The translations under genes and the position numbers were made by a program. Shown piece by piece: positions 1 through 64,000 of a stretch of 64,000 bases of DNA. Below the pieces are notes generated by a model. That model did not search any database, was not told the origin of the DNA, and saw only the letters and a list, made by a program, of their open reading frames with translations. Numbering within the stretch: the stretch's first letter is position 1; each line of letters begins with the position of its first letter. Origin of the DNA: Maribacter aestuarii. GTDB taxonomy: Bacteria; Bacteroidota; Bacteroidia; Flavobacteriales; Flavobacteriaceae. Where the stretch lies: contig NZ_CP107031.2 of NCBI RefSeq assembly GCF_027474845.2, positions 2,308,501-2,372,500 on the forward strand. The letters run 5' to 3'.

Positions 1-3000
1 AATCTTATATCCTGATTTGGGTCGATATTAAGCTTCAGTTCTGCATCACCGGAGGCCTGTAACTTATCTTGGGTTTTTTCATCCAGTACTACGGTAAACT
101 GTGCGTCATTCGAGATTTCCAGAGTGGTATTGATGTCCATTCCGTAAAAAATAGAGGGTCTTTTCTTGTTTTCGTTTCGTGTAAGTATGGCGTCGGGGTT
201 CTCCTTGTTTACAAAGATTACGATACCATCCCTTTCTTGAATCTCTAACTGGTCCTGGGGTACGATGTATGTTAAATCTGTAATATCCCTTACCCTTAAA
301 TTTCCGTTAACCACTGGGGATTTTAAATTTCCTGTAACGTTTACATCTGCGTTTATACTCGCAATTCCGTAAACAAGCTCATTATCACCTTTTTTAGAAT
401 CCAAGACTCTAAAGCGGTCTGCTTTTACATTGAGGTCAAAGCCTGGATTTAAAAGATTAGGGGTGAATATGGTCCCGTTCACGACCAAAGAACCTTTGGT
501 CTCATCCGCTATGTTGAAATTTGAGAGGGATATTTTCTCTTGGTCCAGGTCCACAGTTTCATTATCAATATTCAATGTTGTGTTGAATGAAGTCAGTGTA
601 AGCCCAATATCATTAAAATTTATCCTACCGGAATAGGTGGGGTCCTTCAAAGTGCCATTAACCAACATGCTTCCGGAAAGATAACCTTTGGCGTTGGAAA
701 TATCTTCTTTAAAAAATCCCTGTATGACGCTCATTTTTAGTTCCTCTATATCCAGTTCTAGATTTAGTTCCGCACCACTCTCTTTGGCAACATAGTCCCC
801 GGTAAGCTTTAATTTGGCATCCCCGTCTTTAATGGCTAGGTCAAAATCATAATCGGAGAAAGACTTGGAGGAAGCGTCCAATATTAGCGTGCCTAGGGGA
901 TTCTCCATGACCTGAAAATTCCCTATCTCTATATCCGATATTAAACCTGATGCACCATAGGGATTGAGCAAAATAAAATTTCCTTCGACCCTTCCTTTGG
1001 CCAAAGCCTCATCCGGATTGAATAAGCTTAGAAATGTTTGCAATTCGAAATTTTCGAAGACTATCCCAATATGTTCCTGTTCTATTTTTGGAAGTTCTGA
1101 AGATATACGTAGACTTTGGCTGTTCCTGCTAAGGATGAGGTTTTCTAAGCCAAGATAGGACTCCGCTATAACAATGGAATTATCGTTTGGAAGTTGCCAT
1201 TGTTTCTTGTTTAAAACGAGTTCTTCCGGGTCTATGTGCAATCTTAGGGTGTCCTTTTTAAAAACAAGTTGCGAGGTAAGGTGGGCCACTTGTACCGAGT
1301 CGTTTTCGGCATTAAAGTCCAATAGCAATTCTTTATTTCTAAGTTTTCCCTCCAAATATGTCTTTTTGAGGTGTATCGGTTCATAGGTAAGGTTACCTAA
1401 ACCTGCCGAGAAATTTAAATCGGTCGCATCACCGTTAAGAAGTACGTTTAAACTATCTATGGAACTTCCGGCATAGGATATTTTAGGTACTTTGACTTCT
1501 GCGTAGAGGGTTTTTTCCTTGGAATCAAAGGAAGCATCAACGTTGAGCGAATCCAAGTCCGTAAAGCCATCAAAAAATACTTTGGTAATTATAGGGGTGG
1601 GTCTGAGCGAAAGCTGCAATTTAGCGTTTATGGTATCATCCGCTGTCGCCATACTATCGGCACTAAAATAATTTTCAAGTTGTCCTTTAAGGGCATTAGT
1701 GATTCTATTCGGGGATGCGTTCGAATACAGCTCACCGTTCACAAAACCGCTATTTATAACAACATCGGTTATAGAGTCTTCAATATGTGCTCGAATGGAT
1801 ATTTGTTCCACTTGGTATTGTTCGTTGTAAGCCACGGCTATACCATCCTTAATCGTGGTATTTACCGTAAAATCGGATGGAGTTCCCTTGTAGGTCCCAT
1901 CGATTGTTGCAGCTATCTTAATGTCATTATCGGAAAAACCTAAATTTTTGAGATCTGCCCCAATAATGTTAGAGATTAGACTTATGTTCATATTTGCTGA
2001 ACCAAGATTGAGCTTGGTATCGACATTCATGTTCAGGTTAGGGTCTTTGATATTTGCCGATATAGTTCCCGAACCGTTTACTAATTCTCCATCTATTTGA
2101 ATATCGGTATAATCGTAGCCCCTAAACTCAAATTGTGAAATCGTACCATTTATAGTAGCGTCCAAATCTTCCACACTCGCCCCATAGCCATTGCCCTCCA
2201 CTTGTAGGGAAATGAGGCCTAATTGCTCGTTCTTCAATAATTTTCCGAGTTGAACGCTATCCATATTCACAGAACCCTTAAATCCTATACTTTCCCCAAA
2301 TGTTACGGAACCGTCCACATTGGCTTGTCCTTCAGGGACTTTTAGCAAGGCATTTGTGCTGATATTGTCGATGCTTCCTGCAATAGAACCCTTTACTGTC
2401 AAAGTTTTGGGAATAGAAATGCCCAGGTCCTTCTCTGATACAAACTTTTTGATATCGGTTTGGGAACTAGTAAGGTTGACATCGTTCATATCATAACGTA
2501 TGGAATCTGTTTGCGTCAGGTTTAATAGATTGCCAGAAGCCGATAGTTGGGTAGACTGTCCCCAAGACAGATTAGCATTAAAATTATCTACTTTTTTCAA
2601 GTTTCCTTTGGCATATGCATTACCTGTAATCGTTTTTGTAGCTAATGAGTCCAGATAGACATTTGACGCTAATTCTGGCAGGAGTTGTTGCACATCTTTG
2701 ATTTCCAAAGAAAGGTTCTTTAACTCGGCCGATAGTTCACCTTGCTGGGGATTTTTTATGGCCTGATCAAGGGATTTAAAATCAACTTGCAGATTTGCAT
2801 CAACCCTACTTTGGTTCAAATTAAGGGAAAGGTCGGATAAGTAGGCTGAGGTAACCGTTAAACCCGCTTCAAAAGCTAATTCATTTAATCGAATACCGCT
2901 TGGTTCATAAAAGGATAATTGAGCAACCTTAAGATTGAATTTTTTAGGGCGATACTCAAAACCGGAAGCATTGAGTGCTAGCTTCTGTATTTTGAAAGCA

Positions 3001-4037
3001 TTAACATCAAACTGAGACGGATTTAGCGGAGTATCATTTTGAGTAAACACAACATTGTTGTTTTCCAAGTTGATATTGGTAGCTCCCAGAACAAAGTCAG
3101 GCCAACGGAACTCATCAGGGCTATTGGAATTGACCGCTAACTCTGCTGTTCTTGTTTCAATACCCTTGACGTGCAATGCTATATCTGAGTCCTTTAAAAT
3201 AAAATCATCCGTTTTGTAGGTATTATTTGGGATGTCGGCTAAGACATCAGTCAGTCCTACCTTGCCCAATTTAAAATTTGTGTTTATTCCATCACTTTCG
3301 GATTGATAGGTGACGTCTATGTTGGAGAGCTCAAAATTTTTGACCTCAATTTTTGGTAAAGGAACACTTGTGGTATCATTAGTGACAGGAAAAGCATGGG
3401 TTTGAACGTAACTTAAATGGGTTTCTGCCAATCTAAAATCGGAAATATGGTATTTCATTTCTTCCAAGTCGAATGCGGCTATGGAGGTGTTCAGATTCCC
3501 AATTTCAGTAGATAGGTCTATCCCCAGATAGGCATCGTGGTAATTAACCTTCCAATCTTCAAGACTGAAATCTCCCAACGATATGGACATGGGTTCAGTT
3601 GTATTTGTCGAATCCGATGATGTAGAAAACACATCCAGTAAAAATGAGAAATTGAATACTTCTGGGTTTGAGCCCCTTTTGATGTTGGCTATAAGACCAT
3701 TGGAAACTACATCATCTATACTTAATTCGTTTTTGAACAGTAATGGATAAATGGGTAGGTCCAGTTGTAAATTTTTGGTGTATAGCAGCGTGTCCCCAGC
3801 CTGGTCTTCCAAATACAGACCCTCTACCTGAATATCCCCAGTGAAGGTCACAAAAAGTTTGTCTATAGCTACTTCGGTATTGGTTTCCTTGGAGATATTA
3901 TCGGTTATCTTTGAAACAATAATTTCCTGACCCCACGGGCTTCTAATAAAGAGGATTATAGCAACAAAAAGCAGCAATAAGAACAGGAAAAACCTTCCAA
4001 TTATCTTAAGTGTTTTCTTTTTATTGATGGTTCTCAT
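1..4037 (-). CDS. tamB: TamB-like translocation/assembly module protein, C-terminus outside the window
   Basis: The minus strand is open from an ATG at 4037 to the window edge (over 1,340 codons) without a stop. The N-terminus is a short basic stretch followed by one hydrophobic segment (residues about 12-28, signal anchor), then a very long run of amphipathic beta-rich repeats of the AsmA/TamB type with many NxNL/xVxG strands. TamB proteins span the periplasm and help insert or supply outer-membrane components (autotransporters, phospholipids) together with a BamA-family partner. The conserved C-terminal DUF490 region should lie mainly beyond position 1. Family assignment is from fold pattern and length; the precise cargo is unknown. 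Confidence 0.85.
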   Translation of the reverse strand, partial: MRTINKKKTLKIIGRFFLFLLLLFVAIILFIRSPWGQEIIVSKITDNISKETNTEVAIDKLFVTFTGDIQVEGLYLEDQAGDTLLYTKNLQLDLPIYPLLFKNELSIDDVVSNGLIANIKRGSNPEVFNFSFLLDVFSTSSDSTNTTEPMSISLGDFSLEDWKVNYHDAYLGIDLSTEIGNLNTSIAAFDLEEMKYHISDFRLAETHLSYVQTHAFPVTNDTTSVPLPKIEVKNFELSNIDVTYQSESDGINTNFKLGKVGLTDVLADIPNNTYKTDDFILKDSDIALHVKGIETRTAELAVNSNSPDEFRWPDFVLGATNINLENNNVVFTQNDTPLNPSQFDVNAFKIQKLALNASGFEYRPKKFNLKVAQLSFYEPSGIRLNELAFEAGLTVTSAYLSDLSLNLNQSRVDANLQVDFKSLDQAIKNPQQGELSAELKNLSLEIKDVQQLLPELASNVYLDSLATKTITGNAYAKGNLKKVDNFNANLSWGQSTQLSASGNLLNLTQTDSIRYDMNDVNLTSSQTDIKKFVSEKDLGISIPKTLTVKGSIAGSIDNISTNALLKVPEGQANVDGSVTFGESIGFKGSVNMDSVQLGKLLKNEQLGLISLQVEGNGYGASVEDLDATINGTISQFEFRGYDYTDIQIDGELVNGSGTISANIKDPNLNMNVDTKLNLGSANMNISLISNIIGADLKNLGFSDNDIKIAATIDGTYKGTPSDFTVNTTIKDGIAVAYNEQYQVEQISIRAHIEDSITDVVINSGFVNGELYSNASPNRITNALKGQLENYFSADSMATADDTINAKLQLSLRPTPIITKVFFDGFTDLDSLNVDASFDSKEKTLYAEVKVPKISYAGSSIDSLNVLLNGDATDLNFSAGLGNLTYEPIHLKKTYLEGKLRNKELLLDFNAENDSVQVAHLTSQLVFKKDTLRLHIDPEELVLNKKQWQLPNDNSIVIAESYLGLENLILSRNSQSLRISSELPKIEQEHIGIVFENFELQTFLSLFNPDEALAKGRVEGNFILLNPYGASGLISDIEIGNFQVMENPLGTLILDASSKSFSDYDFDLAIKDGDAKLKLTGDYVAKESGAELNLELDIEELKMSVIQGFFKEDISNAKGYLSGSMLVNGTLKDPTYSGRINFNDIGLTLTSFNTTLNIDNETVDLDQEKISLSNFNIADETKGSLVVNGTIFTPNLLNPGFDLNVKADRFRVLDSKKGDNELVYGIASINADVNVTGNLKSPVVNGNLRVRDITDLTYIVPQDQLEIQERDGIVIFVNKENPDAILTRNENKKRPSIFYGMDINTTLEISNDAQFTVVLDEKTQDKLQASGDAELKLNIDPNQDIR

Positions 4038-4098
4038 GTTGTGGGATAATCATGATATTCGTTTGGTAATTGAGTTATGGGATATAGAACCAATTTAC

Positions 4099-4206
4099 CT
4101 ACGAATTTACCATGAATGCAGTGGCAAGTATAATGATAATGACAATCACCATAACGAGGTTGTAGAACCTTCTCTTTTTTCTTTTAGCCTGTTTTAAAGA
4201 AGCCAT
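4099..4206 (-). CDS. Small single-pass membrane protein, hypothetical (35 aa)
   Basis: A 35-codon frame starts at ATG 4206 and stops at TAG 4099, 61 bp upstream of tamB on the same strand. It has a strongly basic N-terminus (KQAKRKKRR) followed by a hydrophobic helix of about 17 residues, the layout of a small inner-membrane protein with the basic end in the cytoplasm. I do not recognise a family. It could be a real small protein co-transcribed with tamB or a chance frame; the clean basic-then-hydrophobic pattern is the only support. Confidence 0.4.
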   Translation of the reverse strand: MASLKQAKRKKRRFYNLVMVIVIIIILATAFMVNS

Positions 4207-4318
4207 GCCGTAAAGATAGGTTACGTTACAAAAACGTTTAACTTTTTCAGCAATAATCTTGTCTGTTTCGCTAGTACTTTTGAAACAAACTAAAAATTAT
4301 AAATATGGACTTCAGCCT

Positions 4319-5422
4319 TTATTTGAGACCTTTTACTTGAATTTGGTGAAAACTGTCGGCCTGTAGACGCAGCAGTTCCTCTGCTTTTCTTTTTTTGTAG
4401 CCGTAAAGCTCTTCCTCTCCTTTCAAATCTTCGTAAATCTTTTGGTTGATTTCCCCATCGGTGGTAACGATGAGTTTACGTTGTGCTACTTTTTGGGCTA
4501 CCCAAGATGATAATATGCTTTCTTCTTCCTCGATTTTTATATCGTATTCACCTTTGGGTGCTAGTAGTTTGGCAATAATCGGAGAGGTTTCTATGGCAAG
4601 GAACAATAGAAAAATAAAAAATGATGGAAACCATGGTAACTCTCCCAAAGCCGTAATACGAGCCATTAATCCATCGAATCCGTCAATAATGGGTTGTGTA
4701 TTAGTAACAACCTCTGCGTATTCCGTATTTAGTGCGGAAATCTGGGATTCAATTCCGGTTATTTTATCAGTATTTATGGCTTTAAGAGCATTTAATTCGG
4801 CCAAGGCTGCATCGTGTTTTTCACGTTTTTCCGCATAAACCGGGCCTTTTCCTAAAAGTTTGGTCCCTGCGGTCCCTTCCGCCTCGGAGATGTAGATATC
4901 GTATAAGGCATTGGTTTCTGCCTCTTTGTTAGTGATTTCCGCTTTCAAGGAAGCAATATCTTGATTCAGTTGCTCAACAGTTGGAGTGTATTGTAGGGCC
5001 AACTGTTCCTTATTGGCCAAGGTCAGTTCATTTTTTTGTTCCAATAAAACCTGGTTGATTTCTTTTTCGAAAATTTTCATCTCCAAAGGTTTGGAGATGA
5101 CCACGGCGATAATTATGGCCAAAATTATACGCGGGGTGGCCTGTAATAATTCCTGGCCAAATTTATCCCTTTTTTTAATGGTTGAAACAATGAAGCGGTC
5201 TAGATTAAAAATCAATAAGCCCCAAATAAACCCAAAGAAAACCGCGGCATAAATGCTGTCAAAAACAGTGTAAAGTGCATAACTGCTGGCTATAAATGCC
5301 ATGACCGCTGTGAAAAATACGGTCGCCCCAATACCGGCATATTTATTTTGTTCTCCTTTGGAACAGGTTTTTAAAATTTCGGAATCTGCCCCGGAGCAGA
5401 GAATAAAAAAATCTTGTAACAT
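4319..5422 (-). CDS. DUF4407 domain-containing membrane protein
   Basis: The 367-residue protein begins with a short motif containing a conserved CSGAD segment, then hydrophobic helices at about residues 30-50, 57-75 and 95-110, a long charged coiled-coil middle (about 115-240) and another hydrophobic helix near 265-285. This is the standard DUF4407 arrangement: membrane helices at both ends with a large extramembrane coiled coil. The function is unknown. It stands alone, with a terminator between it and the M56 gene upstream, so it has its own promoter. Confidence 0.85.
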   Translation of the reverse strand: MLQDFFILCSGADSEILKTCSKGEQNKYAGIGATVFFTAVMAFIASSYALYTVFDSIYAAVFFGFIWGLLIFNLDRFIVSTIKKRDKFGQELLQATPRIILAIIIAVVISKPLEMKIFEKEINQVLLEQKNELTLANKEQLALQYTPTVEQLNQDIASLKAEITNKEAETNALYDIYISEAEGTAGTKLLGKGPVYAEKREKHDAALAELNALKAINTDKITGIESQISALNTEYAEVVTNTQPIIDGFDGLMARITALGELPWFPSFFIFLLFLAIETSPIIAKLLAPKGEYDIKIEEEESILSSWVAQKVAQRKLIVTTDGEINQKIYEDLKGEEELYGYKKRKAEELLRLQADSFHQIQVKGLK

Positions 5423-5511
5423 ACTTTTTGTTTTTTGATTGATGCTGAAATTTCTTCAGTGTTGATGATCGCCTTACCTGTTAGAACGTGGTTTGCTTGG
5501 AATTGTTACAC

Positions 5512-5540
5512 AAAAAGCCTTCAATTTGAAGGCTTTTTTT
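5512..5540. terminator. Bidirectional rho-independent terminator
   Basis: An AAAAAGCCTTC / GAAGGCTTTTTTT inverted repeat with a very small loop and T-runs on both strands sits just after the stop of the M56 peptidase gene (5562, minus strand). It would end that transcript before DUF4407. Confidence 0.75.
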
Positions 5541-5561
5541 AACTCGCGGGCTAAATCGACT

Positions 5562-7547
5562 TTATAAATACTTCGAAATTTTTACAATTGGGGTTCCATT
5601 GTTTGATTGTTTAGTGCTTATGCTTAGATCACGATATTCTTTTATGAGAGCTATCGCCTTATCGGATGAAATCTCCTTCCCCTTATACATGAAAATCGCA
5701 CCCTTTTTGGCCATGTCGATAATATGGTCCAATGGAGATGGTGGAGTTGGAGGAGGTGGTGTCGGCATTGATTTAACCTCTCTTTTTAATACAGAAGGCC
5801 GTGGAGGGGGATCTTTCTCAATTTTGCCAATGTAAACTTTCGGTGGTTTAGGTGGTGAAGTGGGTTCTAAGGTTTTGACTGATCCAATAACGTCATACGG
5901 GTCCTGTGTTTCAATTATTTCTTTTATTTGGACCGCAGCTTGCTCTCTTTCATTGGGAACTTTTGGCGCTTTTGGTGCCGGTGGGGGTTCTGGAAAATCT
6001 GGAAAGGGTTCAGCATCGGCTTTTTGTTTGTCGGACATTAAACTATAGATATATTCCAAGCGCTCCACATCTTTACTAAGGATTTTCATATGGTTGCTAT
6101 CCATCTCATTATATTTTTTTGCTAAAGCATTGTATTCGGCCATCTGGTTTCTGGAGGCACCATTTTGTATGTTTTTGGACCAACATTCTGGGAAGGGTTG
6201 CGCTTCTTTTTTCTGTTTTGAGGTCATCAGCTTATAAATGGATTCCAAAGTCTTTAAATCATTTCGTGGAATTATTCTTTTTGCGATGGGAACGGCATTA
6301 TATTTTTTGGCTAGACCGTTGTATTTTTTAATTTGTGATTGTTCCGTAACAGTTTCGACAAGATTTCCAGTGTACATGGGTTCTGGCCCAACGATGTTTA
6401 TTTGTGCAACGCCATATTCCATTAAAATACGGTCCACATCCTTAATAATCTCCTTAGGGGTGTCCGCCTCTACTTTAATGACAGCTTTAATTTGTTGTTC
6501 TCTTTGCGTTTTGGAGAGGCTTTGATTTAGTTTTAGAAGACGGTCTCCCAATTCTTCCACAGCAATCATCTCCCCTTCCTGAAAAAACAACTCTCCTTCT
6601 TTATTAATCCTGATTTCAATATTTTCTATTAGGATGCCTATTTTATTGATGACGGGCGTGTTCCTCTGTATTTCGATAAATTTTCTTTCACTAAAGCCTA
6701 ATAATAGTAAGGCCACTAGTGGTAGGATTAAAAAACTCCTTAGTGTAACTGATGTTTTCGATGTTCTTTTTTTCATGACTGTAAAACGTTTTTTGATTGA
6801 TGAATAATTAATGGCATTCGCAATGCCCGTCGACTGATATTTTTCTAGACTTTCCTTTGATAAGTAAGAAAGCAGCGTGTTTTGATAATTGGCCGTACCG
6901 TTTTCCCTTTTTAGGACCGCACTGTCCGCTAAAAATTCATGATTTAGTTTTATACTTTTTTTGAACAGATAAACAAATGGGTTGAACCACAATAGCACTT
7001 GTAGCAACTCTATAAAAAGGACATCCAGACTATGGCGCTGCCTCGCATGAGTTTCCTCATGTATTAAAACAGCTTTGGGTATGGCGTTGGATTCGAACTT
7101 GTTTTTATTTAGAAATATAAAGCTGAAAAAGGTATGTGGGGGTAACTTCTCTTTGAGCAAAACCTTGATGCTAAAATTTTCTTTCAATTTAGGATTGATT
7201 TTTATACGTCTTAAGATTTGATAAAGGTGCTTTGCAAATCGAAACCCAAAACCAAATAATCCAATGAAATAAACGGTCCATAAAAGTCTCGGCCAATTAA
7301 TTACATCCATGTCCGTTGGAGGCTCGGATAATTGGGAGTAAGTAATGGTAGTGGTAGTCATTTCCGGAGAAATCGTTGGCTCAACATATTCTATAAATAC
7401 AAGGCTTGGTATAATAAAAGAGGCTACTATGGCACTTAGGAGAAAAAAGCGCTTAAAAACATGCATGTTTTCCCGCTCCAATAGTAATTTATAAAAGAGG
7501 AGTAGAATGGCCATGCAAGCCCCCGATTTGATTAGATAATCTAGCAT
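5562..7547 (-). CDS. M56 family (BlaR1/MecR1-type) membrane metallopeptidase
   Basis: This 661-residue protein has N-terminal membrane helices (about 5-25, 33-52, 86-103), a zinc-protease motif HEETH at residues 163-167 with a downstream HE at about 203-204, and a further membrane helix near 270-285. The C-terminal half is periplasmic, rich in Pro/Pro-Lys, and carries two repeats of a segment containing YNALAKKYN-like sequence. In BlaR1 systems the cytoplasmic protease domain is triggered by an outside signal and removes the partner repressor. Its start lies 2 bp after the stop of the BlaI-like gene, so the two form an operon. There is no penicillin-binding sensor domain, so the inducing signal is unknown and beta-lactam sensing should not be assumed. 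Confidence 0.85.
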   Translation of the reverse strand: MLDYLIKSGACMAILLLFYKLLLERENMHVFKRFFLLSAIVASFIIPSLVFIEYVEPTISPEMTTTTITYSQLSEPPTDMDVINWPRLLWTVYFIGLFGFGFRFAKHLYQILRRIKINPKLKENFSIKVLLKEKLPPHTFFSFIFLNKNKFESNAIPKAVLIHEETHARQRHSLDVLFIELLQVLLWFNPFVYLFKKSIKLNHEFLADSAVLKRENGTANYQNTLLSYLSKESLEKYQSTGIANAINYSSIKKRFTVMKKRTSKTSVTLRSFLILPLVALLLLGFSERKFIEIQRNTPVINKIGILIENIEIRINKEGELFFQEGEMIAVEELGDRLLKLNQSLSKTQREQQIKAVIKVEADTPKEIIKDVDRILMEYGVAQINIVGPEPMYTGNLVETVTEQSQIKKYNGLAKKYNAVPIAKRIIPRNDLKTLESIYKLMTSKQKKEAQPFPECWSKNIQNGASRNQMAEYNALAKKYNEMDSNHMKILSKDVERLEYIYSLMSDKQKADAEPFPDFPEPPPAPKAPKVPNEREQAAVQIKEIIETQDPYDVIGSVKTLEPTSPPKPPKVYIGKIEKDPPPRPSVLKREVKSMPTPPPPTPPSPLDHIIDMAKKGAIFMYKGKEISSDKAIALIKEYRDLSISTKQSNNGTPIVKISKYL

Positions 7548-7549
7548 CT

Positions 7550-7915
7550 TTATTTCTTTTCGATTTCTTTGTCTATTAATTTTTTGAGCTCCTCCAACTC
7601 CAACTTACTAAGGTTAGTCTCTTGGGTAAAAAAAGAGGCGAACTGCCCGGGACTATTATTGAAAAAGTTCTTTATAAGTCCGTTCACGTGCTTGGAGAAA
7701 TAGTCCTTCTTTTTAACTAAAGGAAAATATTCCCTGGACCTGCCCAAACTTTTATACGCAACAAAACCTTTGTCCGTCATTCGTTTCAGAAGAGTGGCCA
7801 CGGTGGTGGTAGCGGGCTTAGGGTCCGGATAAGCATCGAGCAAATCTTTCATGAAAGCCTTTTTTTGCTTCCAGATAATATTCATTAATTCTTCTTCAGA
7901 TTTTGATAGCTGCAT
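7550..7915 (-). CDS. BlaI/MecI/CopY family transcriptional repressor
   Basis: A winged-helix repressor of the Penicillinase_R family: a short N-terminal acidic helix (LSKSEEELMNIIW), a recognition region with TTVATLLKRM, a wing with the GFVAYKSLGRSREYFPL segment, and a C-terminal dimerisation tail. It should repress its own operon with the M56 protease. I chose the start at 7915 (121 aa), not the longer frame from 7948. The 7948 ATG lies inside the -7 promoter box (7942-7949) and so upstream of the expected transcript start. Family members also normally begin a few residues before the SEEE motif. Confidence 0.85.
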   Translation of the reverse strand: MQLSKSEEELMNIIWKQKKAFMKDLLDAYPDPKPATTTVATLLKRMTDKGFVAYKSLGRSREYFPLVKKKDYFSKHVNGLIKNFFNNSPGQFASFFTQETNLSKLELEELKKLIDKEIEKK

Positions 7916-7937
7916 GCGTGGGATATTTAGAATGTAC

Positions 7938-7951
7938 TCTACAAACATAGA
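7938..7951. promoter_or_regulatory. BlaI-type operator O1 overlapping the -7 box
   Basis: TCTACA-AA-CATAGA, an imperfect copy of the TACAnnTGTA-type BlaI/MecI operator. It overlaps the minus-strand -7 element TATGTTTG (7942-7949) of the blaI-like operon. Its centre is 28 bp from operator O2. Confidence 0.75.
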
Positions 7952-7965
7952 ATAAAAATATTAAT

Positions 7966-7979
7966 TCTACAAGTGTAGA
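7966..7979. promoter_or_regulatory. BlaI-type operator O2, perfect palindrome over the -33 region
   Basis: TCTACA-AG-TGTAGA is a perfect 6-bp inverted repeat with a 2-bp spacer, matching the TACAnnTGTA operator core. It covers the CTTG that sits 20 bp upstream of the TATGTTTG -7 box, so repressor bound at O1 and O2 would occlude both promoter elements. Confidence 0.8.
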
Positions 7980-8055
7980 GTAAAATATTTTAAATTCAAG
8001 TTGAAATCAGTGTTCCTATGCTTTGTCTTAAGTTTGTGTTTTTAAGAAGTACTAT

Positions 8056-8634
8056 ATGCAACTATTGGAGGAACTGGGGAGTAGAAGTAATAATAAATGT
8101 GAATTATGTGCATCGTCAGGACCTTTGGAGATATATGAAGTGCCACCAGTAACAACTGGTGGTGTCGATGGTAGTATATTAGTCTGTGCGACATGCAAAA
8201 ATCAAATTGAGAATCAGGAGCTTATGGAGTCCAATCACTGGCGCTGCTTAAACGATAGTATGTGGAGTGAGCATGATGTTGTTAAGGTAATATCCTGGAG
8301 AATGCTTTCGCGCTTAAAATTAGAAGGTTGGCCTAAGGATTTATTGGAGATGATGGACTTGGACGACACAACCTTGGCGTGGGCAAAGGCAACCGGCGAA
8401 GGGCTTTCCGAAAGTGAAAGGATAATTCATAGAGATACCAATGGCGTTATCTTGGAGAATGGTGATAACGTAGTTTTAATAAAGGATTTAAAGGTAAAAG
8501 GTTCCAGTATGGTAGCAAAACAAGGAACCGCCGTGAGAAGAATATCACTGGATAGGGAAAATGCAGCATATGTTGAAGGCAAGGTCGATGGTCAACAGAT
8601 AGTACTTATTACGAAGTATATTAAGAAGATTTAA
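8056..8634 (+). CDS. PhnA (YjdM)-like protein with zinc-ribbon N-terminus
   Basis: The 192-residue protein has an N-terminal zinc ribbon (CELC near residues 16-19 and CATC near 55-58) and a C-terminal PhnA domain with D-NG-LENGD-V-LIKDL-VKG and the closing KYIKK segment. PhnA/YjdM proteins are small soluble proteins once linked to alkylphosphonate use, but their biochemical role is not settled, and here no phosphonate genes are nearby. It is monocistronic. A good -7 box (TAAGTTTG, 8029-8036) lies 20 bp before the start codon. Confidence 0.85.
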   Translation: MQLLEELGSRSNNKCELCASSGPLEIYEVPPVTTGGVDGSILVCATCKNQIENQELMESNHWRCLNDSMWSEHDVVKVISWRMLSRLKLEGWPKDLLEMMDLDDTTLAWAKATGEGLSESERIIHRDTNGVILENGDNVVLIKDLKVKGSSMVAKQGTAVRRISLDRENAAYVEGKVDGQQIVLITKYIKKI

Positions 8635-8692
8635 TCTTCAAGCTAAAGGGAATTAATTTGATGGATTACCTATGGTCATAACCCTTTCGCTT

Positions 8693-10081
8693 TTAACTGT
8701 TCATCTCCGTAAAATACTGATAGAAATACGGTATCGTTTCAATACCCTTCAAATAGTTCCATACCCCAAAATGTTCATTGGGGGAGTGAATAGCATCGCT
8801 ATCCAAGCCAAATCCCATTAGAATGGTCTTACTGCCCAGTTCTTTTTCAAAAAGAGATACAATGGGGATGCTGCCTCCACTTCGCTGTGGAACTGGCTTC
8901 TTGCCAAAAGTTTTTTCATAGGCCTTGGATGCCGCCTGATAGCCAATGGTATCTATGGGAGTTACATAACCTTGTCCTCCGTGATGGGGTGTGACTTTTA
9001 CTTTTACTCCTTTCGGAGCGATGCTTTCAAAATGATTTTTGAATAATTCCGTGATTTCTTTCCAATCTTGGTGTGGAACTAAACGCATGGATATCTTAGC
9101 ATAGGCCTTGCTCGCTATAACCGTTTTGGCACCTTCGCCAGTGTAACCTCCCCAGATTCCATTGACATCCAAAGTTGGACGGATGGAATTGCGCTCGTTT
9201 GTCGTGTATCCTTTTTCACCATAAACCGACTCAATGTCCAAAGCTTTTTTGTATGCTTCCAAATCGAACGGAGCCTTGGCCATTTCCGCTCGCTCCTCTT
9301 TGGACAGCTCTTCTACTTTGTCATAAAATCCTGGAATGGTAATGTGATTGTTCTCGTCATGTAGACTCGCAATCATTTTTGCAAGTATGTTGATGGGATT
9401 TGCAACCGCCCCACCATAGAGTCCGGAGTGCAAATCCCGATTAGGTCCCGTTACTTCCACTTGTACATAACTCAAACCTCGAAGTCCTGTGGTGATAGAT
9501 GGGATATCATTGGCAATCATTCCCGTATCGGAAATCAATATAATATCGTTCTCCAACTTCTTTTTGTTTTCTGCTACGTAAATGGCAAGGTTGTCACTTC
9601 CAACTTCTTCTTCGCCTTCAATCATGAATTTTACATTACAGGGAAGCTGACTTGTCCGTATCATTGCCTCCAGAGCCTTCACATGCATATACATTTGGCC
9701 TTTGTCATCACATGCTCCACGGGCAAATATAGCTCCCTCAGGGTGTAATTTAGTCTTCTGTATAACGGGTTCGAACGGTGGTGAATTCCAAAGATCCATG
9801 GGGTCCGGTGGTTGTACGTCATAATGTCCATAAACCAAAATCGTTGGTAATTTTGGACCTATTATTTTCTCTCCGTATACGATGGGATAGCCGGCAGTTT
9901 CATGGATTTCGACAATGTCACATCCTGCTTCTTTCAATCTCATTTGTACATTTTCGGCTGCTTTTAGCACATCCTTTGAAAAAGAAAGATCGGCGCTTAT
10001 GGAAGGAATCTTAAGTAGTTCTATAAGTTCGTCGAGAAATCGTTGTTTATTTTCAGAAATGTAATCTCTAACTTCTTTCAT
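8693..10081 (-). CDS. M20 family dipeptidase (Xaa-dipeptidase/carboxypeptidase-like)
   Basis: About 462 residues of a two-domain zinc exopeptidase of the M20/M28 superfamily. Visible metal and catalytic signatures are YGHYDVQPP (first metal ligand and Asp), GACDDKGQ (bridging Asp), IEGEEEVGS (catalytic Glu pair), SDTG and, near the C-terminus, GFGLDSDAIHSPNE (last His ligand). It should cleave small peptides in the cytoplasm. I preferred the ATG at 10081 (MKEVRDYISENK) to the longer frame at 10117, because the extra residues are hydrophobic and unlike the family N-terminus. It is transcribed away from the tRNA gene next to it. Confidence 0.9.
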   Translation of the reverse strand: MKEVRDYISENKQRFLDELIELLKIPSISADLSFSKDVLKAAENVQMRLKEAGCDIVEIHETAGYPIVYGEKIIGPKLPTILVYGHYDVQPPDPMDLWNSPPFEPVIQKTKLHPEGAIFARGACDDKGQMYMHVKALEAMIRTSQLPCNVKFMIEGEEEVGSDNLAIYVAENKKKLENDIILISDTGMIANDIPSITTGLRGLSYVQVEVTGPNRDLHSGLYGGAVANPINILAKMIASLHDENNHITIPGFYDKVEELSKEERAEMAKAPFDLEAYKKALDIESVYGEKGYTTNERNSIRPTLDVNGIWGGYTGEGAKTVIASKAYAKISMRLVPHQDWKEITELFKNHFESIAPKGVKVKVTPHHGGQGYVTPIDTIGYQAASKAYEKTFGKKPVPQRSGGSIPIVSLFEKELGSKTILMGFGLDSDAIHSPNEHFGVWNYLKGIETIPYFYQYFTEMNS

Positions 10082-10195
10082 GTAGGCTCTAATTGTAAGT
10101 AGGACATAAAAGTACAAAAAGAAGGAAATTAAAGATTGAAAATTTAGAGAATTGATTTTTTGCTTTATATTTGCATCCCGTTTTAGAACGGATAT

Positions 10196-10277
10196 GCAGG
10201 CGTGGTGGAATTGGTAGACACGCTAGACTTAGGATCTAGTGCCGCAAGGTGTGAGAGTTCGAGTCTCTCCGCCTGTA
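10196..10277 (+). tRNA. tRNA-Leu (anticodon UAG)
   Basis: The acceptor arms GCAGGCG and CGCCTGT pair (with one G-U), the D-loop GGTGGAATTGGTAGACAC is typical of tRNA-Leu, the anticodon stem CTAGA/TCTAG holds the loop CTTAGGA (anticodon TAG), a long variable arm TGCCGCAAGGTG marks a class II tRNA, and the T-arm contains GTTCGAGTC. The discriminator is A. CCA is not fully encoded. Confidence 0.95.
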
Positions 10278-10284
10278 CAAAGGG

Positions 10285-10316
10285 AAAAGCCGACTTTTTG
10301 GAGTCGGCTTTTTTTG
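10285..10316 (+). terminator. Rho-independent terminator after tRNA-Leu
   Basis: AAAAGCCGAC and GTCGGCTTTT form a 10-bp stem with an 8-nt loop followed by a T-run, starting 7 nt after the tRNA. Confidence 0.9.
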
Positions 10317-10505
10317 TTTTGGTCAAACAATGTTAAAACAAATGACGGTTTTACTCTAATCAGTAGAAAAGCTATTCAGGACGACAAAAGGGAAGCGAAT
10401 TCTCTTAATACTTGTCAACGAATTAATAATTGTGATATTCGAAATTAAATAGCCCTTCTCAACTTAAACGCATTATTTATCTTCAAACTAGTTATAATGT
10501 AATGA

Positions 10506-10781
10506 ATGGAAGTTGTCTGTTTGCAAGAGAAAGCATTCTACGCCTTATTTGATAAGGTGCTGGAACATGTTGAATCGAAACGTAAAAATGTACTCTCAAA
10601 ATATATCGATTGCGATGAGGCCATGTCCCATTTTAAGATAAAATATACTACTACCTTACAGAAATTAAGAGACGGAGGTAAAATCAGGTTCTCCCAATAC
10701 CAAAAGAAAATTATCCTTTATGTCCGAGATTCTATTGACTACTATGTCGAAAAACACGCGGAGAAAAGTTTTAAAACATGA
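10506..10781 (+). CDS. Small excisionase-type helix-turn-helix protein, orphan
   Basis: A 91-residue protein whose central part (residues about 33-75: KYIDCDEAM...TTLQKLRDGGKIRFSQ...KIILYVRDSIDYYVEKH) follows the pattern of the Bacteroidota MerR/excisionase-like HTH domain: a short helix, a recognition helix beginning TTLQ-LRDGGKI, a strand with a SQ-KI motif, and a final helix. Such proteins often sit in mobile elements, but no integrase or transfer gene is visible here. It probably binds DNA; the target is unknown. A strong terminator follows at 10868-10898. Confidence 0.6.
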   Translation: MEVVCLQEKAFYALFDKVLEHVESKRKNVLSKYIDCDEAMSHFKIKYTTTLQKLRDGGKIRFSQYQKKIILYVRDSIDYYVEKHAEKSFKT

Positions 10782-10867
10782 GCGAAGGAACCAAAATAGA
10801 AAATGTTCAATGATGTGAACTCCAGTAATATTCACTTTACTAAGTTTTATAAAATTTGGAAATTTTC

Positions 10868-10898
10868 AGATGCCAAACCTAAAGTTTGGCATCTTTTT
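10868..10898 (+). terminator. Rho-independent terminator
   Basis: GATGCCAAAC and GTTTGGCATC form a perfect 10-bp stem around a 5-nt loop, followed by five T. It closes the transcript of the HTH gene. Confidence 0.85.
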
Positions 10899-10918
10899 AG
10901 CATAAAATACGGTCTTAT

Positions 10919-10963
10919 GTAACAAAACTTACTGAGACTCCTTTCCATTACAGGGTATTTTTG
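10919..10963 (+). promoter_or_regulatory. Possible GTAAC-type palindrome and -7 box upstream of the rhodanese gene
   Basis: GTAAC-AAAA-CTTAC (10919-10932) resembles the GTAAC-CCAA-GTTAC repeat before the tolC-like gene, and both are followed by TGA. A perfect -7 box TATTTTTG lies at 10956-10963, 30.5 bp from the repeat centre (other sites show 29.5). The start of the rhodanese gene is still about 165 bp downstream, so the leader would be long. The rest of the gap 10782-11127 shows only the terminator above and no convincing frame. Confidence 0.4.
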
Positions 10964-11127
10964 TATTAAGATAGTTTTATCGGCAGATGCAAGGGATGAA
11001 TGATGGCTTTTGACAAGTTTAACTTGTTATGTATCCTCGAAAAGTCCAAATCCGGTTTTATATCAAAATTCGGGAGTAATGTTTAGTAATAAGCCGCTCC
11101 CTTCTTAAAGGAAAAACCCAAATCAGT

Positions 11128-11472
11128 ATGGCTTTTTTTCATTTCCTCTTTGGTAAAAATGAACCCAGCCCGAACAATGTTGAAATATTACCATCAACAG
11201 AGTTTTTGAAAGCGGCTATCGACAAAGGAGAACAACTAATAGATGTGCGAACTTATTATGAGTATGATAAAGAGCACATTAACGGAGCCATCAATATTGA
11301 TTGGTTTCAACCTTCACAGTTTAATAGAGCTATTCGAAAAATAGATAAAGAAAGGCCGGTTTATGTGTATTGCAGAACTGGCAATAGAAGCCAAAAGGCA
11401 GCTAGAAAAATTGCGGAATTGGGTTTTGTTCGAGTTTTTGATTTAAAAGGAGGAATAAATGCAGCAAAATAA
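11128..11472 (+). CDS. Single-domain rhodanese (sulfurtransferase)
   Basis: A 114-residue rhodanese-like protein: the domain starts near residue 20, the DVRTYYEYDKEHINGAINI segment is the standard CH2A region, and the active-site loop CRTGNRS carries the catalytic cysteine at residue 82. It lacks an obvious signal peptide and should act in the cytoplasm on persulfide or related sulfur transfer. A terminator follows, so it is monocistronic. DUF2892 proteins, often paired with rhodaneses, occur 8 kb downstream at the end of the efflux operon. Confidence 0.9.
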   Translation: MAFFHFLFGKNEPSPNNVEILPSTEFLKAAIDKGEQLIDVRTYYEYDKEHINGAINIDWFQPSQFNRAIRKIDKERPVYVYCRTGNRSQKAARKIAELGFVRVFDLKGGINAAK

Positions 11473-11528
11473 TATGATAGGATAATGTTTTTCAAGTTGT
11501 TTATGATGTTTGTTTTTGATTGATGAAG

Positions 11529-11564
11529 AAAGGGCTTTCCAGTAAAATGGAAGGCTCTTTTTTT
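11529..11564 (+). terminator. Rho-independent terminator after the rhodanese gene
   Basis: GGCTTTCC and GGAAGGCT pair (one G-T) around an 8-nt loop and are followed by seven T. Confidence 0.8.
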
Positions 11565-11606
11565 ATAACAAAAGTTAAACAGAACCCCTATATTATTGAT
11601 CTTGAA

Positions 11607-11618
11607 TGACCTAGGTCA
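11607..11618 (+). promoter_or_regulatory. FNR/CRP-like palindrome, site 1 (DUF6799 gene)
   Basis: TGACCTAGGTCA, part of a perfect 16-bp palindrome AATGACCTAGGTCATT (11605-11620). The -7 box TAAATTTG lies at 11642-11649. Repeat centre to -7 box is 29.5 bp, placing the centre near -41.5 from the transcript start. Confidence 0.8.
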
Positions 11619-11676
11619 TTTCGCTGCCATAAGACCCGCCATAAATTTGCCCAAGTATTAATGTAAAACTATAGTA

Positions 11677-12351
11677 ATGAGAAAGCTAATATTAGTAGTA
11701 TCGTTAGCGGTGATAGGTACTGTCACCTTAGTGGCCCAAGATCAAGATAAAGCACAAGACCGAGATCAAGACCGATTAATGCTGGTAGACGGAGATGTGC
11801 TTCAAATTCGGGACCGCGATCAAATACGATTACAAGATCCGATTACTCTAAATGATGGTACCGTTGTAAACCCAGATGGTTCATACTTAACAAGAGATAG
11901 GGATAGACTACGCCTTCAAGATGGTGAATGTCTGGATAATGATGGAATTAAATACCGCAATGAGTATCAATACAGGTATAAAGTAAAACAAGAAAACCAC
12001 GGATTGAGCCAAGCACAAATACAGGAGCGCAACCAAAATAGGTATCAAGTAATGATGATTGATGGAGAAGCTTATCAAATTAGGAACAGAGAGCAAAACC
12101 GAATCGAAAATGAAGTAAACCTTGGTGATGGTATGATTGTAAATCCCGATGGCAGCTATCAGAATGCACAACGGAAACAATTGAGACTTCGGGACGGCGA
12201 ATGTATCAATATGGATGGGGCCATGTTCAAGAACATGTACCAACATCGTAAAATGATGGTTCAGAAGAATAAGATGACCAATAAAAAGATGTTAAAAAAA
12301 GGAATCAAAAAACCTTCTACGAAAAAGAAAGGTAAAAAGGTAACTGGATAA
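11677..12351 (+). CDS. Exported DUF6799 repeat protein
   Basis: The 224-residue protein starts with a signal peptide (basic MRKL, hydrophobic core, cleavage near VAQDQ at about residue 21). It then has two copies of a DUF6799 unit of about 65 residues (about 34-100 and 120-190). Each contains a DG-V/AYQIR-R-Q-R first half and a second half with NPDGSY-RLRDGEC-(D/N)MDG. The tail is highly basic (poly-Lys). DUF6799 function is unknown. The first of the stress-type palindromes in the window lies directly upstream, and a barrel-type outer membrane protein follows 69 bp later. Confidence 0.75.
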   Translation: MRKLILVVSLAVIGTVTLVAQDQDKAQDRDQDRLMLVDGDVLQIRDRDQIRLQDPITLNDGTVVNPDGSYLTRDRDRLRLQDGECLDNDGIKYRNEYQYRYKVKQENHGLSQAQIQERNQNRYQVMMIDGEAYQIRNREQNRIENEVNLGDGMIVNPDGSYQNAQRKQLRLRDGECINMDGAMFKNMYQHRKMMVQKNKMTNKKMLKKGIKKPSTKKKGKKVTG

Positions 12352-12362
12352 ATTGTATTTGA

Positions 12363-12392
12363 GGGCTTTGTCATATGATCATGGCAAAGCCC
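12363..12392 (+). terminator. Hairpin between DUF6799 gene and barrel gene
   Basis: GGGCTTTG (12363-12370) pairs with CAAAGCCC (12385-12392). No clear T-run follows, so it may be an attenuator or a processing or stability hairpin rather than a full terminator. Confidence 0.5.
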
Positions 12393-12420
12393 ATATCTTT
12401 CTCACCTAAATTCCACAATC

Positions 12421-13329
12421 ATGAAAACCTGGCACATCTATTCATTTGTGTTGTTTTGTATGCCCCTATTTTTGATGGCTCAGAACAACAAGAAATCCGC
12501 TGAAGAAATCTCGGACAATACAGAATCCTACATCTTAACGGATATCAGTTATATCAATGACGCCGTCTTTATGGGTAGGCGAGATTCCATTGCGGCCCCT
12601 TATATTTTTCCTTCAATAGGTTATTATGATAAATCGGGCTTTTTTGTAGATGCTTCGTTATCCTACTTGGTCGGCACGGAAGAGAATCGGATTGATCTGT
12701 TCCTGACCAGTTTGGGGTACACATTCAACGGCGAAAAACTCAACGGGGGCATTTCCGGTACTGCCTATTTTTTCAATGAAGATAGCTATAACGCCAAATC
12801 CTCTGTTTTAGGGGATATTTCAGCTTTTTTAAGCTATGACCTTAACGTATTGGAGGTATCCGCAATGGGCAGTACCTACTTCAATGATGGTAGTTCCACC
12901 GATATTTTCGTAGGCCTTATGCTGGACCGTGTTTTTTATAGTAATGACAAGAGTTTTTTAATTGACCCTTCGATATCGGTATATGCGGGATCTCAATATT
13001 TCTATCAGGAATATTATAGCACTAGCCGTTTGGGCAATAGAAAAGGGCAGGGTCAAGGCCAAGGTACTGGAGGTTCTGCTTCAAATGCCGCTAACACGGT
13101 GGAGATTCAGGAGGCTTCAGAGTTCAATATTCTAAATGTAGAGATCAGTCTTCCCCTGCAATACTATCACAAACAGTTTGTTTTTTCCTTTACACCTGTA
13201 CTGGCAATACCCCAGAGCAGCGCAACGATTACCACAGAGGATACTGTTATAAAGGAAGATTTGGAAAGTAAGTTCTATTTCTCTGCAGGTATTAGCTATT
13301 GGTTTATTGCCAAAAAGAAATCGCAATAG
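12421..13329 (+). CDS. Predicted outer-membrane beta-barrel protein, unknown function
   Basis: A 302-residue exported protein: signal peptide (MKTWHIYSFVLFCMPLFLMAQ, cleavage after about residue 20), then alternating hydrophobic strands with aromatic ends typical of an outer-membrane barrel, e.g. GYYDKSGFFVDASLSYL and FYFSAGISYWFIA at the C-terminus. A Gly/Gln-rich insertion (KGQGQGQGTGG) lies near residue 210. I do not recognise a family. It follows the DUF6799 gene and may be co-transcribed from site 1. Confidence 0.6.
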   Translation: MKTWHIYSFVLFCMPLFLMAQNNKKSAEEISDNTESYILTDISYINDAVFMGRRDSIAAPYIFPSIGYYDKSGFFVDASLSYLVGTEENRIDLFLTSLGYTFNGEKLNGGISGTAYFFNEDSYNAKSSVLGDISAFLSYDLNVLEVSAMGSTYFNDGSSTDIFVGLMLDRVFYSNDKSFLIDPSISVYAGSQYFYQEYYSTSRLGNRKGQGQGQGTGGSASNAANTVEIQEASEFNILNVEISLPLQYYHKQFVFSFTPVLAIPQSSATITTEDTVIKEDLESKFYFSAGISYWFIAKKKSQ

Positions 13330-13421
13330 TTTATTACCGACGTTTCTATTATTAAAATTCCTTGTAAGAAGTTTTGGATTAAGAATTACGGTTTTGAACG
13401 ATAGTACATATGATTTACTCG

Positions 13422-13435
13422 GTAACCCAAGTTAC
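13422..13435 (+). promoter_or_regulatory. Variant palindrome GTAAC-N4-GTTAC, site 2 (efflux operon)
   Basis: GTAAC-CCAA-GTTAC is a perfect inverted repeat differing from the TGAC-N4-GTCA sites by G to A in each half. The -7 box TAATTTTG is at 13458-13465, again 29.5 bp from the repeat centre. It may bind the same Crp/Fnr-family protein or a paralogue. Confidence 0.6.
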
Positions 13436-13502
13436 TGACCAGCAAACTTTTAGATTATAATTTTGCAGAAGTAAGAAGTAAAGTGAAAAACAAAAATCAC
13501 CG

Positions 13503-14807
13503 ATGAAAAATATTGCATTCATACTGTTGGCATTTCTATTTCAGCTCCACATAAAAGCACAGGAAACGGTTCCGATTTCCAAACAGGAAGCCTTGGCAAA
13601 GGTAAAAGAACGGAACAATACCATGAAAATGGCAGAACAAGATGTGTTGATGGCCAAGGGCGATTTTAATCAGACTAATGCCGTATTGTTACCAACCATT
13701 GGTATTTCCCATACAGGTATCGCGACTACAAATCCGTTAATGGCCTTTGGCTCTAAACTGAATCAAGAAATTTTGACACAGGCGGATTTTAACCCTGAGC
13801 TGTTGAACAATCCATCCCAAATACAGGACTTTGCCACACGAGTTGAAATACAACAACCAATATTGAATTTAGACGGCCTATACCAGCGAAAAGCTGCAAA
13901 AGCCAAGTGGAATGCCACCGAATTGGAATCGCAACGGACCCAAGATTATGTAGCTCTAGAAGTAGATATGGCATATATGCAATTACAGTTGGCCTATAAA
14001 ACTGTAGAAGTGCTACAAAAAGCAAAAAAGTCGGCCACAGAAAATCTGCGAATTGCGACCAATAGTTTTGAACAAGGTTACCTGCAAAAATCCGATATAT
14101 TGGTAGTGCAGGTGAGGGTTACCGAAATCGATAATCAGCTGCAGTATGCCAAAAGCAATATCCTAAATAGCTCGAACTACCTTTCTGTTTTGATGGATGA
14201 AACTCCCTATCAGATTCTACAACCGACGGATTCCTTGACCTTGATTACTGAAACGATTTTATCGGAAGAATTCTCTGAAAATAGAAAAGATATTCAGGCT
14301 ATGGAGTCCGTCTCCGAAGCCTACAAACAACAATATAAGGCTGATAAAATGAGTTTTCTGCCCCGTTTGAACGCCTTTGGCACCTATGAATTACATGATA
14401 ATGAAATATTCCAGGGAGGTGCTAACGGCTTTCTTTTTGGAGCGTCATTACAATGGAATATTTTGGAAGGAACCAAACGCTTTGGGAAGGCCCAAAAAAG
14501 CAGGGCAGAGCTTGAAAAATCAAAATTGAAACTTCATCAGTATAAGTCAGAAAGCCAGCTGGAACTTAACAAGGCAATCCGCGGTTTGGCCGATGCCAAG
14601 AACAATTTAAAGCTTACAGAATTGGCGATGTTCCAGTCTAAAGAAGCGCTTCGTATTCGTACCAATCGATTTAAACAAGGACTTGAGAAAACGACCGAAT
14701 TGCTTATGGCTGAATCACAATATGCGCAGAAGCAATTGGAATACTACACCACCATTTTTCAGCACAACTATGCTTTGGCCTATATGCAATTTTTAACCAA
14801 TAAATAA
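13503..14807 (+). CDS. TolC-family outer membrane efflux protein
   Basis: 434 residues with a signal peptide (cleaved near KAQE, residue 20) and the two long coiled-coil hairpin halves of the OEP family (about 25-215 and 240-434). The second half carries the typical FGASLQWNILEG...KRFGKAQKSRAELE pattern. It forms the outer-membrane channel for the adaptor and RND pump encoded next (3 bp and 10 bp gaps). The operon is preceded by the variant palindrome, suggesting stress or redox control. Confidence 0.9.
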   Translation: MKNIAFILLAFLFQLHIKAQETVPISKQEALAKVKERNNTMKMAEQDVLMAKGDFNQTNAVLLPTIGISHTGIATTNPLMAFGSKLNQEILTQADFNPELLNNPSQIQDFATRVEIQQPILNLDGLYQRKAAKAKWNATELESQRTQDYVALEVDMAYMQLQLAYKTVEVLQKAKKSATENLRIATNSFEQGYLQKSDILVVQVRVTEIDNQLQYAKSNILNSSNYLSVLMDETPYQILQPTDSLTLITETILSEEFSENRKDIQAMESVSEAYKQQYKADKMSFLPRLNAFGTYELHDNEIFQGGANGFLFGASLQWNILEGTKRFGKAQKSRAELEKSKLKLHQYKSESQLELNKAIRGLADAKNNLKLTELAMFQSKEALRIRTNRFKQGLEKTTELLMAESQYAQKQLEYYTTIFQHNYALAYMQFLTNK

Positions 14808-14810
14808 AAG

Positions 14811-15899
14811 ATGGAAAAGAGAAATTATATAAAAACGGCAATCCTTACAATGACGCTAGTATTAGCGAGCTGCCGAGGGGATAAACCCAAAGTCGATGGG
14901 GATACTACAGCGGCCGTGCCAGTAACCGTCAATACCGTTACACAGGAAGACCGTAGTTCATTTTTAGTGGCGAGTGGCTCCATAGAGGCGGTAAAAAGCA
15001 GTGAATTAAGTACCCGAATGATGGGATATGTAGATAAAATCTATGTGAATATCGGAGATAAAGTAAGAAAGGGACAACTTTTGTTGAGCATCAATAACGC
15101 CGATCTATCCGCCAAACTGGCCCAAGTAAATGCGGGTATTACCGAAGCATCGGTAGCGTTTAATAATGCTGAAAAAGATTATAATCGGTATACCGAACTA
15201 TTTAAAGAAACTAGTGCCTCACAGAAAGAACTGGATGATATTACAGCAAACTACAAAATGGCAAAAGCAAGATTGGAATCTGCCATTCAAATGAAAAACG
15301 AGGTCAATGCACAATTTTCGTACTCTAATATAAGAGCACCTTTTGATGGGGTGGTTACAAACAAATTCATTAATGCAGGCGATATGGCCAACCCTGGTAT
15401 GCCTTTACTGGGAGTGGAAGCTCCAGGGTATTTTCAAGTATTGGCCATGGTGCCCGAATCGGAAATCTCACAAATCAAGGTAGGTACTGACGTTGAGCTA
15501 CTCCTAAAATCCTTGAATGAAAGAATAACCGGAAAAGTGGTCGAGGTAAGTACTTCGGCCAAAAGTACAGGGGGTCAGTATCTGGTAAAAGTCTTATTGG
15601 ACAAAACGGAAATCAATGTATTGTCGGGCATGTATGTCACTGTTCGTTTTCCAACCTCGCAAAAAGCGATGTCCCAATCAGTTTTTGTACCGGTAGAGGC
15701 CATTGTCGAACGCGGACAATTATCGGGTATCTATACGGTGAGCCAAAGCAACACCGCTTTGTTGCGCTGGTTGCGCTTGGGGCGCACTTTAGGCGAAGAA
15801 GTAGAGGTGCTTTCCGGGCTATCACCTGATGAACAATATATCGTCGACTCCCAAGGGAAGTTGTTCAACGGTGCCAAGATTAGTCTTTACGTAAAATAA
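14811..15899 (+). CDS. RND efflux periplasmic adaptor (membrane fusion protein)
   Basis: 362 residues. A lipoprotein signal with lipobox LASC (Cys at about residue 21) anchors it. The order is barrel-sandwich/lipoyl half (VDKIYVNIGDKVRKGQLLLSI), a coiled-coil hairpin (about 105-165), the second lipoyl half (SNIRAPFDGVVTNKFINAGD), then beta-barrel and membrane-proximal domains with VFVPVEAIVERG. It bridges the RND pump and the TolC-like channel. Start ATG lies 4 nt after the tolC stop. Confidence 0.9.
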   Translation: MEKRNYIKTAILTMTLVLASCRGDKPKVDGDTTAAVPVTVNTVTQEDRSSFLVASGSIEAVKSSELSTRMMGYVDKIYVNIGDKVRKGQLLLSINNADLSAKLAQVNAGITEASVAFNNAEKDYNRYTELFKETSASQKELDDITANYKMAKARLESAIQMKNEVNAQFSYSNIRAPFDGVVTNKFINAGDMANPGMPLLGVEAPGYFQVLAMVPESEISQIKVGTDVELLLKSLNERITGKVVEVSTSAKSTGGQYLVKVLLDKTEINVLSGMYVTVRFPTSQKAMSQSVFVPVEAIVERGQLSGIYTVSQSNTALLRWLRLGRTLGEEVEVLSGLSPDEQYIVDSQGKLFNGAKISLYVK

Positions 15900-15909
15900 T
15901 TTTAGGAAT

Positions 15910-18900
15910 ATGAAAGAAGGCTTAGCAGGCAAAATTGCCAAGGTTTTTATCAACTCAAAACTTACCGTACTATTGATGATTGTTTTTATGGTCATCGGCG
16001 TGTACAGTTCCTTTCTCATTCCTAGGGAGGAAGAACCGCAGATTGATGTGCCTATGGCGGATATTTTTGTCGGATACCCCGGGGCAAGTCCTACGGAAGT
16101 GGAATCGCGGGTCATCAAACCCTTGGAGAAATTGATTTCGAACATAAAAGGGGTAGAGTATGTGTATTCCACTGCCATGAAAGAGCAGGGAATGGTCATC
16201 GTACAGTTTTATGTAGGCGAGGATATAGAACGTTCGTTCGTGAAATTGTACAATGAAATTAACAAACATATGGACATTATGCCCCAAGGCGTTACATTTC
16301 CTTTGGTCAAGACACGAGCTATCGATGACGTTCCTATGTTGGGGCTAACGCTGTGGAGCGAGAATTATGACGATTATCAACTCAAACAAATTGCACAAGA
16401 ACTTACTAACGAAATTGAAAAAGTAAACGATGTATCCGCGACCCATAAAATCGGGGGTCGTGACCGACAGCTTAGAGTTGTTTTGGACAAGGATAAAATG
16501 GCGGAAAGCGGATTGGATTTTCTATCCGTTTCCGAAATGATCAAGGCCAATAACCAACAAATGGCCAGCGGCAGTTTTGACAAGAACGATATCGAGTTTT
16601 TGGTGACTACCGGACGATTTCTGAAAAACAACGAGGATGTTGAAAATTTGATTGTTGGTACGCAACAGAACAAACCCATATATCTAAAACAAATCGCTGC
16701 CATACAAGATGGTCCGGAAGTACCCAAAAATTATGTGTCATTAGGTTTTGGTCAGGCCAGCGAAAATGCCGCCACTTATAGATCGGAATATCCTGCGGTA
16801 ACCATTTCCATTGCCAAACGCAAAGGTGCCGATGCGATGAAGATTTCAGACATCATTCTGGAGAAAGTAAATCATTTAAAAAAAGACCTGATTCCCGATG
16901 ACGTACATGTAGAGGTTACGCGGAACTATGGTGAAACCGCCTCCCATAAAGTATCGGAACTACTGATGCACCTTATCGGTGCGATAATCGCGGTGACCTT
17001 TGTGGTCATGTTGGCCATGGGCTGGCGCGGTGGTTTAGTAGTGTTTTTATCGGTACCCATTACTTTCGCACTTACCCTGTTGAGCTATTATATGCTGAAT
17101 TATACATTGAACAGGATTACGCTTTTTGCGTTGGTTTTTGTGACGGGTATTGTTGTAGATGATTCCATCATCATTGCGGAGAACATGCACCGACATTTCA
17201 AGATGAAAAGGCTACCGTTCAAGCAAGCAGCATTATATGCTATTAATGAAGTGGGTAACCCAACGATTCTGGCCACGTTTACGGTAATTGCATCGGTATT
17301 GCCCATGGCCTTCGTTTCGGGTCTTATGGGCCCGTATATGTCGCCGATGCCCATTGGGGCTTCTATAGCGATGATATTGTCGCTCTTTGTGGCATTGACC
17401 ATAACACCCTACTTGGGATATATCTTCCTTCGGGGAAAAGAGAAGAAAGGAGAGGGAAAAGTAGAGAAACCTTTGGAGGATACTTTTATCTACCGCATCT
17501 ATGAGAAGTTTGAAAAACCTTTGATTGAGAACAGAAAGAAGCGTTGGCTCTTTTTAGGAATCACCTTCTTGTTGTTATTGGGTTCTATCGGACTGTTCTT
17601 TACCAAATCGGTTGCTGTAAAGATGTTGCCGTTCGATAATAAAAATGAATTTCAGGTTGTAATCGATATGCCCGAAGGCACTACTTTGGAGCGCACCGGA
17701 GTGGTTGCCCAAGAGATTTCGCAATACTTATCCACGAGGCCTGAAGTCATAAATTACCAAAGTTATGTAGGTACTTCCGCCCCAATAACTTTTAACGGTT
17801 TGGTACGACATTATGACCTGCGCGGAGGTAGTAATATGGCGGACATTCAAGTGAACCTTATTGATAAGGGAGAACGGAGCGCACAAAGTCATGACATCGC
17901 CAGTCTCTTGCGCCCAAAGATCCAGAAAATAGGTAATAGATACGATGCTAATATTAAAATTGTCGAGGTGCCTCCAGGACCACCTGTGCTCTCCACTATC
18001 GTCGGGGAAATCTACGGGCCGGATTATGACCAACAAATCCAAATAGCTAATCAGGTACAGGGTATCTTGAACAATACTCAGGATGTAGTGGACGTGGATT
18101 GGATGGTGGAGGCAGATCAGACCGAGTACGAGTTCGTTATCGATAAGGAAAAAGCGATGCTTTATGGCGTAGCGCCTCAGCAAATAGTACATACCATGAA
18201 CATGGCGCTTTCAGAAAGAGCTGTGACCACTTTGTATGACGAGGATGCCTCTGAGCAAATATGCTTGATTTTGGCTTTGGATGAAAAGGAGAAGTCCACC
18301 ATAAGCGATATTGCCCAACTCAAGGTGAAATCATTGCAAGGAACAATGATTACGGTCGGTGATTTGGTTCAAATTGAGGAAACAACACGGGCTAAAAATA
18401 TTTATCGAAAGAACCAGAAACGCGTTGTCTATGTACTGGCAGATATGGCAGGAGAATTGGAAAGCCCTGTATATGCGATATTGGGCATGACTGATAAACT
18501 GGCAGAAATGAACCTGCCCAAAGGATTTTCCCTTGATGAACTTTATTTGAATCAACCCGAGTTTGAAGATGATTATACGGTGAAATGGGATGGCGAATGG
18601 CAAATTACCTTGGAGGTGTTTCGAGATTTGGGACTAGCATTTTTAGGGGTCATCATCATCATTTATATCTTGATTGTCGGATGGTTCCAGAATTTTAAGG
18701 CTCCCATTGTAATGATGGTAGCCATTCCGCTGTCATTGATTGGAATCATATTGGGCCATTGGATGCTAGGTGCGTTTTTTACGGCGACTTCTTTTATTGG
18801 AATGATTGCCTTGGCCGGTATTATGGTACGAAACTCCGTTTTGCTGATTGATTTTATAAATCTGCGTTTAGCAGAGGGAATATCTTTGAAACAGTCCGTT

Positions 18901-19140
18901 ATCGAAGCAGGTGCCGTACGTACTACTCCTATCTTATTGACAGCGGGCACAGTGGTTATTGGGGCCTTTGTTATTCTGTTCGACCCAATTTTTCAGGGGT
19001 TGGCCATCTCCTTGATGGGTGGCACTATTGTTTCAACGGTATTGACGCTTTTGGTCGTTCCTTTGGTGTACTTCATGATCGAAAGAAAGAATTATCCAGA
19101 AACAGTGATTCAAGAAGTAAAAGGTAAAGTTGACGAATAA
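15910..19140 (+). CDS. RND-family efflux pump, inner membrane subunit (AcrB-like)
   Basis: 1,076 residues with the two-fold RND layout: TM1 near 15-35, large periplasmic loop, TM2-6 block, second loop and TM8-12 block. The TM4 proton-relay region has the VVDDSIIIAEN motif (two Asp), closer to hydrophobe/amphiphile pumps than to the heavy-metal (CusA) motif. The C-terminal part has AGIMVRNSVLLIDF. Substrate is not predictable from sequence. It is the third gene of the tolC-adaptor-pump operon, and the small PII-like and DUF2892 genes follow. Confidence 0.92.
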   Translation: MKEGLAGKIAKVFINSKLTVLLMIVFMVIGVYSSFLIPREEEPQIDVPMADIFVGYPGASPTEVESRVIKPLEKLISNIKGVEYVYSTAMKEQGMVIVQFYVGEDIERSFVKLYNEINKHMDIMPQGVTFPLVKTRAIDDVPMLGLTLWSENYDDYQLKQIAQELTNEIEKVNDVSATHKIGGRDRQLRVVLDKDKMAESGLDFLSVSEMIKANNQQMASGSFDKNDIEFLVTTGRFLKNNEDVENLIVGTQQNKPIYLKQIAAIQDGPEVPKNYVSLGFGQASENAATYRSEYPAVTISIAKRKGADAMKISDIILEKVNHLKKDLIPDDVHVEVTRNYGETASHKVSELLMHLIGAIIAVTFVVMLAMGWRGGLVVFLSVPITFALTLLSYYMLNYTLNRITLFALVFVTGIVVDDSIIIAENMHRHFKMKRLPFKQAALYAINEVGNPTILATFTVIASVLPMAFVSGLMGPYMSPMPIGASIAMILSLFVALTITPYLGYIFLRGKEKKGEGKVEKPLEDTFIYRIYEKFEKPLIENRKKRWLFLGITFLLLLGSIGLFFTKSVAVKMLPFDNKNEFQVVIDMPEGTTLERTGVVAQEISQYLSTRPEVINYQSYVGTSAPITFNGLVRHYDLRGGSNMADIQVNLIDKGERSAQSHDIASLLRPKIQKIGNRYDANIKIVEVPPGPPVLSTIVGEIYGPDYDQQIQIANQVQGILNNTQDVVDVDWMVEADQTEYEFVIDKEKAMLYGVAPQQIVHTMNMALSERAVTTLYDEDASEQICLILALDEKEKSTISDIAQLKVKSLQGTMITVGDLVQIEETTRAKNIYRKNQKRVVYVLADMAGELESPVYAILGMTDKLAEMNLPKGFSLDELYLNQPEFEDDYTVKWDGEWQITLEVFRDLGLAFLGVIIIIYILIVGWFQNFKAPIVMMVAIPLSLIGIILGHWMLGAFFTATSFIGMIALAGIMVRNSVLLIDFINLRLAEGISLKQSVIEAGAVRTTPILLTAGTVVIGAFVILFDPIFQGLAISLMGGTIVSTVLTLLVVPLVYFMIERKNYPETVIQEVKGKVDE

Positions 19141-19208
19141 GGAATACAGGAAGGATACGAACGAAACAATTTCAGCCTTCGCAGGAATGATATAAAAACT
19201 AATTATTC

Positions 19209-19514
19209 ATGAAACTATTAATTGTAACAGTAGTAGAGGAATTCGAGAAAGAAATTCTAAGACTTTTTAAGGAAGCTCGTATAGAAAATTTCAGTGGTTC
19301 TGATATTGATGGCTATAAAAACGTCACTTCGATGGTACACACATCCAGTTGGTTCCCTAGTGAGAAAGGAGGGGTAGAATCAAGTTTATTCTTTTCATTT
19401 ACGGAAGATGAGAATATCGACTCACTTTTTGAAATGATAAAAGAATTCAATAACAAGCTGGAAACAAACAATCCTATCAAGGCAATTGTAGTGCCTATCG
19501 AAAAATCAATTTGA
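19209..19514 (+). CDS. Small PII-like protein in efflux operon
   Basis: A 101-residue protein with a beta-alpha-beta pattern: MKLLIVTVVEEFEKEILRLFKEA at the start, a middle loop with Trp-Phe-Pro (SSWFPSEKGG), and a final strand KAIVVPIEK. This resembles PII-like or DUF3240-type small proteins that accompany RND/metal efflux systems and may sense a ligand or modulate the pump. The T-loop signature of true GlnB is absent. It lies 68 bp after the pump gene and 13 bp before the DUF2892 gene. Confidence 0.6.
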   Translation: MKLLIVTVVEEFEKEILRLFKEARIENFSGSDIDGYKNVTSMVHTSSWFPSEKGGVESSLFFSFTEDENIDSLFEMIKEFNNKLETNNPIKAIVVPIEKSI

Positions 19515-19527
19515 AGAATTAAGTAAT

Positions 19528-19713
19528 ATGAAAAATAGAATCGTAAGGGCCATAGCAGGCTCGTTTATATTAATCAGTTTGTTAATGGCCATTTATGTCA
19601 ACCTCAATTGGCTTTGGTTTACTGCCTTCGTAGGGGCCAACCTATTGCAATCTGCTTTTACCAAATGGTGTTTGATGGAAGATATCCTGTCCAAATTCGG
19701 AATCAAAGACTAG
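19528..19713 (+). CDS. DUF2892 family small membrane protein (YgaP-TM like)
   Basis: 61 residues with two hydrophobic helices (about 7-24 and 28-45), a short basic N-terminus, and the closing CLMEDILSKFGIK segment typical of the inner-membrane rhodanese-associated DUF2892 family. The domain is usually fused or linked to a rhodanese; here the rhodanese is encoded separately at 11.1 kb. Last gene of the efflux operon. Confidence 0.8.
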   Translation: MKNRIVRAIAGSFILISLLMAIYVNLNWLWFTAFVGANLLQSAFTKWCLMEDILSKFGIKD

Positions 19714-19749
19714 GGTAATGTTGTATTTTTATGGATTAAGCATCATATC

Positions 19750-20403
19750 ATGACCATCCACCATTTTGGCGAAGGAAATTCGCTTTTGAATAAGTTTATC
19801 TCAGAAATCAGGGATGTTGAAATACAAAAAGACTCCATGAGGTTTCGGCGTAATATTGAACGTATTGGGGAAATACTCAGTTATGAAATGAGTAAGTCTT
19901 TGAGCTATGTCAATAAAACGGTTGAAACTCCCTTTGGCAAAAAAGAAATGCATCTACCCACCGATAATTTAGTGCTATGTTCGGTTTTACGTGCCGGATT
20001 GCCTTTGCATCAAGGTATGCTCAACTATTTTGATGGGGCCGAAAATGCTTTTATTTCTGCTTATCGCCATCATCGGGGCGATGAGGACGCCTTTGAGGTT
20101 ATCGTAAAATATTTTGCAGCACCCTCCTTAGAAAATAAAACCTTAGTATTGACCGATCCCATGCTGGCAACGGGTAAAACTTTGGAGAACGTACTTAGCG
20201 CATTGAAAGATCATGGCGTACCTTCGCAGATTCATATTATTTCCGTAATTGGTTCTAGAGGAGGCATAGAACATGTCAAAAAAGTTTTTCCTGATAACAC
20301 TCACTTATGGATTGCGGCTATCGATCCTGAACTGAATAACAAAGGCTATATTCTTCCTGGTATTGGTGACGCGGGTGACTTAGCATTTGGGGAAAAGTTG
20401 TGA
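19750..20403 (+). CDS. upp: Uracil phosphoribosyltransferase
   Basis: 217 residues with the UPRT signatures: a PRPP loop VLTDPMLATGKTL (Asp-Pro-Met-Leu-Ala-Thr-Gly) near residues 134-146, LRAGLPLHQGM near 79-89 and the C-terminal uracil-binding PGIGDAGDLAFG. It salvages uracil and PRPP to UMP in the cytoplasm. A -7 box TATTTTTA lies about 20 bp upstream of the start, so it probably has its own promoter rather than belonging to the efflux operon. Confidence 0.95.
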   Translation: MTIHHFGEGNSLLNKFISEIRDVEIQKDSMRFRRNIERIGEILSYEMSKSLSYVNKTVETPFGKKEMHLPTDNLVLCSVLRAGLPLHQGMLNYFDGAENAFISAYRHHRGDEDAFEVIVKYFAAPSLENKTLVLTDPMLATGKTLENVLSALKDHGVPSQIHIISVIGSRGGIEHVKKVFPDNTHLWIAAIDPELNNKGYILPGIGDAGDLAFGEKL

Positions 20404-20485
20404 CTAGAACTTGTATTTATTTATGATTCAAGTGCCAATCAGATTGGGGTAAATGGCCTTTTTGGAAACTCAGAGGTCAATACAC

Positions 20486-21640
20486 TCAAAAACTCCAACG
20501 TAATCTGGCAAAAAAGCTGTTTCCTAAGCTTTGATACCGCCCAAACTCAAAGAAGGATTGTCCGGTAAAATCCAACTCCCAGTTCGTAGCAATGGAATAC
20601 TTGAACGAAGGAATCAGGATTACGGAATGATTCGTGGGGGAATAGATAAAACTTGTAGTAGCCGAAAAAATTGGGGAAAATTCTTTTGACAGTTGAAGGA
20701 AACTAGAAAATTCAAAAGGCATAAGGTTCTTGGCCGAAATATTCAGGAATTTGAGGTTTTCGACCCCTCCAGAAAAATTATCCTCCACGCTGTTATACAA
20801 TAAGGATCCGTTGATGTAAAGACCATTTTCAAAACCGTAGTCTGTCGAAAAAGATGCACTTAAAACGTTTTGAGAATCATCGGTATCCTTATAAGGAACA
20901 AAATAGGAAAACTCGCCCTTAAACCCTGCGTCTTTCATATTCCCTGCCCAGCCGGTGCCGATTACCCAATCATTTTGATACATCCCTGTCAGTATTTGAA
21001 TGTCGTAGGACCACTTGTTAAAATTATACATGACAGCAACGATATCATCGTCTCCACGGCTTCCCTTTTTTGCTGCCAGTTCAATTTTACTGAAACCATC
21101 CAAAAAGTACTGTATTCGTACGGCATCACTTCCCGGACGCTCTTCATAGTCAAAATCAAGAAAATTATATGTATTGAAAATATCGTTCGGGTTCCAGATC
21201 AGGTTTCTGGCCCAGTTTACCCTCTGCCTTCCCAAAGTTATGTCCCAATGGCCTTTGGTATAATTGACCAGCGCCCTATCTATGGCTACATTGAGTACCG
21301 TTTCGTTCGTATCCAAAAGGTTCCATGAAAGACCGACCCAACCATTATCCTGTGAAATAATGTCTGAAAACCCGGAAATATTTTCGATGTTGTCCCCATA
21401 GAACATACGATTTCTAAACTCCAATCGGGCGGTGAATTCCTGGGATGGAATATATTTGAAATTGAGCCTATTATGCAAAAAGGTGGTCCACTGCAATTGC
21501 TCAAGTCGATCCACAAAACTGAATTCATGTAGATTTTTGATATAACCCGTCAGGAATAATTTGGTATCCTTTTCCTGGCCGAAAACCGTGAATGCACAAA
21601 ACAGAAAAACGGCCATGGTTTTTGTTGAATAGGGCATCAT
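20486..21640 (-). CDS. Outer-membrane barrel protein of an ABC/LolA-like operon
   Basis: 384 residues with a signal peptide (cleaved near FGQEK) and strand-rich sequence ending in ARLRWSF, a C-terminal aromatic barrel signal. The first half contains TLGRQRVNWARNLIWNPNDIFNTYNFLDF, a porin-like feature seen in DUF1302/alginate-export-type barrels. It ends an operon with an ABC ATPase, two FtsX-type permeases and a LolA-like protein (gaps of 2-4 bp or overlaps), so it is probably the outer-membrane part of that export or sorting system. Exact substrate unknown. Confidence 0.65.
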   Translation of the reverse strand: MMPYSTKTMAVFLFCAFTVFGQEKDTKLFLTGYIKNLHEFSFVDRLEQLQWTTFLHNRLNFKYIPSQEFTARLEFRNRMFYGDNIENISGFSDIISQDNGWVGLSWNLLDTNETVLNVAIDRALVNYTKGHWDITLGRQRVNWARNLIWNPNDIFNTYNFLDFDYEERPGSDAVRIQYFLDGFSKIELAAKKGSRGDDDIVAVMYNFNKWSYDIQILTGMYQNDWVIGTGWAGNMKDAGFKGEFSYFVPYKDTDDSQNVLSASFSTDYGFENGLYINGSLLYNSVEDNFSGGVENLKFLNISAKNLMPFEFSSFLQLSKEFSPIFSATTSFIYSPTNHSVILIPSFKYSIATNWELDFTGQSFFEFGRYQSLGNSFFARLRWSF

Positions 21641-21642
21641 GG

Positions 21643-22341
21643 CTATGTAGGAATCTGTTGCTTATCTGAATCTACCATACCATCTACCAAGGTGATTACC
21701 CTTCTCGCCTTTTTAATCACCCTTTGGTCATGGGTAGAGAATAGGAATGTAATCTTTTCTTCTTTATTGAGTTTGGCCATGATATCCAATAGGTTCCCTG
21801 CAGACTTGGAGTCGAGGTTTGCCGTTGGTTCATCAGCAAGGATGATCTTTGGTTTGGAGGCCAAGGCCCTGGCCACGGCCACCCGTTGCTGCTGTCCGCC
21901 CGAAAGTTCCCCGGGCCTGCTGTTTACCTTATCCTCAAGGCCCACTTCTTCCAACAAGGTCATAACGCGCTCCTCCCTATCCTTTTTAGACATCTTTTGC
22001 AGTTGGAGCACAAAGCCTACATTTTCCTTAGCGGTAAGCACGGGAAGCAAGTTGAACGACTGAAAAACAAAGCCGATATTCTGAAGCCGAAAGTCGATCA
22101 ATTTATTTTGCGATAGCTTGGTGATCTCTACACCATCGATAAAAACGGTACCGGAGGTTGGCTCATCCAAACCACCGATCATGTTCAGTAAGGTAGATTT
22201 ACCAGAGCCCGACGGTCCTACCAGAGCTACGAATTCCCCTTCTTCTATGTGAAGATGCACATTTTGAACCGCGTGAACAGGAATTGTTTTAGGATTGAAT
22301 GTTTTACTCACATTATGTGCATCGATAATTGTTTTGGCCAT
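21643..22341 (-). CDS. ABC transporter ATP-binding protein (LolD/MacB type)
   Basis: 232 residues with Walker A GPSGSGKST (residues 42-50), Q-loop with FVFQSFNLLP, signature LSGGQQQRVAVARAL (about 144-158), Walker B IILADEPT, D-loop NLDSKS and an H-loop FSTHD. This is the LolD/MacB/FtsE subfamily that energises mechanotransmission by FtsX-type permeases rather than classical transport. The two permeases upstream in the same operon are its partners. Confidence 0.95.
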   Translation of the reverse strand: MAKTIIDAHNVSKTFNPKTIPVHAVQNVHLHIEEGEFVALVGPSGSGKSTLLNMIGGLDEPTSGTVFIDGVEITKLSQNKLIDFRLQNIGFVFQSFNLLPVLTAKENVGFVLQLQKMSKKDREERVMTLLEEVGLEDKVNSRPGELSGGQQQRVAVARALASKPKIILADEPTANLDSKSAGNLLDIMAKLNKEEKITFLFSTHDQRVIKKARRVITLVDGMVDSDKQQIPT

Positions 22342-22345
22342 GATT

Positions 22346-23563
22346 CTAAATTTTTCGTATCGCTTCCGATGGGTTTAGCTGTAAAGCCCTGTAGGCAGGA
22401 TAGAGGGCGGATATCAGGGCCGTAATCAAGAACATCACCGCTACAATCCCGTATTTTTGGTTCTCCAAGGCCGGGTAAATGATCGAGGTGAACCCATAAG
22501 AGGACAATCCTTCGGAAAACATAGAGATATCGATGCCCTGTTTGCCCAAATAAGCGATACTTGCCCATCCGATCAACAGTCCGATGGGGCACCCTATTAA
22601 TGTGAGGTACAGCGTCTCCAGCATGATCATTGAAAATAACTTGGTTTTGTTCAGTCCGATGGCCATCAACATACCGAGTTCCCGTACCCGTTCCAGAACC
22701 GACATCAACATGGTATTAATGATTCCGAAAGTCAGCGCTAATAAGATGATGCCGGTAACAATGTAGGTGTACATATTAAAGGAATCGATGACCATACTCA
22801 ATTCCGGTGAAAGCGCTTTCCAGTCTTCCACTTTTCCTTGGGGCACCAAGCGTTTGCTGCGTTCCTTTACCCAAGCAAGTTGCTTTTCATCATTTAACAA
22901 AATGGCTATTTCATTACTTTCGTCCGGTTTCAGAAACAACAATTTTCCCAAATGGTCTTGGGGCACGTAAACATGTACTTCATCCAAGGAAATATTCTTG
23001 GATCGATAGATACCGCCCACCCGAAAGGCTGCCGATACCATCTCTGATTTCACATTCGTAAACATCAAGACCACCTTGCTCTTGAGTTTTACCTTGAGTT
23101 TTTTGGCCAATTTTACTCCGATAAGCAGTTCGTTTTCCTTGCCCGTTTCAAAATAAGATCCCTCGACCAAATTTTCATGCAACCTGATCTGTTCTTTCTC
23201 GACTGCCGGTTCAATACCGAAAACCTTCACGCCACTTGCCGTGGTCGGGGAAGTAATCATTCCCGTGGCTATGACCCGTGAACTAACAGAGTGTACCCTA
23301 TCGTCTGATTGAAGCTCGGCTACGATTTCCTTTGCTCTCGACAACGCATACTTTGATTCGTTTTCCACATCGAACAAAGGATGGTGAATTTGAATATGTG
23401 ACAATTGCCTGAACACCGAGTCATCAATATTGTTTTGGTATAGGCCCCAGGCAAATGCAAGTATGAAAACCCCTGCCCATAGACCAATGATAATGGAACA
23501 GATCACCACTAGACTTCGGGTCTTGTTCCGCCAAATATTTCGCCAAGCAATTTGTACCAACAT
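22346..23563 (-). CDS. FtsX-like ABC permease (LolC/LolE type), copy 2
   Basis: 405 residues: TM1 near 18-38 after IAWRNIWRNKTRS, a large periplasmic MacB-PCD-like domain (about 45-265), then three C-terminal helices with the FGIINTMLMSVLERVRELGMLMAIGL motif and the coupling region near LNPSEAIR. It pairs with the neighbouring permease, presumably as a heterodimer moving a lipoprotein or lipid from the inner membrane. Start is 2 bp after the stop of the other permease gene. Confidence 0.9.
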   Translation of the reverse strand: MLVQIAWRNIWRNKTRSLVVICSIIIGLWAGVFILAFAWGLYQNNIDDSVFRQLSHIQIHHPLFDVENESKYALSRAKEIVAELQSDDRVHSVSSRVIATGMITSPTTASGVKVFGIEPAVEKEQIRLHENLVEGSYFETGKENELLIGVKLAKKLKVKLKSKVVLMFTNVKSEMVSAAFRVGGIYRSKNISLDEVHVYVPQDHLGKLLFLKPDESNEIAILLNDEKQLAWVKERSKRLVPQGKVEDWKALSPELSMVIDSFNMYTYIVTGIILLALTFGIINTMLMSVLERVRELGMLMAIGLNKTKLFSMIMLETLYLTLIGCPIGLLIGWASIAYLGKQGIDISMFSEGLSSYGFTSIIYPALENQKYGIVAVMFLITALISALYPAYRALQLNPSEAIRKI

Positions 23564-23565
23564 CC

Positions 23566-24789
23566 TTAACTGTTTATAGCTTCGATCGGTTTTAACTTCA
23601 TCAACTTGAATCCGGGATAGAATGCCAAAAGGATCGACAGGGTCAAAACTATAAGAGTTTGCACTATAAAAATTTTCTCATGTGCCGATAAATAGATGAT
23701 CGGCTCCATGCCCCAATTTTCATATACCTGTTCCAATTCACCTGAAAAGCGTATCGGATACTTGGTGAGTATTTGCACCAATAGTATTCCGCCAATAATA
23801 CCCGCGACACAACCGATTAGCGATATCATTACCGACTCTAGCAACAGGATAAAGGCCAACAGGTGCTTTTTCATCCCGATGGCGATGAGTATCCCAAATT
23901 CACGTGTACGTTCATAGGTCATCATTAGCAAAGTGCCGAAGAGGCCAAATGAAATAATAAAGTAAAGAATACCAATAATAATATAATGCCCCGTGCTATC
24001 GGCTTCAATGAACTGGTCCATTTCCGGCATCATCTCTTTCCATGCCATGACTTCGTAGCGATTAGGGTCAAGGTTTTTTTCTATCATGAGCTTCTGCTTC
24101 TCCAAGTTTGATGTCTTGCCCAACATAATGGACAGAGCCGTTATTCTATTATCCGCACCATGCATGTATTGTGCCTGTTGCAATGGCATGTATACAACAT
24201 TTTTGTTGAGTTCCGGGGAACCCAATGCAATAATGGCCTTGACCCTATATTTTCCGGCAGCGCTACTGGCATGATACCCTTGACCTATCAACACGAGTGT
24301 GTCGTTGATGGCGATTTTGAGTTGGTTTGCCAATCCTTCACCAATAGCCACCGCATTGTCGTTTATGGTTTCAAAATAGTGTCCGCGTACTACTTTTTCG
24401 TCAAGGTTATTGACCTCCATTTCTTTTTTTTGGTTGATTCCTAATAGCAAGACTCCTTTCGTTTTATCACCATAAGATGCCAAGGCAAAGGTTTCCAAGC
24501 GCGGCATGATGTTGGTAATATTGGGATTCTTCATTAAACGTTGTCCGAGTTGTTCATCCGCTTCAAAAGTGTTATCGATTGACCGCTCTTCCCAGTACCC
24601 GTTTTGATGGATTTGAAGATACCCTGAGGAATAACTCACCACGTTGTGTATCATGTTTTCGTATATCCCATCTGTAAACGACCGGAACATAATGGCGAAA
24701 AGGACCGCAAAGAATACCGAAGTAGAAGCAATCAAGGTTCTGCGTTTGTTACGCCAAATATTCAACCAGGCTATTTTTAAGAACATCAT
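23566..24789 (-). CDS. FtsX-like ABC permease (LolC/LolE type), copy 1
   Basis: 407 residues with the same order as its partner: LNIWRNKRRTLIAS before TM1, a long periplasmic domain, and TM2-4 with LFGTLLMMTYERTREFGILIAIGM and the final LKPIEAINS. The two copies are clearly related but diverged, as LolC and LolE are. The start overlaps the end of the LolA-like gene by 4 bp (ATGA-type coupling). Confidence 0.9.
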   Translation of the reverse strand: MMFLKIAWLNIWRNKRRTLIASTSVFFAVLFAIMFRSFTDGIYENMIHNVVSYSSGYLQIHQNGYWEERSIDNTFEADEQLGQRLMKNPNITNIMPRLETFALASYGDKTKGVLLLGINQKKEMEVNNLDEKVVRGHYFETINDNAVAIGEGLANQLKIAINDTLVLIGQGYHASSAAGKYRVKAIIALGSPELNKNVVYMPLQQAQYMHGADNRITALSIMLGKTSNLEKQKLMIEKNLDPNRYEVMAWKEMMPEMDQFIEADSTGHYIIIGILYFIISFGLFGTLLMMTYERTREFGILIAIGMKKHLLAFILLLESVMISLIGCVAGIIGGILLVQILTKYPIRFSGELEQVYENWGMEPIIYLSAHEKIFIVQTLIVLTLSILLAFYPGFKLMKLKPIEAINS

Positions 24790-25556
24790 TTCATTTGTTT
24801 CATATTTCGCGTAGAAAAGAAATCGTCCTTGATTTCTTCGTCGAACAGGATATCGTTATAGATAATAACCGTTTTATTACCTTCCTTATCAACCGGAATC
24901 ATCTCCAATCTGGAAGTTACTTTCCGGCCTCCCAATATTTTTACCTCACTCGAATTCATGATGTTGATCAACGTACCGTCCTCATCATAGAATTCTGCCT
25001 TTAACTGTAAAAAGTCTTCCGAGTCTATCCAAACGATTACCTTTTCCCAGACGATGGCAGCAGAAGGTTTGGGGATCATTTCTATTTTATAGCAATCGCT
25101 TCCCTGTATCATCTCTTTCCCCAAATGTTTATGGTCATAATCGTCTACGGCGGACGCCTCCTTTACCAGATCGTCGTTGGTGAAATCCGTACCCATCCAA
25201 CTTTGGGACATCATAGAAGGTGGTAATTTTATGGTGCGTTCGATCGAAGGAATCCAATTCCAGACTTCTTTTATCCGCTTTAAAAAAGTAATGCCTTTCT
25301 CCTTCGCCGGGGAAGTAACCAAAATCATTGAATACTCATCTCCCTTGGTCCAAGCTTTCATATTCATTTCCCTATGCCACTTGGGCCGAATGATTTGTAT
25401 GGTGATATCCGCCTGGGAAGTATTGCCCCGCATATTGTCATCTGCCCTCTTAACGACCTCCTTGGCTGAAAGATCCTGGAGTATTTTACTGGGTTTTGAG
25501 GATGCGGTGAAAGTAAGGATGCCTACAATCACTATTATGAAATGTAAATTTTTCAT
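24786..25556 (-). CDS. Outer membrane lipoprotein-sorting (LolA-like) protein
   Basis: 256 residues, signal peptide (hydrophobic residues 5-20). The body matches the LolA-like family: DNMRGNTSQADITIQIIRPKWHREMNMKAWTKG near the start, then GITFLKRIKEVWNWIPSIERTIKLP, the SQSWMGTDFTNDDL segment and a C-terminal IYNDILFDEEIKDDFFSTR. In this family the protein is a periplasmic carrier for a hydrophobic ligand. It heads the ABC/barrel operon. The putative -7 box (25561-25568) is so close that the mRNA would start at or next to the ATG (see findings). Confidence 0.8.
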   Translation of the reverse strand: MKNLHFIIVIVGILTFTASSKPSKILQDLSAKEVVKRADDNMRGNTSQADITIQIIRPKWHREMNMKAWTKGDEYSMILVTSPAKEKGITFLKRIKEVWNWIPSIERTIKLPPSMMSQSWMGTDFTNDDLVKEASAVDDYDHKHLGKEMIQGSDCYKIEMIPKPSAAIVWEKVIVWIDSEDFLQLKAEFYDEDGTLINIMNSSEVKILGGRKVTSRLEMIPVDKEGNKTVIIYNDILFDEEIKDDFFSTRNMKQMK

Positions 25557-25591
25557 ACATCAAATCTAGTTGACTCTTGACCACTATAAAA

Positions 25592-25603
25592 TGATGGATA
25601 TCA
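25592..25603 (-). promoter_or_regulatory. FNR/CRP-like palindrome, site 22 (ABC/LolA-like operon)
   Basis: TGAT-GGAT-ATCA on the minus strand, with a perfect -7 box TAGATTTG at 25561-25568, 29.5 bp from the repeat centre. Predicted transcription starts at about 25556, the A of the start codon. Confidence 0.65.
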
Positions 25604-25857
25604 TCAAGGACAAACCATTTCAAGAGGTAATTTAAATAGGGCAATCGTCCTATTTTTTTAGGAAAGTCCACAGCCTGAAAGATGTAAATTCTGGAAAAAC
25701 TATTAACCGATTACGACAGATAATGGGAAGCGAGCAGTAGGCAGGACAAATAGACCTAAGCAGATATATCAATACAGACGGGTGCAACCGAACAGATAAA
25801 TGTATTCCGATTTATCCAAATTTGAATGCACAGCCTGTTTTAATAGAGAAGTTGAAC
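25604..25857. other. Divergent intergenic region without a recognisable gene
   Basis: Together with the flanking sites this forms the 397-bp gap 25557-25953 between the ABC operon (minus) and a lipoprotein gene (plus). Between the two palindromes I see no open frame of note, no hairpin terminator and no repeat. Confidence 0.5.
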
Positions 25858-25869
25858 TGATACAAATCA
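25858..25869 (+). promoter_or_regulatory. FNR/CRP-like palindrome, site 3 (lipoprotein gene)
   Basis: TGAT-ACAA-ATCA, centre 25863.5; -7 box TACTTTTA at 25893-25900, exactly 29.5 bp away. Confidence 0.75.
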
Positions 25870-25953
25870 TTTTGAAGCTAGGACATACTGTTTACTTTTA
25901 TTTAAAATACGCCAACTACCGAAATTGTTACCTGTTTTATTTAAAGGAATAAA

Positions 25954-26643
25954 ATGAAGACGGCCAAATTTATTTTAAGTGCTATTTACGTAACTTTTTT
26001 TTCTGCATGCCAGCCCCCCGTAGTTTTTGGCGAGCCGCAACCTGTTGGGATAGACAGACTGACCTATATTCCAGATAACTATAGAGGCATTTATTGGTGT
26101 AAAGTAGATAGTGCCTCCTTGTTCGTCGATGACCGGACTTTTATAAAACGGAAGGAGTTCCTAATAAAACTGACAAAAGCTGAAATTGATTCTAGTAATG
26201 ACTTAGAGCTTAAAAATGGAAGATTATATGTCAGTGATTGGGGAAGCTATTTTCCTATTGAGGAAAAAGAGGATACGATAATCTCAAAAGTAGTTATACG
26301 AGATACCATTTTTTCCGTTGCAAAAGAACAAATTCTAAAACCTCTTAAAGGGCATTTGATATTGAACACCAAATTGGATGAAAACGCATGGAACGTTATG
26401 GTAGCTTCCCTTAAAGGTCCAGGACTACTTTCGCTTGCGCAAGCGGAAATTCCTGAAAATCTCAGTCAATTGGATTCCATCACCCCTGTAAAAATGTTAT
26501 CGGAGAATGGTGAAAAAAGTACGCAGATTTATATTACACCAACCGCCGAGCAGTTTGGGCGCATCCTAGATCGTGGTCTACTGTTCGATACCTACTGTTT
26601 GGAATTCGAACGTATTATTCCACAAGAGGAACGTTTCTATTAG
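25954..26643 (+). CDS. Putative lipoprotein, unknown function
   Basis: 229 residues. The N-terminus is a lipoprotein signal with lipobox FSAC (Cys near residue 19) followed by QPPVVFGEPQP. The rest is a mixed alpha/beta domain with short strands (IYWCKVDSASLFVDD, LKPLKGHLILNTKLDENAWNVMV) and no family that I recognise. It sits alone between the divergent ABC operon and hsp20, and has its own palindrome and -7 box, so it should be part of the stress regulon. Confidence 0.75.
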   Translation: MKTAKFILSAIYVTFFSACQPPVVFGEPQPVGIDRLTYIPDNYRGIYWCKVDSASLFVDDRTFIKRKEFLIKLTKAEIDSSNDLELKNGRLYVSDWGSYFPIEEKEDTIISKVVIRDTIFSVAKEQILKPLKGHLILNTKLDENAWNVMVASLKGPGLLSLAQAEIPENLSQLDSITPVKMLSENGEKSTQIYITPTAEQFGRILDRGLLFDTYCLEFERIIPQEERFY

Positions 26644-26678
26644 GCTGCTTTCTGAAATATCACTTTCAAACTACAGAC

Positions 26679-26690
26679 TGACCCAAATCA
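26679..26690 (+). promoter_or_regulatory. FNR/CRP-like palindrome, site 4 (hsp20/P-ATPase)
   Basis: TGAC-CCAA-ATCA, centre 26684.5; -7 box TACTTTCG at 26714-26721, 29.5 bp away. Confidence 0.75.
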
Positions 26691-26758
26691 TTTTACAGTT
26701 GTGTCACTAGCAATACTTTCGGATAGTATTAATAGTTGTTTAACCTAAAATAAAAATT

Positions 26759-27223
26759 ATGTCACTAGTAAAATTTAGAAGAATGCCATTTGGAAACTTG
26801 ATAACCCAAGATTTTTTCGATATGGATGATTTTTTTGACAACCGTGGTTGGATGCGGAACATGGTGCCCGTTGGCTTTTGGAATAGTAAAACTGCAGAGC
26901 CGGCCTTAAACATAAGGGAAAACGAAGATAATTTCGAGATTGAACTTGCCGCTCCAGGTTTTAACAAGAAGGATTTCGATGTCACCATAGATGATGGTTG
27001 CTTGAACATTTCTGCTGAAAAGTCTAGTGAAAAAGAGGAAAAAGAAGACAACTATACCCGACAGGAATTCAGTTACAATTCTTTTGAACGCTCTTTACAA
27101 TTACCCGATAGCGTAAAAGAGGAAGAAATAAAGGCCAAATATAACGATGGTATTTTGAGTTTTAAGTTAGCCAAAAAAGAAGAGGCTAAGAAAGCACCAC
27201 CTAAAAAGATAGCTATTTCATAG
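26759..27223 (+). CDS. Hsp20/alpha-crystallin small heat-shock protein
   Basis: 154 residues. The alpha-crystallin domain (about 45-140) shows AEPALNIRENEDNFEIELAAPGF, a central ISAEKSSE strand, YNSFERSLQLPD and KYNDGILSFKLAKKE, ending with a short Lys/Pro tail and a terminal I-A-I motif for oligomer contacts. It is an ATP-independent holdase that keeps unfolding proteins soluble. It is first in a likely operon with a P-type ATPase gene 119 bp downstream. Confidence 0.95.
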   Translation: MSLVKFRRMPFGNLITQDFFDMDDFFDNRGWMRNMVPVGFWNSKTAEPALNIRENEDNFEIELAAPGFNKKDFDVTIDDGCLNISAEKSSEKEEKEDNYTRQEFSYNSFERSLQLPDSVKEEEIKAKYNDGILSFKLAKKEEAKKAPPKKIAIS

Positions 27224-27342
27224 CACACTTTTAATCAAATCGGTTTTTCTAAAAAGGCCCTCTTACCAGTCCTGAATGTGTCTATATAAACAGGTTTGGT
27301 TGGGGGGCATTGCTTATTCCTTATAAAAATTAATACTCCGAT

Positions 27343-28059
27343 ATGCTTAAAAACCCTTCAACACTTTCCATTGAGGATTGCATTACAAAACTGGGTGGAG
27401 ACCATGAACATGGACTGGACATGGAAGAGGCACAAAAGCGTCTCGGAAAATACGGCCCAAACCAAATACCAGAGCAGGGCCCGAAAAAGAGATGGCGTAT
27501 TCTTGCCGATCAGTTACTAGATCCCATTATTTATATTCTTGCAGTTGCGGCTTTGCTGGCCTTCGTCTTCAGCGATGTATTGGAAGGGATTGCCATAATG
27601 GTCGTAATACTGATTTCCGTAGGCATTGGATTTTTTATGGAACTGCAGGCGATACGTTCCTTGGAGGCATTACGAAAAATGGGGCAGGCCATGATCCGTG
27701 TCTTACGCTCCGGTAAAAATATTAAAATCAAGGCCTCCGAGGTCGTGCCAGGTGATATCATTATTATACACACTGGCGATGTAATACCTGCGGATGCCCG
27801 ACTAATGGAGGTCGAAAATTTAGCAGTAAAGGAATCTGCCCTGACCGGGGAAAGTATCCCCGTAACGAAAAAGACGGTAGTACTTCCTGATAAAGCTCCC
27901 ATTACCGATCAGGACAATATGGTATTTAGAGGAACGATGGCCGTTGCCGGATCTGGAAAGGCGTTAGTAACTGCTACAGGCAAATACACTCAATTAGGGT
28001 ATATTCAGCAGATGGGCGTTGAGGCCGAAAAGGAACGTACTCCCCTGGAAAAAAATTGA
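27343..28059 (+). CDS. Cation-transporting P-type ATPase, N-terminal part (frame interrupted)
   Basis: 238 residues forming the first quarter of a P2A (SERCA/PacL-like) ATPase: cation-ATPase N-terminal domain (LSIEDCITKLGG...KRLGKYGPNQI), TM1-2, and the actuator domain with the TGES motif (VKESALTGESIPV). The frame stops with GAAAAAAATTGA, and the rest of the same protein continues in the -1 frame from 28056. The split falls between the actuator domain and TM3, so neither piece is a functional pump alone. Confidence 0.85.
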   Translation: MLKNPSTLSIEDCITKLGGDHEHGLDMEEAQKRLGKYGPNQIPEQGPKKRWRILADQLLDPIIYILAVAALLAFVFSDVLEGIAIMVVILISVGIGFFMELQAIRSLEALRKMGQAMIRVLRSGKNIKIKASEVVPGDIIIIHTGDVIPADARLMEVENLAVKESALTGESIPVTKKTVVLPDKAPITDQDNMVFRGTMAVAGSGKALVTATGKYTQLGYIQQMGVEAEKERTPLEKN

Positions 28060-29996
28060 ACCAACTGAGCAAATGGTTGATCTGGTTGACACTTTTCTTT
28101 GCGGTATTGATTGTTGTTACAGGATATATTCGCGGAAAAGACCTCTTGTTGATGATAGAAACAGGGGTAGCCCTTGCCGTAGCCGCCATACCTGAAGGCC
28201 TACCCATAGTAGCGACCATCGCTTTGGCACAGGGGATGTTACGGTTGTCGAAAAAGCAGGTTATCATAAAAAAGCTTGATGCTGTTCAGACCTTGGGTGC
28301 AACCAATATTATTTGTACGGACAAAACCGGCACGTTAACAGAAGATCAGATGAAAGCGCATACACTGATTTTCAATGAAGAATCGATAAAGGATGTGTAT
28401 CGTACAGAAAGGGGTTTGCTGGAACTGGTAAAAAAGAACCACGTTTTTGATAAAATGATGATGGCTGCTATTCTTTGTAATAATGTAGACCCAATGGCCA
28501 CAGAAAAACTAGGTGATTCCATTGAATTGGCCTTAATGGATTTGGCCAGATATTTGAAATATGACCCAGTTTCCGTTAAAAACGACAACCCGGAGAAATT
28601 GGAACTCCCTTTTGATGCGGAACTTAAACTAATGGCATCGGCGCATCGTCATAAAGAACACTTTCACATATTTGTAAAGGGTGCCTTTGAGAGCCTAGTT
28701 GCCCGTTGTGATTCTATTTTAAATAAAGACGGAAGTAAACCCTTTGATGAAAAAGGCAAATGGAGCAACAAATTAGATGTATTGGCGTCCCAAGGCCTAA
28801 GGACTTTGGCATTTGCCTACAAGGAAGTAATTACCATGCCGAAAAAGGAGACCGTTTTGCAGCATCTGACTTTTCTGGGCATTATAGGTTTCATCGATCC
28901 CGCACGCGAAGATGTGAAGGACACGATAGACATCTATAAAAAAGCTGGGATAAAAGTGGTGATGGTCACCGGTGACCACGCAGGTACCGCAAAAAAAATA
29001 GCACAGGAGGTCGGTTTATTACAAATTGGTGCATCTTCTGAAAAGGTAATGCATGGTAAGGTTATTCCCAATAGGGATGAGGTCGATCTCAATAATGGCG
29101 CAAAACTGCTGGATGCTTCTGTTTTTGCCCGGGTAACCCCAGAACAGAAACTGGATTTGGTAACCTTTTATCAAAACAACAATCATATTGTAGGAATGAT
29201 CGGCGATGGTATCAATGACGTGCCTGCCCTAAAAAAAGCGGACATTGGCATAGCCATGGGAATTCGTGGTACTGAGGCAGCCCGCGAAGTCGCCGATGTC
29301 ATCTTGAAAAATGACAAGTTCACGGCTATAGAGCTGGCCATACGACAGGGAAGGGTAGTGTTTCAAAATATCCGCCAGTTCGTGGTATATCTATTGTCCT
29401 GTAATCTGGCCGAAATCTTATCCGTAGGGTTGGCCGCTTTACTGAACCTTCCAGCACCTTTATTGCCCTTACAGATTTTGTTCCTGAATTTGGTAACAGA
29501 TGTTTTTCCCGCGCTAGCCTTAGGTCTTGGAAAAGGAGAGGAAGATAGTATGGAACAACCGCCCAGAAATCCCAAAGAGCCTATAATGAAACGCCAAAAT
29601 TGGTACGAAACAATAGTATATGGTCTATGTATAAGTGCTTCCGTATTGGGCATTGTGGTCTATGCGAATTTTGTTCTTGAACTTGAACCCATAACCATAA
29701 ATAACATGGCCTTCTACACCTTGGTACTGGCACAATTGTTTAACGTCTTCAATATCCCCAAACGCAAAGAATCGTTCTTTATCAACGAAGTGACCAAAAA
29801 TCCGTGGGTATGGAGTGCTATCTTTATATCTTTATTGATTACGCTTGGAGCCTATCTAATATCGCCCGTCGCCCAGGCACTTTCCTTGGAACCCCTCTCT
29901 TTTAAACTTCTGGGGATTACCATGCTTTTTGCTATGGGTTCGTTGGTACTGGCGCAGTTCGTAAAACGGTTGATTGGCTTTTGGGGTGGAAAATAA
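28056..29996 (+). CDS. Cation-transporting P-type ATPase, C-terminal part (frame interrupted)
   Basis: 646 residues with PEGLP in TM4 (residues 46-50), phosphorylation motif DKTGTLT (Asp 89), nucleotide-binding KGAFE-type segment, MVTGDH, GDGINDVPAL hinge and six C-terminal helices. PEGLP and the overall arrangement suggest Ca2+ or another divalent/monovalent cation (P2A). The frame starts with TTG 28056 (AAC CAA CTG...), overlapping the stop of the N-terminal part, so a -1 shift on the A-run would rebuild an approximately 885-residue pump. Could be sequencing error, mutation or programmed frameshift. Confidence 0.85.
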   Translation: MNQLSKWLIWLTLFFAVLIVVTGYIRGKDLLLMIETGVALAVAAIPEGLPIVATIALAQGMLRLSKKQVIIKKLDAVQTLGATNIICTDKTGTLTEDQMKAHTLIFNEESIKDVYRTERGLLELVKKNHVFDKMMMAAILCNNVDPMATEKLGDSIELALMDLARYLKYDPVSVKNDNPEKLELPFDAELKLMASAHRHKEHFHIFVKGAFESLVARCDSILNKDGSKPFDEKGKWSNKLDVLASQGLRTLAFAYKEVITMPKKETVLQHLTFLGIIGFIDPAREDVKDTIDIYKKAGIKVVMVTGDHAGTAKKIAQEVGLLQIGASSEKVMHGKVIPNRDEVDLNNGAKLLDASVFARVTPEQKLDLVTFYQNNNHIVGMIGDGINDVPALKKADIGIAMGIRGTEAAREVADVILKNDKFTAIELAIRQGRVVFQNIRQFVVYLLSCNLAEILSVGLAALLNLPAPLLPLQILFLNLVTDVFPALALGLGKGEEDSMEQPPRNPKEPIMKRQNWYETIVYGLCISASVLGIVVYANFVLELEPITINNMAFYTLVLAQLFNVFNIPKRKESFFINEVTKNPWVWSAIFISLLITLGAYLISPVAQALSLEPLSFKLLGITMLFAMGSLVLAQFVKRLIGFWGGK

Positions 29997-29999
29997 AGC

Positions 30000-30160
30000 A
30001 CTACCGGTCAGTCGGATAATGAAGTATTCTTAATCGGGAGTTTCAGAACGACATCCACATCCGGCCATAGTTTTGAAAGGCCATCGTTACCGGTATGAAG
30101 CTCGTAGCATTACTTATTCAAGCTGTCAAGAGCTCTGTCCATTTTTAACCGGAAGAAATC
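30000..30160 (-). pseudogene. Possible decayed coding remnant downstream of the ATPase
   Basis: On the minus strand a frame with one internal TAA reads ...MDRALDSLNK(stop)CYELHTGNDG then LSKLWPDVDVVLKLPIK and a TGA near 30018. The composition is protein-like, but I cannot name a family. It lies between the ATPase (plus) and the 3-prime end of the esterase gene (minus) and could be a broken gene at the end of the BON/LigD/esterase operon, or chance. Confidence 0.2.
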
Positions 30161-30223
30161 ATACTGATCTCGACTTCTTTGATGTTGTTTTGGTAAGGCT
30201 CAATTGGGTAAAGGCTATGATAG

Positions 30224-31534
30224 CTAAAAAGCCCACGGATAGGTTTCCGGCAGCTGCGACTTATCCACATACACGTCCATGGCATGTACCCCTTCAGAAG
30301 TATCTATAAAGATAAAGGCATCATACCGTTCGGGCATTACAGAGGGCACATAGTTACCTATTCTTTCGTATTTTGGATGATACACTACCCCAATGGCACG
30401 GTGCCCTATAGGAACTTTAAAAAGATGATTCTCTTTCAGTTCATCCATAAAAAGCCACTGATCGCCTTTTCCATTCTGATGCATCAGGTGTTCCCAAGAA
30501 CCTTCAATTGCCTTTGGAACTTGCATATTGCGCATTGGTGCGCCCCATTCCGAACCTGCTACCACAGTACCCTGGTACGAACCAAAGCCAACAATTTTAG
30601 GATTGTAACTAGGCAGTTGCTCGCGTACCAATTGTCCAACATTAATCGTATTATCAATGGCCATATCAGTGGCACGGGCATCTCCGACATGGGTGTTATG
30701 TTCCCAAATAATGGCCTTGGCATCGGGACCATGAAAATGTAACAATCGTTTTAAAGTGTCCATCATATGATGGTCCCGCAAGTTCCACGAACTTTGATTC
30801 GCCGAGACCATAGAACGGTAATATTTCTCCGCGTTTGTAGCGATGTAGGCATTTTGTTCAATATTTAGGGCGGCTTCAATATCTGTATTGAAGGTTTGTG
30901 CTCGTTTCTTAATATCGCTCAAAAGTGAAACGACTTCATTTTCACAGGTTTTAGGTAAAAAACGCTGTAAAGATCTCGCATAAGCCATGCCCATTTCATC
31001 CCCAAAGGGCTCAAAACAACCCATTGCCCTTTTGGCAGCTGGTAATAGGGTTCTATCATGTGTTTGCAGATAGTCGACAATGGCCTCAATGGATTCCCAT
31101 AGGCTATAAACGTCCAAACCAAAAATGCCAACCCTGTTGTGGGCGGACAAGCCGGTATTGTGTTTATGTAGCCAATTTACCAGGGTCTCAATTTCCCAAT
31201 TCGCCCACATCCAAGTAGGCCAGCGATTGAATTCCTTAAGCACCTCCACCGAACTGCTATGGCTGTTTTCATAGTGCTTTACGTAGCGGTTAACGCGATA
31301 GAAATCGGGCCAATCGCCCTCTACGGCGATAAAATTGAATCCGTGTTCCTCTATGAGTCGTTTGCTAATGGCCGTTCGCCAAGTATAATAGTCATGCGTA
31401 CCGTGGGAAGCCTCGCCCAAAAGTACAAGTTTTGAACTGGAGAGTCTCTCGATTAATGGATCAAGGTCAAGAGTGTTCTCTAGTTTTCGGGTCACTTTAG
31501 AAAGTGTATTTATTCGTTGCGCTATGATGTCCAT
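30224..31534 (-). CDS. Erythromycin esterase-like protein
   Basis: 436 residues of the Ere family: LLGEASHGTHDYYTWR near residue 40 (catalytic Glu/His region), FIAVEGDWPD near 75, GLDVYSLW, and IIWEHNTHVGDARATDM near 280 (second Glu/His set). Despite the name, members in stress loci probably do not act on macrolides; the true substrate is unknown. It is the last gene of a likely operon with the BON protein and LigD-type polymerase (gaps 66 and 11 bp), driven by site 5. In mycobacteria a related domain is part of Rv2030c in the dormancy regulon. Confidence 0.85.
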   Translation of the reverse strand: MDIIAQRINTLSKVTRKLENTLDLDPLIERLSSSKLVLLGEASHGTHDYYTWRTAISKRLIEEHGFNFIAVEGDWPDFYRVNRYVKHYENSHSSSVEVLKEFNRWPTWMWANWEIETLVNWLHKHNTGLSAHNRVGIFGLDVYSLWESIEAIVDYLQTHDRTLLPAAKRAMGCFEPFGDEMGMAYARSLQRFLPKTCENEVVSLLSDIKKRAQTFNTDIEAALNIEQNAYIATNAEKYYRSMVSANQSSWNLRDHHMMDTLKRLLHFHGPDAKAIIWEHNTHVGDARATDMAIDNTINVGQLVREQLPSYNPKIVGFGSYQGTVVAGSEWGAPMRNMQVPKAIEGSWEHLMHQNGKGDQWLFMDELKENHLFKVPIGHRAIGVVYHPKYERIGNYVPSVMPERYDAFIFIDTSEGVHAMDVYVDKSQLPETYPWAF

Positions 31535-31600
31535 AAAGCTTTCAATTAAATGTTTTTCAAGTGGATTTGGAAGTTATGTCGGTACTAACAGCTGCTGTTA

Positions 31601-32482
31601 TTAATTTTTCCAGTTTGGATTTAGCATCGCCCAAATGATGGTTTTTTTGCCAAAATCCTTCCATGGATCTGATACGTGTTCTACCCTGTGTAAAAGGGTA
31701 ACAATGGTATACGCCCGTGCACTTTGAATTCCATTCTGCAATTCGTTCCAACCGATGGGCACGGCAACTGGGGCATTTTCAAAGGCCCGAACCGAAAATG
31801 GACAGACCGCCGTTTGTGCATACGAATTGCGAAGGTAATCCACGAACAGCCTGCCCTTGCGCTGGTCTTTTCGTATTTCAGCGGTAAATAACCCCGAATG
31901 TTCCTTTGCTATGTACCTGGCTATTTTTTTGGCAAAGTCGCGAACCCCGTCAAAATTCTCGGATCGGTCAAGTGGTACTACCAAATGGATTCCTGACGAG
32001 CCCGTTAGCATTGGATAGGTAGTGAGCCCCAATTCGCTTTCCAACAACGAACGTAAGATCTGGGCGCTTTCTGTTACATGCTCGAACGAACCGTTGGGAG
32101 GGTCAAGGTCGAATATCAATTTATCCGGATAGTCCAATTTATCGGTTTTACTGAGCGTTACATGAAATGTTATTGTTCCTTGGCCCACGAGATATAGCAA
32201 GGTTTCTTCGCTATCGCAGATAACATGGTTTACCCATCCCCCTTCTTTTTTAATTTTCATTGTTTTAATCCACTGGGGGAAATAATCGGCAGCATTCTTT
32301 TGGAAAAATCCTTTCTTTCCAATACCATCGGGAAAACGATGCAAGGTCAAAGGTCTGTCCTTTAGGTAAGGTAACATATAGGCTGCTATGGCCTCATAAT
32401 ACCTTATGAGTTGACCTTTAGTAATCCCCGATTTGGGGAAAAGTATCTTCTCACTGTGCCGTTTTTTTTCAAGGGAAATCAT
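31601..32482 (-). CDS. Stand-alone LigD-type primase-polymerase (PolDom)
   Basis: 293 residues of the archaeo-eukaryotic primase fold as in the polymerase module of DNA ligase D. Metal-binding motif LIFDLDPP near residue 145, TGSSGIHLVVPL near 180 (nucleotide and His loop), and RLFVDYLRNSYAQTAV near 230 with the third acidic residue. In NHEJ this enzyme fills or extends broken ends with ribonucleotides. No ligase module or Ku gene is in the window, so it must act with proteins encoded elsewhere or on its own in stress survival. Confidence 0.9.
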   Translation of the reverse strand: MISLEKKRHSEKILFPKSGITKGQLIRYYEAIAAYMLPYLKDRPLTLHRFPDGIGKKGFFQKNAADYFPQWIKTMKIKKEGGWVNHVICDSEETLLYLVGQGTITFHVTLSKTDKLDYPDKLIFDLDPPNGSFEHVTESAQILRSLLESELGLTTYPMLTGSSGIHLVVPLDRSENFDGVRDFAKKIARYIAKEHSGLFTAEIRKDQRKGRLFVDYLRNSYAQTAVCPFSVRAFENAPVAVPIGWNELQNGIQSARAYTIVTLLHRVEHVSDPWKDFGKKTIIWAMLNPNWKN

Positions 32483-32493
32483 TTAGATTTGTT

Positions 32494-33171
32494 TTAATCG
32501 GCAAACTCGGGATAGAGTTGTACCGCTATATCATTCTGTACCTTGGTTACCCCTTTGGCATTATAAGCAGCCCTTTCGGCCAATTTCTTTTCGTGATGCG
32601 AATGTACCCTACCCTTTAGTTGTACGGTGCTGCCGTTTACTTGAACCCGTATACCCTTGGCCTCAAGATCTGCGGATCGCTCAAGGGCCTTTTGAATTTC
32701 TTCCGAGATATTACCAGGTTCTACTGCGGGAGCGAGCACTATATTGTTGATTACACCCTTTACACCCAAAAGATTTTGTACGGTTCGTTTTGCAGCATCC
32801 CTTTGATAGGCCCAAGGTAAGTTTCCTGTAAGAAAGATAAAACCGTTCTCTACTTTCACCATCACCTTTTCCTTGGGAACCGAAGCGTTCCATTCCAAAG
32901 CATTTACTGCTGCTTTTGCAATCTCCTTATCGGTTTTTTTATAGTCATCGCCGTACATTACGTCGATGTCCTCGGCTACTGCCTTTACGCCCGTGACCCT
33001 TTTTACCGCTTTTTCCGCAGCCACTTTCTTGGGATAGGCATTTACGAAGCCGGTTAAAGTAACCACTCCGTCCTCGACAATGACCCCGATTTGGGTCTCG
33101 TCGATATCTGGTAGAAATACCAGCTCATCCAGAATATCCTGTTTGATTTGTGCATCCGTTTTCATAATCAC
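32494..33171 (-). CDS. Triple BON-domain protein, copy 1
   Basis: 225 residues with three consecutive BON domains (about 4-70, 78-145 and 150-216), each with the V-GVVTLTG-V / FIFLTGN / VQLKGRVHS pattern. There is no signal peptide, so it is cytoplasmic; BON domains bind phospholipids or hydrophobic ligands and are common in hyperosmotic or general stress proteins (OsmY, Kbp). It heads the operon BON-LigD polymerase-esterase. A close paralogue is at 34846-35514. Confidence 0.9.
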   Translation of the reverse strand: MIMKTDAQIKQDILDELVFLPDIDETQIGVIVEDGVVTLTGFVNAYPKKVAAEKAVKRVTGVKAVAEDIDVMYGDDYKKTDKEIAKAAVNALEWNASVPKEKVMVKVENGFIFLTGNLPWAYQRDAAKRTVQNLLGVKGVINNIVLAPAVEPGNISEEIQKALERSADLEAKGIRVQVNGSTVQLKGRVHSHHEKKLAERAAYNAKGVTKVQNDIAVQLYPEFAD

Positions 33172-33270
33172 AATATTTTATTTTCATTTCCTCGAATCTG
33201 CTTTTTTACAGCTAGGGACGAAATCTCATTTATAAGAATTAAAGGTAGCGGCATTTGATAGTATACAAAA

Positions 33271-33282
33271 TGACACACATCA
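33271..33282 (-). promoter_or_regulatory. FNR/CRP-like palindrome, site 5 (BON1-LigD-esterase operon)
   Basis: TGAC-ACAC-ATCA, centre 33276.5; minus-strand -7 box TACCTTTA at 33240-33247, 29.5 bp away. Confidence 0.75.
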
Positions 33283-33332
33283 GTCAGCAATCAATTTAAC
33301 TTGCACTTACTGTAGTAAGAAAATAATAGGAC

Positions 33333-33344
33333 TGACTCAAATCA
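33333..33344 (+). promoter_or_regulatory. FNR/CRP-like palindrome, site 6 (33508 gene)
   Basis: TGAC-TCAA-ATCA, centre 33338.5; plus-strand -7 box CATTTTTG at 33368-33375, 29.5 bp away. It is 62 bp from site 5, which drives the divergent operon. The leader from here to the ATG at 33508 is about 130 nt and holds no convincing frame. Confidence 0.7.
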
Positions 33345-33507
33345 TTTTGAAAAATGCCAGGAGTATGCATTTTTGTAGTAAACTATGATATAGTGCTTTC
33401 TAAAACAAGGGCGCCTATTACATAAAAGGATAGGATTATGAGACAGTTTTCGTTAGCGGTATGTTTTAGAAACGTAGTACTATTAATTGAGCAAAAAAAA
33501 GAATCAG

Positions 33508-33906
33508 ATGAATACGACAAGTTCAAACCCCAAAACAGAATTACTTTTAGGTGCAAGCTTAAATGTACTTCACCAAGAAAGTTATGAATGGCTAGACACC
33601 ATTGCCTTATGGAAAGATGAGACCCGATTTTTTGCGGACCTGCTCAATAAAAAGGACATCAAGGAAACTGAATACGGAAAAATGTTGAAGAATTTGGACA
33701 AGATTCATGAGAATCTGTTCGACTATTTGGCCGATGATATTGTTGCACATGAAAAGCTACTGTCCCGTTTGATAAGGGGTGAAAAAGGATTATCCGATAT
33801 AATGTATCGAGAGCAACACCGAAAACTCAACGAGCGAATGAATAATTTTTCCAAAGATTTTAGAGAATTTAAGAAAATGGTTTTTGTATATGCCAAAAAG
33901 CTTTAA
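33508..33906 (+). CDS. Small helical protein of unknown function, copy A
   Basis: 132 residues, highly charged and helical, no signal peptide. Near the start it has LHQESYEWLDTIALWKDETRFFADLLNKK, followed by amphipathic helices, suggesting a four-helix bundle. I chose ATG 33508 over the in-frame TTG at 33487. A weakly similar protein is encoded at 42504-42896 and a decayed one at 60677-61042, all behind palindromes of the same regulon. Function unknown; ferritin- or hemerythrin-like folds are possible but no metal motif is clear. Confidence 0.65.
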   Translation: MNTTSSNPKTELLLGASLNVLHQESYEWLDTIALWKDETRFFADLLNKKDIKETEYGKMLKNLDKIHENLFDYLADDIVAHEKLLSRLIRGEKGLSDIMYREQHRKLNERMNNFSKDFREFKKMVFVYAKKL

Positions 33907-33949
33907 ACCAATATTGTACAGAAGATAGTTAAGCTAAAAAAGACTCGTA

Positions 33950-34318
33950 ATGGAATTCACCCTATTGACCAAAGAACCAAACTGCGACAGCATTGAAAAT
34001 TTTATGGATTTCTATTACAGTCTGCGCCTACGATTCTTGGCGAGCGACTTACTATACAAGGGCTTAACCCCCAAACAGATTAGTGATGCCGTACTGAAAG
34101 CAGTAAATGTTGGCAAGTCTTCCGGGATGAACATCCGTGCACATTTCAAGCCTGTTTTTAGCAGTATTGAAAAAGAAATTATCACTGATTGTAAACTTTC
34201 CCGATTGGGATATGGGCTGGTTTTAATGAACGCGGAAACAAAACTATCGGTAGTTGGTAAATGGCAACTTGAAGTCTTGGAGGATTATTTGGCAAAGGCT
34301 AGGGAGTTTGAATCATAA
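33950..34318 (+). CDS. Conserved hypothetical protein, unknown function
   Basis: 122 residues, mainly helical (FMDFYYSLRLRFLASDLLYKGLTPKQISDAVLKA) with a C-terminal LSRLGYGLVLMNAETKLSVVGKWQLEVLEDYLAKAREF. No signal peptide or membrane segment. It follows the helical protein gene by 43 bp and is probably co-transcribed from site 6. I do not recognise a family. Confidence 0.6.
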   Translation: MEFTLLTKEPNCDSIENFMDFYYSLRLRFLASDLLYKGLTPKQISDAVLKAVNVGKSSGMNIRAHFKPVFSSIEKEIITDCKLSRLGYGLVLMNAETKLSVVGKWQLEVLEDYLAKAREFES

Positions 34319-34447
34319 ATCTATTTTAAGGCCAATAGGACAACGGTCCAACCCCACAATATCTGAATAAATATTGACAGAAGGTACTATTTTCATTAAG
34401 ACTGAGCCGACCAAACAAAAGCTTTTGTATTCCGCACATTGTACCCT

Positions 34448-34722
34448 TCATTCTGCATCATGTTTCGTAATGCCCATATCAAAAATTAGCTTAGCGTGTT
34501 TCGCTTTACTTAATAATGCCGTACCGACATACCCTCTTTTATCAGCAGAATTGTAAAAATATCTGTACCCGTCGAATACAGACAGCGCTTTTTCGATCTC
34601 GGTATCTTGAGCCTTTGTTTCTTGAAGACAGAGAATTTGGGGATTCAATTTTTTATCGATTCAAAAAAGTCTTTTTTTATAATAGCGCGAATTCCGTTGA
34701 TGTTCCACAAAATGATTCTCAT
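34448..34722 (-). pseudogene. xthA: Truncated and frameshifted exodeoxyribonuclease III remnant
   Basis: From ATG 34722 the minus strand encodes MRIILWNINGIRAI then KKDFFESIKN and a TGA; in the -1 frame it continues as LNPQILCLQETKAQDTEIE with GYRYFYNSADKRGYVGTALLSK, the typical N-terminus of XthA (WNINGIRA and LQETK metal motifs). It ends at 34448 after about 90 residues, where XthA needs about 255; the catalytic C-terminal half is missing. The frame break is in an A-run (ATAAAAAATTGA). It is therefore a gene fragment, probably left by rearrangement. Confidence 0.8.
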
Positions 34723-34764
34723 TTTCTTTATTTTGCCTAATTAAAAATATGTCGCTTTATACAT

Positions 34765-34805
34765 AAAAACGGCCCTAATTTATCATGTAAATAAGGGCCG
34801 TTTTC
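34765..34805. terminator. Strong bidirectional terminator
   Basis: AAAACGGCCCT (34766-34776) pairs with AGGGCCGTTTT (34794-34804), with further A-T pairing inside. T-runs follow on both strands. It ends the BON2 transcript (minus) and shields the xthA remnant. Confidence 0.8.
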
Positions 34806-34845
34806 TACATTTATGGTAGTAAGCCATGAGTGATTTTGACATTAA

Positions 34846-35514
34846 CTAAGCATACTCGGTGTAATATTGAACCTTTAGCTCGTTTTTTACGTTGAATACA
34901 CCTGGGGCCCGATATGCGGCTGTTTCGGCATCTTCCTTCTCTTTAATTGAGTGGACCTTGCCTTTTAGGGTAACCGTATGACCATCGGTCAAGACCGTAA
35001 TATTCTTTGCATCTATTTCGGCTGCGCGTTCAAATGCTTTTTCAATCCTTTCCTTCACTTCAGTAGGCTTCACATCCTGCTTTATGGAAATATTATTAAT
35101 GACACTGCGAACACCCAGCAATTTCTCGACCGCGCGTTTTGCCGCATTTTTTTGATAGCTCCATTTAACCTCGCCAGAAAGGTATACCCAGCCATCTTCT
35201 ACCTTTACGCTCAGGTTTTCTTCAGGCACGGAAGAGTTCCATTCCAAGGCCTCTACAACAGCCTTTGCAATCTCTTTGTCGGTTTTCTTAAAGTCGTTAC
35301 CGTATTTTACCTCAATGTCACTAGCTATCGCTTTAACGCCTTCAACACTTTTAACTGCCTTTTCCGCGGCAATTTTTTTAGAAAAGTTGTTGACTACACC
35401 GCTGAGGGTTACTATTCCGTTTTCAACAATAACTCCAATTTCTGTTTCGTCAATATTGGGTTGCCACGCCAATTCATCCAATACATCATCTTTAATTTCT
35501 ACATCTGTTTTCAT
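34846..35514 (-). CDS. Triple BON-domain protein, copy 2
   Basis: 222 residues with three BON domains in the same order and spacing as the protein at 32494-33171; the first 30 residues and the KKTDKEIAKA segment are almost the same, so this is a recent paralogue. No signal peptide. It is monocistronic between site 7 and the terminator at 34765. Having two near-duplicate copies, each with its own palindrome, argues for gene duplication inside the regulon. Confidence 0.9.
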   Translation of the reverse strand: MKTDVEIKDDVLDELAWQPNIDETEIGVIVENGIVTLSGVVNNFSKKIAAEKAVKSVEGVKAIASDIEVKYGNDFKKTDKEIAKAVVEALEWNSSVPEENLSVKVEDGWVYLSGEVKWSYQKNAAKRAVEKLLGVRSVINNISIKQDVKPTEVKERIEKAFERAAEIDAKNITVLTDGHTVTLKGKVHSIKEKEDAETAAYRAPGVFNVKNELKVQYYTEYA

Positions 35515-35583
35515 GATATTTTAATTTTAGGTTAAACTCTTAATTATGATAGCAAAGATATTCTTGATCGGAACTGTTGAAAA

Positions 35584-35595
35584 TGATACAGATCA
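35584..35595 (-). promoter_or_regulatory. FNR/CRP-like palindrome, site 7 (BON2)
   Basis: TGAT-ACAG-ATCA, centre 35589.5; minus-strand -7 box TATCTTTG (perfect) at 35553-35560, 29.5 bp away. Confidence 0.8.
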
Positions 35596-35732
35596 TTACC
35601 GTTAATATTTAACAAAAAAAAGTTTAATTCATCTTTACCGAAATCAGATACAGAATCTGTGGTCTTAGAAAAATTTGTGCCTACGCAAAGGAGCTTTTGG
35701 TGATTTTAAATTTGCCTTGGAAGAAGTATGTG

Positions 35733-36110
35733 TTAAGAATGTTTTTTGTCCTTAATACATTTTTGAATCGATGCTAAGAGATCTCCAAGGTCTGATGGTT
35801 TTACGATATAGTCGTATGCACCAAGATCCATACCTTGTTGTACATCCTTTCTTTCGCTTTTTGCGCTATAAAATATAAATGGAATAGTCTTTAGTTCGCT
35901 ATCCAATCCTAACTTTGCCAAAAGGTCAAGACCATTCATTTCTGGCATAAGAACATCACAAATAATTATATCTGGACGATTGGCCTTAATTTTTTGAAAA
36001 CCTTCTTTACCATTTCTCGCCGTGATAACCGTATACCCTTCCATCTCTAGAATTTCCGCAGTATTTTCACAGATAGTTGGATTATCCTCAACGAGTACGA
36101 TAGAGGTCAT
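35733..36110 (-). CDS. Single-domain response regulator (receiver only)
   Basis: 125 residues with the CheY-type receiver fold: acidic pair Glu8/Asp9, phosphoacceptor Asp52 in IICDVLMPEMNG, the Ser in FIFYSAKSE and the invariant Lys in YIVKPSD. No output domain, so it must act through protein contacts or phosphotransfer. It lies 145 bp downstream of the histidine kinase gene on the same strand and is the obvious partner of that kinase or of the CheB-CheR fusion. Confidence 0.92.
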   Translation of the reverse strand: MTSIVLVEDNPTICENTAEILEMEGYTVITARNGKEGFQKIKANRPDIIICDVLMPEMNGLDLLAKLGLDSELKTIPFIFYSAKSERKDVQQGMDLGAYDYIVKPSDLGDLLASIQKCIKDKKHS

Positions 36111-36255
36111 AGGTTAGCGTTTAAAATTTAGAGTACCTTAAATATAGTTAAAATTCCTACAATTCATCGGGTAATTTTAAGTAACAGATCGTAGGCGGAA
36201 TTTAAAATGTACTAAAGCTGATTTTTTACGTACTAAAAACGAGAAGAATTGAATG

Positions 36256-37974
36256 TTATACCGAGGGTATCGTAAGGGTAAAAGTGCTTCCTTGGCCTAC
36301 GGTACTAGAAAAATCGATAGTTCCTTCCAAGAGATCCAAATAACGTTCTACGATACTTAGTCCAAGGCCGGTGCCTTGAAGGTGTTCTACATTCTTTGCC
36401 CTGAAAAACCGCTGAAATAGGAATTTCTGGTCCTCCTTTGGAATGCCGATACCGCTATCCTTAATTTTTATTATTAGATTCCCGTTGGCTACTGCTGTAT
36501 GCAGCTCAACAGCTGAATCTGAATATTTTATGGCGTTTGATAGCAGATTGGATACGATATGGTGCAATATTTTCCGGTCTTGGAATATCTCCGCACGTCC
36601 GGTGTGGGTATGGATAATCTGCTGTTGGGGTTTCAAAATCCCCTCCATATCGTCCAATAGGGGTCTTAAAAATTCTTTTATATTTAGATTTTCCTTTTTG
36701 ATACGCAGGTCGCCTCTTTCCAGCTTTTCCAAAGAAAGGAAATCATCTAAAATGGCAGTAAATTGTTTTGAGGCCTTCTTTACACGTTCGATCAATCTCG
36801 GTTGCTTATGGTATTCTGCTTTTTCACTATACTTTTCAATTAGAATGATGGAAGACAATATAATGGTAATAGGAGTGCGCAGTTCATGAGAGGCAATGTT
36901 GATGAAAGCACTTTTTAACTCGTTGATTTTCTTTTCCGCTTCTAGGGCTTCGCTAAGTTCCTTCGTACGCTCTTTAACGGTTTCCTCTAGATTTGCTGTA
37001 TATTTTTCTTTGATTGCCTCCAATCTTTTTCGCTCCGTAATATCCTCGCCAGCACTTAAGGTACCAATGGTTTTGCCAAACTTGTCTTTTAGAACGGTAT
37101 TCGTCCATCCGATAAGTCGCCGCTCGCCGGCCTTGGATCGTACCTCGCTTTCAAAATAGGGTAACGATAGCATTTTTTTGTATTTGAAAAAATGGGGTAT
37201 ATCGTCATTTTCAGTTTTATTTTTAGTGGGCATAACGTATTCAAACCATTTCTCACCTTGCAGTGCGTGCTTTTCATACCCCAATAAATCGCAACCTTTT
37301 TGGTTGATGAGCTGTACCCTATATTCATTGTCCAACAATAAAAAAATAACCGGGGCCAGATTTAAATACCGTGCAATACGCTCTTTTTCCTCTTGCAGGT
37401 CTTCATGCTGTTGTTGTAGGGCCTCGGCCTCGCGTATCTCAGTAACATCCTGCATAGATAGCCGGCAAATGGGTTTGCCCGTTCCATTTTCTGTTACAGT
37501 ACCATGTATCAATGCGGTAAACACATCGGTGCCATTGCGTTTAATTTGAAGCTCAAATGGTTTGAGCGTTCCGTGTTCAAAGGCTTCCCTTAGTTTTAGG
37601 AACAAGGTACCTGATTCCCCGCTGGACATGTATGCTGAAAATGGCTTGCCCTTTATAAGTGAACGATCTATACCCATCATCGTACAGGCGGTAAGGTTAA
37701 TGTTTTCAATCACTCCCTTATCATCCAGTATAAGATAGCCAATGGGGGCAAAATCAAAAAGATCGGTATATTGATCCCGTGCATCTTCCAATAGATGCTG
37801 GGCTTCACGCAGTTCTTGATTTTGCATCTCCAGTTCTACCTGATGTACTTCAAGCTCGTGCATAAGGGTTCTTGCCTTATCCATGGTCAGGTCCAGTTTT
37901 GTATCTGGCATTTTTTTCACCTGGGCTTCCGCCATGGAGCGCAATTTCTTATTTATGTCATTCTCGCTGCCCAT
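36256..37974 (-). CDS. PAS-containing histidine kinase, cytoplasmic
   Basis: 572 residues with no membrane segment. After an N-terminal coil come two PAS domains (about 65-185 and 200-320), HisKA with the phospho-His in SHELRTPITII, and an HATPase with N-box NLLSNAIKYS, G1 DSGIGIP and G2 GTGLGLSIV. A soluble PAS kinase senses an internal signal such as redox or a ligand. Its start overlaps the end of the CheB-CheR fusion by 17 bp, so they are translated together. Confidence 0.93.
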   Translation of the reverse strand: MGSENDINKKLRSMAEAQVKKMPDTKLDLTMDKARTLMHELEVHQVELEMQNQELREAQHLLEDARDQYTDLFDFAPIGYLILDDKGVIENINLTACTMMGIDRSLIKGKPFSAYMSSGESGTLFLKLREAFEHGTLKPFELQIKRNGTDVFTALIHGTVTENGTGKPICRLSMQDVTEIREAEALQQQHEDLQEEKERIARYLNLAPVIFLLLDNEYRVQLINQKGCDLLGYEKHALQGEKWFEYVMPTKNKTENDDIPHFFKYKKMLSLPYFESEVRSKAGERRLIGWTNTVLKDKFGKTIGTLSAGEDITERKRLEAIKEKYTANLEETVKERTKELSEALEAEKKINELKSAFINIASHELRTPITIILSSIILIEKYSEKAEYHKQPRLIERVKKASKQFTAILDDFLSLEKLERGDLRIKKENLNIKEFLRPLLDDMEGILKPQQQIIHTHTGRAEIFQDRKILHHIVSNLLSNAIKYSDSAVELHTAVANGNLIIKIKDSGIGIPKEDQKFLFQRFFRAKNVEHLQGTGLGLSIVERYLDLLEGTIDFSSTVGQGSTFTLTIPSV

Positions 37975-40948
37975 TTTTTTCCTTTTTAATCTTTTTCAAC
38001 TGTTTTTCCACAAGGGTTAATTCGGTAATATCTACCGAGGTACATGCTATACCGGTAATCTTATCAACTTCTACCACTGGCCGTACCAAAAGGTCATAAA
38101 AACGGGTCTCACCGGCTAGCTTTAGGGAAACGGTTGCTCGTTCCGCTTTCCCTGTCTTCAGCACTTTTTTCTTTATTACGCCCAATTTCTTGGCATCCTC
38201 TTTGTCGAAAAAATCGGCATCGGTCTTTCCAATCATGTCCTTGAACTGAAAATCAGGATGTATATTGGGCATGCTGGTATAGGTTAGATTCTTGTCCTGC
38301 GTATAGATTACGGTCTTGGTCATTTCTAGCAGATGTTCATATTTGATTTTGTAATCGCGCAATTCCTCTGCCAACAGCTTTTCCTCCGTAATGTCAACAA
38401 AAGTGATGACCACCCCTTCAATTACATTTTCTGCAGTGCGATAGGGCATGATCTGCATCTTGTACCAGATACCATCATTACTTCTAATAGTTTTTTGTAT
38501 GGGCGTCAGCTTGTTCAAAACTGTTTTTACATCTTGCTGTATACCATCGTAAATGAGATTGGAAGATAGGTGCCCAATGGGCCGCCCCACATCGGTCTGG
38601 ATAAGGTTAATGATCTTTGACATGGAGGGCGTAAAACGTTTTATCTTCAGATTTGAATCTAGAAATATGGTGCCGATTTCCGTACTGGCCAACAGGTTGT
38701 TCATGTCGTCATAGGCCTGGGCAAGCTCATCAATTTTTCCCTGCAGCTCCGTGTTCACAGTAACAATCTCTTCGTTAACGCTCTGTAGCTCTTCTTTGGA
38801 GGTTTCCATTTCCTCGTTAGTACTCTGTAGTTCCTCGTTACTGGACTGTAGTTCTTCGTTTGAGGATTTCAGTTCTTCGTTCGATATTTCCAACTGTTCT
38901 ATGGTAGACCGGAGGTATTCCTTAGTGGCGGCAAGTTCTTGTTCCAGGGCATGAAGTTCTGTGGTATCAGTTGCAGATTTTTTATCCCTACCTTCATCAA
39001 CACTTTCTGGAACAATGGCAACATCCTCAAACGTGACCATCCAATATTCATCGTCAAGCCCCACATCGACTAAGGGTCGTAAGTAAAGATCGATCAATTG
39101 TGTGTTGCCGTTGGTCTTGACCTTTATATTCTTTCTCGTTTCGGTCTTTTTACTATTTCGACCTTTGGTGAGCAGACTACGAAGGTCGGTCTTAAGTCCC
39201 TCGCGGGCCATATCGATAATATTCAACTTAGCTTCACCCGGAGAGGGTTGTAAGTACTTGCCCGTATTACCGGAAAAATAGACTGCATCTCCCTTAGTGT
39301 TTACAATGGCGCAGGCCGGGGCATAATTGGCCAACAGCATTTTTTCCGTTATCCCAGAAAGACTGCTCTGCCATTCCCGTTTTTGAGGAGCGGTGTTTGC
39401 CATTTTAAGGTGAATGGGCTCCTGAAATAAGTGTCCTATATCCGGCATTCTAGCCTGTTTTACGTCCTTAAACCTAAAAATCTTATGCTTTCTGTCCAGA
39501 ACATCGAACAAACTAGCATATTCGCCTAAGGATTCCGAGTTACCGAGAAAAAGAATGCCTTTTGGATTCAATGCATAATGGAAAATCGCAAACACCTTTC
39601 GTTGGGCCTCCGCATTCAAATATATCAGCAGGTTGCGACATGTGACCATGTCGAGTTTTGAAAAAAGGGGATCTTTAATGAGATTGTGCTCGGCAAAAAT
39701 GATTTGATCTCGAATTTCCTTTTTTATCCGATAGGTATTGGTTTCACCCTGAAAATAGCGGGAAAGGCGTTTTATACTTACATCGGAGGAAATGGTTTCC
39801 GGATACACGCCCTGTCTGGCCAAATTGATGGCATCCTCATCAAGGTCAGACGCAAAGATCTGCACCTTCAGAGACTTGGTCTGTTTACGTATGGCCTCAT
39901 CAAAAAGAATGGCGATTGAGTAGGCCTCTTCCCCTGTGGAACAGCCAGCGACCCAAACACGTATCATCTCACCGTCTTGTTTGTTTTCAATAATTTCGGA
40001 TATGGCGGTTTGCTGTAATGCAGCAAAAGCCTCCTTGTCCCTAAAAAAACTGGTAACACCAATGAGCAGTTCTTTAAAGAGCTTTACAACTTCCTCACGT
40101 TGTTTTTGAAGATGCTTAATATAGTTTTCAAGTTTGTCGATTTGGTTGAGCGCCATGCGTTTTTCTATCCTGCGGATTACCGTACTGCTCTTGTAATCGC
40201 TAAAATTACAGCCCGTTTCATTCCGTAAAACAATAAATATTTTATCCAACAGCTCATTTGGGGTTGATACTGGAATAAGTTTTTCCTCTGGTGTGAACTT
40301 GCGGTTCTTGGCGTATTTAAGGAGCATGTTGGGCATTTCCTTAACAGCAAGTATAAAATCTTCCGCTCCTGCCGCTATGGCACTCCTGGGCATACCATCG
40401 TATTTTGCAGTAGTCGGATCTTGAACAATGGAGAGTCCACCCTTACCTTTAATATCCTTTAAGCTCAATGTGCCTTCCGTACCCGTACCCGAGAGAATGA
40501 TGCCGACCGCCCTGTCTGTTTGATCTTCAGCAAGGGAGCGAAAGAAAAAATCGATAGGTTTGCGAAAACCCCGGGCCGCTGTTGGGTCCATTAAATGGAG
40601 CTTACCGTTTAGAATGGCCATATCCTTATTCGGCGGAATAATATAAACATGGTTGGGAACAACCGTCGTATTATCCCTAACCTCTGTCACGGTCATTTTT
40701 GTATGGCTTTTTAAAAGGGAGACCATCAAACTTTTATGTGTGGGGTCTAGGTGTTGAACCAGAACAAAAGCCATTCCCGGAGCATCGGGCATTGCTTCAA
40801 AGAATTCCTTAAAAGCTTCTAATCCACCAGCTGAAGCACCCATACCTACAATCAAGAATTTTGATGCTTCCTTCTTAGATTCAATATCCTTTTTTAAGGG
40901 CTTTTTATGGGTTGAGGACTTTTTGGGCGTTTTATCTTGTTTTGCCAT
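37958..40948 (-). CDS. CheB-CheR methylesterase/methyltransferase fusion with PAS domains
   Basis: 996 residues. After a Lys-rich start, the CheB domain (about 30-215) has catalytic Ser39 (GASAGG) and His66 (LVQHLDPTH). The CheR part (about 225-490) has the N-domain and the SAM site VWVAGCSTGEEAYSIA. A PAS-like region follows, then a long coiled coil (about 665-755, repeated NEEL-S), and two PAS domains at the end. In this family the protein signals to kinases rather than to chemoreceptors; no flagellar, gliding or Mcp gene is nearby. Start chosen at 40948, about 40 nt after the predicted transcript start. Confidence 0.92.
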   Translation of the reverse strand: MAKQDKTPKKSSTHKKPLKKDIESKKEASKFLIVGMGASAGGLEAFKEFFEAMPDAPGMAFVLVQHLDPTHKSLMVSLLKSHTKMTVTEVRDNTTVVPNHVYIIPPNKDMAILNGKLHLMDPTAARGFRKPIDFFFRSLAEDQTDRAVGIILSGTGTEGTLSLKDIKGKGGLSIVQDPTTAKYDGMPRSAIAAGAEDFILAVKEMPNMLLKYAKNRKFTPEEKLIPVSTPNELLDKIFIVLRNETGCNFSDYKSSTVIRRIEKRMALNQIDKLENYIKHLQKQREEVVKLFKELLIGVTSFFRDKEAFAALQQTAISEIIENKQDGEMIRVWVAGCSTGEEAYSIAILFDEAIRKQTKSLKVQIFASDLDEDAINLARQGVYPETISSDVSIKRLSRYFQGETNTYRIKKEIRDQIIFAEHNLIKDPLFSKLDMVTCRNLLIYLNAEAQRKVFAIFHYALNPKGILFLGNSESLGEYASLFDVLDRKHKIFRFKDVKQARMPDIGHLFQEPIHLKMANTAPQKREWQSSLSGITEKMLLANYAPACAIVNTKGDAVYFSGNTGKYLQPSPGEAKLNIIDMAREGLKTDLRSLLTKGRNSKKTETRKNIKVKTNGNTQLIDLYLRPLVDVGLDDEYWMVTFEDVAIVPESVDEGRDKKSATDTTELHALEQELAATKEYLRSTIEQLEISNEELKSSNEELQSSNEELQSTNEEMETSKEELQSVNEEIVTVNTELQGKIDELAQAYDDMNNLLASTEIGTIFLDSNLKIKRFTPSMSKIINLIQTDVGRPIGHLSSNLIYDGIQQDVKTVLNKLTPIQKTIRSNDGIWYKMQIMPYRTAENVIEGVVITFVDITEEKLLAEELRDYKIKYEHLLEMTKTVIYTQDKNLTYTSMPNIHPDFQFKDMIGKTDADFFDKEDAKKLGVIKKKVLKTGKAERATVSLKLAGETRFYDLLVRPVVEVDKITGIACTSVDITELTLVEKQLKKIKKEKNGQRE

Positions 40949-41023
40949 GGTACTTCTTTGGTATTCTTAATATGGTTTGTACCAAAGTTAAATAAATGTA
41001 GCAAAGACTCGGAGGTAAATAAA

Positions 41024-41035
41024 TGATATATATCA
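41024..41035 (-). promoter_or_regulatory. FNR/CRP-like palindrome, site 8 (CheB-CheR/kinase operon)
   Basis: TGAT-ATAT-ATCA, centre 41029.5; minus-strand -7 box TACATTTA at 40993-41000, 29.5 bp away. Confidence 0.75.
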
Positions 41036-41208
41036 GCACCCTTTTTACTGATCTGTTCAGTGTTTTAGTTATTGTTTAATTAAGTGAGCCAAGCAATTCC
41101 CAATGTCGTATTCAAAAATTTTTGCGGTAAAAAGTCCTGTCGGGATACGTTTACATAAAGGTATGAAGAGTCTTAAGAAGATGGTTAAGTTTTTTTGCCT
41201 ATGATTGG

Positions 41209-41829
41209 TTAGGCTAAGGCCTTGCCCAAGTGATCCGAATGAGAATCAGTGGTATTTTCAGTCTTCTTTCCTTTAATTGTCAACTTTCTTAACGTGAGAC
41301 CAAAAATCAACTTATAAACTCCCGAAGCAAACAAGCAAAATAAAATCATAAAGTTTAGCTTGATACCTGCAAAATTGGTTCCGGCCAACAAAAGAACGGC
41401 ATAGGGAATCGTTATAAAACCAAGAATCAATGTCCAAGCCCAACTCCTTCCTCCTAAATGTTTATAGTGTAATGAGCTACTGATAGCAAGAATGCCGCCG
41501 AAAAGTACTAGGAAACCTGTAAGGATGGGTATTGAACTAGGCATATCTGTAGGATACAACAAGAGTGGAATACCGATTAGTAGTTCTATCAGCCCCACAG
41601 CAAACAACCAACCCCAATTTGATAAAATTCTATTGGAAGAAATGGACAACGTCGTCCAAAATAGCCCTAGTAGTAATATAAAACCGCCAAATATCATACT
41701 GAGTAATTCAAAATGTGGTAACGGGGTTCGCAACATCCAGACGCCCAATCCGATATATAGAAACCCTAACAACAGGGAAACCCACCATTGTTTTAGCTTC
41801 ATTCTTCCCGAGTATAATAGCGTTGTCAT
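41209..41829 (-). CDS. HdeD family (DUF308) membrane protein
   Basis: 206 residues with six hydrophobic helices (about 14-32, 38-58, 70-88, 95-115, 128-146, 152-172), pairs separated by short loops, as in the acid-resistance protein HdeD/DUF308 family. Tail is soluble and His/Asp-containing. Its exact role is unknown, although HdeD helps at low pH and high cell density in enterobacteria. The start lies 11 bp after the lipoprotein gene in the same operon. Confidence 0.8.
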   Translation of the reverse strand: MTTLLYSGRMKLKQWWVSLLLGFLYIGLGVWMLRTPLPHFELLSMIFGGFILLLGLFWTTLSISSNRILSNWGWLFAVGLIELLIGIPLLLYPTDMPSSIPILTGFLVLFGGILAISSSLHYKHLGGRSWAWTLILGFITIPYAVLLLAGTNFAGIKLNFMILFCLFASGVYKLIFGLTLRKLTIKGKKTENTTDSHSDHLGKALA

Positions 41830-41840
41830 AATTCTAGTCC

Positions 41841-42347
41841 TTAATCTACATTATCCTTAAAAAAATTCTTTAGGGCAGAACCTAATTCTTTCATATCGTG
41901 TTGAAACTCTCTTTGGAACTTCCCCTGTTTTTCTTTGGCGGCCTCATTAAATTCTACCAGGTTCTCCTTGAATCTACGGCTACGTTCCGCCAACCTTTCT
42001 TTTAGCCTTTTGTTCCTTTGCTCAAGGGTGTCTAGCTCTTTATTGAGTCCTTCACTTTCTTTTTTACCAACAATTGCGATTTTGTCTCGTAGCACTTGGA
42101 TTTCGGTTCCGGTATTATCTATCGCAACTTCGGATTCAGACCTGAATTTTTCCCACTCTGCCTTCATCTCAATCTCGATATCTTCTTGGGACTGTCTCGC
42201 TATTTTGGCCAAGTTATCAGCTGCCTGTTGTATATTTTCGTCAGTAGCATCAACATTTGCATTCTTGGTTGCAGAATCCCTACAACTTTCTAATAGGCTA
42301 CATATTAGAATGCTCGACATTATCGTCAAAAGGATTCTTTTTTTCAT
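41841..42347 (-). CDS. Lipoprotein with long coiled coil
   Basis: 168 residues: lipoprotein signal with lipobox LESC (Cys about residue 22), then an almost entirely helical, highly charged coiled coil (about 35-165) with Glu/Lys-rich heptads. This looks like a periplasmic spacer or envelope-stress lipoprotein; I do not recognise a family. It heads an operon with the HdeD-like gene under site 9. Confidence 0.75.
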   Translation of the reverse strand: MKKRILLTIMSSILICSLLESCRDSATKNANVDATDENIQQAADNLAKIARQSQEDIEIEMKAEWEKFRSESEVAIDNTGTEIQVLRDKIAIVGKKESEGLNKELDTLEQRNKRLKERLAERSRRFKENLVEFNEAAKEKQGKFQREFQHDMKELGSALKNFFKDNVD

Positions 42348-42404
42348 AACGGGTGTCCTTCAAAAGAATATCCTAAAAATAAAGTTGGTTTAAAACGACT
42401 GCAA

Positions 42405-42416
42405 TGACCTATGTCA
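42405..42416 (-). promoter_or_regulatory. FNR/CRP-like palindrome, site 9 (lipoprotein-HdeD operon)
   Basis: TGAC-CTAT-GTCA, centre 42410.5; minus-strand -7 box TATTTTTA at 42374-42381, 29.5 bp away. Confidence 0.78.
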
Positions 42417-42503
42417 GTATTATAAAAACATCCATTGCAATCCAGAATTTACCGGTCCTAGATAAAAAGCGCAGATCTTTTAACCTAAAGTATACTATGT
42501 TCC

Positions 42504-42896
42504 TTACATGTATTTGGATAAAAAGTGAAAGAACTCTTTTTTAAGATCGGCATAAATCTGCCGTTGGGTTTCCATTTTATTTCGGAACTCCAGATGTTTT
42601 TTGGTCATCGCGGTATCGAGGGCATTGTGACCTGTTTTAGTTTGGCCAGCGATTCGTGTCTCATGAATTTCAATTTCCTCTTGTAATTTGTCTATTATTC
42701 CATCATGAAGTATAAATTCATTTTGATAATGCTCTAATTTAGCCAATACCTCTTTTTTTGTCCATCGATGTACTAGCTCAGCCAATCGATTATTAAACGA
42801 TTTTAGTTCGTCTTCCCAAAAAGCAAGTTCAGATTGCCATTGTTTGTGCTCAAAATGTAGGTCTTCGTTGTAGAGTACTTCTTTTGTCTTTTCCAT
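42504..42896 (-). CDS. Small helical protein of unknown function, copy B
   Basis: 130 residues, all helix, charged, without signal peptide: HFEHKQWQSELAFWEDELKSF, then NEFILHDGIIDKLQEEIEIHETRIA, then helices to the end. The W-x(5)-FWEDE pattern is like the WLDTIALWKDE of the protein at 33508-33906. His-rich positions and the four-helix look suggest a bundle that could bind metal, but there is no diagnostic motif. It is the third gene of the AhpD-FtsH operon, 29 bp after ftsH. Confidence 0.65.
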   Translation of the reverse strand: MEKTKEVLYNEDLHFEHKQWQSELAFWEDELKSFNNRLAELVHRWTKKEVLAKLEHYQNEFILHDGIIDKLQEEIEIHETRIAGQTKTGHNALDTAMTKKHLEFRNKMETQRQIYADLKKEFFHFLSKYM

Positions 42897-42925
42897 AATA
42901 TATTCTTGTTTAACTGTTTACTTTT

Positions 42926-44767
42926 TTACTCCTTATTTTCTACCAATTCTTCGATTTCCCTTTTGCCCAGTATTTGTTCCAAATCTTCTATCTCAACGAC
43001 CTCTTTTGCCAATAAAAGTTGGGCCAGTTTCACCAATTGCTCTTTGTGTTCGGTCAATAAATTCTTTGTGCGTTCATAGGCCGTGGTTACCAGTTCTTGT
43101 ACTTCCTTATCAATCATTTCCGCCATTTTTTCACTATAGGGCTTGCCGAACATACGCTCGTTCTGACCTGTGGAATCATAATAGCTAATGGGCCCAATTT
43201 CTTTGTCCAATCCGTAGTAGGCTACCATGGTATAGGCCTGTTTTGTTACCTTTTCGAGGTCATCCAATGCTCCAGAGGATATTTCGTCAAAGATGATATC
43301 CTCGGCGGCACGACCACCCAACGAGGCGCAAATCTGATCTAAAAATTGGGTTTTAGTCACGATTTGTCGTTCTTCTGGCAAGTACCAAGCTGCGCCTAAC
43401 GATTTTCCGCGGGGAATGATGGATACCTTCACCAGGGCATCAACATTTTTCAAGTACCAACTTGCTACAGCATGGCCAGCTTCGTGATGGGCGACGATTT
43501 CTTTTTCCTTTGGAGATATGATTTTGCTTTTTCGTTCCATTCCACCAATAATTCGATCTCGCGCTTCCATAAAATCTATCTGTTCCACTTCTTTCTTTTT
43601 CTTGCGTGCGGCTATAAGCGCAGCTTCGTTGCAGATATTTGCGATATCGGCTCCGGAAAATCCTGGACTTAATTTGGCCAGTAAATTCACATCTACGTTT
43701 TTCGAAAGTTTTAGGGGACGAAGGTGTACGCCAAAAATCTCCTTACGCTCTTCTTTGGTTGGAAGTTCCAGGTAAATATGGCGGTCGAACCTGCCGGGGC
43801 GCAAAAGTGCCTTGTCCAATACATCTGGGCGGTTGGTAGCGGCCAATACGATAACTCCCGTATTGGGGCCAAAACCATCAAGTTCGGTCAGTAATTGGTT
43901 CAGCGTACTTTCACGTTCGTCATTAGCCTGGAAAGCGTTGACCTTCCCGCGCGAACGGCCCACGGCATCGATTTCATCGATAAAGATGATGCTCGGTGCT
44001 TTTTCCTTAGCTTTCTTAAAGAGGTCGCGTACCCGAGAAGCACCTACACCGACAAACATTTCTACAAACTCAGATCCGGACATGGAGAAAAAAGGTACGC
44101 CCGCTTCACCCGCTACCGCCTTGGCCATGAGGGTCTTACCAGTTCCCGGTGGCCCTACCAGCATAACGCCCTTCGGAATTTTTGCTCCTAATTTGGTATA
44201 GGTTTCAGGGTTCTTAAGGAAATCTACCACTTCCATGACCTCTGTTTTTGCCTCTTTAAGCCCGGCTACATCTTTAAAGGTTGCGGAACTTTTAGTACCT
44301 TTTTCCGATATTTTTGGTGTGGACTTCCCGAAATTAAACAGTGGATTAGCTCCAGTGCCACCTCGGCCCATTCTCCGCAGCATATATATCCAAAAGAAGA
44401 TTATTATTCCAAAAGGCAGGAGCCATGATAGTATGCTCAACCAACTGGTGCGTTTTGCATAACGGACGTCGATGAGATCTTCAGAGGAAAAATTCTCTTG
44501 CGCTCTTTGTAGTTTGTTCTCAAAGGTTTCCACTGAACCAATGGTCATAACGTAATCTGGAGTACCCGATAATTGGAACAAATTTTTAGGTTCTTCTACT
44601 TTTTCCGAACTTACCTTACCGTTTTTTTTGAGGTATATTTCGGCCAGTTCCTTATTGACTACAAGGATTTTTTCAACTTTACGATCAGCTATCAAGGAAT
44701 CCTGTAAAAATGTCCAGCTGATTTCCCCTGTTCCTACGGCTGGGTTGGATATTACGGAAAACCACAA
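42926..44767 (-). CDS. ftsH: ATP-dependent zinc metalloprotease FtsH (N-terminal start unclear)
   Basis: The 613 residues from TTG 44767 show the periplasmic domain, a helix near 92-110, AAA motifs GPPGTGKT (Walker A), [10 protein letters not shown] (Walker B) and the second region of homology, and the zinc motif HHEAGHA near 430. FtsH degrades misfolded membrane and regulatory proteins. The first TM helix is encoded upstream of 44767 in the same frame, but the only ATG (44885, MKQPSDKK...) is in another frame, separated by six A. Either a one-base insertion splits the true N-terminus, or translation starts at a non-ATG codon. Confidence 0.9.
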
Positions 44768-44865
44768 TATAATTCCTAAAAGAAATAGATAGAACCAACT
44801 AAAACCATAGCCGCCAAAAGGCGGTTTGGGTCTTTTCTTTTCAGGTAAGTCCAGTTGCTTCTTTT

Positions 44866-45237
44866 TTATCCGAGGGTTGTTTCATTTTTTTCCAATATGG
44901 CAAATTGATCTAATGCTTCCATAGCCTCACAGCCATATACAACCGAGGGGCCACCACCCATCATCACGGCCACTCCAATGGTCTCTAAAATCTCTTCTGA
45001 ACTTGATCCGGCCTTTAAGGAATCGTGTACATGGTAGGCGATGCAGCCGTCACAACGAACCGTAATGGCTATGCCCAATGCAATCAATTCTTTAGTTTTT
45101 TTTGAAAGTACGCCTGAGGTTGTACTTGCTTTATGCAACTTGGTAAAACCGCTTAAAGTATTTGGGATTCTTGTCCCCAATTTATTCATTGACCTTTTAA
45201 GCTCGTTGTAATTTTTTGAATAATCTCGCATCATCAT
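44866..45237 (-). CDS. Carboxymuconolactone decarboxylase/AhpD-like protein
   Basis: 123 residues of the CMD/AhpD family: conserved KTKELIALGIAITVRCDGCIAYHVHDSLKAG with the redox CxxC-type pair (Cys-Asp-Gly-Cys) and the His four residues later, then EILETIGVAVMMGGGPSVVYG. Such proteins reduce peroxides or act as disulfide oxidoreductases. Several in-frame ATG codons (45237, 45234, 45231) could serve as start. It is first of the operon ahpD-like, ftsH, helical protein, under site 10. Confidence 0.88.
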   Translation of the reverse strand: MMMRDYSKNYNELKRSMNKLGTRIPNTLSGFTKLHKASTTSGVLSKKTKELIALGIAITVRCDGCIAYHVHDSLKAGSSSEEILETIGVAVMMGGGPSVVYGCEAMEALDQFAILEKNETTLG

Positions 45238-45299
45238 TGTGGTGTTTTAATGATAAGACTTGTTTAACCAAAACTATTTTAAGTGCTTCGATTTCCAAA

Positions 45300-45311
45300 T
45301 GATATAAATCA
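45300..45311 (-). promoter_or_regulatory. FNR/CRP-like palindrome, site 10 (AhpD-FtsH operon)
   Basis: TGAT-ATAA-ATCA, centre 45305.5; minus-strand perfect -7 box TAGTTTTG at 45269-45276, 29.5 bp away. Confidence 0.8.
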
Positions 45312-45517
45312 TGCCTAACGGAACCATTTTGCGGTTATGTTTTCCCTAATTGATTTTGCTGGATGAAATTTCAGCGATTACCCTTCGTTGACCGATGTAA
45401 TGGGGTAGGTATTGAGGCGATGATCGGTGCAGTATATTGAATTTAAATGCTAAAGAATAAGGGAGTAGGAGTATTATTCATGTCCCTTACTTTTTAGTGT
45501 TTGGCAACTGGACCCTA

Positions 45518-46384
45518 TCAGGGACTCAATTTCCATCGTCTATGACTCCATAGCCAAAGTTCTGGTGAGTTTTTGATGGTGATCTCCAATTTTCTCGCGT
45601 ACTTTTTTACAATACCAGAGCTATAATTTGATTGCGGATTATCGGCAATCAAATCGAACGTCAGCTGATAATATCCTCTTTTAATTTTTTTAAAATTTGG
45701 GAAAAGTACAATTTGGTCCGTCTTCCTGGCAATGATATCGGGACCTTTCAGAAAAGCGGTAGTGCGGTTTAAAAAAGGATGCCAATATTTTGCACTCTTT
45801 CTTGTCGGACTTTGATCACCGATCATACAGTTCATCAGGGGAATTTGCGCTTTTTTTAATTTGGAAATCGTCCTGTAACCATTCTTTTCCTCTATTAAGT
45901 TTACTCCGAAACGTTGCCTTATCAATCGTAAAAGTCCGTTGAAATAATTATTCTTAAGAGGTCTGTAAAAAGTGGTGGAGTAATATGGAAAAAACAGGGG
46001 CAGAAATATCAACCACTCCCAATTTCCCTGATGTGCGGCGTATAATAATATGTCCTTTCGGCTTTTCAAATAGTGTTGTACCAGCTCAGGATTTTCAATG
46101 CGAAGACGTTTCTTCACCTCCTTCCTACTAATGGTCAAACTTTTTATCGATTCGAAAATCAGGTCACAAAAATGGCGATAGAAATCACGGGCTATTTTTT
46201 GAATTTCACGGTAGTTTTTCTCGGGAAACGAACTTTTAAGGTTTCCGAACACCACTTTTTTACGATAACCCACAATATAATATATCAATATAAAGCTCAG
46301 GTCTGAAAGTAGATATAATACGGGCATGGGTAATATGGACATAGTATAGAACGGCAGGTATTTTATTATTAAAAGGTTTTTCAT
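45518..46384 (-). CDS. Lysophospholipid/lipid A acyltransferase (LpxL/HtrB-like)
   Basis: 288 residues with an N-terminal membrane anchor and the acyltransferase catalytic motif H-x4-E (AAHQGNWEW), then NFKKIKRGYYQLTF and the WLWSHRRWK end typical of LpxL/LpxM. It adds a secondary acyl chain to lipid A or a related lipid. No stress palindrome is seen in front of it (intergenic 46385-46566), so it may have a different promoter. Confidence 0.88.
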   Translation of the reverse strand: MKNLLIIKYLPFYTMSILPMPVLYLLSDLSFILIYYIVGYRKKVVFGNLKSSFPEKNYREIQKIARDFYRHFCDLIFESIKSLTISRKEVKKRLRIENPELVQHYLKSRKDILLYAAHQGNWEWLIFLPLFFPYYSTTFYRPLKNNYFNGLLRLIRQRFGVNLIEEKNGYRTISKLKKAQIPLMNCMIGDQSPTRKSAKYWHPFLNRTTAFLKGPDIIARKTDQIVLFPNFKKIKRGYYQLTFDLIADNPQSNYSSGIVKKYARKLEITIKNSPELWLWSHRRWKLSP

Positions 46385-46566
46385 TTTATATTCTTAAAGA
46401 AAGATTTCGTCGGTTACTTTAATACTTGGGTCCATATAGGGTTTCCGTGAAATCAATGTAGTTCAAGGGCATTCTTTTTTATGGAAAATTCTAGCATTTG
46501 GTTTTCATTAATCAAGTAGTTCTGCCATGTTTTTTCAAATCTATATGATGCCAAAAAGCCACAAAA

Positions 46567-46578
46567 TGACACAGGTCA
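46567..46578 (+). promoter_or_regulatory. FNR/CRP-like palindrome, site 11 (lipoprotein-HtrA operon)
   Basis: TGAC-ACAG-GTCA, centre 46572.5; -7 box TTATTTTG at 46602-46609 (one mismatch), 29.5 bp away. Confidence 0.72.
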
Positions 46579-46630
46579 TTTCAAGGACGGTGGAGGTCGT
46601 TTTATTTTGTTTAACAAAATTTACTACGTG

Positions 46631-47053
46631 ATGAATATTACTCTCAAAGATTTATATAAGTCAGCAATCCTATTTCTCATTGCACTCATCTTATTGCTAT
46701 TGGCAAGCTGTGGACCAATGGTCATGACTGCGGGGGTCTATGAACCGCCCCCACCGTGGTTCTACCCTAATCGACTGGAAGTAGTGCGTTACGTGTATTT
46801 TCCCGATTACCGTTTTTATTATGACCTCTCTGCACGCACCTATGTTTATTTGGATGGAGGGGTTTGGGTACGTCGCAAGATTCTACCCCCACGCTACCGT
46901 AATTTGAATTTAAGGCGTTCAAGGTACGAACGGGTTAAAGGATATCGCAACGATGATATACGCGAGTACCATGAAAAAAATAATGCAAATAGGGGGAGAA
47001 GTAATAGGAATACCCCAAGAAGTAATCGTAACACTACAAGAAGAAGTGGTTAA
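46631..47053 (+). CDS. Arg/Tyr-rich putative lipoprotein
   Basis: 140 residues from the ATG at 46631; the TTG-started longer frame at 46607 begins before the expected transcript start. A signal with lipobox LASC (Cys near 27) is followed by a PPPPWF stretch, a YFPDYRFYYDLSARTYVYLDGG segment like YXXW-type surface lipoproteins, and a basic, Asn/Arg-rich tail. Function unknown. HtrA follows after 27 bp. Confidence 0.75.
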   Translation: MNITLKDLYKSAILFLIALILLLLASCGPMVMTAGVYEPPPPWFYPNRLEVVRYVYFPDYRFYYDLSARTYVYLDGGVWVRRKILPPRYRNLNLRRSRYERVKGYRNDDIREYHEKNNANRGRSNRNTPRSNRNTTRRSG

Positions 47054-47080
47054 AATGATACTGTAATAAAAACGAAAGCC

Positions 47081-48586
47081 ATGAAAAAAATCAAAATGAG
47101 TTTGGGCGTTCTTCTGCCGACCTTGGTGTTGGTTTCGATGCTTTCCTGTAAGGAAGTAAGCGATCTTGAAGTAGACAATGAAAACGAGCAGATTCAGTTT
47201 TATACGGAGAACAGAAGTTCTGATGAATCGGCAGAAAAGAACAGTAGAGATTTTAAAGTTGGCGCGGTTGATTTTACGGGTACCGCCAAAAAGGTCTTGG
47301 ATGCCGTGGTACATATTCGGTCAACGCAGTCCGATCCCGGTAGAAATCAGGCCGTGCAACCACAACAACTGCCAGATTTATTCAGGGAATTTTTTGGCGA
47401 CCGTTTTCAAATGCCAGAAAATATGCCGCAGCAACCTATGTACGGTTCGGGTTCAGGCGTAATTATCGACGAGAAAGGCCATATCGTAACCAACAACCAT
47501 GTAATTAATAATGCATCGGAACTGGAGGTCACCCTGCATAATAACGAAACCTATAAGGCAATAGTGATAGGTGCGGACCCTGCAACGGACCTTGCTTTGC
47601 TAAAAGTAAAGGGCGAAAACCTAAAGGCCTTGTCGTTCGTCGATTCCGATGACGTGGAAATCGGGGAATGGGTATTGGCCGTAGGTAATCCTTATAGCCT
47701 TTATTCTACGGTCACTGCAGGTATCGTCAGCGCAAAAGCACGTAATATCAACATCAATCCAGAGCGATTGGCTATCGAGAGTTTTATCCAGACCGATGCG
47801 GCCATCAACCCCGGTAATAGCGGCGGAGCTTTGGTGGACCTTGATGGTAAAATTGTGGGAATCAACTCGGCCATTGCCACCCGAACAGGTAGCTATACGG
47901 GCTATGGTTTTGCTATTCCCAGTAATATTGTTACCAAGGTGGTAAGCGACCTTTTAAAATATGGTAGTGTGCAACGCGGAATGCTCGGTGTTACAATAAC
48001 CACCATGAACGGTAATTTGGCCAAGGAAAAGAAAATTGATTTCATGGAGGGTGTTTGGGTCGAAACTGTGGGTGAAGAAAGTGCCGCTGAAAAGGCGGGT
48101 ATAGCGGCAGGAGATATAATTGTCAAAGTGGATGGTATAAAAGTAACGACCTCGCCAAGGTTACAGGAAATCATAGCACAACATAGACCGGGCGACAAAG
48201 TTTCCGTTGTTGTTAACAGAAAAGGTAAGGAAAAAGAATTTCAAGTAACCCTTGAAAATGTGAAAGGAACTACGGACATCTCTAAAAAAGAGAATGTAGA
48301 AATGCTAAATTATTTAGGGGCCGATTTTGAAACGTTGGACAAGGAAACAGCCAAAAAATTGAATTTAGACGGTGGGGTGCGCGTAGTAAATCTGTATCCC
48401 GGATTATTACGGCAAAAAACCCAGATACGCGCCGGTTATATCATTACCCATGTAGATGGAAAAAAAGTGACCGATATAAAGGAGCTGGTTTCCGCTCTTG
48501 AAAAGAAAAAAGGAGGTGTAATGTTCGAAGGGATTTATGAAGATACGCCCGGAAAACAGTATTATGCTTTTGGACTTGATTCTTGA
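47081..48586 (+). CDS. Periplasmic serine endoprotease HtrA/DegP family, lipoprotein
   Basis: 501 residues. The N-terminus has a lipobox-like LSC (Cys23), so it may be membrane-anchored. The trypsin-like domain contains the full triad: His140 (TNNHV), Asp170 (ATDLALLKV) and Ser247 (NPGNSGGA). PDZ1 lies at about 285-385 and PDZ2 at about 395-495. HtrA proteases degrade or refold damaged envelope proteins. Second gene behind site 11. Confidence 0.95.
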   Translation: MKKIKMSLGVLLPTLVLVSMLSCKEVSDLEVDNENEQIQFYTENRSSDESAEKNSRDFKVGAVDFTGTAKKVLDAVVHIRSTQSDPGRNQAVQPQQLPDLFREFFGDRFQMPENMPQQPMYGSGSGVIIDEKGHIVTNNHVINNASELEVTLHNNETYKAIVIGADPATDLALLKVKGENLKALSFVDSDDVEIGEWVLAVGNPYSLYSTVTAGIVSAKARNININPERLAIESFIQTDAAINPGNSGGALVDLDGKIVGINSAIATRTGSYTGYGFAIPSNIVTKVVSDLLKYGSVQRGMLGVTITTMNGNLAKEKKIDFMEGVWVETVGEESAAEKAGIAAGDIIVKVDGIKVTTSPRLQEIIAQHRPGDKVSVVVNRKGKEKEFQVTLENVKGTTDISKKENVEMLNYLGADFETLDKETAKKLNLDGGVRVVNLYPGLLRQKTQIRAGYIITHVDGKKVTDIKELVSALEKKKGGVMFEGIYEDTPGKQYYAFGLDS

Positions 48587-48666
48587 TATGCATTAGAAAA
48601 CACTGATACTGTTTTTTCAATCCGTTTTACGGAAAGCGATTAATGCAAAAGAAACATAAAAATGAA

Positions 48667-48678
48667 TGACCTGGGTCT
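48667..48678 (+). promoter_or_regulatory. Weak FNR/CRP-like half-palindrome, site 12 (desaturase)
   Basis: TGAC-CTGG-GTCT has one mismatch in the right half, and no TAnnTTTG box at the standard distance. The desaturase start is 99 bp downstream. Listed because it is the only such element before this gene. Confidence 0.35.
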
Positions 48679-48776
48679 TGGCTTTATTGTGGTCAAAGAA
48701 AAAATTGAAGTGGCTCATAACCAATTCGTATAGCTAATAAATAAAGTTTTTTCATTTTTTAAACTAAAATATTATT

Positions 48777-49877
48777 ATGGATGTAGTTCAATTCCGTAGT
48801 GAAAATCCAACAGAAAAAGCGTTCTCAAGAGAAGTACGGAAACGAGTCCGTACGTATTTTAAAGACAATCAAATTTCAATACATGGCAATTTAAACATGT
48901 ACCTTAAAACCGTGGTCATGCTAAGCCTGTATTTGGGACCATTTATTCTGATACTTAGCCTGGAATTATCGCTTTGGGCCGCTTTGGGCATGGTGGTGCT
49001 AATGGGAATCGGCGAAGCCGGTATAGGTATGTGCATCATGCATGACGGCGCACATGGAGCGTACTCCTCTAAGCAGTGGGTAAATAAACTGGCCGCTTCC
49101 ACCATGTTCTTGTTGGGCAGTAATACTTTCAACTGGAAGATCCAACACAATATTCAGCACCACACCTTTACCAATATGTTCGATTTTGATCCTGACATTT
49201 CCACAAAGGCCGTAGTACGTTTAAGTGAACATTCCCAGTTAAAAAGCTACCATCGTTTTCAACACTTGTATAGCTTTTTCCTATATGGTTTTGCCACAAT
49301 ATTACGCTTGTTCGGGGACTTTGGTGTGTTGTTGAAACATAATCGTGAAGGCATTACTCAAGCACAGAAATCCAGTCCAACCTTAGAGTTCACAAAACTT
49401 TTGGCAACAAAGCTCATTTACTTCGGCATTATTTTTGGCTTGCCGTTGCTCTTTACCAATATTAATTTTTGGCAAGTGCTGGTAGGATTTGTAATCATGC
49501 AAATGACCGCGGGTGTTATAATGACTACGGTTTTTCAGATGGCCCATGTAGTGGAGGGCACCTCTCAACCTTTGCCCGATAAGGATAATATTGTCCATTC
49601 CGAATGGTTGGTTCATCAATTGCACACGACATCCGACTTTGGCAGAAACAATGGTCCGTTGAGTTGGTATATCGGGGGGTTGGATTATCAAGTTGAACAT
49701 CATATGTTCAGTAATATTTGCCATGTTCACTATCCCGCTATTGCAGCCATAGTAGAGTCAACCGCTAAGGAATTCGGTTTGAACTACAATAGCAAGCCTA
49801 CCATATTCGATGCGCTAGCATCCCATTACAGAAGACTCAAAGAACTAGGCCATATGACAACGGAGCATGCTTTTTGA
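48777..49877 (+). CDS. Membrane fatty acid desaturase
   Basis: 366 residues with four to five helices and the three histidine boxes of acyl-lipid/acyl-CoA desaturases: HDGAH (89-93), HNIQHH (124-129) and QVEHH (about 304). A diiron centre and O2 are needed for double-bond insertion into membrane acyl chains. It may adjust membrane fluidity during stress. Resembles the linoleoyl-CoA/delta-6-type family. Confidence 0.9.
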   Translation: MDVVQFRSENPTEKAFSREVRKRVRTYFKDNQISIHGNLNMYLKTVVMLSLYLGPFILILSLELSLWAALGMVVLMGIGEAGIGMCIMHDGAHGAYSSKQWVNKLAASTMFLLGSNTFNWKIQHNIQHHTFTNMFDFDPDISTKAVVRLSEHSQLKSYHRFQHLYSFFLYGFATILRLFGDFGVLLKHNREGITQAQKSSPTLEFTKLLATKLIYFGIIFGLPLLFTNINFWQVLVGFVIMQMTAGVIMTTVFQMAHVVEGTSQPLPDKDNIVHSEWLVHQLHTTSDFGRNNGPLSWYIGGLDYQVEHHMFSNICHVHYPAIAAIVESTAKEFGLNYNSKPTIFDALASHYRRLKELGHMTTEHAF

Positions 49878-49952
49878 AATCATAGATTCGTGCCACTTAG
49901 AAATTCTTGACTTTGTGTCTTTTTTCTCTTTCGTCGATTAATACTTATTTAA

Positions 49953-50684
49953 ATGAATACGAACCAACTAAGCCCTGCAGAATCCAAATTTCTAAGCGGA
50001 CCACGTTCGCGTTTGAACGAACTATTTTTTACGTTCAGGGTCATGTTCAGTTTTATAAAGGCGTTTAGAAAGATGCACTTTTTAGGACCTTGCGTTACGG
50101 TTTTTGGTTCGGCACGATTTGAACCTGGCAATTCCTATTACAAACAAGCCGAAAAAGTGGGTGCAGCCTTGGCTCAAATGGGTTTCACTGTCATGACAGG
50201 TGGTGGACCAGGTATTATGGAAGCTGCTAACAAGGGTGCATATGAGACCGGAGGGTATTCCGTTGGCTGTAATATTATTCTACCGTTTGAACAAAAACCA
50301 AATCCGTATTTGCATAAATGGATTAACATCCGCTACTTTTTTGTGCGCAAATTCCTATTGGTCAAATACTCCTACGCCTTTGTGGTTATGCCAGGCGGGA
50401 TGGGTACTTTGGATGAACTCTTTGAATCCATCACCTTAATACAGACCAAGATGATTCAAGACTTTCCCGTAGTCATATTCGGTTCAGAGTACCATAAAGA
50501 ACTCTACCAACATATTCAAATCATGGCAGAGAAGGAAAGCATTGACAAGGAAGATATGAAGCTGTTGTTCATTACCGATTCTGTAGATGAAATGAAAAAT
50601 CATATACAGGCGCACTCCATCAAAAAGTTCAAACTCGTCAGAAAGCAGCAAAAGGCAAGTCGATGGTTTGGCGAGAGGAGCTAG
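49953..50684 (+). CDS. LOG family (TIGR00730) Rossmann-fold protein
   Basis: 243 residues with the LOG signatures: GGGPGIMEAANKGAYETGG and PGGMGTLDELFE. LOG proteins release cytokinin-type bases from nucleotide phosphates or act as nucleotide phosphoribohydrolases. No palindrome is visible in the short gap after the desaturase gene, so it may be co-transcribed. Confidence 0.88.
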   Translation: MNTNQLSPAESKFLSGPRSRLNELFFTFRVMFSFIKAFRKMHFLGPCVTVFGSARFEPGNSYYKQAEKVGAALAQMGFTVMTGGGPGIMEAANKGAYETGGYSVGCNIILPFEQKPNPYLHKWINIRYFFVRKFLLVKYSYAFVVMPGGMGTLDELFESITLIQTKMIQDFPVVIFGSEYHKELYQHIQIMAEKESIDKEDMKLLFITDSVDEMKNHIQAHSIKKFKLVRKQQKASRWFGERS

Positions 50685-50778
50685 ATTCGACCAATAACGT
50701 TTTTGATGTATGGATATTGACACTTCACATGCGGCCGATTTGCAATCAATAACGTTATAGATGATAAAGTACTAGATA

Positions 50779-50790
50779 TGATAAAAATCA
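50779..50790 (+). promoter_or_regulatory. FNR/CRP-like palindrome, site 13 (first Usp)
   Basis: TGAT-AAAA-ATCA, centre 50784.5; -7 box TACATTTG (perfect) at 50814-50821, 29.5 bp away. Confidence 0.8.
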
Positions 50791-50842
50791 TTTACCGGGC
50801 CGTTTTTAGAATTTACATTTGAGTTAACTAAGACTAAATACC

Positions 50843-51712
50843 ATGAAAACGATTCTATGCGCCACTGATTATTCCGAGAATTCTGTGGCCGCCTTAAAAT
50901 ATGCCCAAAAACTGAGTGAACTGGTTAGCGCTCATTTGGTGGTTACACATGTTTTTGGGTTTCCCATAATTATTGATGGTGGCTTTGCCGAACAAATGCC
51001 GGATATAAGAAAGGAAAACCTCAAAACGCACCGTGAAAAATTAGAGGATTTCTGCAAACAGCATTTGGGCGAGCAATGGAAAAGCATGAACATAAAAATC
51101 GCACCTGTCGAGGATTTGGCTATTCTGGACGGTATTTTGGGCGTTGCTGCAGATTGGCAGGCCGATCTGATTGTTGCTGGTGCTCAGGGCGAGAGTGCTT
51201 TACAAGATGTGTTATTGGGCACAACGACGAAGCGACTGATTAAAAAAGCAGCATGCCCCGTACTCGCCATTCCTTCGGAAGCAGTCTTCATCGCTCCTAA
51301 AATAATTGTTTATGCTACCGATTTTGAGCAGGAAGACGTTTACGCCATTCAAAAAACGGTCGAACTGGCAGAGCGTTTTAAATCTAAAATAAAAATAGTC
51401 CACATCTCTACCAAAAACGAATATGCGGGAGAGACACAAATGGAGTGGTTCCAAAATTCATTATCGGAGAAAGTTACCTACGAACATCTTGAATTTAAAC
51501 TGTTTTTCTCGGAAGATATTTTTAAATCCCTTAGGGATTATCTAGAAGAAGCCCATGCCGATTTAGTCGTTATGCTCGAAAGAGAAAAACATGGTTTTCT
51601 TAAAAAAATATTCCATCGTGATTTAGTGAAAAAAATGCACTCTTATGGTGAAATACCGTTATTGAGTTTTAACGAAGTGAATCTGGACGTTTTAGACTTA
51701 TCGTTGCGTTGA
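50843..51712 (+). CDS. Tandem-domain universal stress protein, copy 1
   Basis: 289 residues, two Usp domains (1 to about 145 and about 150 to 289). The first has ILCATDYSENSVAALKYAQ and the ATP-type loop GAQGESALQDVLLGTTT; the second starts KIIVYATDFEQED and lacks a clear GxxG loop, suggesting only one nucleotide site. Usp proteins help cells survive starvation and hypoxia. A paralogue is 133 bp downstream. Confidence 0.93.
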   Translation: MKTILCATDYSENSVAALKYAQKLSELVSAHLVVTHVFGFPIIIDGGFAEQMPDIRKENLKTHREKLEDFCKQHLGEQWKSMNIKIAPVEDLAILDGILGVAADWQADLIVAGAQGESALQDVLLGTTTKRLIKKAACPVLAIPSEAVFIAPKIIVYATDFEQEDVYAIQKTVELAERFKSKIKIVHISTKNEYAGETQMEWFQNSLSEKVTYEHLEFKLFFSEDIFKSLRDYLEEAHADLVVMLEREKHGFLKKIFHRDLVKKMHSYGEIPLLSFNEVNLDVLDLSLR

Positions 51713-51845
51713 ACCCGTTTAAATCTTAGTTACTCGAACAACGTAGAGTTAACAAATCCATTTCGTGAGTAATTGTTCAATGGCCAATTACATTCGTTTA
51801 TTGAGCAAAATCGAAGTATGACCCCTAAGAAATAAAATTGAACGT

Positions 51846-52721
51846 ATGAAAACCATCCTGTATGCTACGGATTACTCGGATAATTCGGTTGCCGCTTTAA
51901 AGTATTCCAAATTTCTGGCCGAAAGATTAAATTATAGGTTGGTGGTCTGCCATGTATTCAAATACCCAACTATTTTAGGATCTACAGTACTTTCCGAACC
52001 TTTTCCCAAATTGGAAAAGAATGCGTTCAAAACACATCGTACAAAATTGGAGGATTTTTGTAAGGAACATCTGGAGCCAGGCTGGAAAGGGCCTAATGTA
52101 CAGCTTCAACCTGTTGAAAATAAATCTGTGATGAACGGTATTCTTTCAACTGCAGAAGAATGGCACGCTCAAATGGTTGTGGCGGGTATGAAAGGCGAAA
52201 ACGTTTTAAAGGAAATTATTATAGGTAGTACTACCAAGAATCTCATTGAAAAAGCGCCCTGTCCTATCTTGGCAATTCCTGAGGATGCCGGACAAGTGCC
52301 GTTAAAAACAATTGTATACGCCACGGCATTTGAGGAGGAAGATGTATACGCCATTCGTAAACTAACAGAACTTGCCCAGGTTTTTAAGGCAGAAATACAG
52401 GTGGTACACATTGTAACCGAAGATGAATATGAAGGAGAAACACAAATGGAATGGTTCAAGGACATGCTTCAAGAAAAGGTTAATTACGAAGAAATAGAAT
52501 TCAAGTATATGTTTTCCGATAATATCTTGCATTCGCTTCGACTTTATCTCGACGACGTCGAAGCAGACATGGTCGTTATGCTAGAAAGAGAACACAAGGG
52601 AATCTTTAAGAAATGGTTTCATGGTGATCTAGTAAAAAAAATGGAATCGTACAGTAAGGTACCCCTGCTGAGTTTTAGGGAGGGCAATCATCAACTCTTT
52701 TATTTCAGTGCCGTCCTTTGA
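51846..52721 (+). CDS. Tandem-domain universal stress protein, copy 2
   Basis: 291 residues, same two-domain plan as the upstream gene and about half identical: ILYATDYSDNSVAALKYSK at the start, loop GMKGENVLKEIIIGSTT, and TIVYATAFEEEDVYAI for the second domain. Tandem duplication is likely. I see no palindrome or clear -7 box in front of it, so it may rely on read-through from copy 1. Confidence 0.92.
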   Translation: MKTILYATDYSDNSVAALKYSKFLAERLNYRLVVCHVFKYPTILGSTVLSEPFPKLEKNAFKTHRTKLEDFCKEHLEPGWKGPNVQLQPVENKSVMNGILSTAEEWHAQMVVAGMKGENVLKEIIIGSTTKNLIEKAPCPILAIPEDAGQVPLKTIVYATAFEEEDVYAIRKLTELAQVFKAEIQVVHIVTEDEYEGETQMEWFKDMLQEKVNYEEIEFKYMFSDNILHSLRLYLDDVEADMVVMLEREHKGIFKKWFHGDLVKKMESYSKVPLLSFREGNHQLFYFSAVL

Positions 52722-52976
52722 AATTTTCTATTTGAGAAAGTTAGACTACACCCGGTATCAAATCTTGTGCCTTGTTTGAAATGCAAAAGAATTCTCCGTA
52801 AGGCAAATTATACCTTAGCGCGTACAGTGTACTATCAATACTTATCCTGGCATCAGTTTTTCTACAGGATTTAAAGACGTAACGGTTCAAAGTACACGTT
52901 CAATAAGGGTTGGAAATTTTATACATATGACCCTCCGAAACCCTATTCATTAATTTCCGGTCGGAAATGGCAAAAG
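52722..52976. other. Intergenic region with no gene
   Basis: The 341-bp gap between the second Usp gene and the VOC gene contains no frame or repeat worth naming besides site 14 at its end. Confidence 0.5.
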
Positions 52977-52988
52977 TGACCTTGGTCA
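52977..52988 (+). promoter_or_regulatory. FNR/CRP-like palindrome, site 14 (VOC gene)
   Basis: TGAC-CTTG-GTCA, centre 52982.5; -7 box CAAATTTA at 53012-53019 (two mismatches), 29.5 bp away. Confidence 0.72.
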
Positions 52989-53063
52989 TTTCCCGAAAGG
53001 TTAGAAAGAACCAAATTTATCCCTCAAAATCGAATTGATTAATCACTTATTAAAAAAATAAAG

Positions 53064-53432
53064 ATGGCATCTATCATACATTTTGATATTTCTGCGGACG
53101 ATGTGCTCAGGGCTAAAAACTTTTATGAAAAATTATTTGGTTGGAAAATTGAAAAATATCCTACTGGCCCTCAAGAATATTATCTTATTGAAACTTTGGC
53201 AAAGACTGGAAAGCAAGGAATTGGTGGCGGTATAGCAAAAAGGGAAAAGGCAGATCAGCAAATTACTAATTTTATAGAGGTGGATTCCATTGATGAAGCC
53301 ATAGCTAAGGTGAAAGAACTTGGTGGAGAAATCCATGAGCCTAAATCCGCTATACCGAATATTGGCTACATCGCTGCCTGTAAGGATACCGAGGGGAACG
53401 TTTTTGGGCTTATGGAGGTTGTAAAGGAGTAG
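53064..53432 (+). CDS. VOC family (glyoxalase-like) protein
   Basis: 122 residues with the paired beta-alpha-beta-beta-beta units of the VOC superfamily: IHFDISADDVLRAKNFYEKLFGWKIEKY at the start and a second half ending CKDTEGNVFGLMEVVKE. Metal-ligand positions fit small VOC proteins, but the reaction cannot be told (glyoxalase, dioxygenase or resistance type). Confidence 0.88.
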   Translation: MASIIHFDISADDVLRAKNFYEKLFGWKIEKYPTGPQEYYLIETLAKTGKQGIGGGIAKREKADQQITNFIEVDSIDEAIAKVKELGGEIHEPKSAIPNIGYIAACKDTEGNVFGLMEVVKE

Positions 53433-53519
53433 TGATGTTTGCTGCCGTTGCTATGCAGTTCGCAAGAACGGGTTCTGAGTTAAGAAGTAAATAGGACAAA
53501 ATTGAATAAAAGAAGGATC

Positions 53520-54086
53520 ATGAAAATGAAAATAGAACTTAGGAATTGTCTATGGCTTTTAAGTATGACCGTATTCTTAGTCTGCTTTTGTAACTCTGTA
53601 CAGGCACAGATAGGCGGATGGAATCCCGAGCTTGAAACTAAGGCGCGAGAAGCCATAAAAATGTTCAAGGAAAAAGACCCTGAATTGGAGAATTTTTTTG
53701 AAGAGGCTTACGGATATGCAGTTTTTCCGGAAGTCGGAAAAGGTGCAGTGGGCATTGGAGGTGCCCACGGATCGGGAATCGTGTTCCAAGCGGACGCTGC
53801 CATAGGACGGGTCACCTTGACCCAAGTCACCGTGGGCTTCCAGCTTGGCGGGCAGGTCTATAGTGAGCTTATATTCTTTGAAGATGAAAAGGCTATGAAA
53901 AGGTTTAAACGAGGGAAACTTAAATTTGCCGGGCAAGTCTCCGCTGTAGCGGTAACGCTGGGTGCTTCTGCCAATGTCGCTTACCAAAATGGGGTAGCCG
54001 TATTTACCATGACCAAGGGTGGTTTAATGTACGAAGCTTCTGTAGGTGGACAAAAATTTAAATATCGTGCAATGGAGGATAATTAG
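53520..54086 (+). CDS. SYLF-domain lipid-binding protein, exported
   Basis: 188 residues from ATG 53520; an in-frame TTG at 53502 gives a longer reading. A signal peptide (cleaved near VQAQ) is followed by the SYLF/Ysc84 domain (FFEEAYGYAVFPEVGKGAVGIGGAHGSG...GGQVYSELIFFEDEKAM...SANVAYQNGVAVFTMTKGGLMYEASVGGQKFKY). SYLF domains bind phosphoinositides/phospholipids; bacterial members are periplasmic with unclear function. It follows the VOC gene by 87 bp. Confidence 0.9.
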   Translation: MKMKIELRNCLWLLSMTVFLVCFCNSVQAQIGGWNPELETKAREAIKMFKEKDPELENFFEEAYGYAVFPEVGKGAVGIGGAHGSGIVFQADAAIGRVTLTQVTVGFQLGGQVYSELIFFEDEKAMKRFKRGKLKFAGQVSAVAVTLGASANVAYQNGVAVFTMTKGGLMYEASVGGQKFKYRAMEDN

Positions 54087-54208
54087 TAAGAAGAGTAAAA
54101 GACTGTAGCTGGTATTTACTTTAAAAATTACTAATAAGCAACAGGGATATCTGAACTGTTATTCTGAAATACCATAGATCACCATCTATTAAATAATTGG
54201 GTTCGGAC

Positions 54209-54220
54209 TGATAGATGTCA
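54209..54220 (+). promoter_or_regulatory. FNR/CRP-like palindrome, site 15 (sigma-like gene and AI-2E permease)
   Basis: TGAT-AGAT-GTCA, centre 54214.5; -7 box TAGTTTTA at 54244-54251, 29.5 bp away. Confidence 0.78.
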
Positions 54221-54328
54221 TTTTTATCCCAACGATTTACCCCTAGTTTTATACCAAGTTGTCTCAATTGGAAACTCAAATGAGTTAATTACCAAAGTAG
54301 ACTGCAACTAATCTACAGAACCACGTTT

Positions 54329-55024
54329 ATGATGTCTAATAAAGAATTACAAAAGGATAAGAAGGAAATTCAGTTTGAACAGTTTTACAAAAAAATCGCC
54401 AACATTATTCCTGACTTAAAAAGGTTTATGACGGGGAGTCTAAAAGCTGCAGAATATCAAGGGCTGCTGGACAAGGGATTCTACGATACAGATGAAATGT
54501 TGGATGAAGTCTATTTGGAAGCCTTCCAGGATTTTGCTTCTGAAACCGATGCGATAAAACTTCGCCGATCACTGTTTAGAAAGGCAATTAAAAAATTAGA
54601 GGGGAAAGAAGCGGAGGAAGTACCCGATGAAGTAAACACCCATTCCCTTTTAAAAGCGGAACTTAAAACATTGAACGAAGATTTCACGACCGAAGCGGAC
54701 GGAGATCGAATACTTTTTGAGGATTTGGACGATATTTCCTATAAACAAAAAAAGGCTTGGTCAAAAGAGATTCATTTAGATGATTTTTTAGAAAAGCAAT
54801 TAGTACGAAAGCTTGGGCTTAATGAAAGTGCACTACTATCAGAAGAAAAAAGAAGGACTCTTGGGATATTGTACACTACCATCCCCGAAAGAAGTAAAAC
54901 AGTAATTGAACTGCATATTTTTGGAAATCAGGACAAGCATGAAATCGCTGAAATTATCGAGGTTCCCGAAGAGGTAGTTGAAAAAGTTATGTTCAAGGTC
55001 AAGGAAAGGTTCAAGCTACTTTAA
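54329..55024 (+). CDS. Sigma-70-region-4-like DNA-binding protein
   Basis: 231 residues, soluble, acidic in the middle. The N-terminal 95 residues are helical (FYKKIANIIPDLKRFMTGSLKAAEYQG..., like sigma region 2 or a mimic) and the last 60 (TLGILYTTIPERSKTVIELHIFGNQDKHEIAEIIEVPEEVVEKVMFKVKERF) match a sigma-70 region-4 HTH. It may be a divergent sigma factor, anti-sigma/sigma-mimic or regulator. No ECF-type anti-sigma gene is beside it; the AI-2E permease follows by 20 bp. Confidence 0.6.
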   Translation: MMSNKELQKDKKEIQFEQFYKKIANIIPDLKRFMTGSLKAAEYQGLLDKGFYDTDEMLDEVYLEAFQDFASETDAIKLRRSLFRKAIKKLEGKEAEEVPDEVNTHSLLKAELKTLNEDFTTEADGDRILFEDLDDISYKQKKAWSKEIHLDDFLEKQLVRKLGLNESALLSEEKRRTLGILYTTIPERSKTVIELHIFGNQDKHEIAEIIEVPEEVVEKVMFKVKERFKLL

Positions 55025-55044
55025 TCGAAACACCACCAAAACCA

Positions 55045-55173
55045 ATGAGGAAATATACCATAAATCTGGCCAATACTTTTTATCTGGTATTTACCACTAC
55101 AGCGGTTATCTGGATTTTTATAGAGGCTAAGGTAATTCTGGTCCCGATAGTCTTCAGTTTTTTTTTGCCTTGA
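55045..55173 (+). CDS. AI-2E/PerM family permease, N-terminal fragment (frame interrupted)
   Basis: From ATG 55045 the frame reads a hydrophobic helix (FYLVFTTTAVIWIFIEAKVIL) and VPIVFSFFLP, then stops at TGA 55171-55173. This is the usual first helix of the AI-2E/PerM family, and the next residues of that protein are found in the -1 frame. The break is in a run of nine T (55158-55166), TTTTTTTTTG. Confidence 0.75.
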   Translation: MRKYTINLANTFYLVFTTTAVIWIFIEAKVILVPIVFSFFLP

Positions 55174-56174
55174 TGCTAAAACCCATAGTTACTTTTTTTG
55201 AAAAGAAATTTCGCTTTAGGGTTTTGGCCATATTTATCTCGTATGTACTAGCGGTTATACCGTTATTCATTATTCTTTTCTTCTTCTTCAACCAAACTAG
55301 AATACTTTTTAATAATCTTCCATCCGTTCGAGAACGGTTAAAAAATATCGTTGTCTTGGTTTCCGATTGGTCAGATCGCAAATTCAATTTAGAAAGTGAT
55401 GCTACTGCTAGTTGGTTATCTGAGAACATTCTGGAGGTCTCCGATTTTTCCATAAGTGTTTTAAGAGGAAGCCTGCAATCCACTACCAACGTCTTGGCCA
55501 ATTTAATATTGATTGTGGTGATTACCTATTTTATGTTGTTGTACCGATCCGCTTTTAAGAATTTTTTACTCGTACAGGTAAATGCCAAAAGCAGGGAAAC
55601 CGTTACGCGATTATTGGACAAGGTAGAAAACCTTACCAAACGTTATATGTTGGGGCAAGGATTGGTTGTAGTCATTCTTGGCCTTCTAATTGGATCTGGA
55701 TTGTGGTTAATTGGAGTTCCCTATCCGTTCTTTTGGGGTTTTTTGGCAGGTTTTCTTGAAATTATCCCATATGTGGGAACCAGCGTTGGAGGTATATTGC
55801 CTTTCTTTTATATGTTAATGGTTTCAGATACTGTTTGGCAACCTCTGGCGGTCTTGGTTCTATATATTACTGTACAACAAATTGAGGGTAATTTTATTTC
55901 GCCGAATATAATGGGTCGCAGTATCAAAATAAACCCCATGTTCATTATTCTGGGGCTTTTTGTTGGAGGGGTCATGTGGGGTATTGCTGGCATGATCTTG
56001 GCCTTACCGATATTAGCACTTTCAAAAGAAGTTTTTAGGAATTTTCATATCCTAGAACCTTTAAGCTATCTTATGGAAGACGGTCTTACGCGAAAAAGTG
56101 ATGTTTTCACAAAACGTTTTGATAACGAAAAGTACCGCCTTTTTAATCTTTTCTTTTCAGAAAAAGTAGAATAG
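55173..56174 (+). CDS. AI-2E/PerM family permease, main part (frame interrupted)
   Basis: About 333 residues from ATG 55173 (an in-frame TTG is at 55170) with six to seven helices and the AI-2E family blocks: MLKPIVTFFEKKFRFRVLAIFISYVLAVIPL, LIGSGLWLIGVPYPFFWGFLAGFLEIIPYVG and IKINPMFIILGLFVGGVMWGIAGMILALP. The family includes the autoinducer-2 exporter TqsA and Na+/H+-type exchangers, so the substrate is open. Joined to 55045-55173 by a -1 shift it makes a normal length of about 376 residues. Co-transcribed with the sigma-like gene. Confidence 0.88.
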   Translation: MLKPIVTFFEKKFRFRVLAIFISYVLAVIPLFIILFFFFNQTRILFNNLPSVRERLKNIVVLVSDWSDRKFNLESDATASWLSENILEVSDFSISVLRGSLQSTTNVLANLILIVVITYFMLLYRSAFKNFLLVQVNAKSRETVTRLLDKVENLTKRYMLGQGLVVVILGLLIGSGLWLIGVPYPFFWGFLAGFLEIIPYVGTSVGGILPFFYMLMVSDTVWQPLAVLVLYITVQQIEGNFISPNIMGRSIKINPMFIILGLFVGGVMWGIAGMILALPILALSKEVFRNFHILEPLSYLMEDGLTRKSDVFTKRFDNEKYRLFNLFFSEKVE

Positions 56175-56209
56175 TTCAATTAGTTTATTTGAGAATTTCA
56201 TAGAACCTT

Positions 56210-56839
56210 TTAAAAGGCTAGCGTTGCTTTTCGATACAGCGTAACGTCCAAAAAAATAAACCAACTTATAAACATTAGGAATGTAATTTTTTGAATTACG
56301 GGAAGCGTTTCAAGGAATAAACCAGTTTCATAAATATAAAAATTGATTAGAAACACCAAAAGACAGAGAATGCCAAAAACGAAGAGATTTTTATGGCCGG
56401 TCTTAAATAGCTCGATGAAACAGGTTACAAAAGCGATAACCCCAAAAAATCCTGCAATCCTTACAATTTTATCGTGATTGCCAATGGCTAGAAAAACCAA
56501 TGTTAGTAACGATATAAAGCCTGAGGTTTTCATTACTTTTTGATTAAAGTTATACTCCCTGAACAGCATAGGTAAATTTCTCCATAACCAAAAAAGAGCT
56601 ATACATAACAGAGCTAAAGCTAATATGGCGTAGGGTCTGGCCGAATTGACCTCTCCATTAATAGCATAATTATCCATTAAATCACAGAGATAATTATGCC
56701 TAAAACTAAAGCCTTCTCTCTTTGGAAAAGCCCATGAACCTCCTGGATAATTCAAGGCCGCCAAAAGATATAATACTAGGAACAATCCCATGCCTACCAA
56801 TGGGAAAAGAAACATATATGGTTTTGAGTTATTAAGCAT
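56210..56839 (-). CDS. Multi-pass membrane protein, unknown function (DUF998-like)
   Basis: 209 residues with six hydrophobic helices, starting near residues 10-28, with a conserved-looking loop GGSWAFPKREGFSFRHNYLCDLMD between the first and second helix, similar to DUF998/Frag1-like proteins. Function unknown. It lies 48 bp after the lipoprotein gene on the same strand, presumably one operon under site 16. Confidence 0.65.
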   Translation of the reverse strand: MLNNSKPYMFLFPLVGMGLFLVLYLLAALNYPGGSWAFPKREGFSFRHNYLCDLMDNYAINGEVNSARPYAILALALLCIALFWLWRNLPMLFREYNFNQKVMKTSGFISLLTLVFLAIGNHDKIVRIAGFFGVIAFVTCFIELFKTGHKNLFVFGILCLLVFLINFYIYETGLFLETLPVIQKITFLMFISWFIFLDVTLYRKATLAF

Positions 56840-56887
56840 AAAAACTGTTAGTGATTAGCCAATCCTGTAATTATTTCTTTTGGTCCA

Positions 56888-57523
56888 TTACAATCTTTTA
56901 ACAAGAGCCTCACGCTCCAGTTGTTCGATGATGCGGATTACATAATCATTAACGGACAAGGTAATATTAACAGGATCAATAATATCAAAAGTACCGACCC
57001 AGACCAAGGATTTATCCTTATCATCCTTGATATTATAAATTGAAGTCTCAATATGAAAAACTTTGTAATCTTCGTAATAGTCTGGCGTGTAATAGATATC
57101 CTGAAACCTATAAAAATATGGTCCGAAACGATACCACCAGTTGTACCCAAAGGTGTAATATCCGCCCCTATGCATTGTTTTGTCATCTACCCCTATAATT
57201 GCCGTAATTGCAACAGCATCAAAACCTTTTTGCAAAAGCTCTTCCTTTAGAGTCTCTATTTCTTCTTCGCTCCTTTTTACAGCTGTGAAGGATTGATCTA
57301 TGGCCACACTGCTTTCGTAAGCATTGATTCCTCTGGACATAAACTCTTCTTTTAGTTTTTCCTCAAAAATTTTGCGTGCTGTAAGGTTATCCGTCATACC
57401 AATAATCAAAAGCTTTTGAGGACTGAAGATTTCAACTTCTTCGTTTCTCCAGCTGTCCACAAATCGTGTTGAGGAACATGCCGTAGTCATAAGTATAGTG
57501 AGGATACAAGCGATTTTCTTCAT
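56888..57523 (-). CDS. Putative lipoprotein, DUF4136-like
   Basis: 211 residues: lipobox TTAC (Cys about residue 16) followed by SSTRFVDSWRNEE, then an alpha/beta domain with KLLIIGMTDNLTARKIFEEKLKEEFMSRGINA, a Tyr-rich strand region (YYTFGYNWWYRFGPYFYRFQDIYYTPDYYE) and VWVGTFDIIDPVNI. The layout is like DUF4136/GNA1162-type outer-membrane lipoproteins. Function unknown. Confidence 0.75.
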   Translation of the reverse strand: MKKIACILTILMTTACSSTRFVDSWRNEEVEIFSPQKLLIIGMTDNLTARKIFEEKLKEEFMSRGINAYESSVAIDQSFTAVKRSEEEIETLKEELLQKGFDAVAITAIIGVDDKTMHRGGYYTFGYNWWYRFGPYFYRFQDIYYTPDYYEDYKVFHIETSIYNIKDDKDKSLVWVGTFDIIDPVNITLSVNDYVIRIIEQLEREALVKRL

Positions 57524-57574
57524 GATATTTATATTTTATGGAGCAAAAATATGAACCTGAGGTTGTGATAACAA

Positions 57575-57586
57575 TGACCTCTATCA
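57575..57586 (-). promoter_or_regulatory. FNR/CRP-like palindrome, site 16 (lipoprotein-membrane protein operon)
   Basis: TGAC-CTCT-ATCA, centre 57580.5; minus-strand perfect -7 box TATTTTTG at 57544-57551, 29.5 bp away. Confidence 0.78.
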
Positions 57587-57681
57587 GCCGTAGAGCTTGC
57601 GCCTTAAAGAATATCTTGACTTCCTAAAAAGGCCCGTTTCAAGGCTGTACAAGTATCGTAAATTTGACAAGTTTATAAACA

Positions 57682-57710
57682 GAAACAGGAGACCTCTGGT
57701 CTCCTGTTTC
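57682..57710 (-). terminator. Hairpin ending unit B of the noncoding repeat
   Basis: GAAACAGGAGACC and GGTCTCCTGTTTC form a perfect 13-bp stem with a 3-nt loop; the minus strand continues with TGTTTATAAAC. It corresponds to the hairpin at 58058-58085 of unit A (shared AAACAGGA...TCCTGTTT). Confidence 0.7.
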
Positions 57711-57862
57711 CTTTGAAGCGTTCGTTCTACTATAAACCTTCAATCAATCCTTAAGTCATCTTATCTCTAAAATGATATAGGGGCGATATGGGTAAAAAAT
57801 AATCCGAACCCTTTCCGGCCTTTATCGCCTTGCAACAATATTGACCTTTCCGTAATAGTATA

Positions 57863-57898
57863 AAAAGGACCGAGAAACCGAAATATCCCAGTCCTTTT
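57863..57898 (-). terminator. Hairpin with T-run at the 5-prime edge of unit B
   Basis: On the minus strand AAAAGGAC pairs with GTCCTTTT around a 20-nt partly paired loop, followed by TTTTTAT. It would end a transcript coming from unit A or open unit B. Confidence 0.6.
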
Positions 57899-58057
57899 AA
57901 TTGGTATCACATTACTTAAATTTTTGAATGCAGATCAAGCTGGAACGCACTAGCCGCGTATACACTTGGAATTCTGAACTTAAGTATTAATGCAATACCC
58001 ATTTATAGCTGCTAAGGCATTACTGCTTAGGAGCTTTTTCATGACTTCCAAAGAGAA

Positions 58058-58085
58058 AAAACAGGAAGCCGAAGCCTCCTGTTTT
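58058..58085 (-). terminator. Hairpin with UUCG loop and T-run ending unit A
   Basis: On the minus strand AAAACAGGA pairs with TCCTGTTTT, closed by GGC-UUCG-GCU (one G-U), then six T: a classic intrinsic terminator. Confidence 0.85.
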
Positions 58086-58246
58086 CCATAAAGAAATGAA
58101 ATTCATCTGTACCGTCTATCAATCTTTTAAATCACTTTATTGCTAAAATGACCTAACTGATCAATTTGGGCACCAACTGCATCCTTTTCTTTACTTTAAC
58201 CTATATCTTCTTGCAAAAATATAAGTCAATACCTTCCTGTTGTATA

Positions 58247-58278
58247 AGATACCGGATCACCGAAGTGATCCGGTATCT
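58247..58278 (-). terminator. Strong hairpin with UUCG loop before unit A
   Basis: AGATACCGGATCAC and GTGATCCGGTATCT form a perfect 14-bp stem with a UUCG loop on the minus strand. It is the first strong stop for a transcript started at about 58462 by site 17, giving a possible RNA of about 215 nt. Confidence 0.75.
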
Positions 58279-58497
58279 AAGAAGAGAATATTTCAACCCA
58301 ATTTCCGCTTACACTGACATCTAGTAGAATTTATTACTAAATCCGTTCAGAATTCAAATGGTATAAAAGAGTTTTCGTTACCTCTTCTTGTTTTTTGGAT
58401 TTAGTTTCCCCCGATTAAAATCCAAATTATTATTTTTCAAAGAACTTATTTTTAATTTCCAGACCACTAAAATATGCGCTTATGGTACCACTTAAAA

Positions 58498-58509
58498 TGA
58501 CCTAGGTCA
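58498..58509 (-). promoter_or_regulatory. FNR/CRP-like palindrome, site 17 (noncoding locus)
   Basis: TGAC-CTAG-GTCA, the same perfect core as site 1, centre 58503.5; minus-strand -7-like box TATTTTAG at 58467-58474, 29.5 bp away. There is no protein gene downstream on the minus strand before 57523, so it probably drives an RNA. The end of pfkB (58532) is on the other side, so it is not a pfkB promoter. Confidence 0.72.
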
Positions 58510-58531
58510 GTTTATGGTATTTTTATATTTT

Positions 58532-59467
58532 TTAACAATTTTTCTTTAACCATTCGTACAGGTCCTCCACCTCATACTTGTTGCAAAATTGAGTGCCAGA
58601 ACGCATGGTGGCTGCCGCACCACAGGCCACTCCATAGTGGACCATCTCCCTTAGTGATTTTCCCTGTACTAGACTGTATACCATGCCGGCTACCATACTA
58701 TCACCAGTTCCAATAGTAGTTTTTTGATGGACAACTGGTGAGGGGATATATTCTACAAACTCTTTTGTAGCAAGTAACGCTCCTTTGGCGCCCAAAGAAA
58801 TAACTAGAACCTCACATTTATTTTGAGTTAAAAACTTTTTCGCTAAGGAATCTAAGTGTAACGCCGAGATTGATTCAACACCCATTAAAATGCTAAACTC
58901 TTTTAAATTTGGCTTCATCATAAAAATACTGGCCTTTTTGCTTGGGAGCAATGCATCACCAGAGGTATCTATAATAAGCTTTGCCCCATTTTTATCGGTT
59001 ATTTTCGAAACCCTTATATAAAAATCCGAAGGCACCCCCTGGGGTAGTTTACCGCTAGCTACCAGAATATCCCCCTTTTGCAAACTTTCTTGCAGTTGCG
59101 TTAGTACTTTTTCCCATTCCTGTTTTTGCACATGTGGCCCAGGAACCCCAAACCGATATTGTAAGTTGGTAAGGGTGTCAGTAACCGACAGGTAATCCCT
59201 AGTCCTATCTTCAATTGAAATAGCTTTTTGTGTTATCTCTCTCATTGCTATCATTTGTCTAAGATGATCCCCAGTAGAACCTCCAGATAAATGCATGCAT
59301 AAAGATGGTGAGCCTAGCTCTTTTAGAACGCGCGAAACGTTGATACCTCCTCCACCTATATCGTAAACAGGTGGGTCGCACCTTAACTTAGTATTTGGTA
59401 TGATACCGGCTACAGCAGTATCTTTCTGAACCACAGGGTTCATGGTAAGTGTAATTATTTTAGGCAT
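58532..59467 (-). CDS. 1-phosphofructokinase family hexose kinase (PfkB)
   Basis: 311 residues of the PfkB/ribokinase superfamily: N-terminal GGGGINVSRVLKELG sugar-binding motif near residue 37, and the C-terminal TTIGTGDSMVAGMVY with catalytic Asp and anion hole near 255. It probably phosphorylates fructose-6-phosphate or fructose-1-phosphate. PfkB-type kinases of this kind accompany universal stress and Hsp20 proteins in the mycobacterial DosR regulon (Rv2029c). It is 40 bp after the protease gene pair in one operon. Confidence 0.9.
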   Translation of the reverse strand: MPKIITLTMNPVVQKDTAVAGIIPNTKLRCDPPVYDIGGGGINVSRVLKELGSPSLCMHLSGGSTGDHLRQMIAMREITQKAISIEDRTRDYLSVTDTLTNLQYRFGVPGPHVQKQEWEKVLTQLQESLQKGDILVASGKLPQGVPSDFYIRVSKITDKNGAKLIIDTSGDALLPSKKASIFMMKPNLKEFSILMGVESISALHLDSLAKKFLTQNKCEVLVISLGAKGALLATKEFVEYIPSPVVHQKTTIGTGDSMVAGMVYSLVQGKSLREMVHYGVACGAAATMRSGTQFCNKYEVEDLYEWLKKNC

Positions 59468-59507
59468 TTGTTAAATTTGTCCCTTATTTTTTTTGGGTTT
59501 TCCTTAA

Positions 59508-59705
59508 TTACCTTTTTGGAATTTTCGCCAATAACCGCATAACCTTCCCTTTTCTTAAAATAGTCGCTTCTACAGTATCACCGGATTTAAAATTTTGCAA
59601 AAGCGACCAAGCTCTTCCGAGGTTTTGCCTATTAATCAAGGGAATGTCCTCCAGAGTCAACAGAATATCGCCACCAACTATAAATTCGTCATCGTCTATG
59701 GTCAT
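59508..59705 (-). CDS. C-terminal part of trypsin-like/PDZ protease (frame interrupted)
   Basis: 65 residues: MTIDDDEFIVGGDILLTLEDIPL then RQNLGRAWSLLQNFKSGDTVEATILRKGK, which is the second half of a PDZ domain. Its ATG overlaps the TGA of the upstream frame (ATGA), and the first half of the same PDZ domain (GLYGGYSK) is at the end of that frame, so the two together are one protein broken by a one-base shift. Confidence 0.8.
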   Translation of the reverse strand: MTIDDDEFIVGGDILLTLEDIPLINRQNLGRAWSLLQNFKSGDTVEATILRKGKVMRLLAKIPKR

Positions 59706-60535
59706 TTACTATAACCACCATAAAGACCCATGGCTTCCCCTAAGGAGAATGGCGCCACGTTTTGTACTAGTATCCCCGCTTCCTGTGGTAGATTAAATAT
59801 TTCTGCTAAAGACCCACTTAGTATAGTAGCATCTATCCCTATCCAAATGGGATGCTCTTCACCCAATAGTTCTTGTGCGATATTAGATGTTGCTGCAAAG
59901 GATACCCCTTGAAAACCATGGGAATTACTCAATATAAAACTAGCAACACCAATTACCTGGCCCTTCATATTGAACAACGGCCCACCGGAACTACCTTCGT
60001 TAACTGCTGCATCGGTCTGTATGAACTCTGCAATAGGAAATCCGCTAGCAAAATTTGGTCTAGCGTGTATACCGCTGACATACCCGACCGAAAGGGAATG
60101 CCCCAGTCCAAAAGGAGCCCCAATGAGAAAAACCTGATCTCCTATTTTAACGTCATCCGAGTCCGTTAGGTGAGCTACCGAAAGGGGAGTGCTTTTCTGT
60201 TCGGTAAGTCTTATAAGTGCTACATCGGCAAAGGGATAAGAGTATACTACCTTGGCCGGAAGTTCCTCACCGTCTGAAAATTTAACCCGAACCAATGAAG
60301 CTCGTTGCACTATATGTGAGGCAGTCATGATGTCGCCCTCATTTGAAACCACAAATCCGGAACCGATGCCTTCCAGCGGCACAATCATTGACAATTCGCC
60401 CCGGCCCAATTCTCTAGGTTGCCAAGTCTTAATCAATACCACAGATTCACTAACCTTGTTGTATAATTTACTTAAGCTCTGGGAGAAACCGAACGTAAGC
60501 CAGAAGAACGCCACTATTAATTTTATTCGGGTCAT
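59702..60535 (-). CDS. Trypsin-like (HtrA-type) serine protease with split PDZ domain
   Basis: 277 residues with a signal peptide (residues 1-18) and a serine protease domain with the full triad: His74 (TASHIV), Asp104 (FADVALIRL) and Ser182 (NEGSSGGPL). It ends in GLYGGYSK, which is the first part of a PDZ domain; the rest is in the next frame (59508-59705). An active periplasmic or membrane protease could still be made, but substrate binding by the PDZ would be lost unless the shift is bridged. It heads the operon with pfkB. Confidence 0.88.
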   Translation of the reverse strand: MTRIKLIVAFFWLTFGFSQSLSKLYNKVSESVVLIKTWQPRELGRGELSMIVPLEGIGSGFVVSNEGDIMTASHIVQRASLVRVKFSDGEELPAKVVYSYPFADVALIRLTEQKSTPLSVAHLTDSDDVKIGDQVFLIGAPFGLGHSLSVGYVSGIHARPNFASGFPIAEFIQTDAAVNEGSSGGPLFNMKGQVIGVASFILSNSHGFQGVSFAATSNIAQELLGEEHPIWIGIDATILSGSLAEIFNLPQEAGILVQNVAPFSLGEAMGLYGGYSK

Positions 60536-60676
60536 TTTTAATATATAAGAGGTTATGAACGGTTTTAATCTAGTAATTTCTGTTTTTTTAATACTGGCTA
60601 CCGGAGGCTCTAACAGTTCAAAAACTGGTCGTCCAAAACAATTGAGGAACGCTTTAAGATCATGACCAAGACCGAG
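60536..60676. other. Intergenic leader of the protease gene
   Basis: Part of the nearly 1-kb gap 60536-61526. This segment shows no gene. The rest of the gap holds the decayed gene 60677-61042 and sites 18 and 19. Confidence 0.4.
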
Positions 60677-61042
60677 CTAAAAGAGTCTTTTTCGTTGTAT
60701 GGATGTGGTTAGATTCTTTATGTGTCTATTCTGTTCCATCATCGCTTCTAAGGATTTTTCTAGTACTTTCCGCTCCTGTGGTTATTCATCACTGAAAGAT
60801 TGCACAGACGCGCTAGCAAATCGGTATTTTGGCTTTTAAAATTCATTTACTGTTCAAGTGATTTTGTCAAGCTCTTTTTATTTTCAAGAGTTGCCTTTAA
60901 TAGAATATTCTCATATTGGCTGCTGCTCAAGTTGGTTTCACAGAACTCGTCCTTATTCAAAAAGGTGTTGTATTTCTTCTGTGTAAAACATGACGTCGTG
61001 AATTAATCCATTATAAAGTTGATAAATACTAGTGTTTTTCAT
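60677..61042 (-). pseudogene. Decayed small helical protein gene (family of 33508 and 42504?)
   Basis: From ATG 61042 the minus strand reads MKNTSIYQLYNGLIHDVMFYTEE...QHLFE and stops at 60953. A one-base deletion in a T-run (CACCTTTTTGAA) lets it continue in the +1 frame as NKDEFCETNLSSSQYENILLKATLENKKSLTKSLEQ to 60847. Later, in yet another frame, come EKSLEAMMEQNRHIKNLTTS and RKRLF to 60677. The summed length (about 120) and the start resemble the small helical proteins, so this is probably a broken member of that group. Site 18 lies upstream and looks intact. Confidence 0.6.
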
Positions 61043-61110
61043 TATAAATTTTTTAGAACCATTTAATCGTTTCCATTTACAAAGAAACGAGTGAAAAAAA
61101 AGGTGCCAAA

Positions 61111-61122
61111 TGACTCAGGTCA
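61111..61122 (-). promoter_or_regulatory. FNR/CRP-like palindrome, site 18 (decayed gene)
   Basis: TGAC-TCAG-GTCA, centre 61116.5; minus-strand -7-like box TTTCTTTG at 61080-61087, 29.5 bp away. Facing the decayed gene at 60677-61042. On the plus strand the equivalent position is CTTTTTTC, a poor match. Confidence 0.6.
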
Positions 61123-61470
61123 TAGTGGTGTGCAATACTTTCTGCCTTTTTTCGTCGTCATCCAATCAATAAAATTGATAATCTAAAAATTACAGATTAC
61201 AATATGACGAGTCGAAAGGTTGCTAGGTGGAGGTAAAAATTGACCTTATCTGAAGTGATGGTACCTTTTGCACCCATCAGTATCCCAATATGCTTTTAAA
61301 AAATTTACTGCCAATCTTACATATTTTAAAGATTCATAGAGTTATGATACGTGACAATTATCATTTTAATGGAATTCAAAAAAGAATTTCTAAGCGTTCT
61401 CGGCTACCGATAAAAGTGGTTAGTTTCTAATTTTTAAGGTGTCACTAATAACTCTAATTTCTACATCCTG
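61123..61470 (+). other. Region without a supported gene
   Basis: A 28-codon frame from ATG 61344 (MIRDNYHFNGIQKRISKRSR...) is the only notable frame, with basic composition, but nothing else supports it. No hairpins of note. Confidence 0.3.
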
Positions 61471-61482
61471 ATAGAAGTCATT
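61471..61482 (+). promoter_or_regulatory. FNR/CRP-like palindrome, site 19 (baeRF-like gene)
   Basis: TGAT-AGAA-GTCA, centre 61476.5. The nearest -7-like box, TTACTTTG at 61503-61510, is 26.5 bp away, so the geometry is off by 3 bp from the others. Confidence 0.5.
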
Positions 61483-61526
61483 TTGATATTTCAATCCAAT
61501 CGTTACTTTGGCCAAAAAGTTTGGTT

Positions 61527-62699
61527 ATGCATACTTCTGAAATTCACCCGTTACCGAAAGAGATTTTTGAATCATTAATAGAAACCCACGCACTGCATTG
61601 TGTTTCTATCTATCTTCCCATGGATAAAAAGGGACAGGAACAAAACTTACATCTAGCACAAGGCTTTCTTAAAAAGTGTATTAACGAAGTACGGGATACG
61701 TTGACGCAACATCAAATGCATATTGATGAAATTAACAAACATCTCGATCCCGTAGCACAACTTCTGGACAGAGTGGATTTTTGGCGAAACCCCTCAGACG
61801 GACTAGCCATTTTTTTAAACCCTAAAGATGGGATGCAGTATTTTAAGGTCCCAATTTCTTTCGAGGTGAAAACCTATGTCTCCAGCCATTACTATTTAAA
61901 ACCATTATTGCCATTATACCATAATGTGGGTATGTATTACCTATTGGAACTCAGCCAAGATTATGTAAAATTGTACGAAGCATCTAGGTTTCATTTCAAA
62001 GATGTATACGTTGAAGATTTTGCCCCTAAGCGCCTAGAAGAAGCGGTAGGTTTTGATCACAAGCCAAAAATGTTGCAGTTTAGAACTGGGCAAAATGTGC
62101 ATAGCGCTGGTTCATTTCATGGGCATGGCGAAGGTAAAGATGACGAAAGAAAAGAACTAGTGACCTTCTTCAGGGCCGTTGACAAAGGTGTGAAAAAAGT
62201 GATTGGGCACAAAAATGTTCCCTTGGTATTGGTTTGTGTAGACCATTTATTCGATATCTATAAAGACGCCAGTACGTATCCAGAACTTCATCCAGAGAAT
62301 TTGGGAGGCGATCCGGAATTTAGAGGTAAAACCAGTTTGCACGAAGCATCTTGGAATTTGATGGAAAAGCATTTTACAAAGCACCAATCCCAGAAGGCAC
62401 TACAATTTAACGAGCTTTATCATACTCAGAAGACCTCTTACGAAATAGATGATATTCTCAACGCTGCCTTACATGGAAAGGTCGATACCCTCTTCATTGC
62501 TGATGAAGACGATATCTTCGGCACTTATGATTTTGAAAATAACAAGATTATAACCGATGACGAAAAGGACTTAAGCAATACCTCATTGACCAATTTGGCA
62601 GCGATAGAAGCCTTTAAGAGAGGTGGCAAAGTCTATGTTTTGCCCTCAAATGAAATGCCATTAAAAGAGAGTTCTATGAATGCGGTTTTTAGGTATTGA
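61527..62699 (+). CDS. baeRF-like (archaeo-eukaryotic release-factor family) protein
   Basis: 390 residues from ATG 61527 (TTG 61521 is in frame). The fold pattern is that of the baeRF3/baeRF7-type families: ETHALHCVSIYLPMDKKGQEQN..., WRNPSDGLAIFLNP, VGMYYLLELSQDYVKLYEASRFHF, GHKNVPLVLVCVDHLFDIYKDASTYPELHPE, and a C-terminal eRF1-like domain with DTLFIADEDDIFGTYD. eRF1-type proteins act at the ribosome, but the bacterial baeRF families lack known function. It precedes the archease-like gene by 135 bp. Confidence 0.78.
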   Translation: MHTSEIHPLPKEIFESLIETHALHCVSIYLPMDKKGQEQNLHLAQGFLKKCINEVRDTLTQHQMHIDEINKHLDPVAQLLDRVDFWRNPSDGLAIFLNPKDGMQYFKVPISFEVKTYVSSHYYLKPLLPLYHNVGMYYLLELSQDYVKLYEASRFHFKDVYVEDFAPKRLEEAVGFDHKPKMLQFRTGQNVHSAGSFHGHGEGKDDERKELVTFFRAVDKGVKKVIGHKNVPLVLVCVDHLFDIYKDASTYPELHPENLGGDPEFRGKTSLHEASWNLMEKHFTKHQSQKALQFNELYHTQKTSYEIDDILNAALHGKVDTLFIADEDDIFGTYDFENNKIITDDEKDLSNTSLTNLAAIEAFKRGGKVYVLPSNEMPLKESSMNAVFRY

Positions 62700-62749
62700 A
62701 CGGCCCCACCCCATGTATTACAAATTGATAGTCTGAAAGTCATAAATAC

Positions 62750-62761
62750 TGACACAGGTCA
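62750..62761 (+). promoter_or_regulatory. FNR/CRP-like palindrome, site 20 (archease-like gene)
   Basis: TGAC-ACAG-GTCA, centre 62755.5; -7-like box TAAATTCT at 62785-62792, 29.5 bp away. Confidence 0.68.
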
Positions 62762-62834
62762 TTGTAATAATTTGTTGTCTTCTTTAAATTCTGGGTGCTG
62801 GTTACGAATAAATCTGAATCAAAATAATACACTC

Positions 62835-63317
62835 ATGCACTTAGAAGTTGAAAAATCTAAGAAACACAAAAGGAGGCCTATTAAAAAAGCCTTGGAAACT
62901 CCACGTTCGCAAATCACAGTCGAGGGACTATCGTTACAACATTTGTTTAAAAATAGTCTTAGAGGTTTGGGTCACCTGTTAAGTCCCGGAGCATGTAGTT
63001 CGGCTAAACATTATGATTGCACAATGAAAATTCAGGTAACGGCGGAGAATAGTAAAGATTTGCTGCTCAATTTTTTGACCGAAATATTGGCATTGACCCA
63101 CAAGCACCATACTATTTTTTGCACCATGTATGCCGAAGAAATTACCGAAAGCAAAATTGTCGCACAAGTTTATGGCACTTGGTTCAAGAATTTTGACATG
63201 AAAATAAAATCTATAGCCAAATCAAAATGTTATATCAACAGAAAAGAGGACTTTTCATATACAGGTACCATTGTCTTTGAATTAGGAGATATGATCACGC
63301 CAATTCCAACTTCATAA
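62835..63317 (+). CDS. Diverged archease-like protein
   Basis: 160 residues from ATG 62835; the longer frame from 62772 starts upstream of the predicted transcript start. After a basic N-terminus it has VEGLSLQHLFKNSLRGLGHLLSP and the pattern KIQVTAENSKDLLLNFLTEILAL followed by VAQVYGTWF, DMKIKSIAKSKCYIN and GTIVFEL, which follow archease (GEDLEELLVNFLNELLYL...). The N-terminal EHTADVGI metal motif of true archease is not present. Archease promotes guanylation and multiple turnover of the RNA ligase RtcB; no RtcB is in the window. Assignment is by pattern only. Confidence 0.55.
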   Translation: MHLEVEKSKKHKRRPIKKALETPRSQITVEGLSLQHLFKNSLRGLGHLLSPGACSSAKHYDCTMKIQVTAENSKDLLLNFLTEILALTHKHHTIFCTMYAEEITESKIVAQVYGTWFKNFDMKIKSIAKSKCYINRKEDFSYTGTIVFELGDMITPIPTS

Positions 63318-63376
63318 AAACCTGTAGTCTGTCTTTTCTTTATGGGTTAACGTAGTGTATTAAACACCCGTCAGAC

Positions 63377-63388
63377 TGACTCAAGTCA
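63377..63388 (+). promoter_or_regulatory. FNR/CRP-like palindrome, site 21 (PepSY-like gene)
   Basis: TGAC-TCAA-GTCA, centre 63382.5; perfect -7 box TAGCTTTG at 63412-63419, 29.5 bp away. Confidence 0.8.
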
Positions 63389-63475
63389 TTGTAATGGGTA
63401 AAGCAATGCTCTAGCTTTGAGCTATTCAATTTGTATACTATGAGAATTAATTAAAAATAACTTAAATATTTGATC

Positions 63476-63985
63476 ATGACAAAACTAGTATTAGGTCTAT
63501 TAGCCTTGGGCTTGACCATCCCAGCCAGTGCTCAAATCATAAAAACAGAACAGCTTTCTGAAGTGGTGGTGTATGCAACCAATTATAAGTATTTACAGAA
63601 TGTGAATACCGAGGAAGTAGCTTCGGTACCGGTAGAATTATTGGAACGCAAAGTAGCGGCCTTTAACCTTAAAGATTCCGAATATTACGAAGATGATTGG
63701 GGTGTTTATAGTATCAACTTTTACATACCCAATGGCAGAATTCTAGCAGCTTACGATAGTGAAGGCAAATTATTACGAACGGCCGAAAGGTTTAAAAACG
63801 TCAAATTGCCCAAAGCCGTTAAAAAAGCAGTTTCAGACCGTTATCCGGGATGGAAAATTACAAAAGATGTTTATCTGGTCAATTATAACGAGGATAGAGG
63901 AGTGACGAAGAAATACAAGATTAAATTGAAAAATGGGGATGATATCGTGCGCGTCAAAATGAATGAAAAAGGCGAATATCTTTAA
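63476..63985 (+). CDS. Periplasmic PepSY-like protein
   Basis: 169 residues from ATG 63476 (TTG 63470 is in frame). The signal peptide ends near SAQI. A beta-rich body follows, with a PepSY-like segment (LPKAVKKAVSDRYPGWKITKDVYLVNYNEDRGVTKKYKIKLKNGDDIVRVKMNEKGEYL) typical of the PF11396-like family in Bacteroidota. Such proteins bind or inhibit proteases or other ligands; the role here is unknown. Last complete gene, in the regulon. Confidence 0.78.
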   Translation: MTKLVLGLLALGLTIPASAQIIKTEQLSEVVVYATNYKYLQNVNTEEVASVPVELLERKVAAFNLKDSEYYEDDWGVYSINFYIPNGRILAAYDSEGKLLRTAERFKNVKLPKAVKKAVSDRYPGWKITKDVYLVNYNEDRGVTKKYKIKLKNGDDIVRVKMNEKGEYL

Positions 63986-64000
63986 GGAAACATACTCATT

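Follow-up and report, generated by a model that had tools for sequence, protein, structure and literature searches.

In the class II CRP/FNR promoters of Escherichia coli, an activating dimer is centred at -41.5, beside the core promoter. The operator has the same position in the promoters of Maribacter aestuarii and its relatives described here, where it is known from the sequence. The E. coli promoters, however, have a -10 TATAAT element, whereas the Bacteroidota box TAnnTTTG is found here at -12 to -5; moreover, one spacing is kept here across a family and some palindromes are boxed on both sides. The FNR operator reads TTGAT-N4-ATCAA, while the operator found here is without the outer T. 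In enterobacteria, the small RNA FnrS is produced from an Fnr-type promoter and ends at an intrinsic terminator. The small RNA predicted here is similar in promoter type and terminator, but a relation to FnrS was not found in Rfam, and it is about 220 nt long and is present in two copies in its own genome.

Two further systems resemble the present one in their components. In the FixL-FixJ-FixK2 cascade of rhizobia (PMC9104804 for part of the comparison), the PAS kinase, the receiver, the Crp-type output and the cbb3 target are alike, but FixJ and FixK are separate proteins there, whereas here a single protein comprises the receiver and the Crp output, with no fixK step; the half-site TTGA of the rhizobial system is not used here either. 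The lxa locus of Burkholderia cenocepacia and the DosR regulon are tied to low oxygen in PMC6127331, and the universal stress proteins, small heat-shock protein, BON and phosphofructokinase named there are alike. Indeed, the gene set behind the sites described here is of the DosR/lxa type, with universal stress, Hsp20 and BON proteins (Pfam) and a PfkB-like protein at 1019758 (by eye), although it belongs to another phylum and lies in two separate islands. DosR is not known to belong to the Crp family. Among open-licence papers, no flavobacterial study of the operator, of a receiver-Crp fusion or of the small RNA was found.

A palindrome and a promoter box at fixed spacing

In the window, i.e. 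the whole 64-kb stretch of DNA that was analysed, TGAYNNNNRTCA is found 25 times as an exact match, versus 3.81 expected from 100 shuffles (maximum 8). At 18 of the 25 palindromes, a TAnnTTTG box with no more than one mismatch is placed exactly 29.5 bp away from the centre; these palindromes yield 19 promoters, as the palindrome at 46567 is flanked by boxes on both sides. At other spacings, boxes accompany 0.7% of palindrome sides in the islands of this genome and 1.6% in background stretches (the latter from 12 palindromes), and about 0.4 correctly spaced boxes would be expected by chance among 25 palindromes (binomial P about 2e-28). The preliminary description had listed 22 palindrome places, 20 of them at this spacing. 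Twenty of the 22 are exact (the one given as 61471 really starts at 61469), while 13422 carries another motif, GTAACCCAAGTTAC, and 48667 was rejected as a member site, TGACCTGGGTCT being one base off and having no box with at most one mismatch. The spacing was borne out: a box with no more than one mismatch is present at 18 of the 22 places, 13422 makes 19 when the distance is taken from the centre of its own motif, and the boxes at 52977 and 62750, with two mismatches each, bring the total to 21. The absence of palindromes before genes in 1-11 kb and 14-25 kb was also noted correctly. Five palindromes missing from that list all lack a box; those at 16368, 18737, 24959 and 53818 are within genes and the one at 61352 is intergenic.

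The same arrangement recurs when the search is extended to the whole genome and to related genomes, as had been suggested. With one mismatch allowed, 78 palindrome-plus-box matches are found in the genome against 6 for the reversed pattern, and 199 genomes of the family give 1616 matches at N23 against 35, i.e. 24 times the mean of 68 per spacing over 30 other spacings. In 80 named loci, exact boxes number 181 at N23, and none of the other spacings between 5 and 44 has more than 16; among near boxes, 436 of 457 are intergenic (simple ORF caller), with a median of 23 nt from the box end to the start codon. Boxes on both sides of one palindrome are seen at 5 of 54 boxed operators of this genome and at 33 of 423 in the 80 loci. 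The arrangement is present in most of the relatives searched; beyond the class, matches were found in 57 of 223 genomes of the phylum, mostly one per genome, which is near chance (hand count). Within the genome, 66 of the 78 matches fall in two islands, the second at 967-1075 kb. Thus, the regulon first attributed to the stress island of the window does share one operator but is not confined to the window, and it is predicted to comprise about 70 promoters, mostly in the two islands.

As the boxes were sought after the palindromes, and half-sites and boxes are short, AT-rich intergenic DNA might have generated such pairs as an artefact. This explanation retains virtually no probability. Indeed, none of the 12 palindromes in eight background stretches is boxed at 29.5 bp, so that with the reversed-pattern counts the pairs are not as common in control sequence as in the genome, and a chance origin is refuted by the shuffle, reversed-pattern, spacing and background controls together; marks outside the search pattern and the dependence on regulators described below argue in the same direction. 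The observation of palindromes at a fixed spacing is therefore confirmed as real.

In Flavobacterium psychrophilum, the TAnnTTTG box is placed at -12 to -5 (PMC9723704). Since the palindrome centre is 29.5 bp from the first base of the box, it would lie at -41.5, and the proposed activator position of about -41.5, as in class II CRP/FNR promoters, is supported by a spacing that holds both here and across the family. Two bases that were not part of the search pattern are also enriched: position -35 is occupied by T in 94% of 518 promoters (this genome: 58 of 62; related loci counted singly), compared with 30% of 152 unboxed palindrome sides, and A is present at the predicted +1 in 50% (this genome: 33 of 62) versus 32%. 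Of the 518 promoters, 2% carry T at -48 and 0% carry A at -35, which rules out the classical FNR box TTGAT-N4-ATCAA, so that an FNR-type site in the strict sense does not apply. The supported operator is (A/C)TGAY-N4-RTCAT at the class II position, of a shared Crp/Fnr type.

Around -33 there is only a loose run of T (59-60% at -33 and -32), and a loose -33 region is also seen in activator-dependent promoters. The palindrome adjoins this region, so that a bound dimer could instead block the polymerase and the sites could be repressor operators. We regard this as very improbable, because the exact -41.5 centre in 1616 matches is the class II activator position, whereas a repressor would allow other positions, and because the weak -33 region resembles that of activator-dependent promoters.

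Predicted promoters of the window and a predicted small RNA

The predicted class II promoters of the window precede genes of several kinds. On the forward strand, the first (TGACCTAGGTCA with TAAATTTG, 11607..11649) is upstream of a DUF6799 gene (11677-12351); it is followed by those at 25858..25900 (box TACTTTTA), before a gene without Pfam family (25954-26643), at 26679..26721 (TACTTTCG), before an Hsp20 gene (26759-27223), and at 33333..33375 (CATTTTTG), before 33487-33906, again without Pfam family. On the reverse strand, 25561..25603 (box TAGATTTG) is upstream of a LolA-like gene (24786-25556) and of ABC export genes, the latter assigned by eye. Two further reverse-strand promoters, 33240..33282 (TACCTTTA) and 35553..35595 (TATCTTTG), precede the triple-BON genes 32494-33171 and 34846-35514, respectively. 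In five genomes, 9 of 11 BON genes of this triple kind have the class II promoter upstream and 2 of 11 are without it. No site precedes the pfkB gene of the window.

The promoter at 40993..41035 on the reverse strand (box TACATTTA) precedes genes for a CheB/CheR-PAS protein, a PAS kinase and a receiver (40948-35733); of these, the CheB/CheR-PAS protein and the receiver encoded at 35733 could provide input to the pathway of the regulators described below. Also on the reverse strand, 42374..42416 (TATTTTTA) is upstream of 41841-42347, without Pfam family, and 45269..45311 (TAGTTTTG) of a CMD gene (44866-45237) followed by an FtsH-type gene (42926-44767). The two-way operator at 46567 has a left promoter on the reverse strand (46536..46578, box TAGATTTG) before an acyltransferase gene (45518-46384), and a right promoter on the forward strand (46567..46609, box TTATTTTG) before 46607-47053 and a DegP-like protease (47081-48586). 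Further along the forward strand, 50779..50821 (TACATTTG) precedes a universal stress gene (50843-51712) and then a second one of similar sequence, and 54209..54251 (TAGTTTTA) precedes 54329-55024, without Pfam family. A palindrome with a weak box of two mismatches (CAAATTTA, 52977..53019, forward) is upstream of a glyoxalase-like gene (53064-53432), and another (TAAATTCT, 62750..62792, forward) of an archease-like gene (62772-63317). The remaining promoters with coding sequence behind them are 57544..57586 on the reverse strand (TATTTTTG; 56888-57523, without Pfam family), 61080..61122 on the reverse strand (TTTCTTTG; 544 nt upstream of a protease-like gene, 59702-60535), 61469..61511 on the forward strand (TACTTTGG; a baeRF-type gene, 61521-62699) and 63377..63419 on the forward strand (TAGCTTTG; 63470-63985, with a weak PepSY-like match below the cut-off).

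The site at 13422 was not counted with the TGAY sites, because its motif places it in a distinct set, GTAAC-N4-GTTAC. Here, GTAACCCAAGTTAC with TAATTTTG (13422..13465, forward strand) is upstream of TolC/RND efflux genes (13503-19140, by eye). Among the sites described here, it alone carries GTAAC-N4-GTTAC, and 131 of 150 listed family sites of this motif show the same -41.5 geometry. The motif is that of HcpR2 (PMC1274295), whose predicted regulons in most Bacteroides contain only hcp. The motif at 13422 is the same, but it is followed by efflux-type genes instead of hcp.

No gene is found within 900 nt behind the promoter at 58467..58509 on the reverse strand (box TATTTTAG), which is predicted to drive a small RNA of about 220 nt with an intrinsic terminator (58240..58462, reverse strand; fold z -5.2; no Rfam match). 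The other copy in this genome is at 999101. Against 4227 Rfam families, the window gives one tRNA only at the gathering threshold, and a scan of eight loci with a copy of the small RNA gives nothing up to E 1. All 15 loci with E at most 1.6e-5 carry the class II promoter (13 after removing model sequences); one locus, L161, was excluded from the RNA model, as its alignment covered the promoter only. A protein-coding reading was rejected: in 13 of the 15 loci no 60-codon ORF covers the core, and copy A contains no frame corresponding to the longest one of copy B (55 codons).

Candidate regulators and signal

Three Crp-type genes of the genome have a common recognition helix, TE(S/T)xIR, and their products are candidates for binding the operator, which answers the earlier suggestion to look for a Crp/Fnr-family gene. 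The proposal of one regulon under one such regulator stands as regards the shared operator, but more than one regulator is probably involved, given the three genes; for an HcpR-type candidate at the TGAY sites, nothing found points to HcpR. A fourth Crp gene, at 1017923, was rejected because its helix, VVVSR, differs. Two kinds of candidate remain: an FNR-like protein with four invariant cysteines, and a fusion of a receiver with a Crp-type regulator.

The FNR-like gene lies near the cbb3 oxidase gene and has its own upstream site. Its cysteines C5, C8, C54 and C107 are present in 30 of 30 close relatives, chosen with no cysteine filter, and in distant loci, a set filtered on CxxC in which all 20 loci are accounted for, in 19 of 20 by alignment and in the twentieth (L221) by eye. 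Three of them (CxxC and a distant one) align with a solved FNR-type chain, as do two residues of the recognition helix, E and R, but the cysteine six residues after CxxC is missing, with the invariant C54 present instead, and the helix residue preceding R is I rather than the S of FNR. The gene of this genome ends about 25 codons short of its close relatives and continues in another frame; a second receiver-Crp gene is split in the same manner, and the sole intact candidate as assembled is the fusion at 1052656-1053708. The FNR-like gene breaks at an A-run, as does a cation pump gene, and these breaks, like the one at the receiver-Crp junction, may be real or may be assembly errors.

The fusion is a protein of 350 aa with a receiver domain, a cNMP domain and an HTH_Crp domain. 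As earlier fusion-frame sets (including that of 74 of 80 loci) had been picked with the helix in the filter, the helix was recounted without it: of 80 loci, all aligned, 76 have TE(S/T)LIR and 4 PESLIR. The receiver residues D9, D10, D52, S82 and K104 are each present in at least 97% of 75 fusions. Among the 74 of 80 loci with an extracted fusion frame, a class II promoter is directly behind in 65 and lacking there in 9, and a kinase gene is located before the fusion in 69. In this PAS kinase, H66 aligns in 70 of 70 cases (by eye in alignments) with the FixL/DosP histidine and is a putative heme-type residue; PAS domains for which no heme is known can share this motif.

The number of sites follows the presence of these regulators, being 12.9 per genome with both (63 genomes), 6.3 with the FNR-like protein only (70), 8.8 with the fusion only (38) and 0.8 with neither (28), in groups that are uncorrected for phylogeny or size, were transcribed by hand from genome tables and depend on thresholds (E 1e-38 and 1e-60) set after viewing the score tables. 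All 15 genomes with zero sites are in the last group, where 15 of 28 genomes are smaller than 2.5 Mb and the other 13 have a mean of 1.3 sites (hand count). Size alone is not the explanation, because off-spacing counts drop only from 9.6-11.3 to 7.7 per genome in this group. The best 10 candidates per genome were scored, so that fusions may be missed; G121 and G174 have 5 sites with neither regulator.

In the proposed mechanism, which we consider likely, the palindrome 29.5 bp before the box would be the site of a dimeric Crp/Fnr-type activator that contacts RNA polymerase from -41.5 and turns on a low-oxygen and stress regulon, one output branch being the predicted small RNA. The FNR-like protein may act through a predicted oxygen-labile iron-sulphur cluster, and the fusion through predicted phosphorylation by the PAS histidine kinase encoded directly before it; because of their common helix, both would act on the same sites. 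Alternatively, the FNR-like protein could be the true activator, with the fusions tuning or repressing a subset or answering another signal. Its position near cbb3, the site before its own gene and the group with no detected fusion, in which none of the 70 genomes has zero sites, speak for this. On the other hand, none of the 38 fusion-only genomes (no FNR-like protein above threshold) has zero sites, sites persist here despite the truncation of the FNR-like gene in the assembly, and the ten genomes of the 199-genome sample with the promoter-borne small RNA (scored in 22 of 39 genomes with a match) have the fusion in 10 of 10 cases and the FNR-like protein in only 6. Such a division of labour is possible but less likely, and the genes are probably turned on in concert by a few Crp/Fnr-type proteins.

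The switch probably occurs when oxygen runs low. Falling oxygen is suggested as the signal because the sites precede genes for the cbb3 oxidase, a HemN-like protein (by eye), universal stress proteins, Hsp20, BON, the PfkB-like protein and a ribosome-hibernation-type factor, and because cbb3 and heme-synthesis genes are strongly induced in F. psychrophilum under oxygen limitation (PMC9723704). Nitrosative or general redox stress, sensed in an HcpR- or PgRsp-like manner, is an unlikely substitute. HcpR and PgRsp of Porphyromonas gingivalis do respond to nitrosative stress and redox changes (PMC12040651), and 13422 bears the HcpR2 motif (PMC1274295), but the GTAAC set is separate, the TGAY sites precede cbb3, HemN-like and stress-protein genes, and no hcp, nor or nos gene was noticed behind them among the targets scanned.

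Significance for transcription control in the family

A more detailed picture can be drawn tentatively, at somewhat less than an even chance: a Flavobacteriaceae hypoxia regulon that would unite an FNR with a rearranged fourth cysteine and a one-protein FixJ-FixK with a FixL-like kinase on one rigid -41.5 operator, with some divergent promoter pairs, a new FnrS-like RNA and an independently arisen DosR-like dormancy programme. Transcription control in Bacteroidota is poorly mapped, and one spacing rule, together with an operator and candidate regulators, makes a regulon of about 70 promoters predictable here and countable elsewhere. Crp-type activation would thereby be linked to the TAnnTTTG promoter, with a second operator class, GTAAC-N4-GTTAC, showing identical geometry, and a small-RNA family is provided together with the promoter type that probably controls it. 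Should the signal prove to be oxygen, the regulon would be this phylum's equivalent of the low-oxygen programmes known from DosR and lxa.

Promoter geometry in the window and the genome

The palindrome TGAYNNNNRTCA occurs 25 times in the window, compared with a mean of 3.8 and a maximum of 8 in 100 shuffles, and at 18 of these places a TAnnTTTG box (at most one mismatch) starts exactly 29.5 bp from the centre. These 18 palindromes represent 19 promoters, here termed class II, since that at 46567 is flanked by a box on either side. The preliminary description had listed 22 places: 18 of them hold at this threshold, 52977 and 62750 have a box with two mismatches, 13422 keeps the 29.5-bp spacing with a different motif, and 48667 drops out. 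Five palindromes absent from that list have no box (at most one mismatch) at this spacing.

The same geometry, equivalent to spacing 23, was scanned for along the single 3.86-Mb contig, of which the window is positions 2308501-2372500. With an exact box, 24 matches were found at spacing 23 versus 6 over the 30 other spacings tested; with one mismatch allowed anywhere in the pattern, there were 78 matches versus 6 for the reversed pattern, of which the region 967-1075 kb holds 39, 2267-2378 kb 27 and the rest of the contig 12 (manual count). Block A (960-1060 kb) and block B (2260-2392 kb minus 2300.0-2308.5) together contain 78 palindromes, 54 of them with the box at 29.5 bp, the rate at other spacings in the two site-rich islands being 0.7% per palindrome side, while none of the 12 palindromes in eight background stretches does.

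The proposed activator position of about -41.5 is borne out by the spacing: because the promoter box of F. psychrophilum lies at -12 to -5, as stated in a portion of PMC9723704, the palindrome centre falls at -41.5. Bases outside the search pattern are also constrained, as counted in 518 promoters from own-genome stretches and 80 loci (related loci counted singly), with 152 boxless palindrome sides as control. In particular, -35, the base after TCA, is T in 94% of promoters versus 30% of boxless sides (58/62 in the source genome); -48, the base before TGA, is C or A in 94% (60/62); and the predicted +1 is A in 50% versus 32% (33/62). A classical FNR box would instead show T at -48 and A at -35, found here in only 2% and 0% of the 518. 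A single palindrome can serve two promoters, as with 5/54 in blocks A and B (0.4 expected) and 33/423 across the 80 loci (3.7 expected).

Conservation and candidate regulators

At least one exact match is present in 184 of 199 family genomes, with 1616 matches in total versus 35 for the reversed pattern and 2044 for 30 other spacings together, that is, 68 per spacing. In 80 named loci around the gene of a receiver-Crp fusion, spacing 23 accounts for 181 exact and 457 near boxes, and any other spacing for at most 16 and 28, respectively. Of the 457 near boxes, 436 are intergenic; a start was found for 433 of these, at no more than 150 nt in 386. After spacing 23, exact boxes are most frequent in these loci at 11 (16), 12 (14) and 24 (14), which may reflect other geometries or repetition between related loci. 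In the phylum sample, 123/296 genomes have a match (manual count): all 30 Flavobacteriaceae, own genome included, with at least two each, 5/6 from other families of the order, 31/37 from other orders of the class and 57/223 from outside the class, mostly with one apiece. G458, a genome of another phylum lineage, has 28 composite promoters versus 0 in the control, most outside-class genomes having none or one.

The search for a Crp/Fnr-family gene returned four HTH_Crp_2 genes in the source genome. Three share the recognition helix TE(S/T)xIR: an FNR-like gene (2280180-2280797; 180-797 of stretch L037), which ends about 25 codons early with the reading continuing in another frame; the intact receiver-Crp fusion (1052656-1053708), whose closest named relative is an uncultured Maribacter protein (91%), which makes a Maribacter-like flavobacterium the likely source; and a second receiver-Crp gene (1001192-1002263; 1192-2263 of stretch L033), split into two overlapping frames with the reading likewise continuing in another. 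The fourth has a different helix. The fusion helix at the 80 loci is TE(S/T)LIR in 76 and PESLIR in 4. Site counts track the FNR-like protein and the fusion across the 199 genomes, with 12.9 sites per genome where both are present (63 genomes), 8.8 with the fusion only (38), 6.3 with the FNR-like protein only (70) and 0.8 with neither (28, including all 15 site-free genomes). These proteins would bind the sites and activate the promoters. As for the broken frames, a cation-ATPase-like gene at 27343-29996 also consists of two overlapping frames, with the break at an A-run, as in the FNR-like gene, and further genes in the fetched stretches are split. Such splits suggest indel errors of assembly; in the two regulator genes, the breaks may be real or due to the assembly.

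The CxxC and a distant cysteine of an FNR-type solved chain align with C5, C8 and C107 of the FNR-like protein, whereas the remaining FNR cysteine has no aligned counterpart and an invariant C54 is present. The four cysteines are found in 30/30 close relatives and in all 20 distant ones, 19 by alignment and L221 by eye. A cluster is predicted in this protein, and oxygen is the putative signal. The fusion is predicted to be controlled by phosphorylation. Its frame was extracted from 74 of the 80 named loci, and at 69 of these it stands behind a kinase gene. In its first PAS domain the kinase is similar to DosP and FixL (best E 2.7e-14); at the position of their heme histidine, 70/70 aligned sequences, own included, have H. 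As this motif is not confined to PAS domains known to carry heme, heme in the kinase is only a suggestion from sequence. Directly behind the fusion gene, 65/74 loci have a class II promoter, and the next gene has a universal-stress-type start in 48/74 under a strict pattern; 12 listed misses comprise 9 near-variants, 2 loci without an extracted frame and 1 without a next gene.

A parallel set uses another operator. At 13422-13465, GTAACCCAAGTTAC has an exact box at 29.5 bp, and GTAAC-N4-GTTAC, described as the HcpR2 motif in a section of PMC1274295, matches together with the box (16-28 bases allowed between) in 149/199 family genomes. Among 150 matches listed, 131 have exactly 22 bases between, the same -41.5 geometry. 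In contrast to the sites discussed so far, this pair occurs in 12/28 genomes with neither regulator versus 137/171 others (manual count).

A predicted small RNA

The promoters at 58467-58509 (minus strand) and 999101 have no gene close behind. Instead, they are followed by a predicted small RNA at 58240-58462 (minus) and by its second copy at 19148-19366 of L032 (an own-genome stretch; 999 kb), two related non-coding stretches of about 225 nt that share 68% identity and end in a strong hairpin and T-rich run; the window copy folds with a z of -5.2. A covariance model built from four copies matches 39/397 family genomes at E <=0.01, and the best locus was checked in 22 of the 39, down to E 0.00114, for a promoter with at most two box mismatches. 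At all 15 loci with E <=1.6e-5, a class II promoter precedes the match by 102-161 nt, in the expected position; 13 are independent of the model, which includes the window copy (L252) and L253 (the same as L152). Two weaker loci, L268 and L269, also have one, and L267 and L270-L273 have none, four of these five overlapping reading frames. Measured from +1, the match ends after 214-233 nt in 18 copies. Copies may be repeated, with three in tandem behind one promoter at L257 (two without their own), two at L259 and a weak second match in the window at 58043-58197.

Over 20 distinct copies, the terminator hairpin has 98.6% of cells paired, and both partners vary in 10 of its 14 pairs, a result reached by 0/500 shuffles; no further conserved helix was predicted on this alignment. 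Rfam gave no match for the predicted RNA, either in the window at the gathering threshold or at 8 loci with a copy at E up to 1. A pfkB-like gene, judged by protein start, adjoins 6/17 promoter-bearing loci. At least 10 of the 199 genomes have a promoter-borne copy, 10/10 with the fusion, itself in 101/199 (manual count). In the own stretches and named loci, 42 class II promoters lack an ORF start within 250 nt; apart from those of the RNA, these could belong to additional small RNAs, to small genes or to genes whose starts were mis-called. The promoter at 61080-61122 (minus) is 544 nt from the next gene, and the covariance model has no match there.

Predicted targets

Within the window, the predicted targets are Hsp20, two triple-BON proteins, a universal stress protein, FtsH-type and DegP-type proteases, an acyltransferase, CheB/CheR-PAS and others, several without a Pfam family; no site precedes the pfkB gene of the window (58532-59467). 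Predicted targets elsewhere in the genome include genes for a cbb3 oxidase and a radical-SAM (HemN-like) protein, a ribosome-hibernation-type protein, universal stress proteins, a pyruvate-phosphate-dikinase-type protein, a cation ATPase, a PfkB-like protein at 1019758 (named by eye) and others. In five genomes, 9/11 triple-BON genes have a class II promoter. Since the triple-BON family was found in only 5/120 genomes, the island in the window is likely to be a local expansion of a more widespread regulon.
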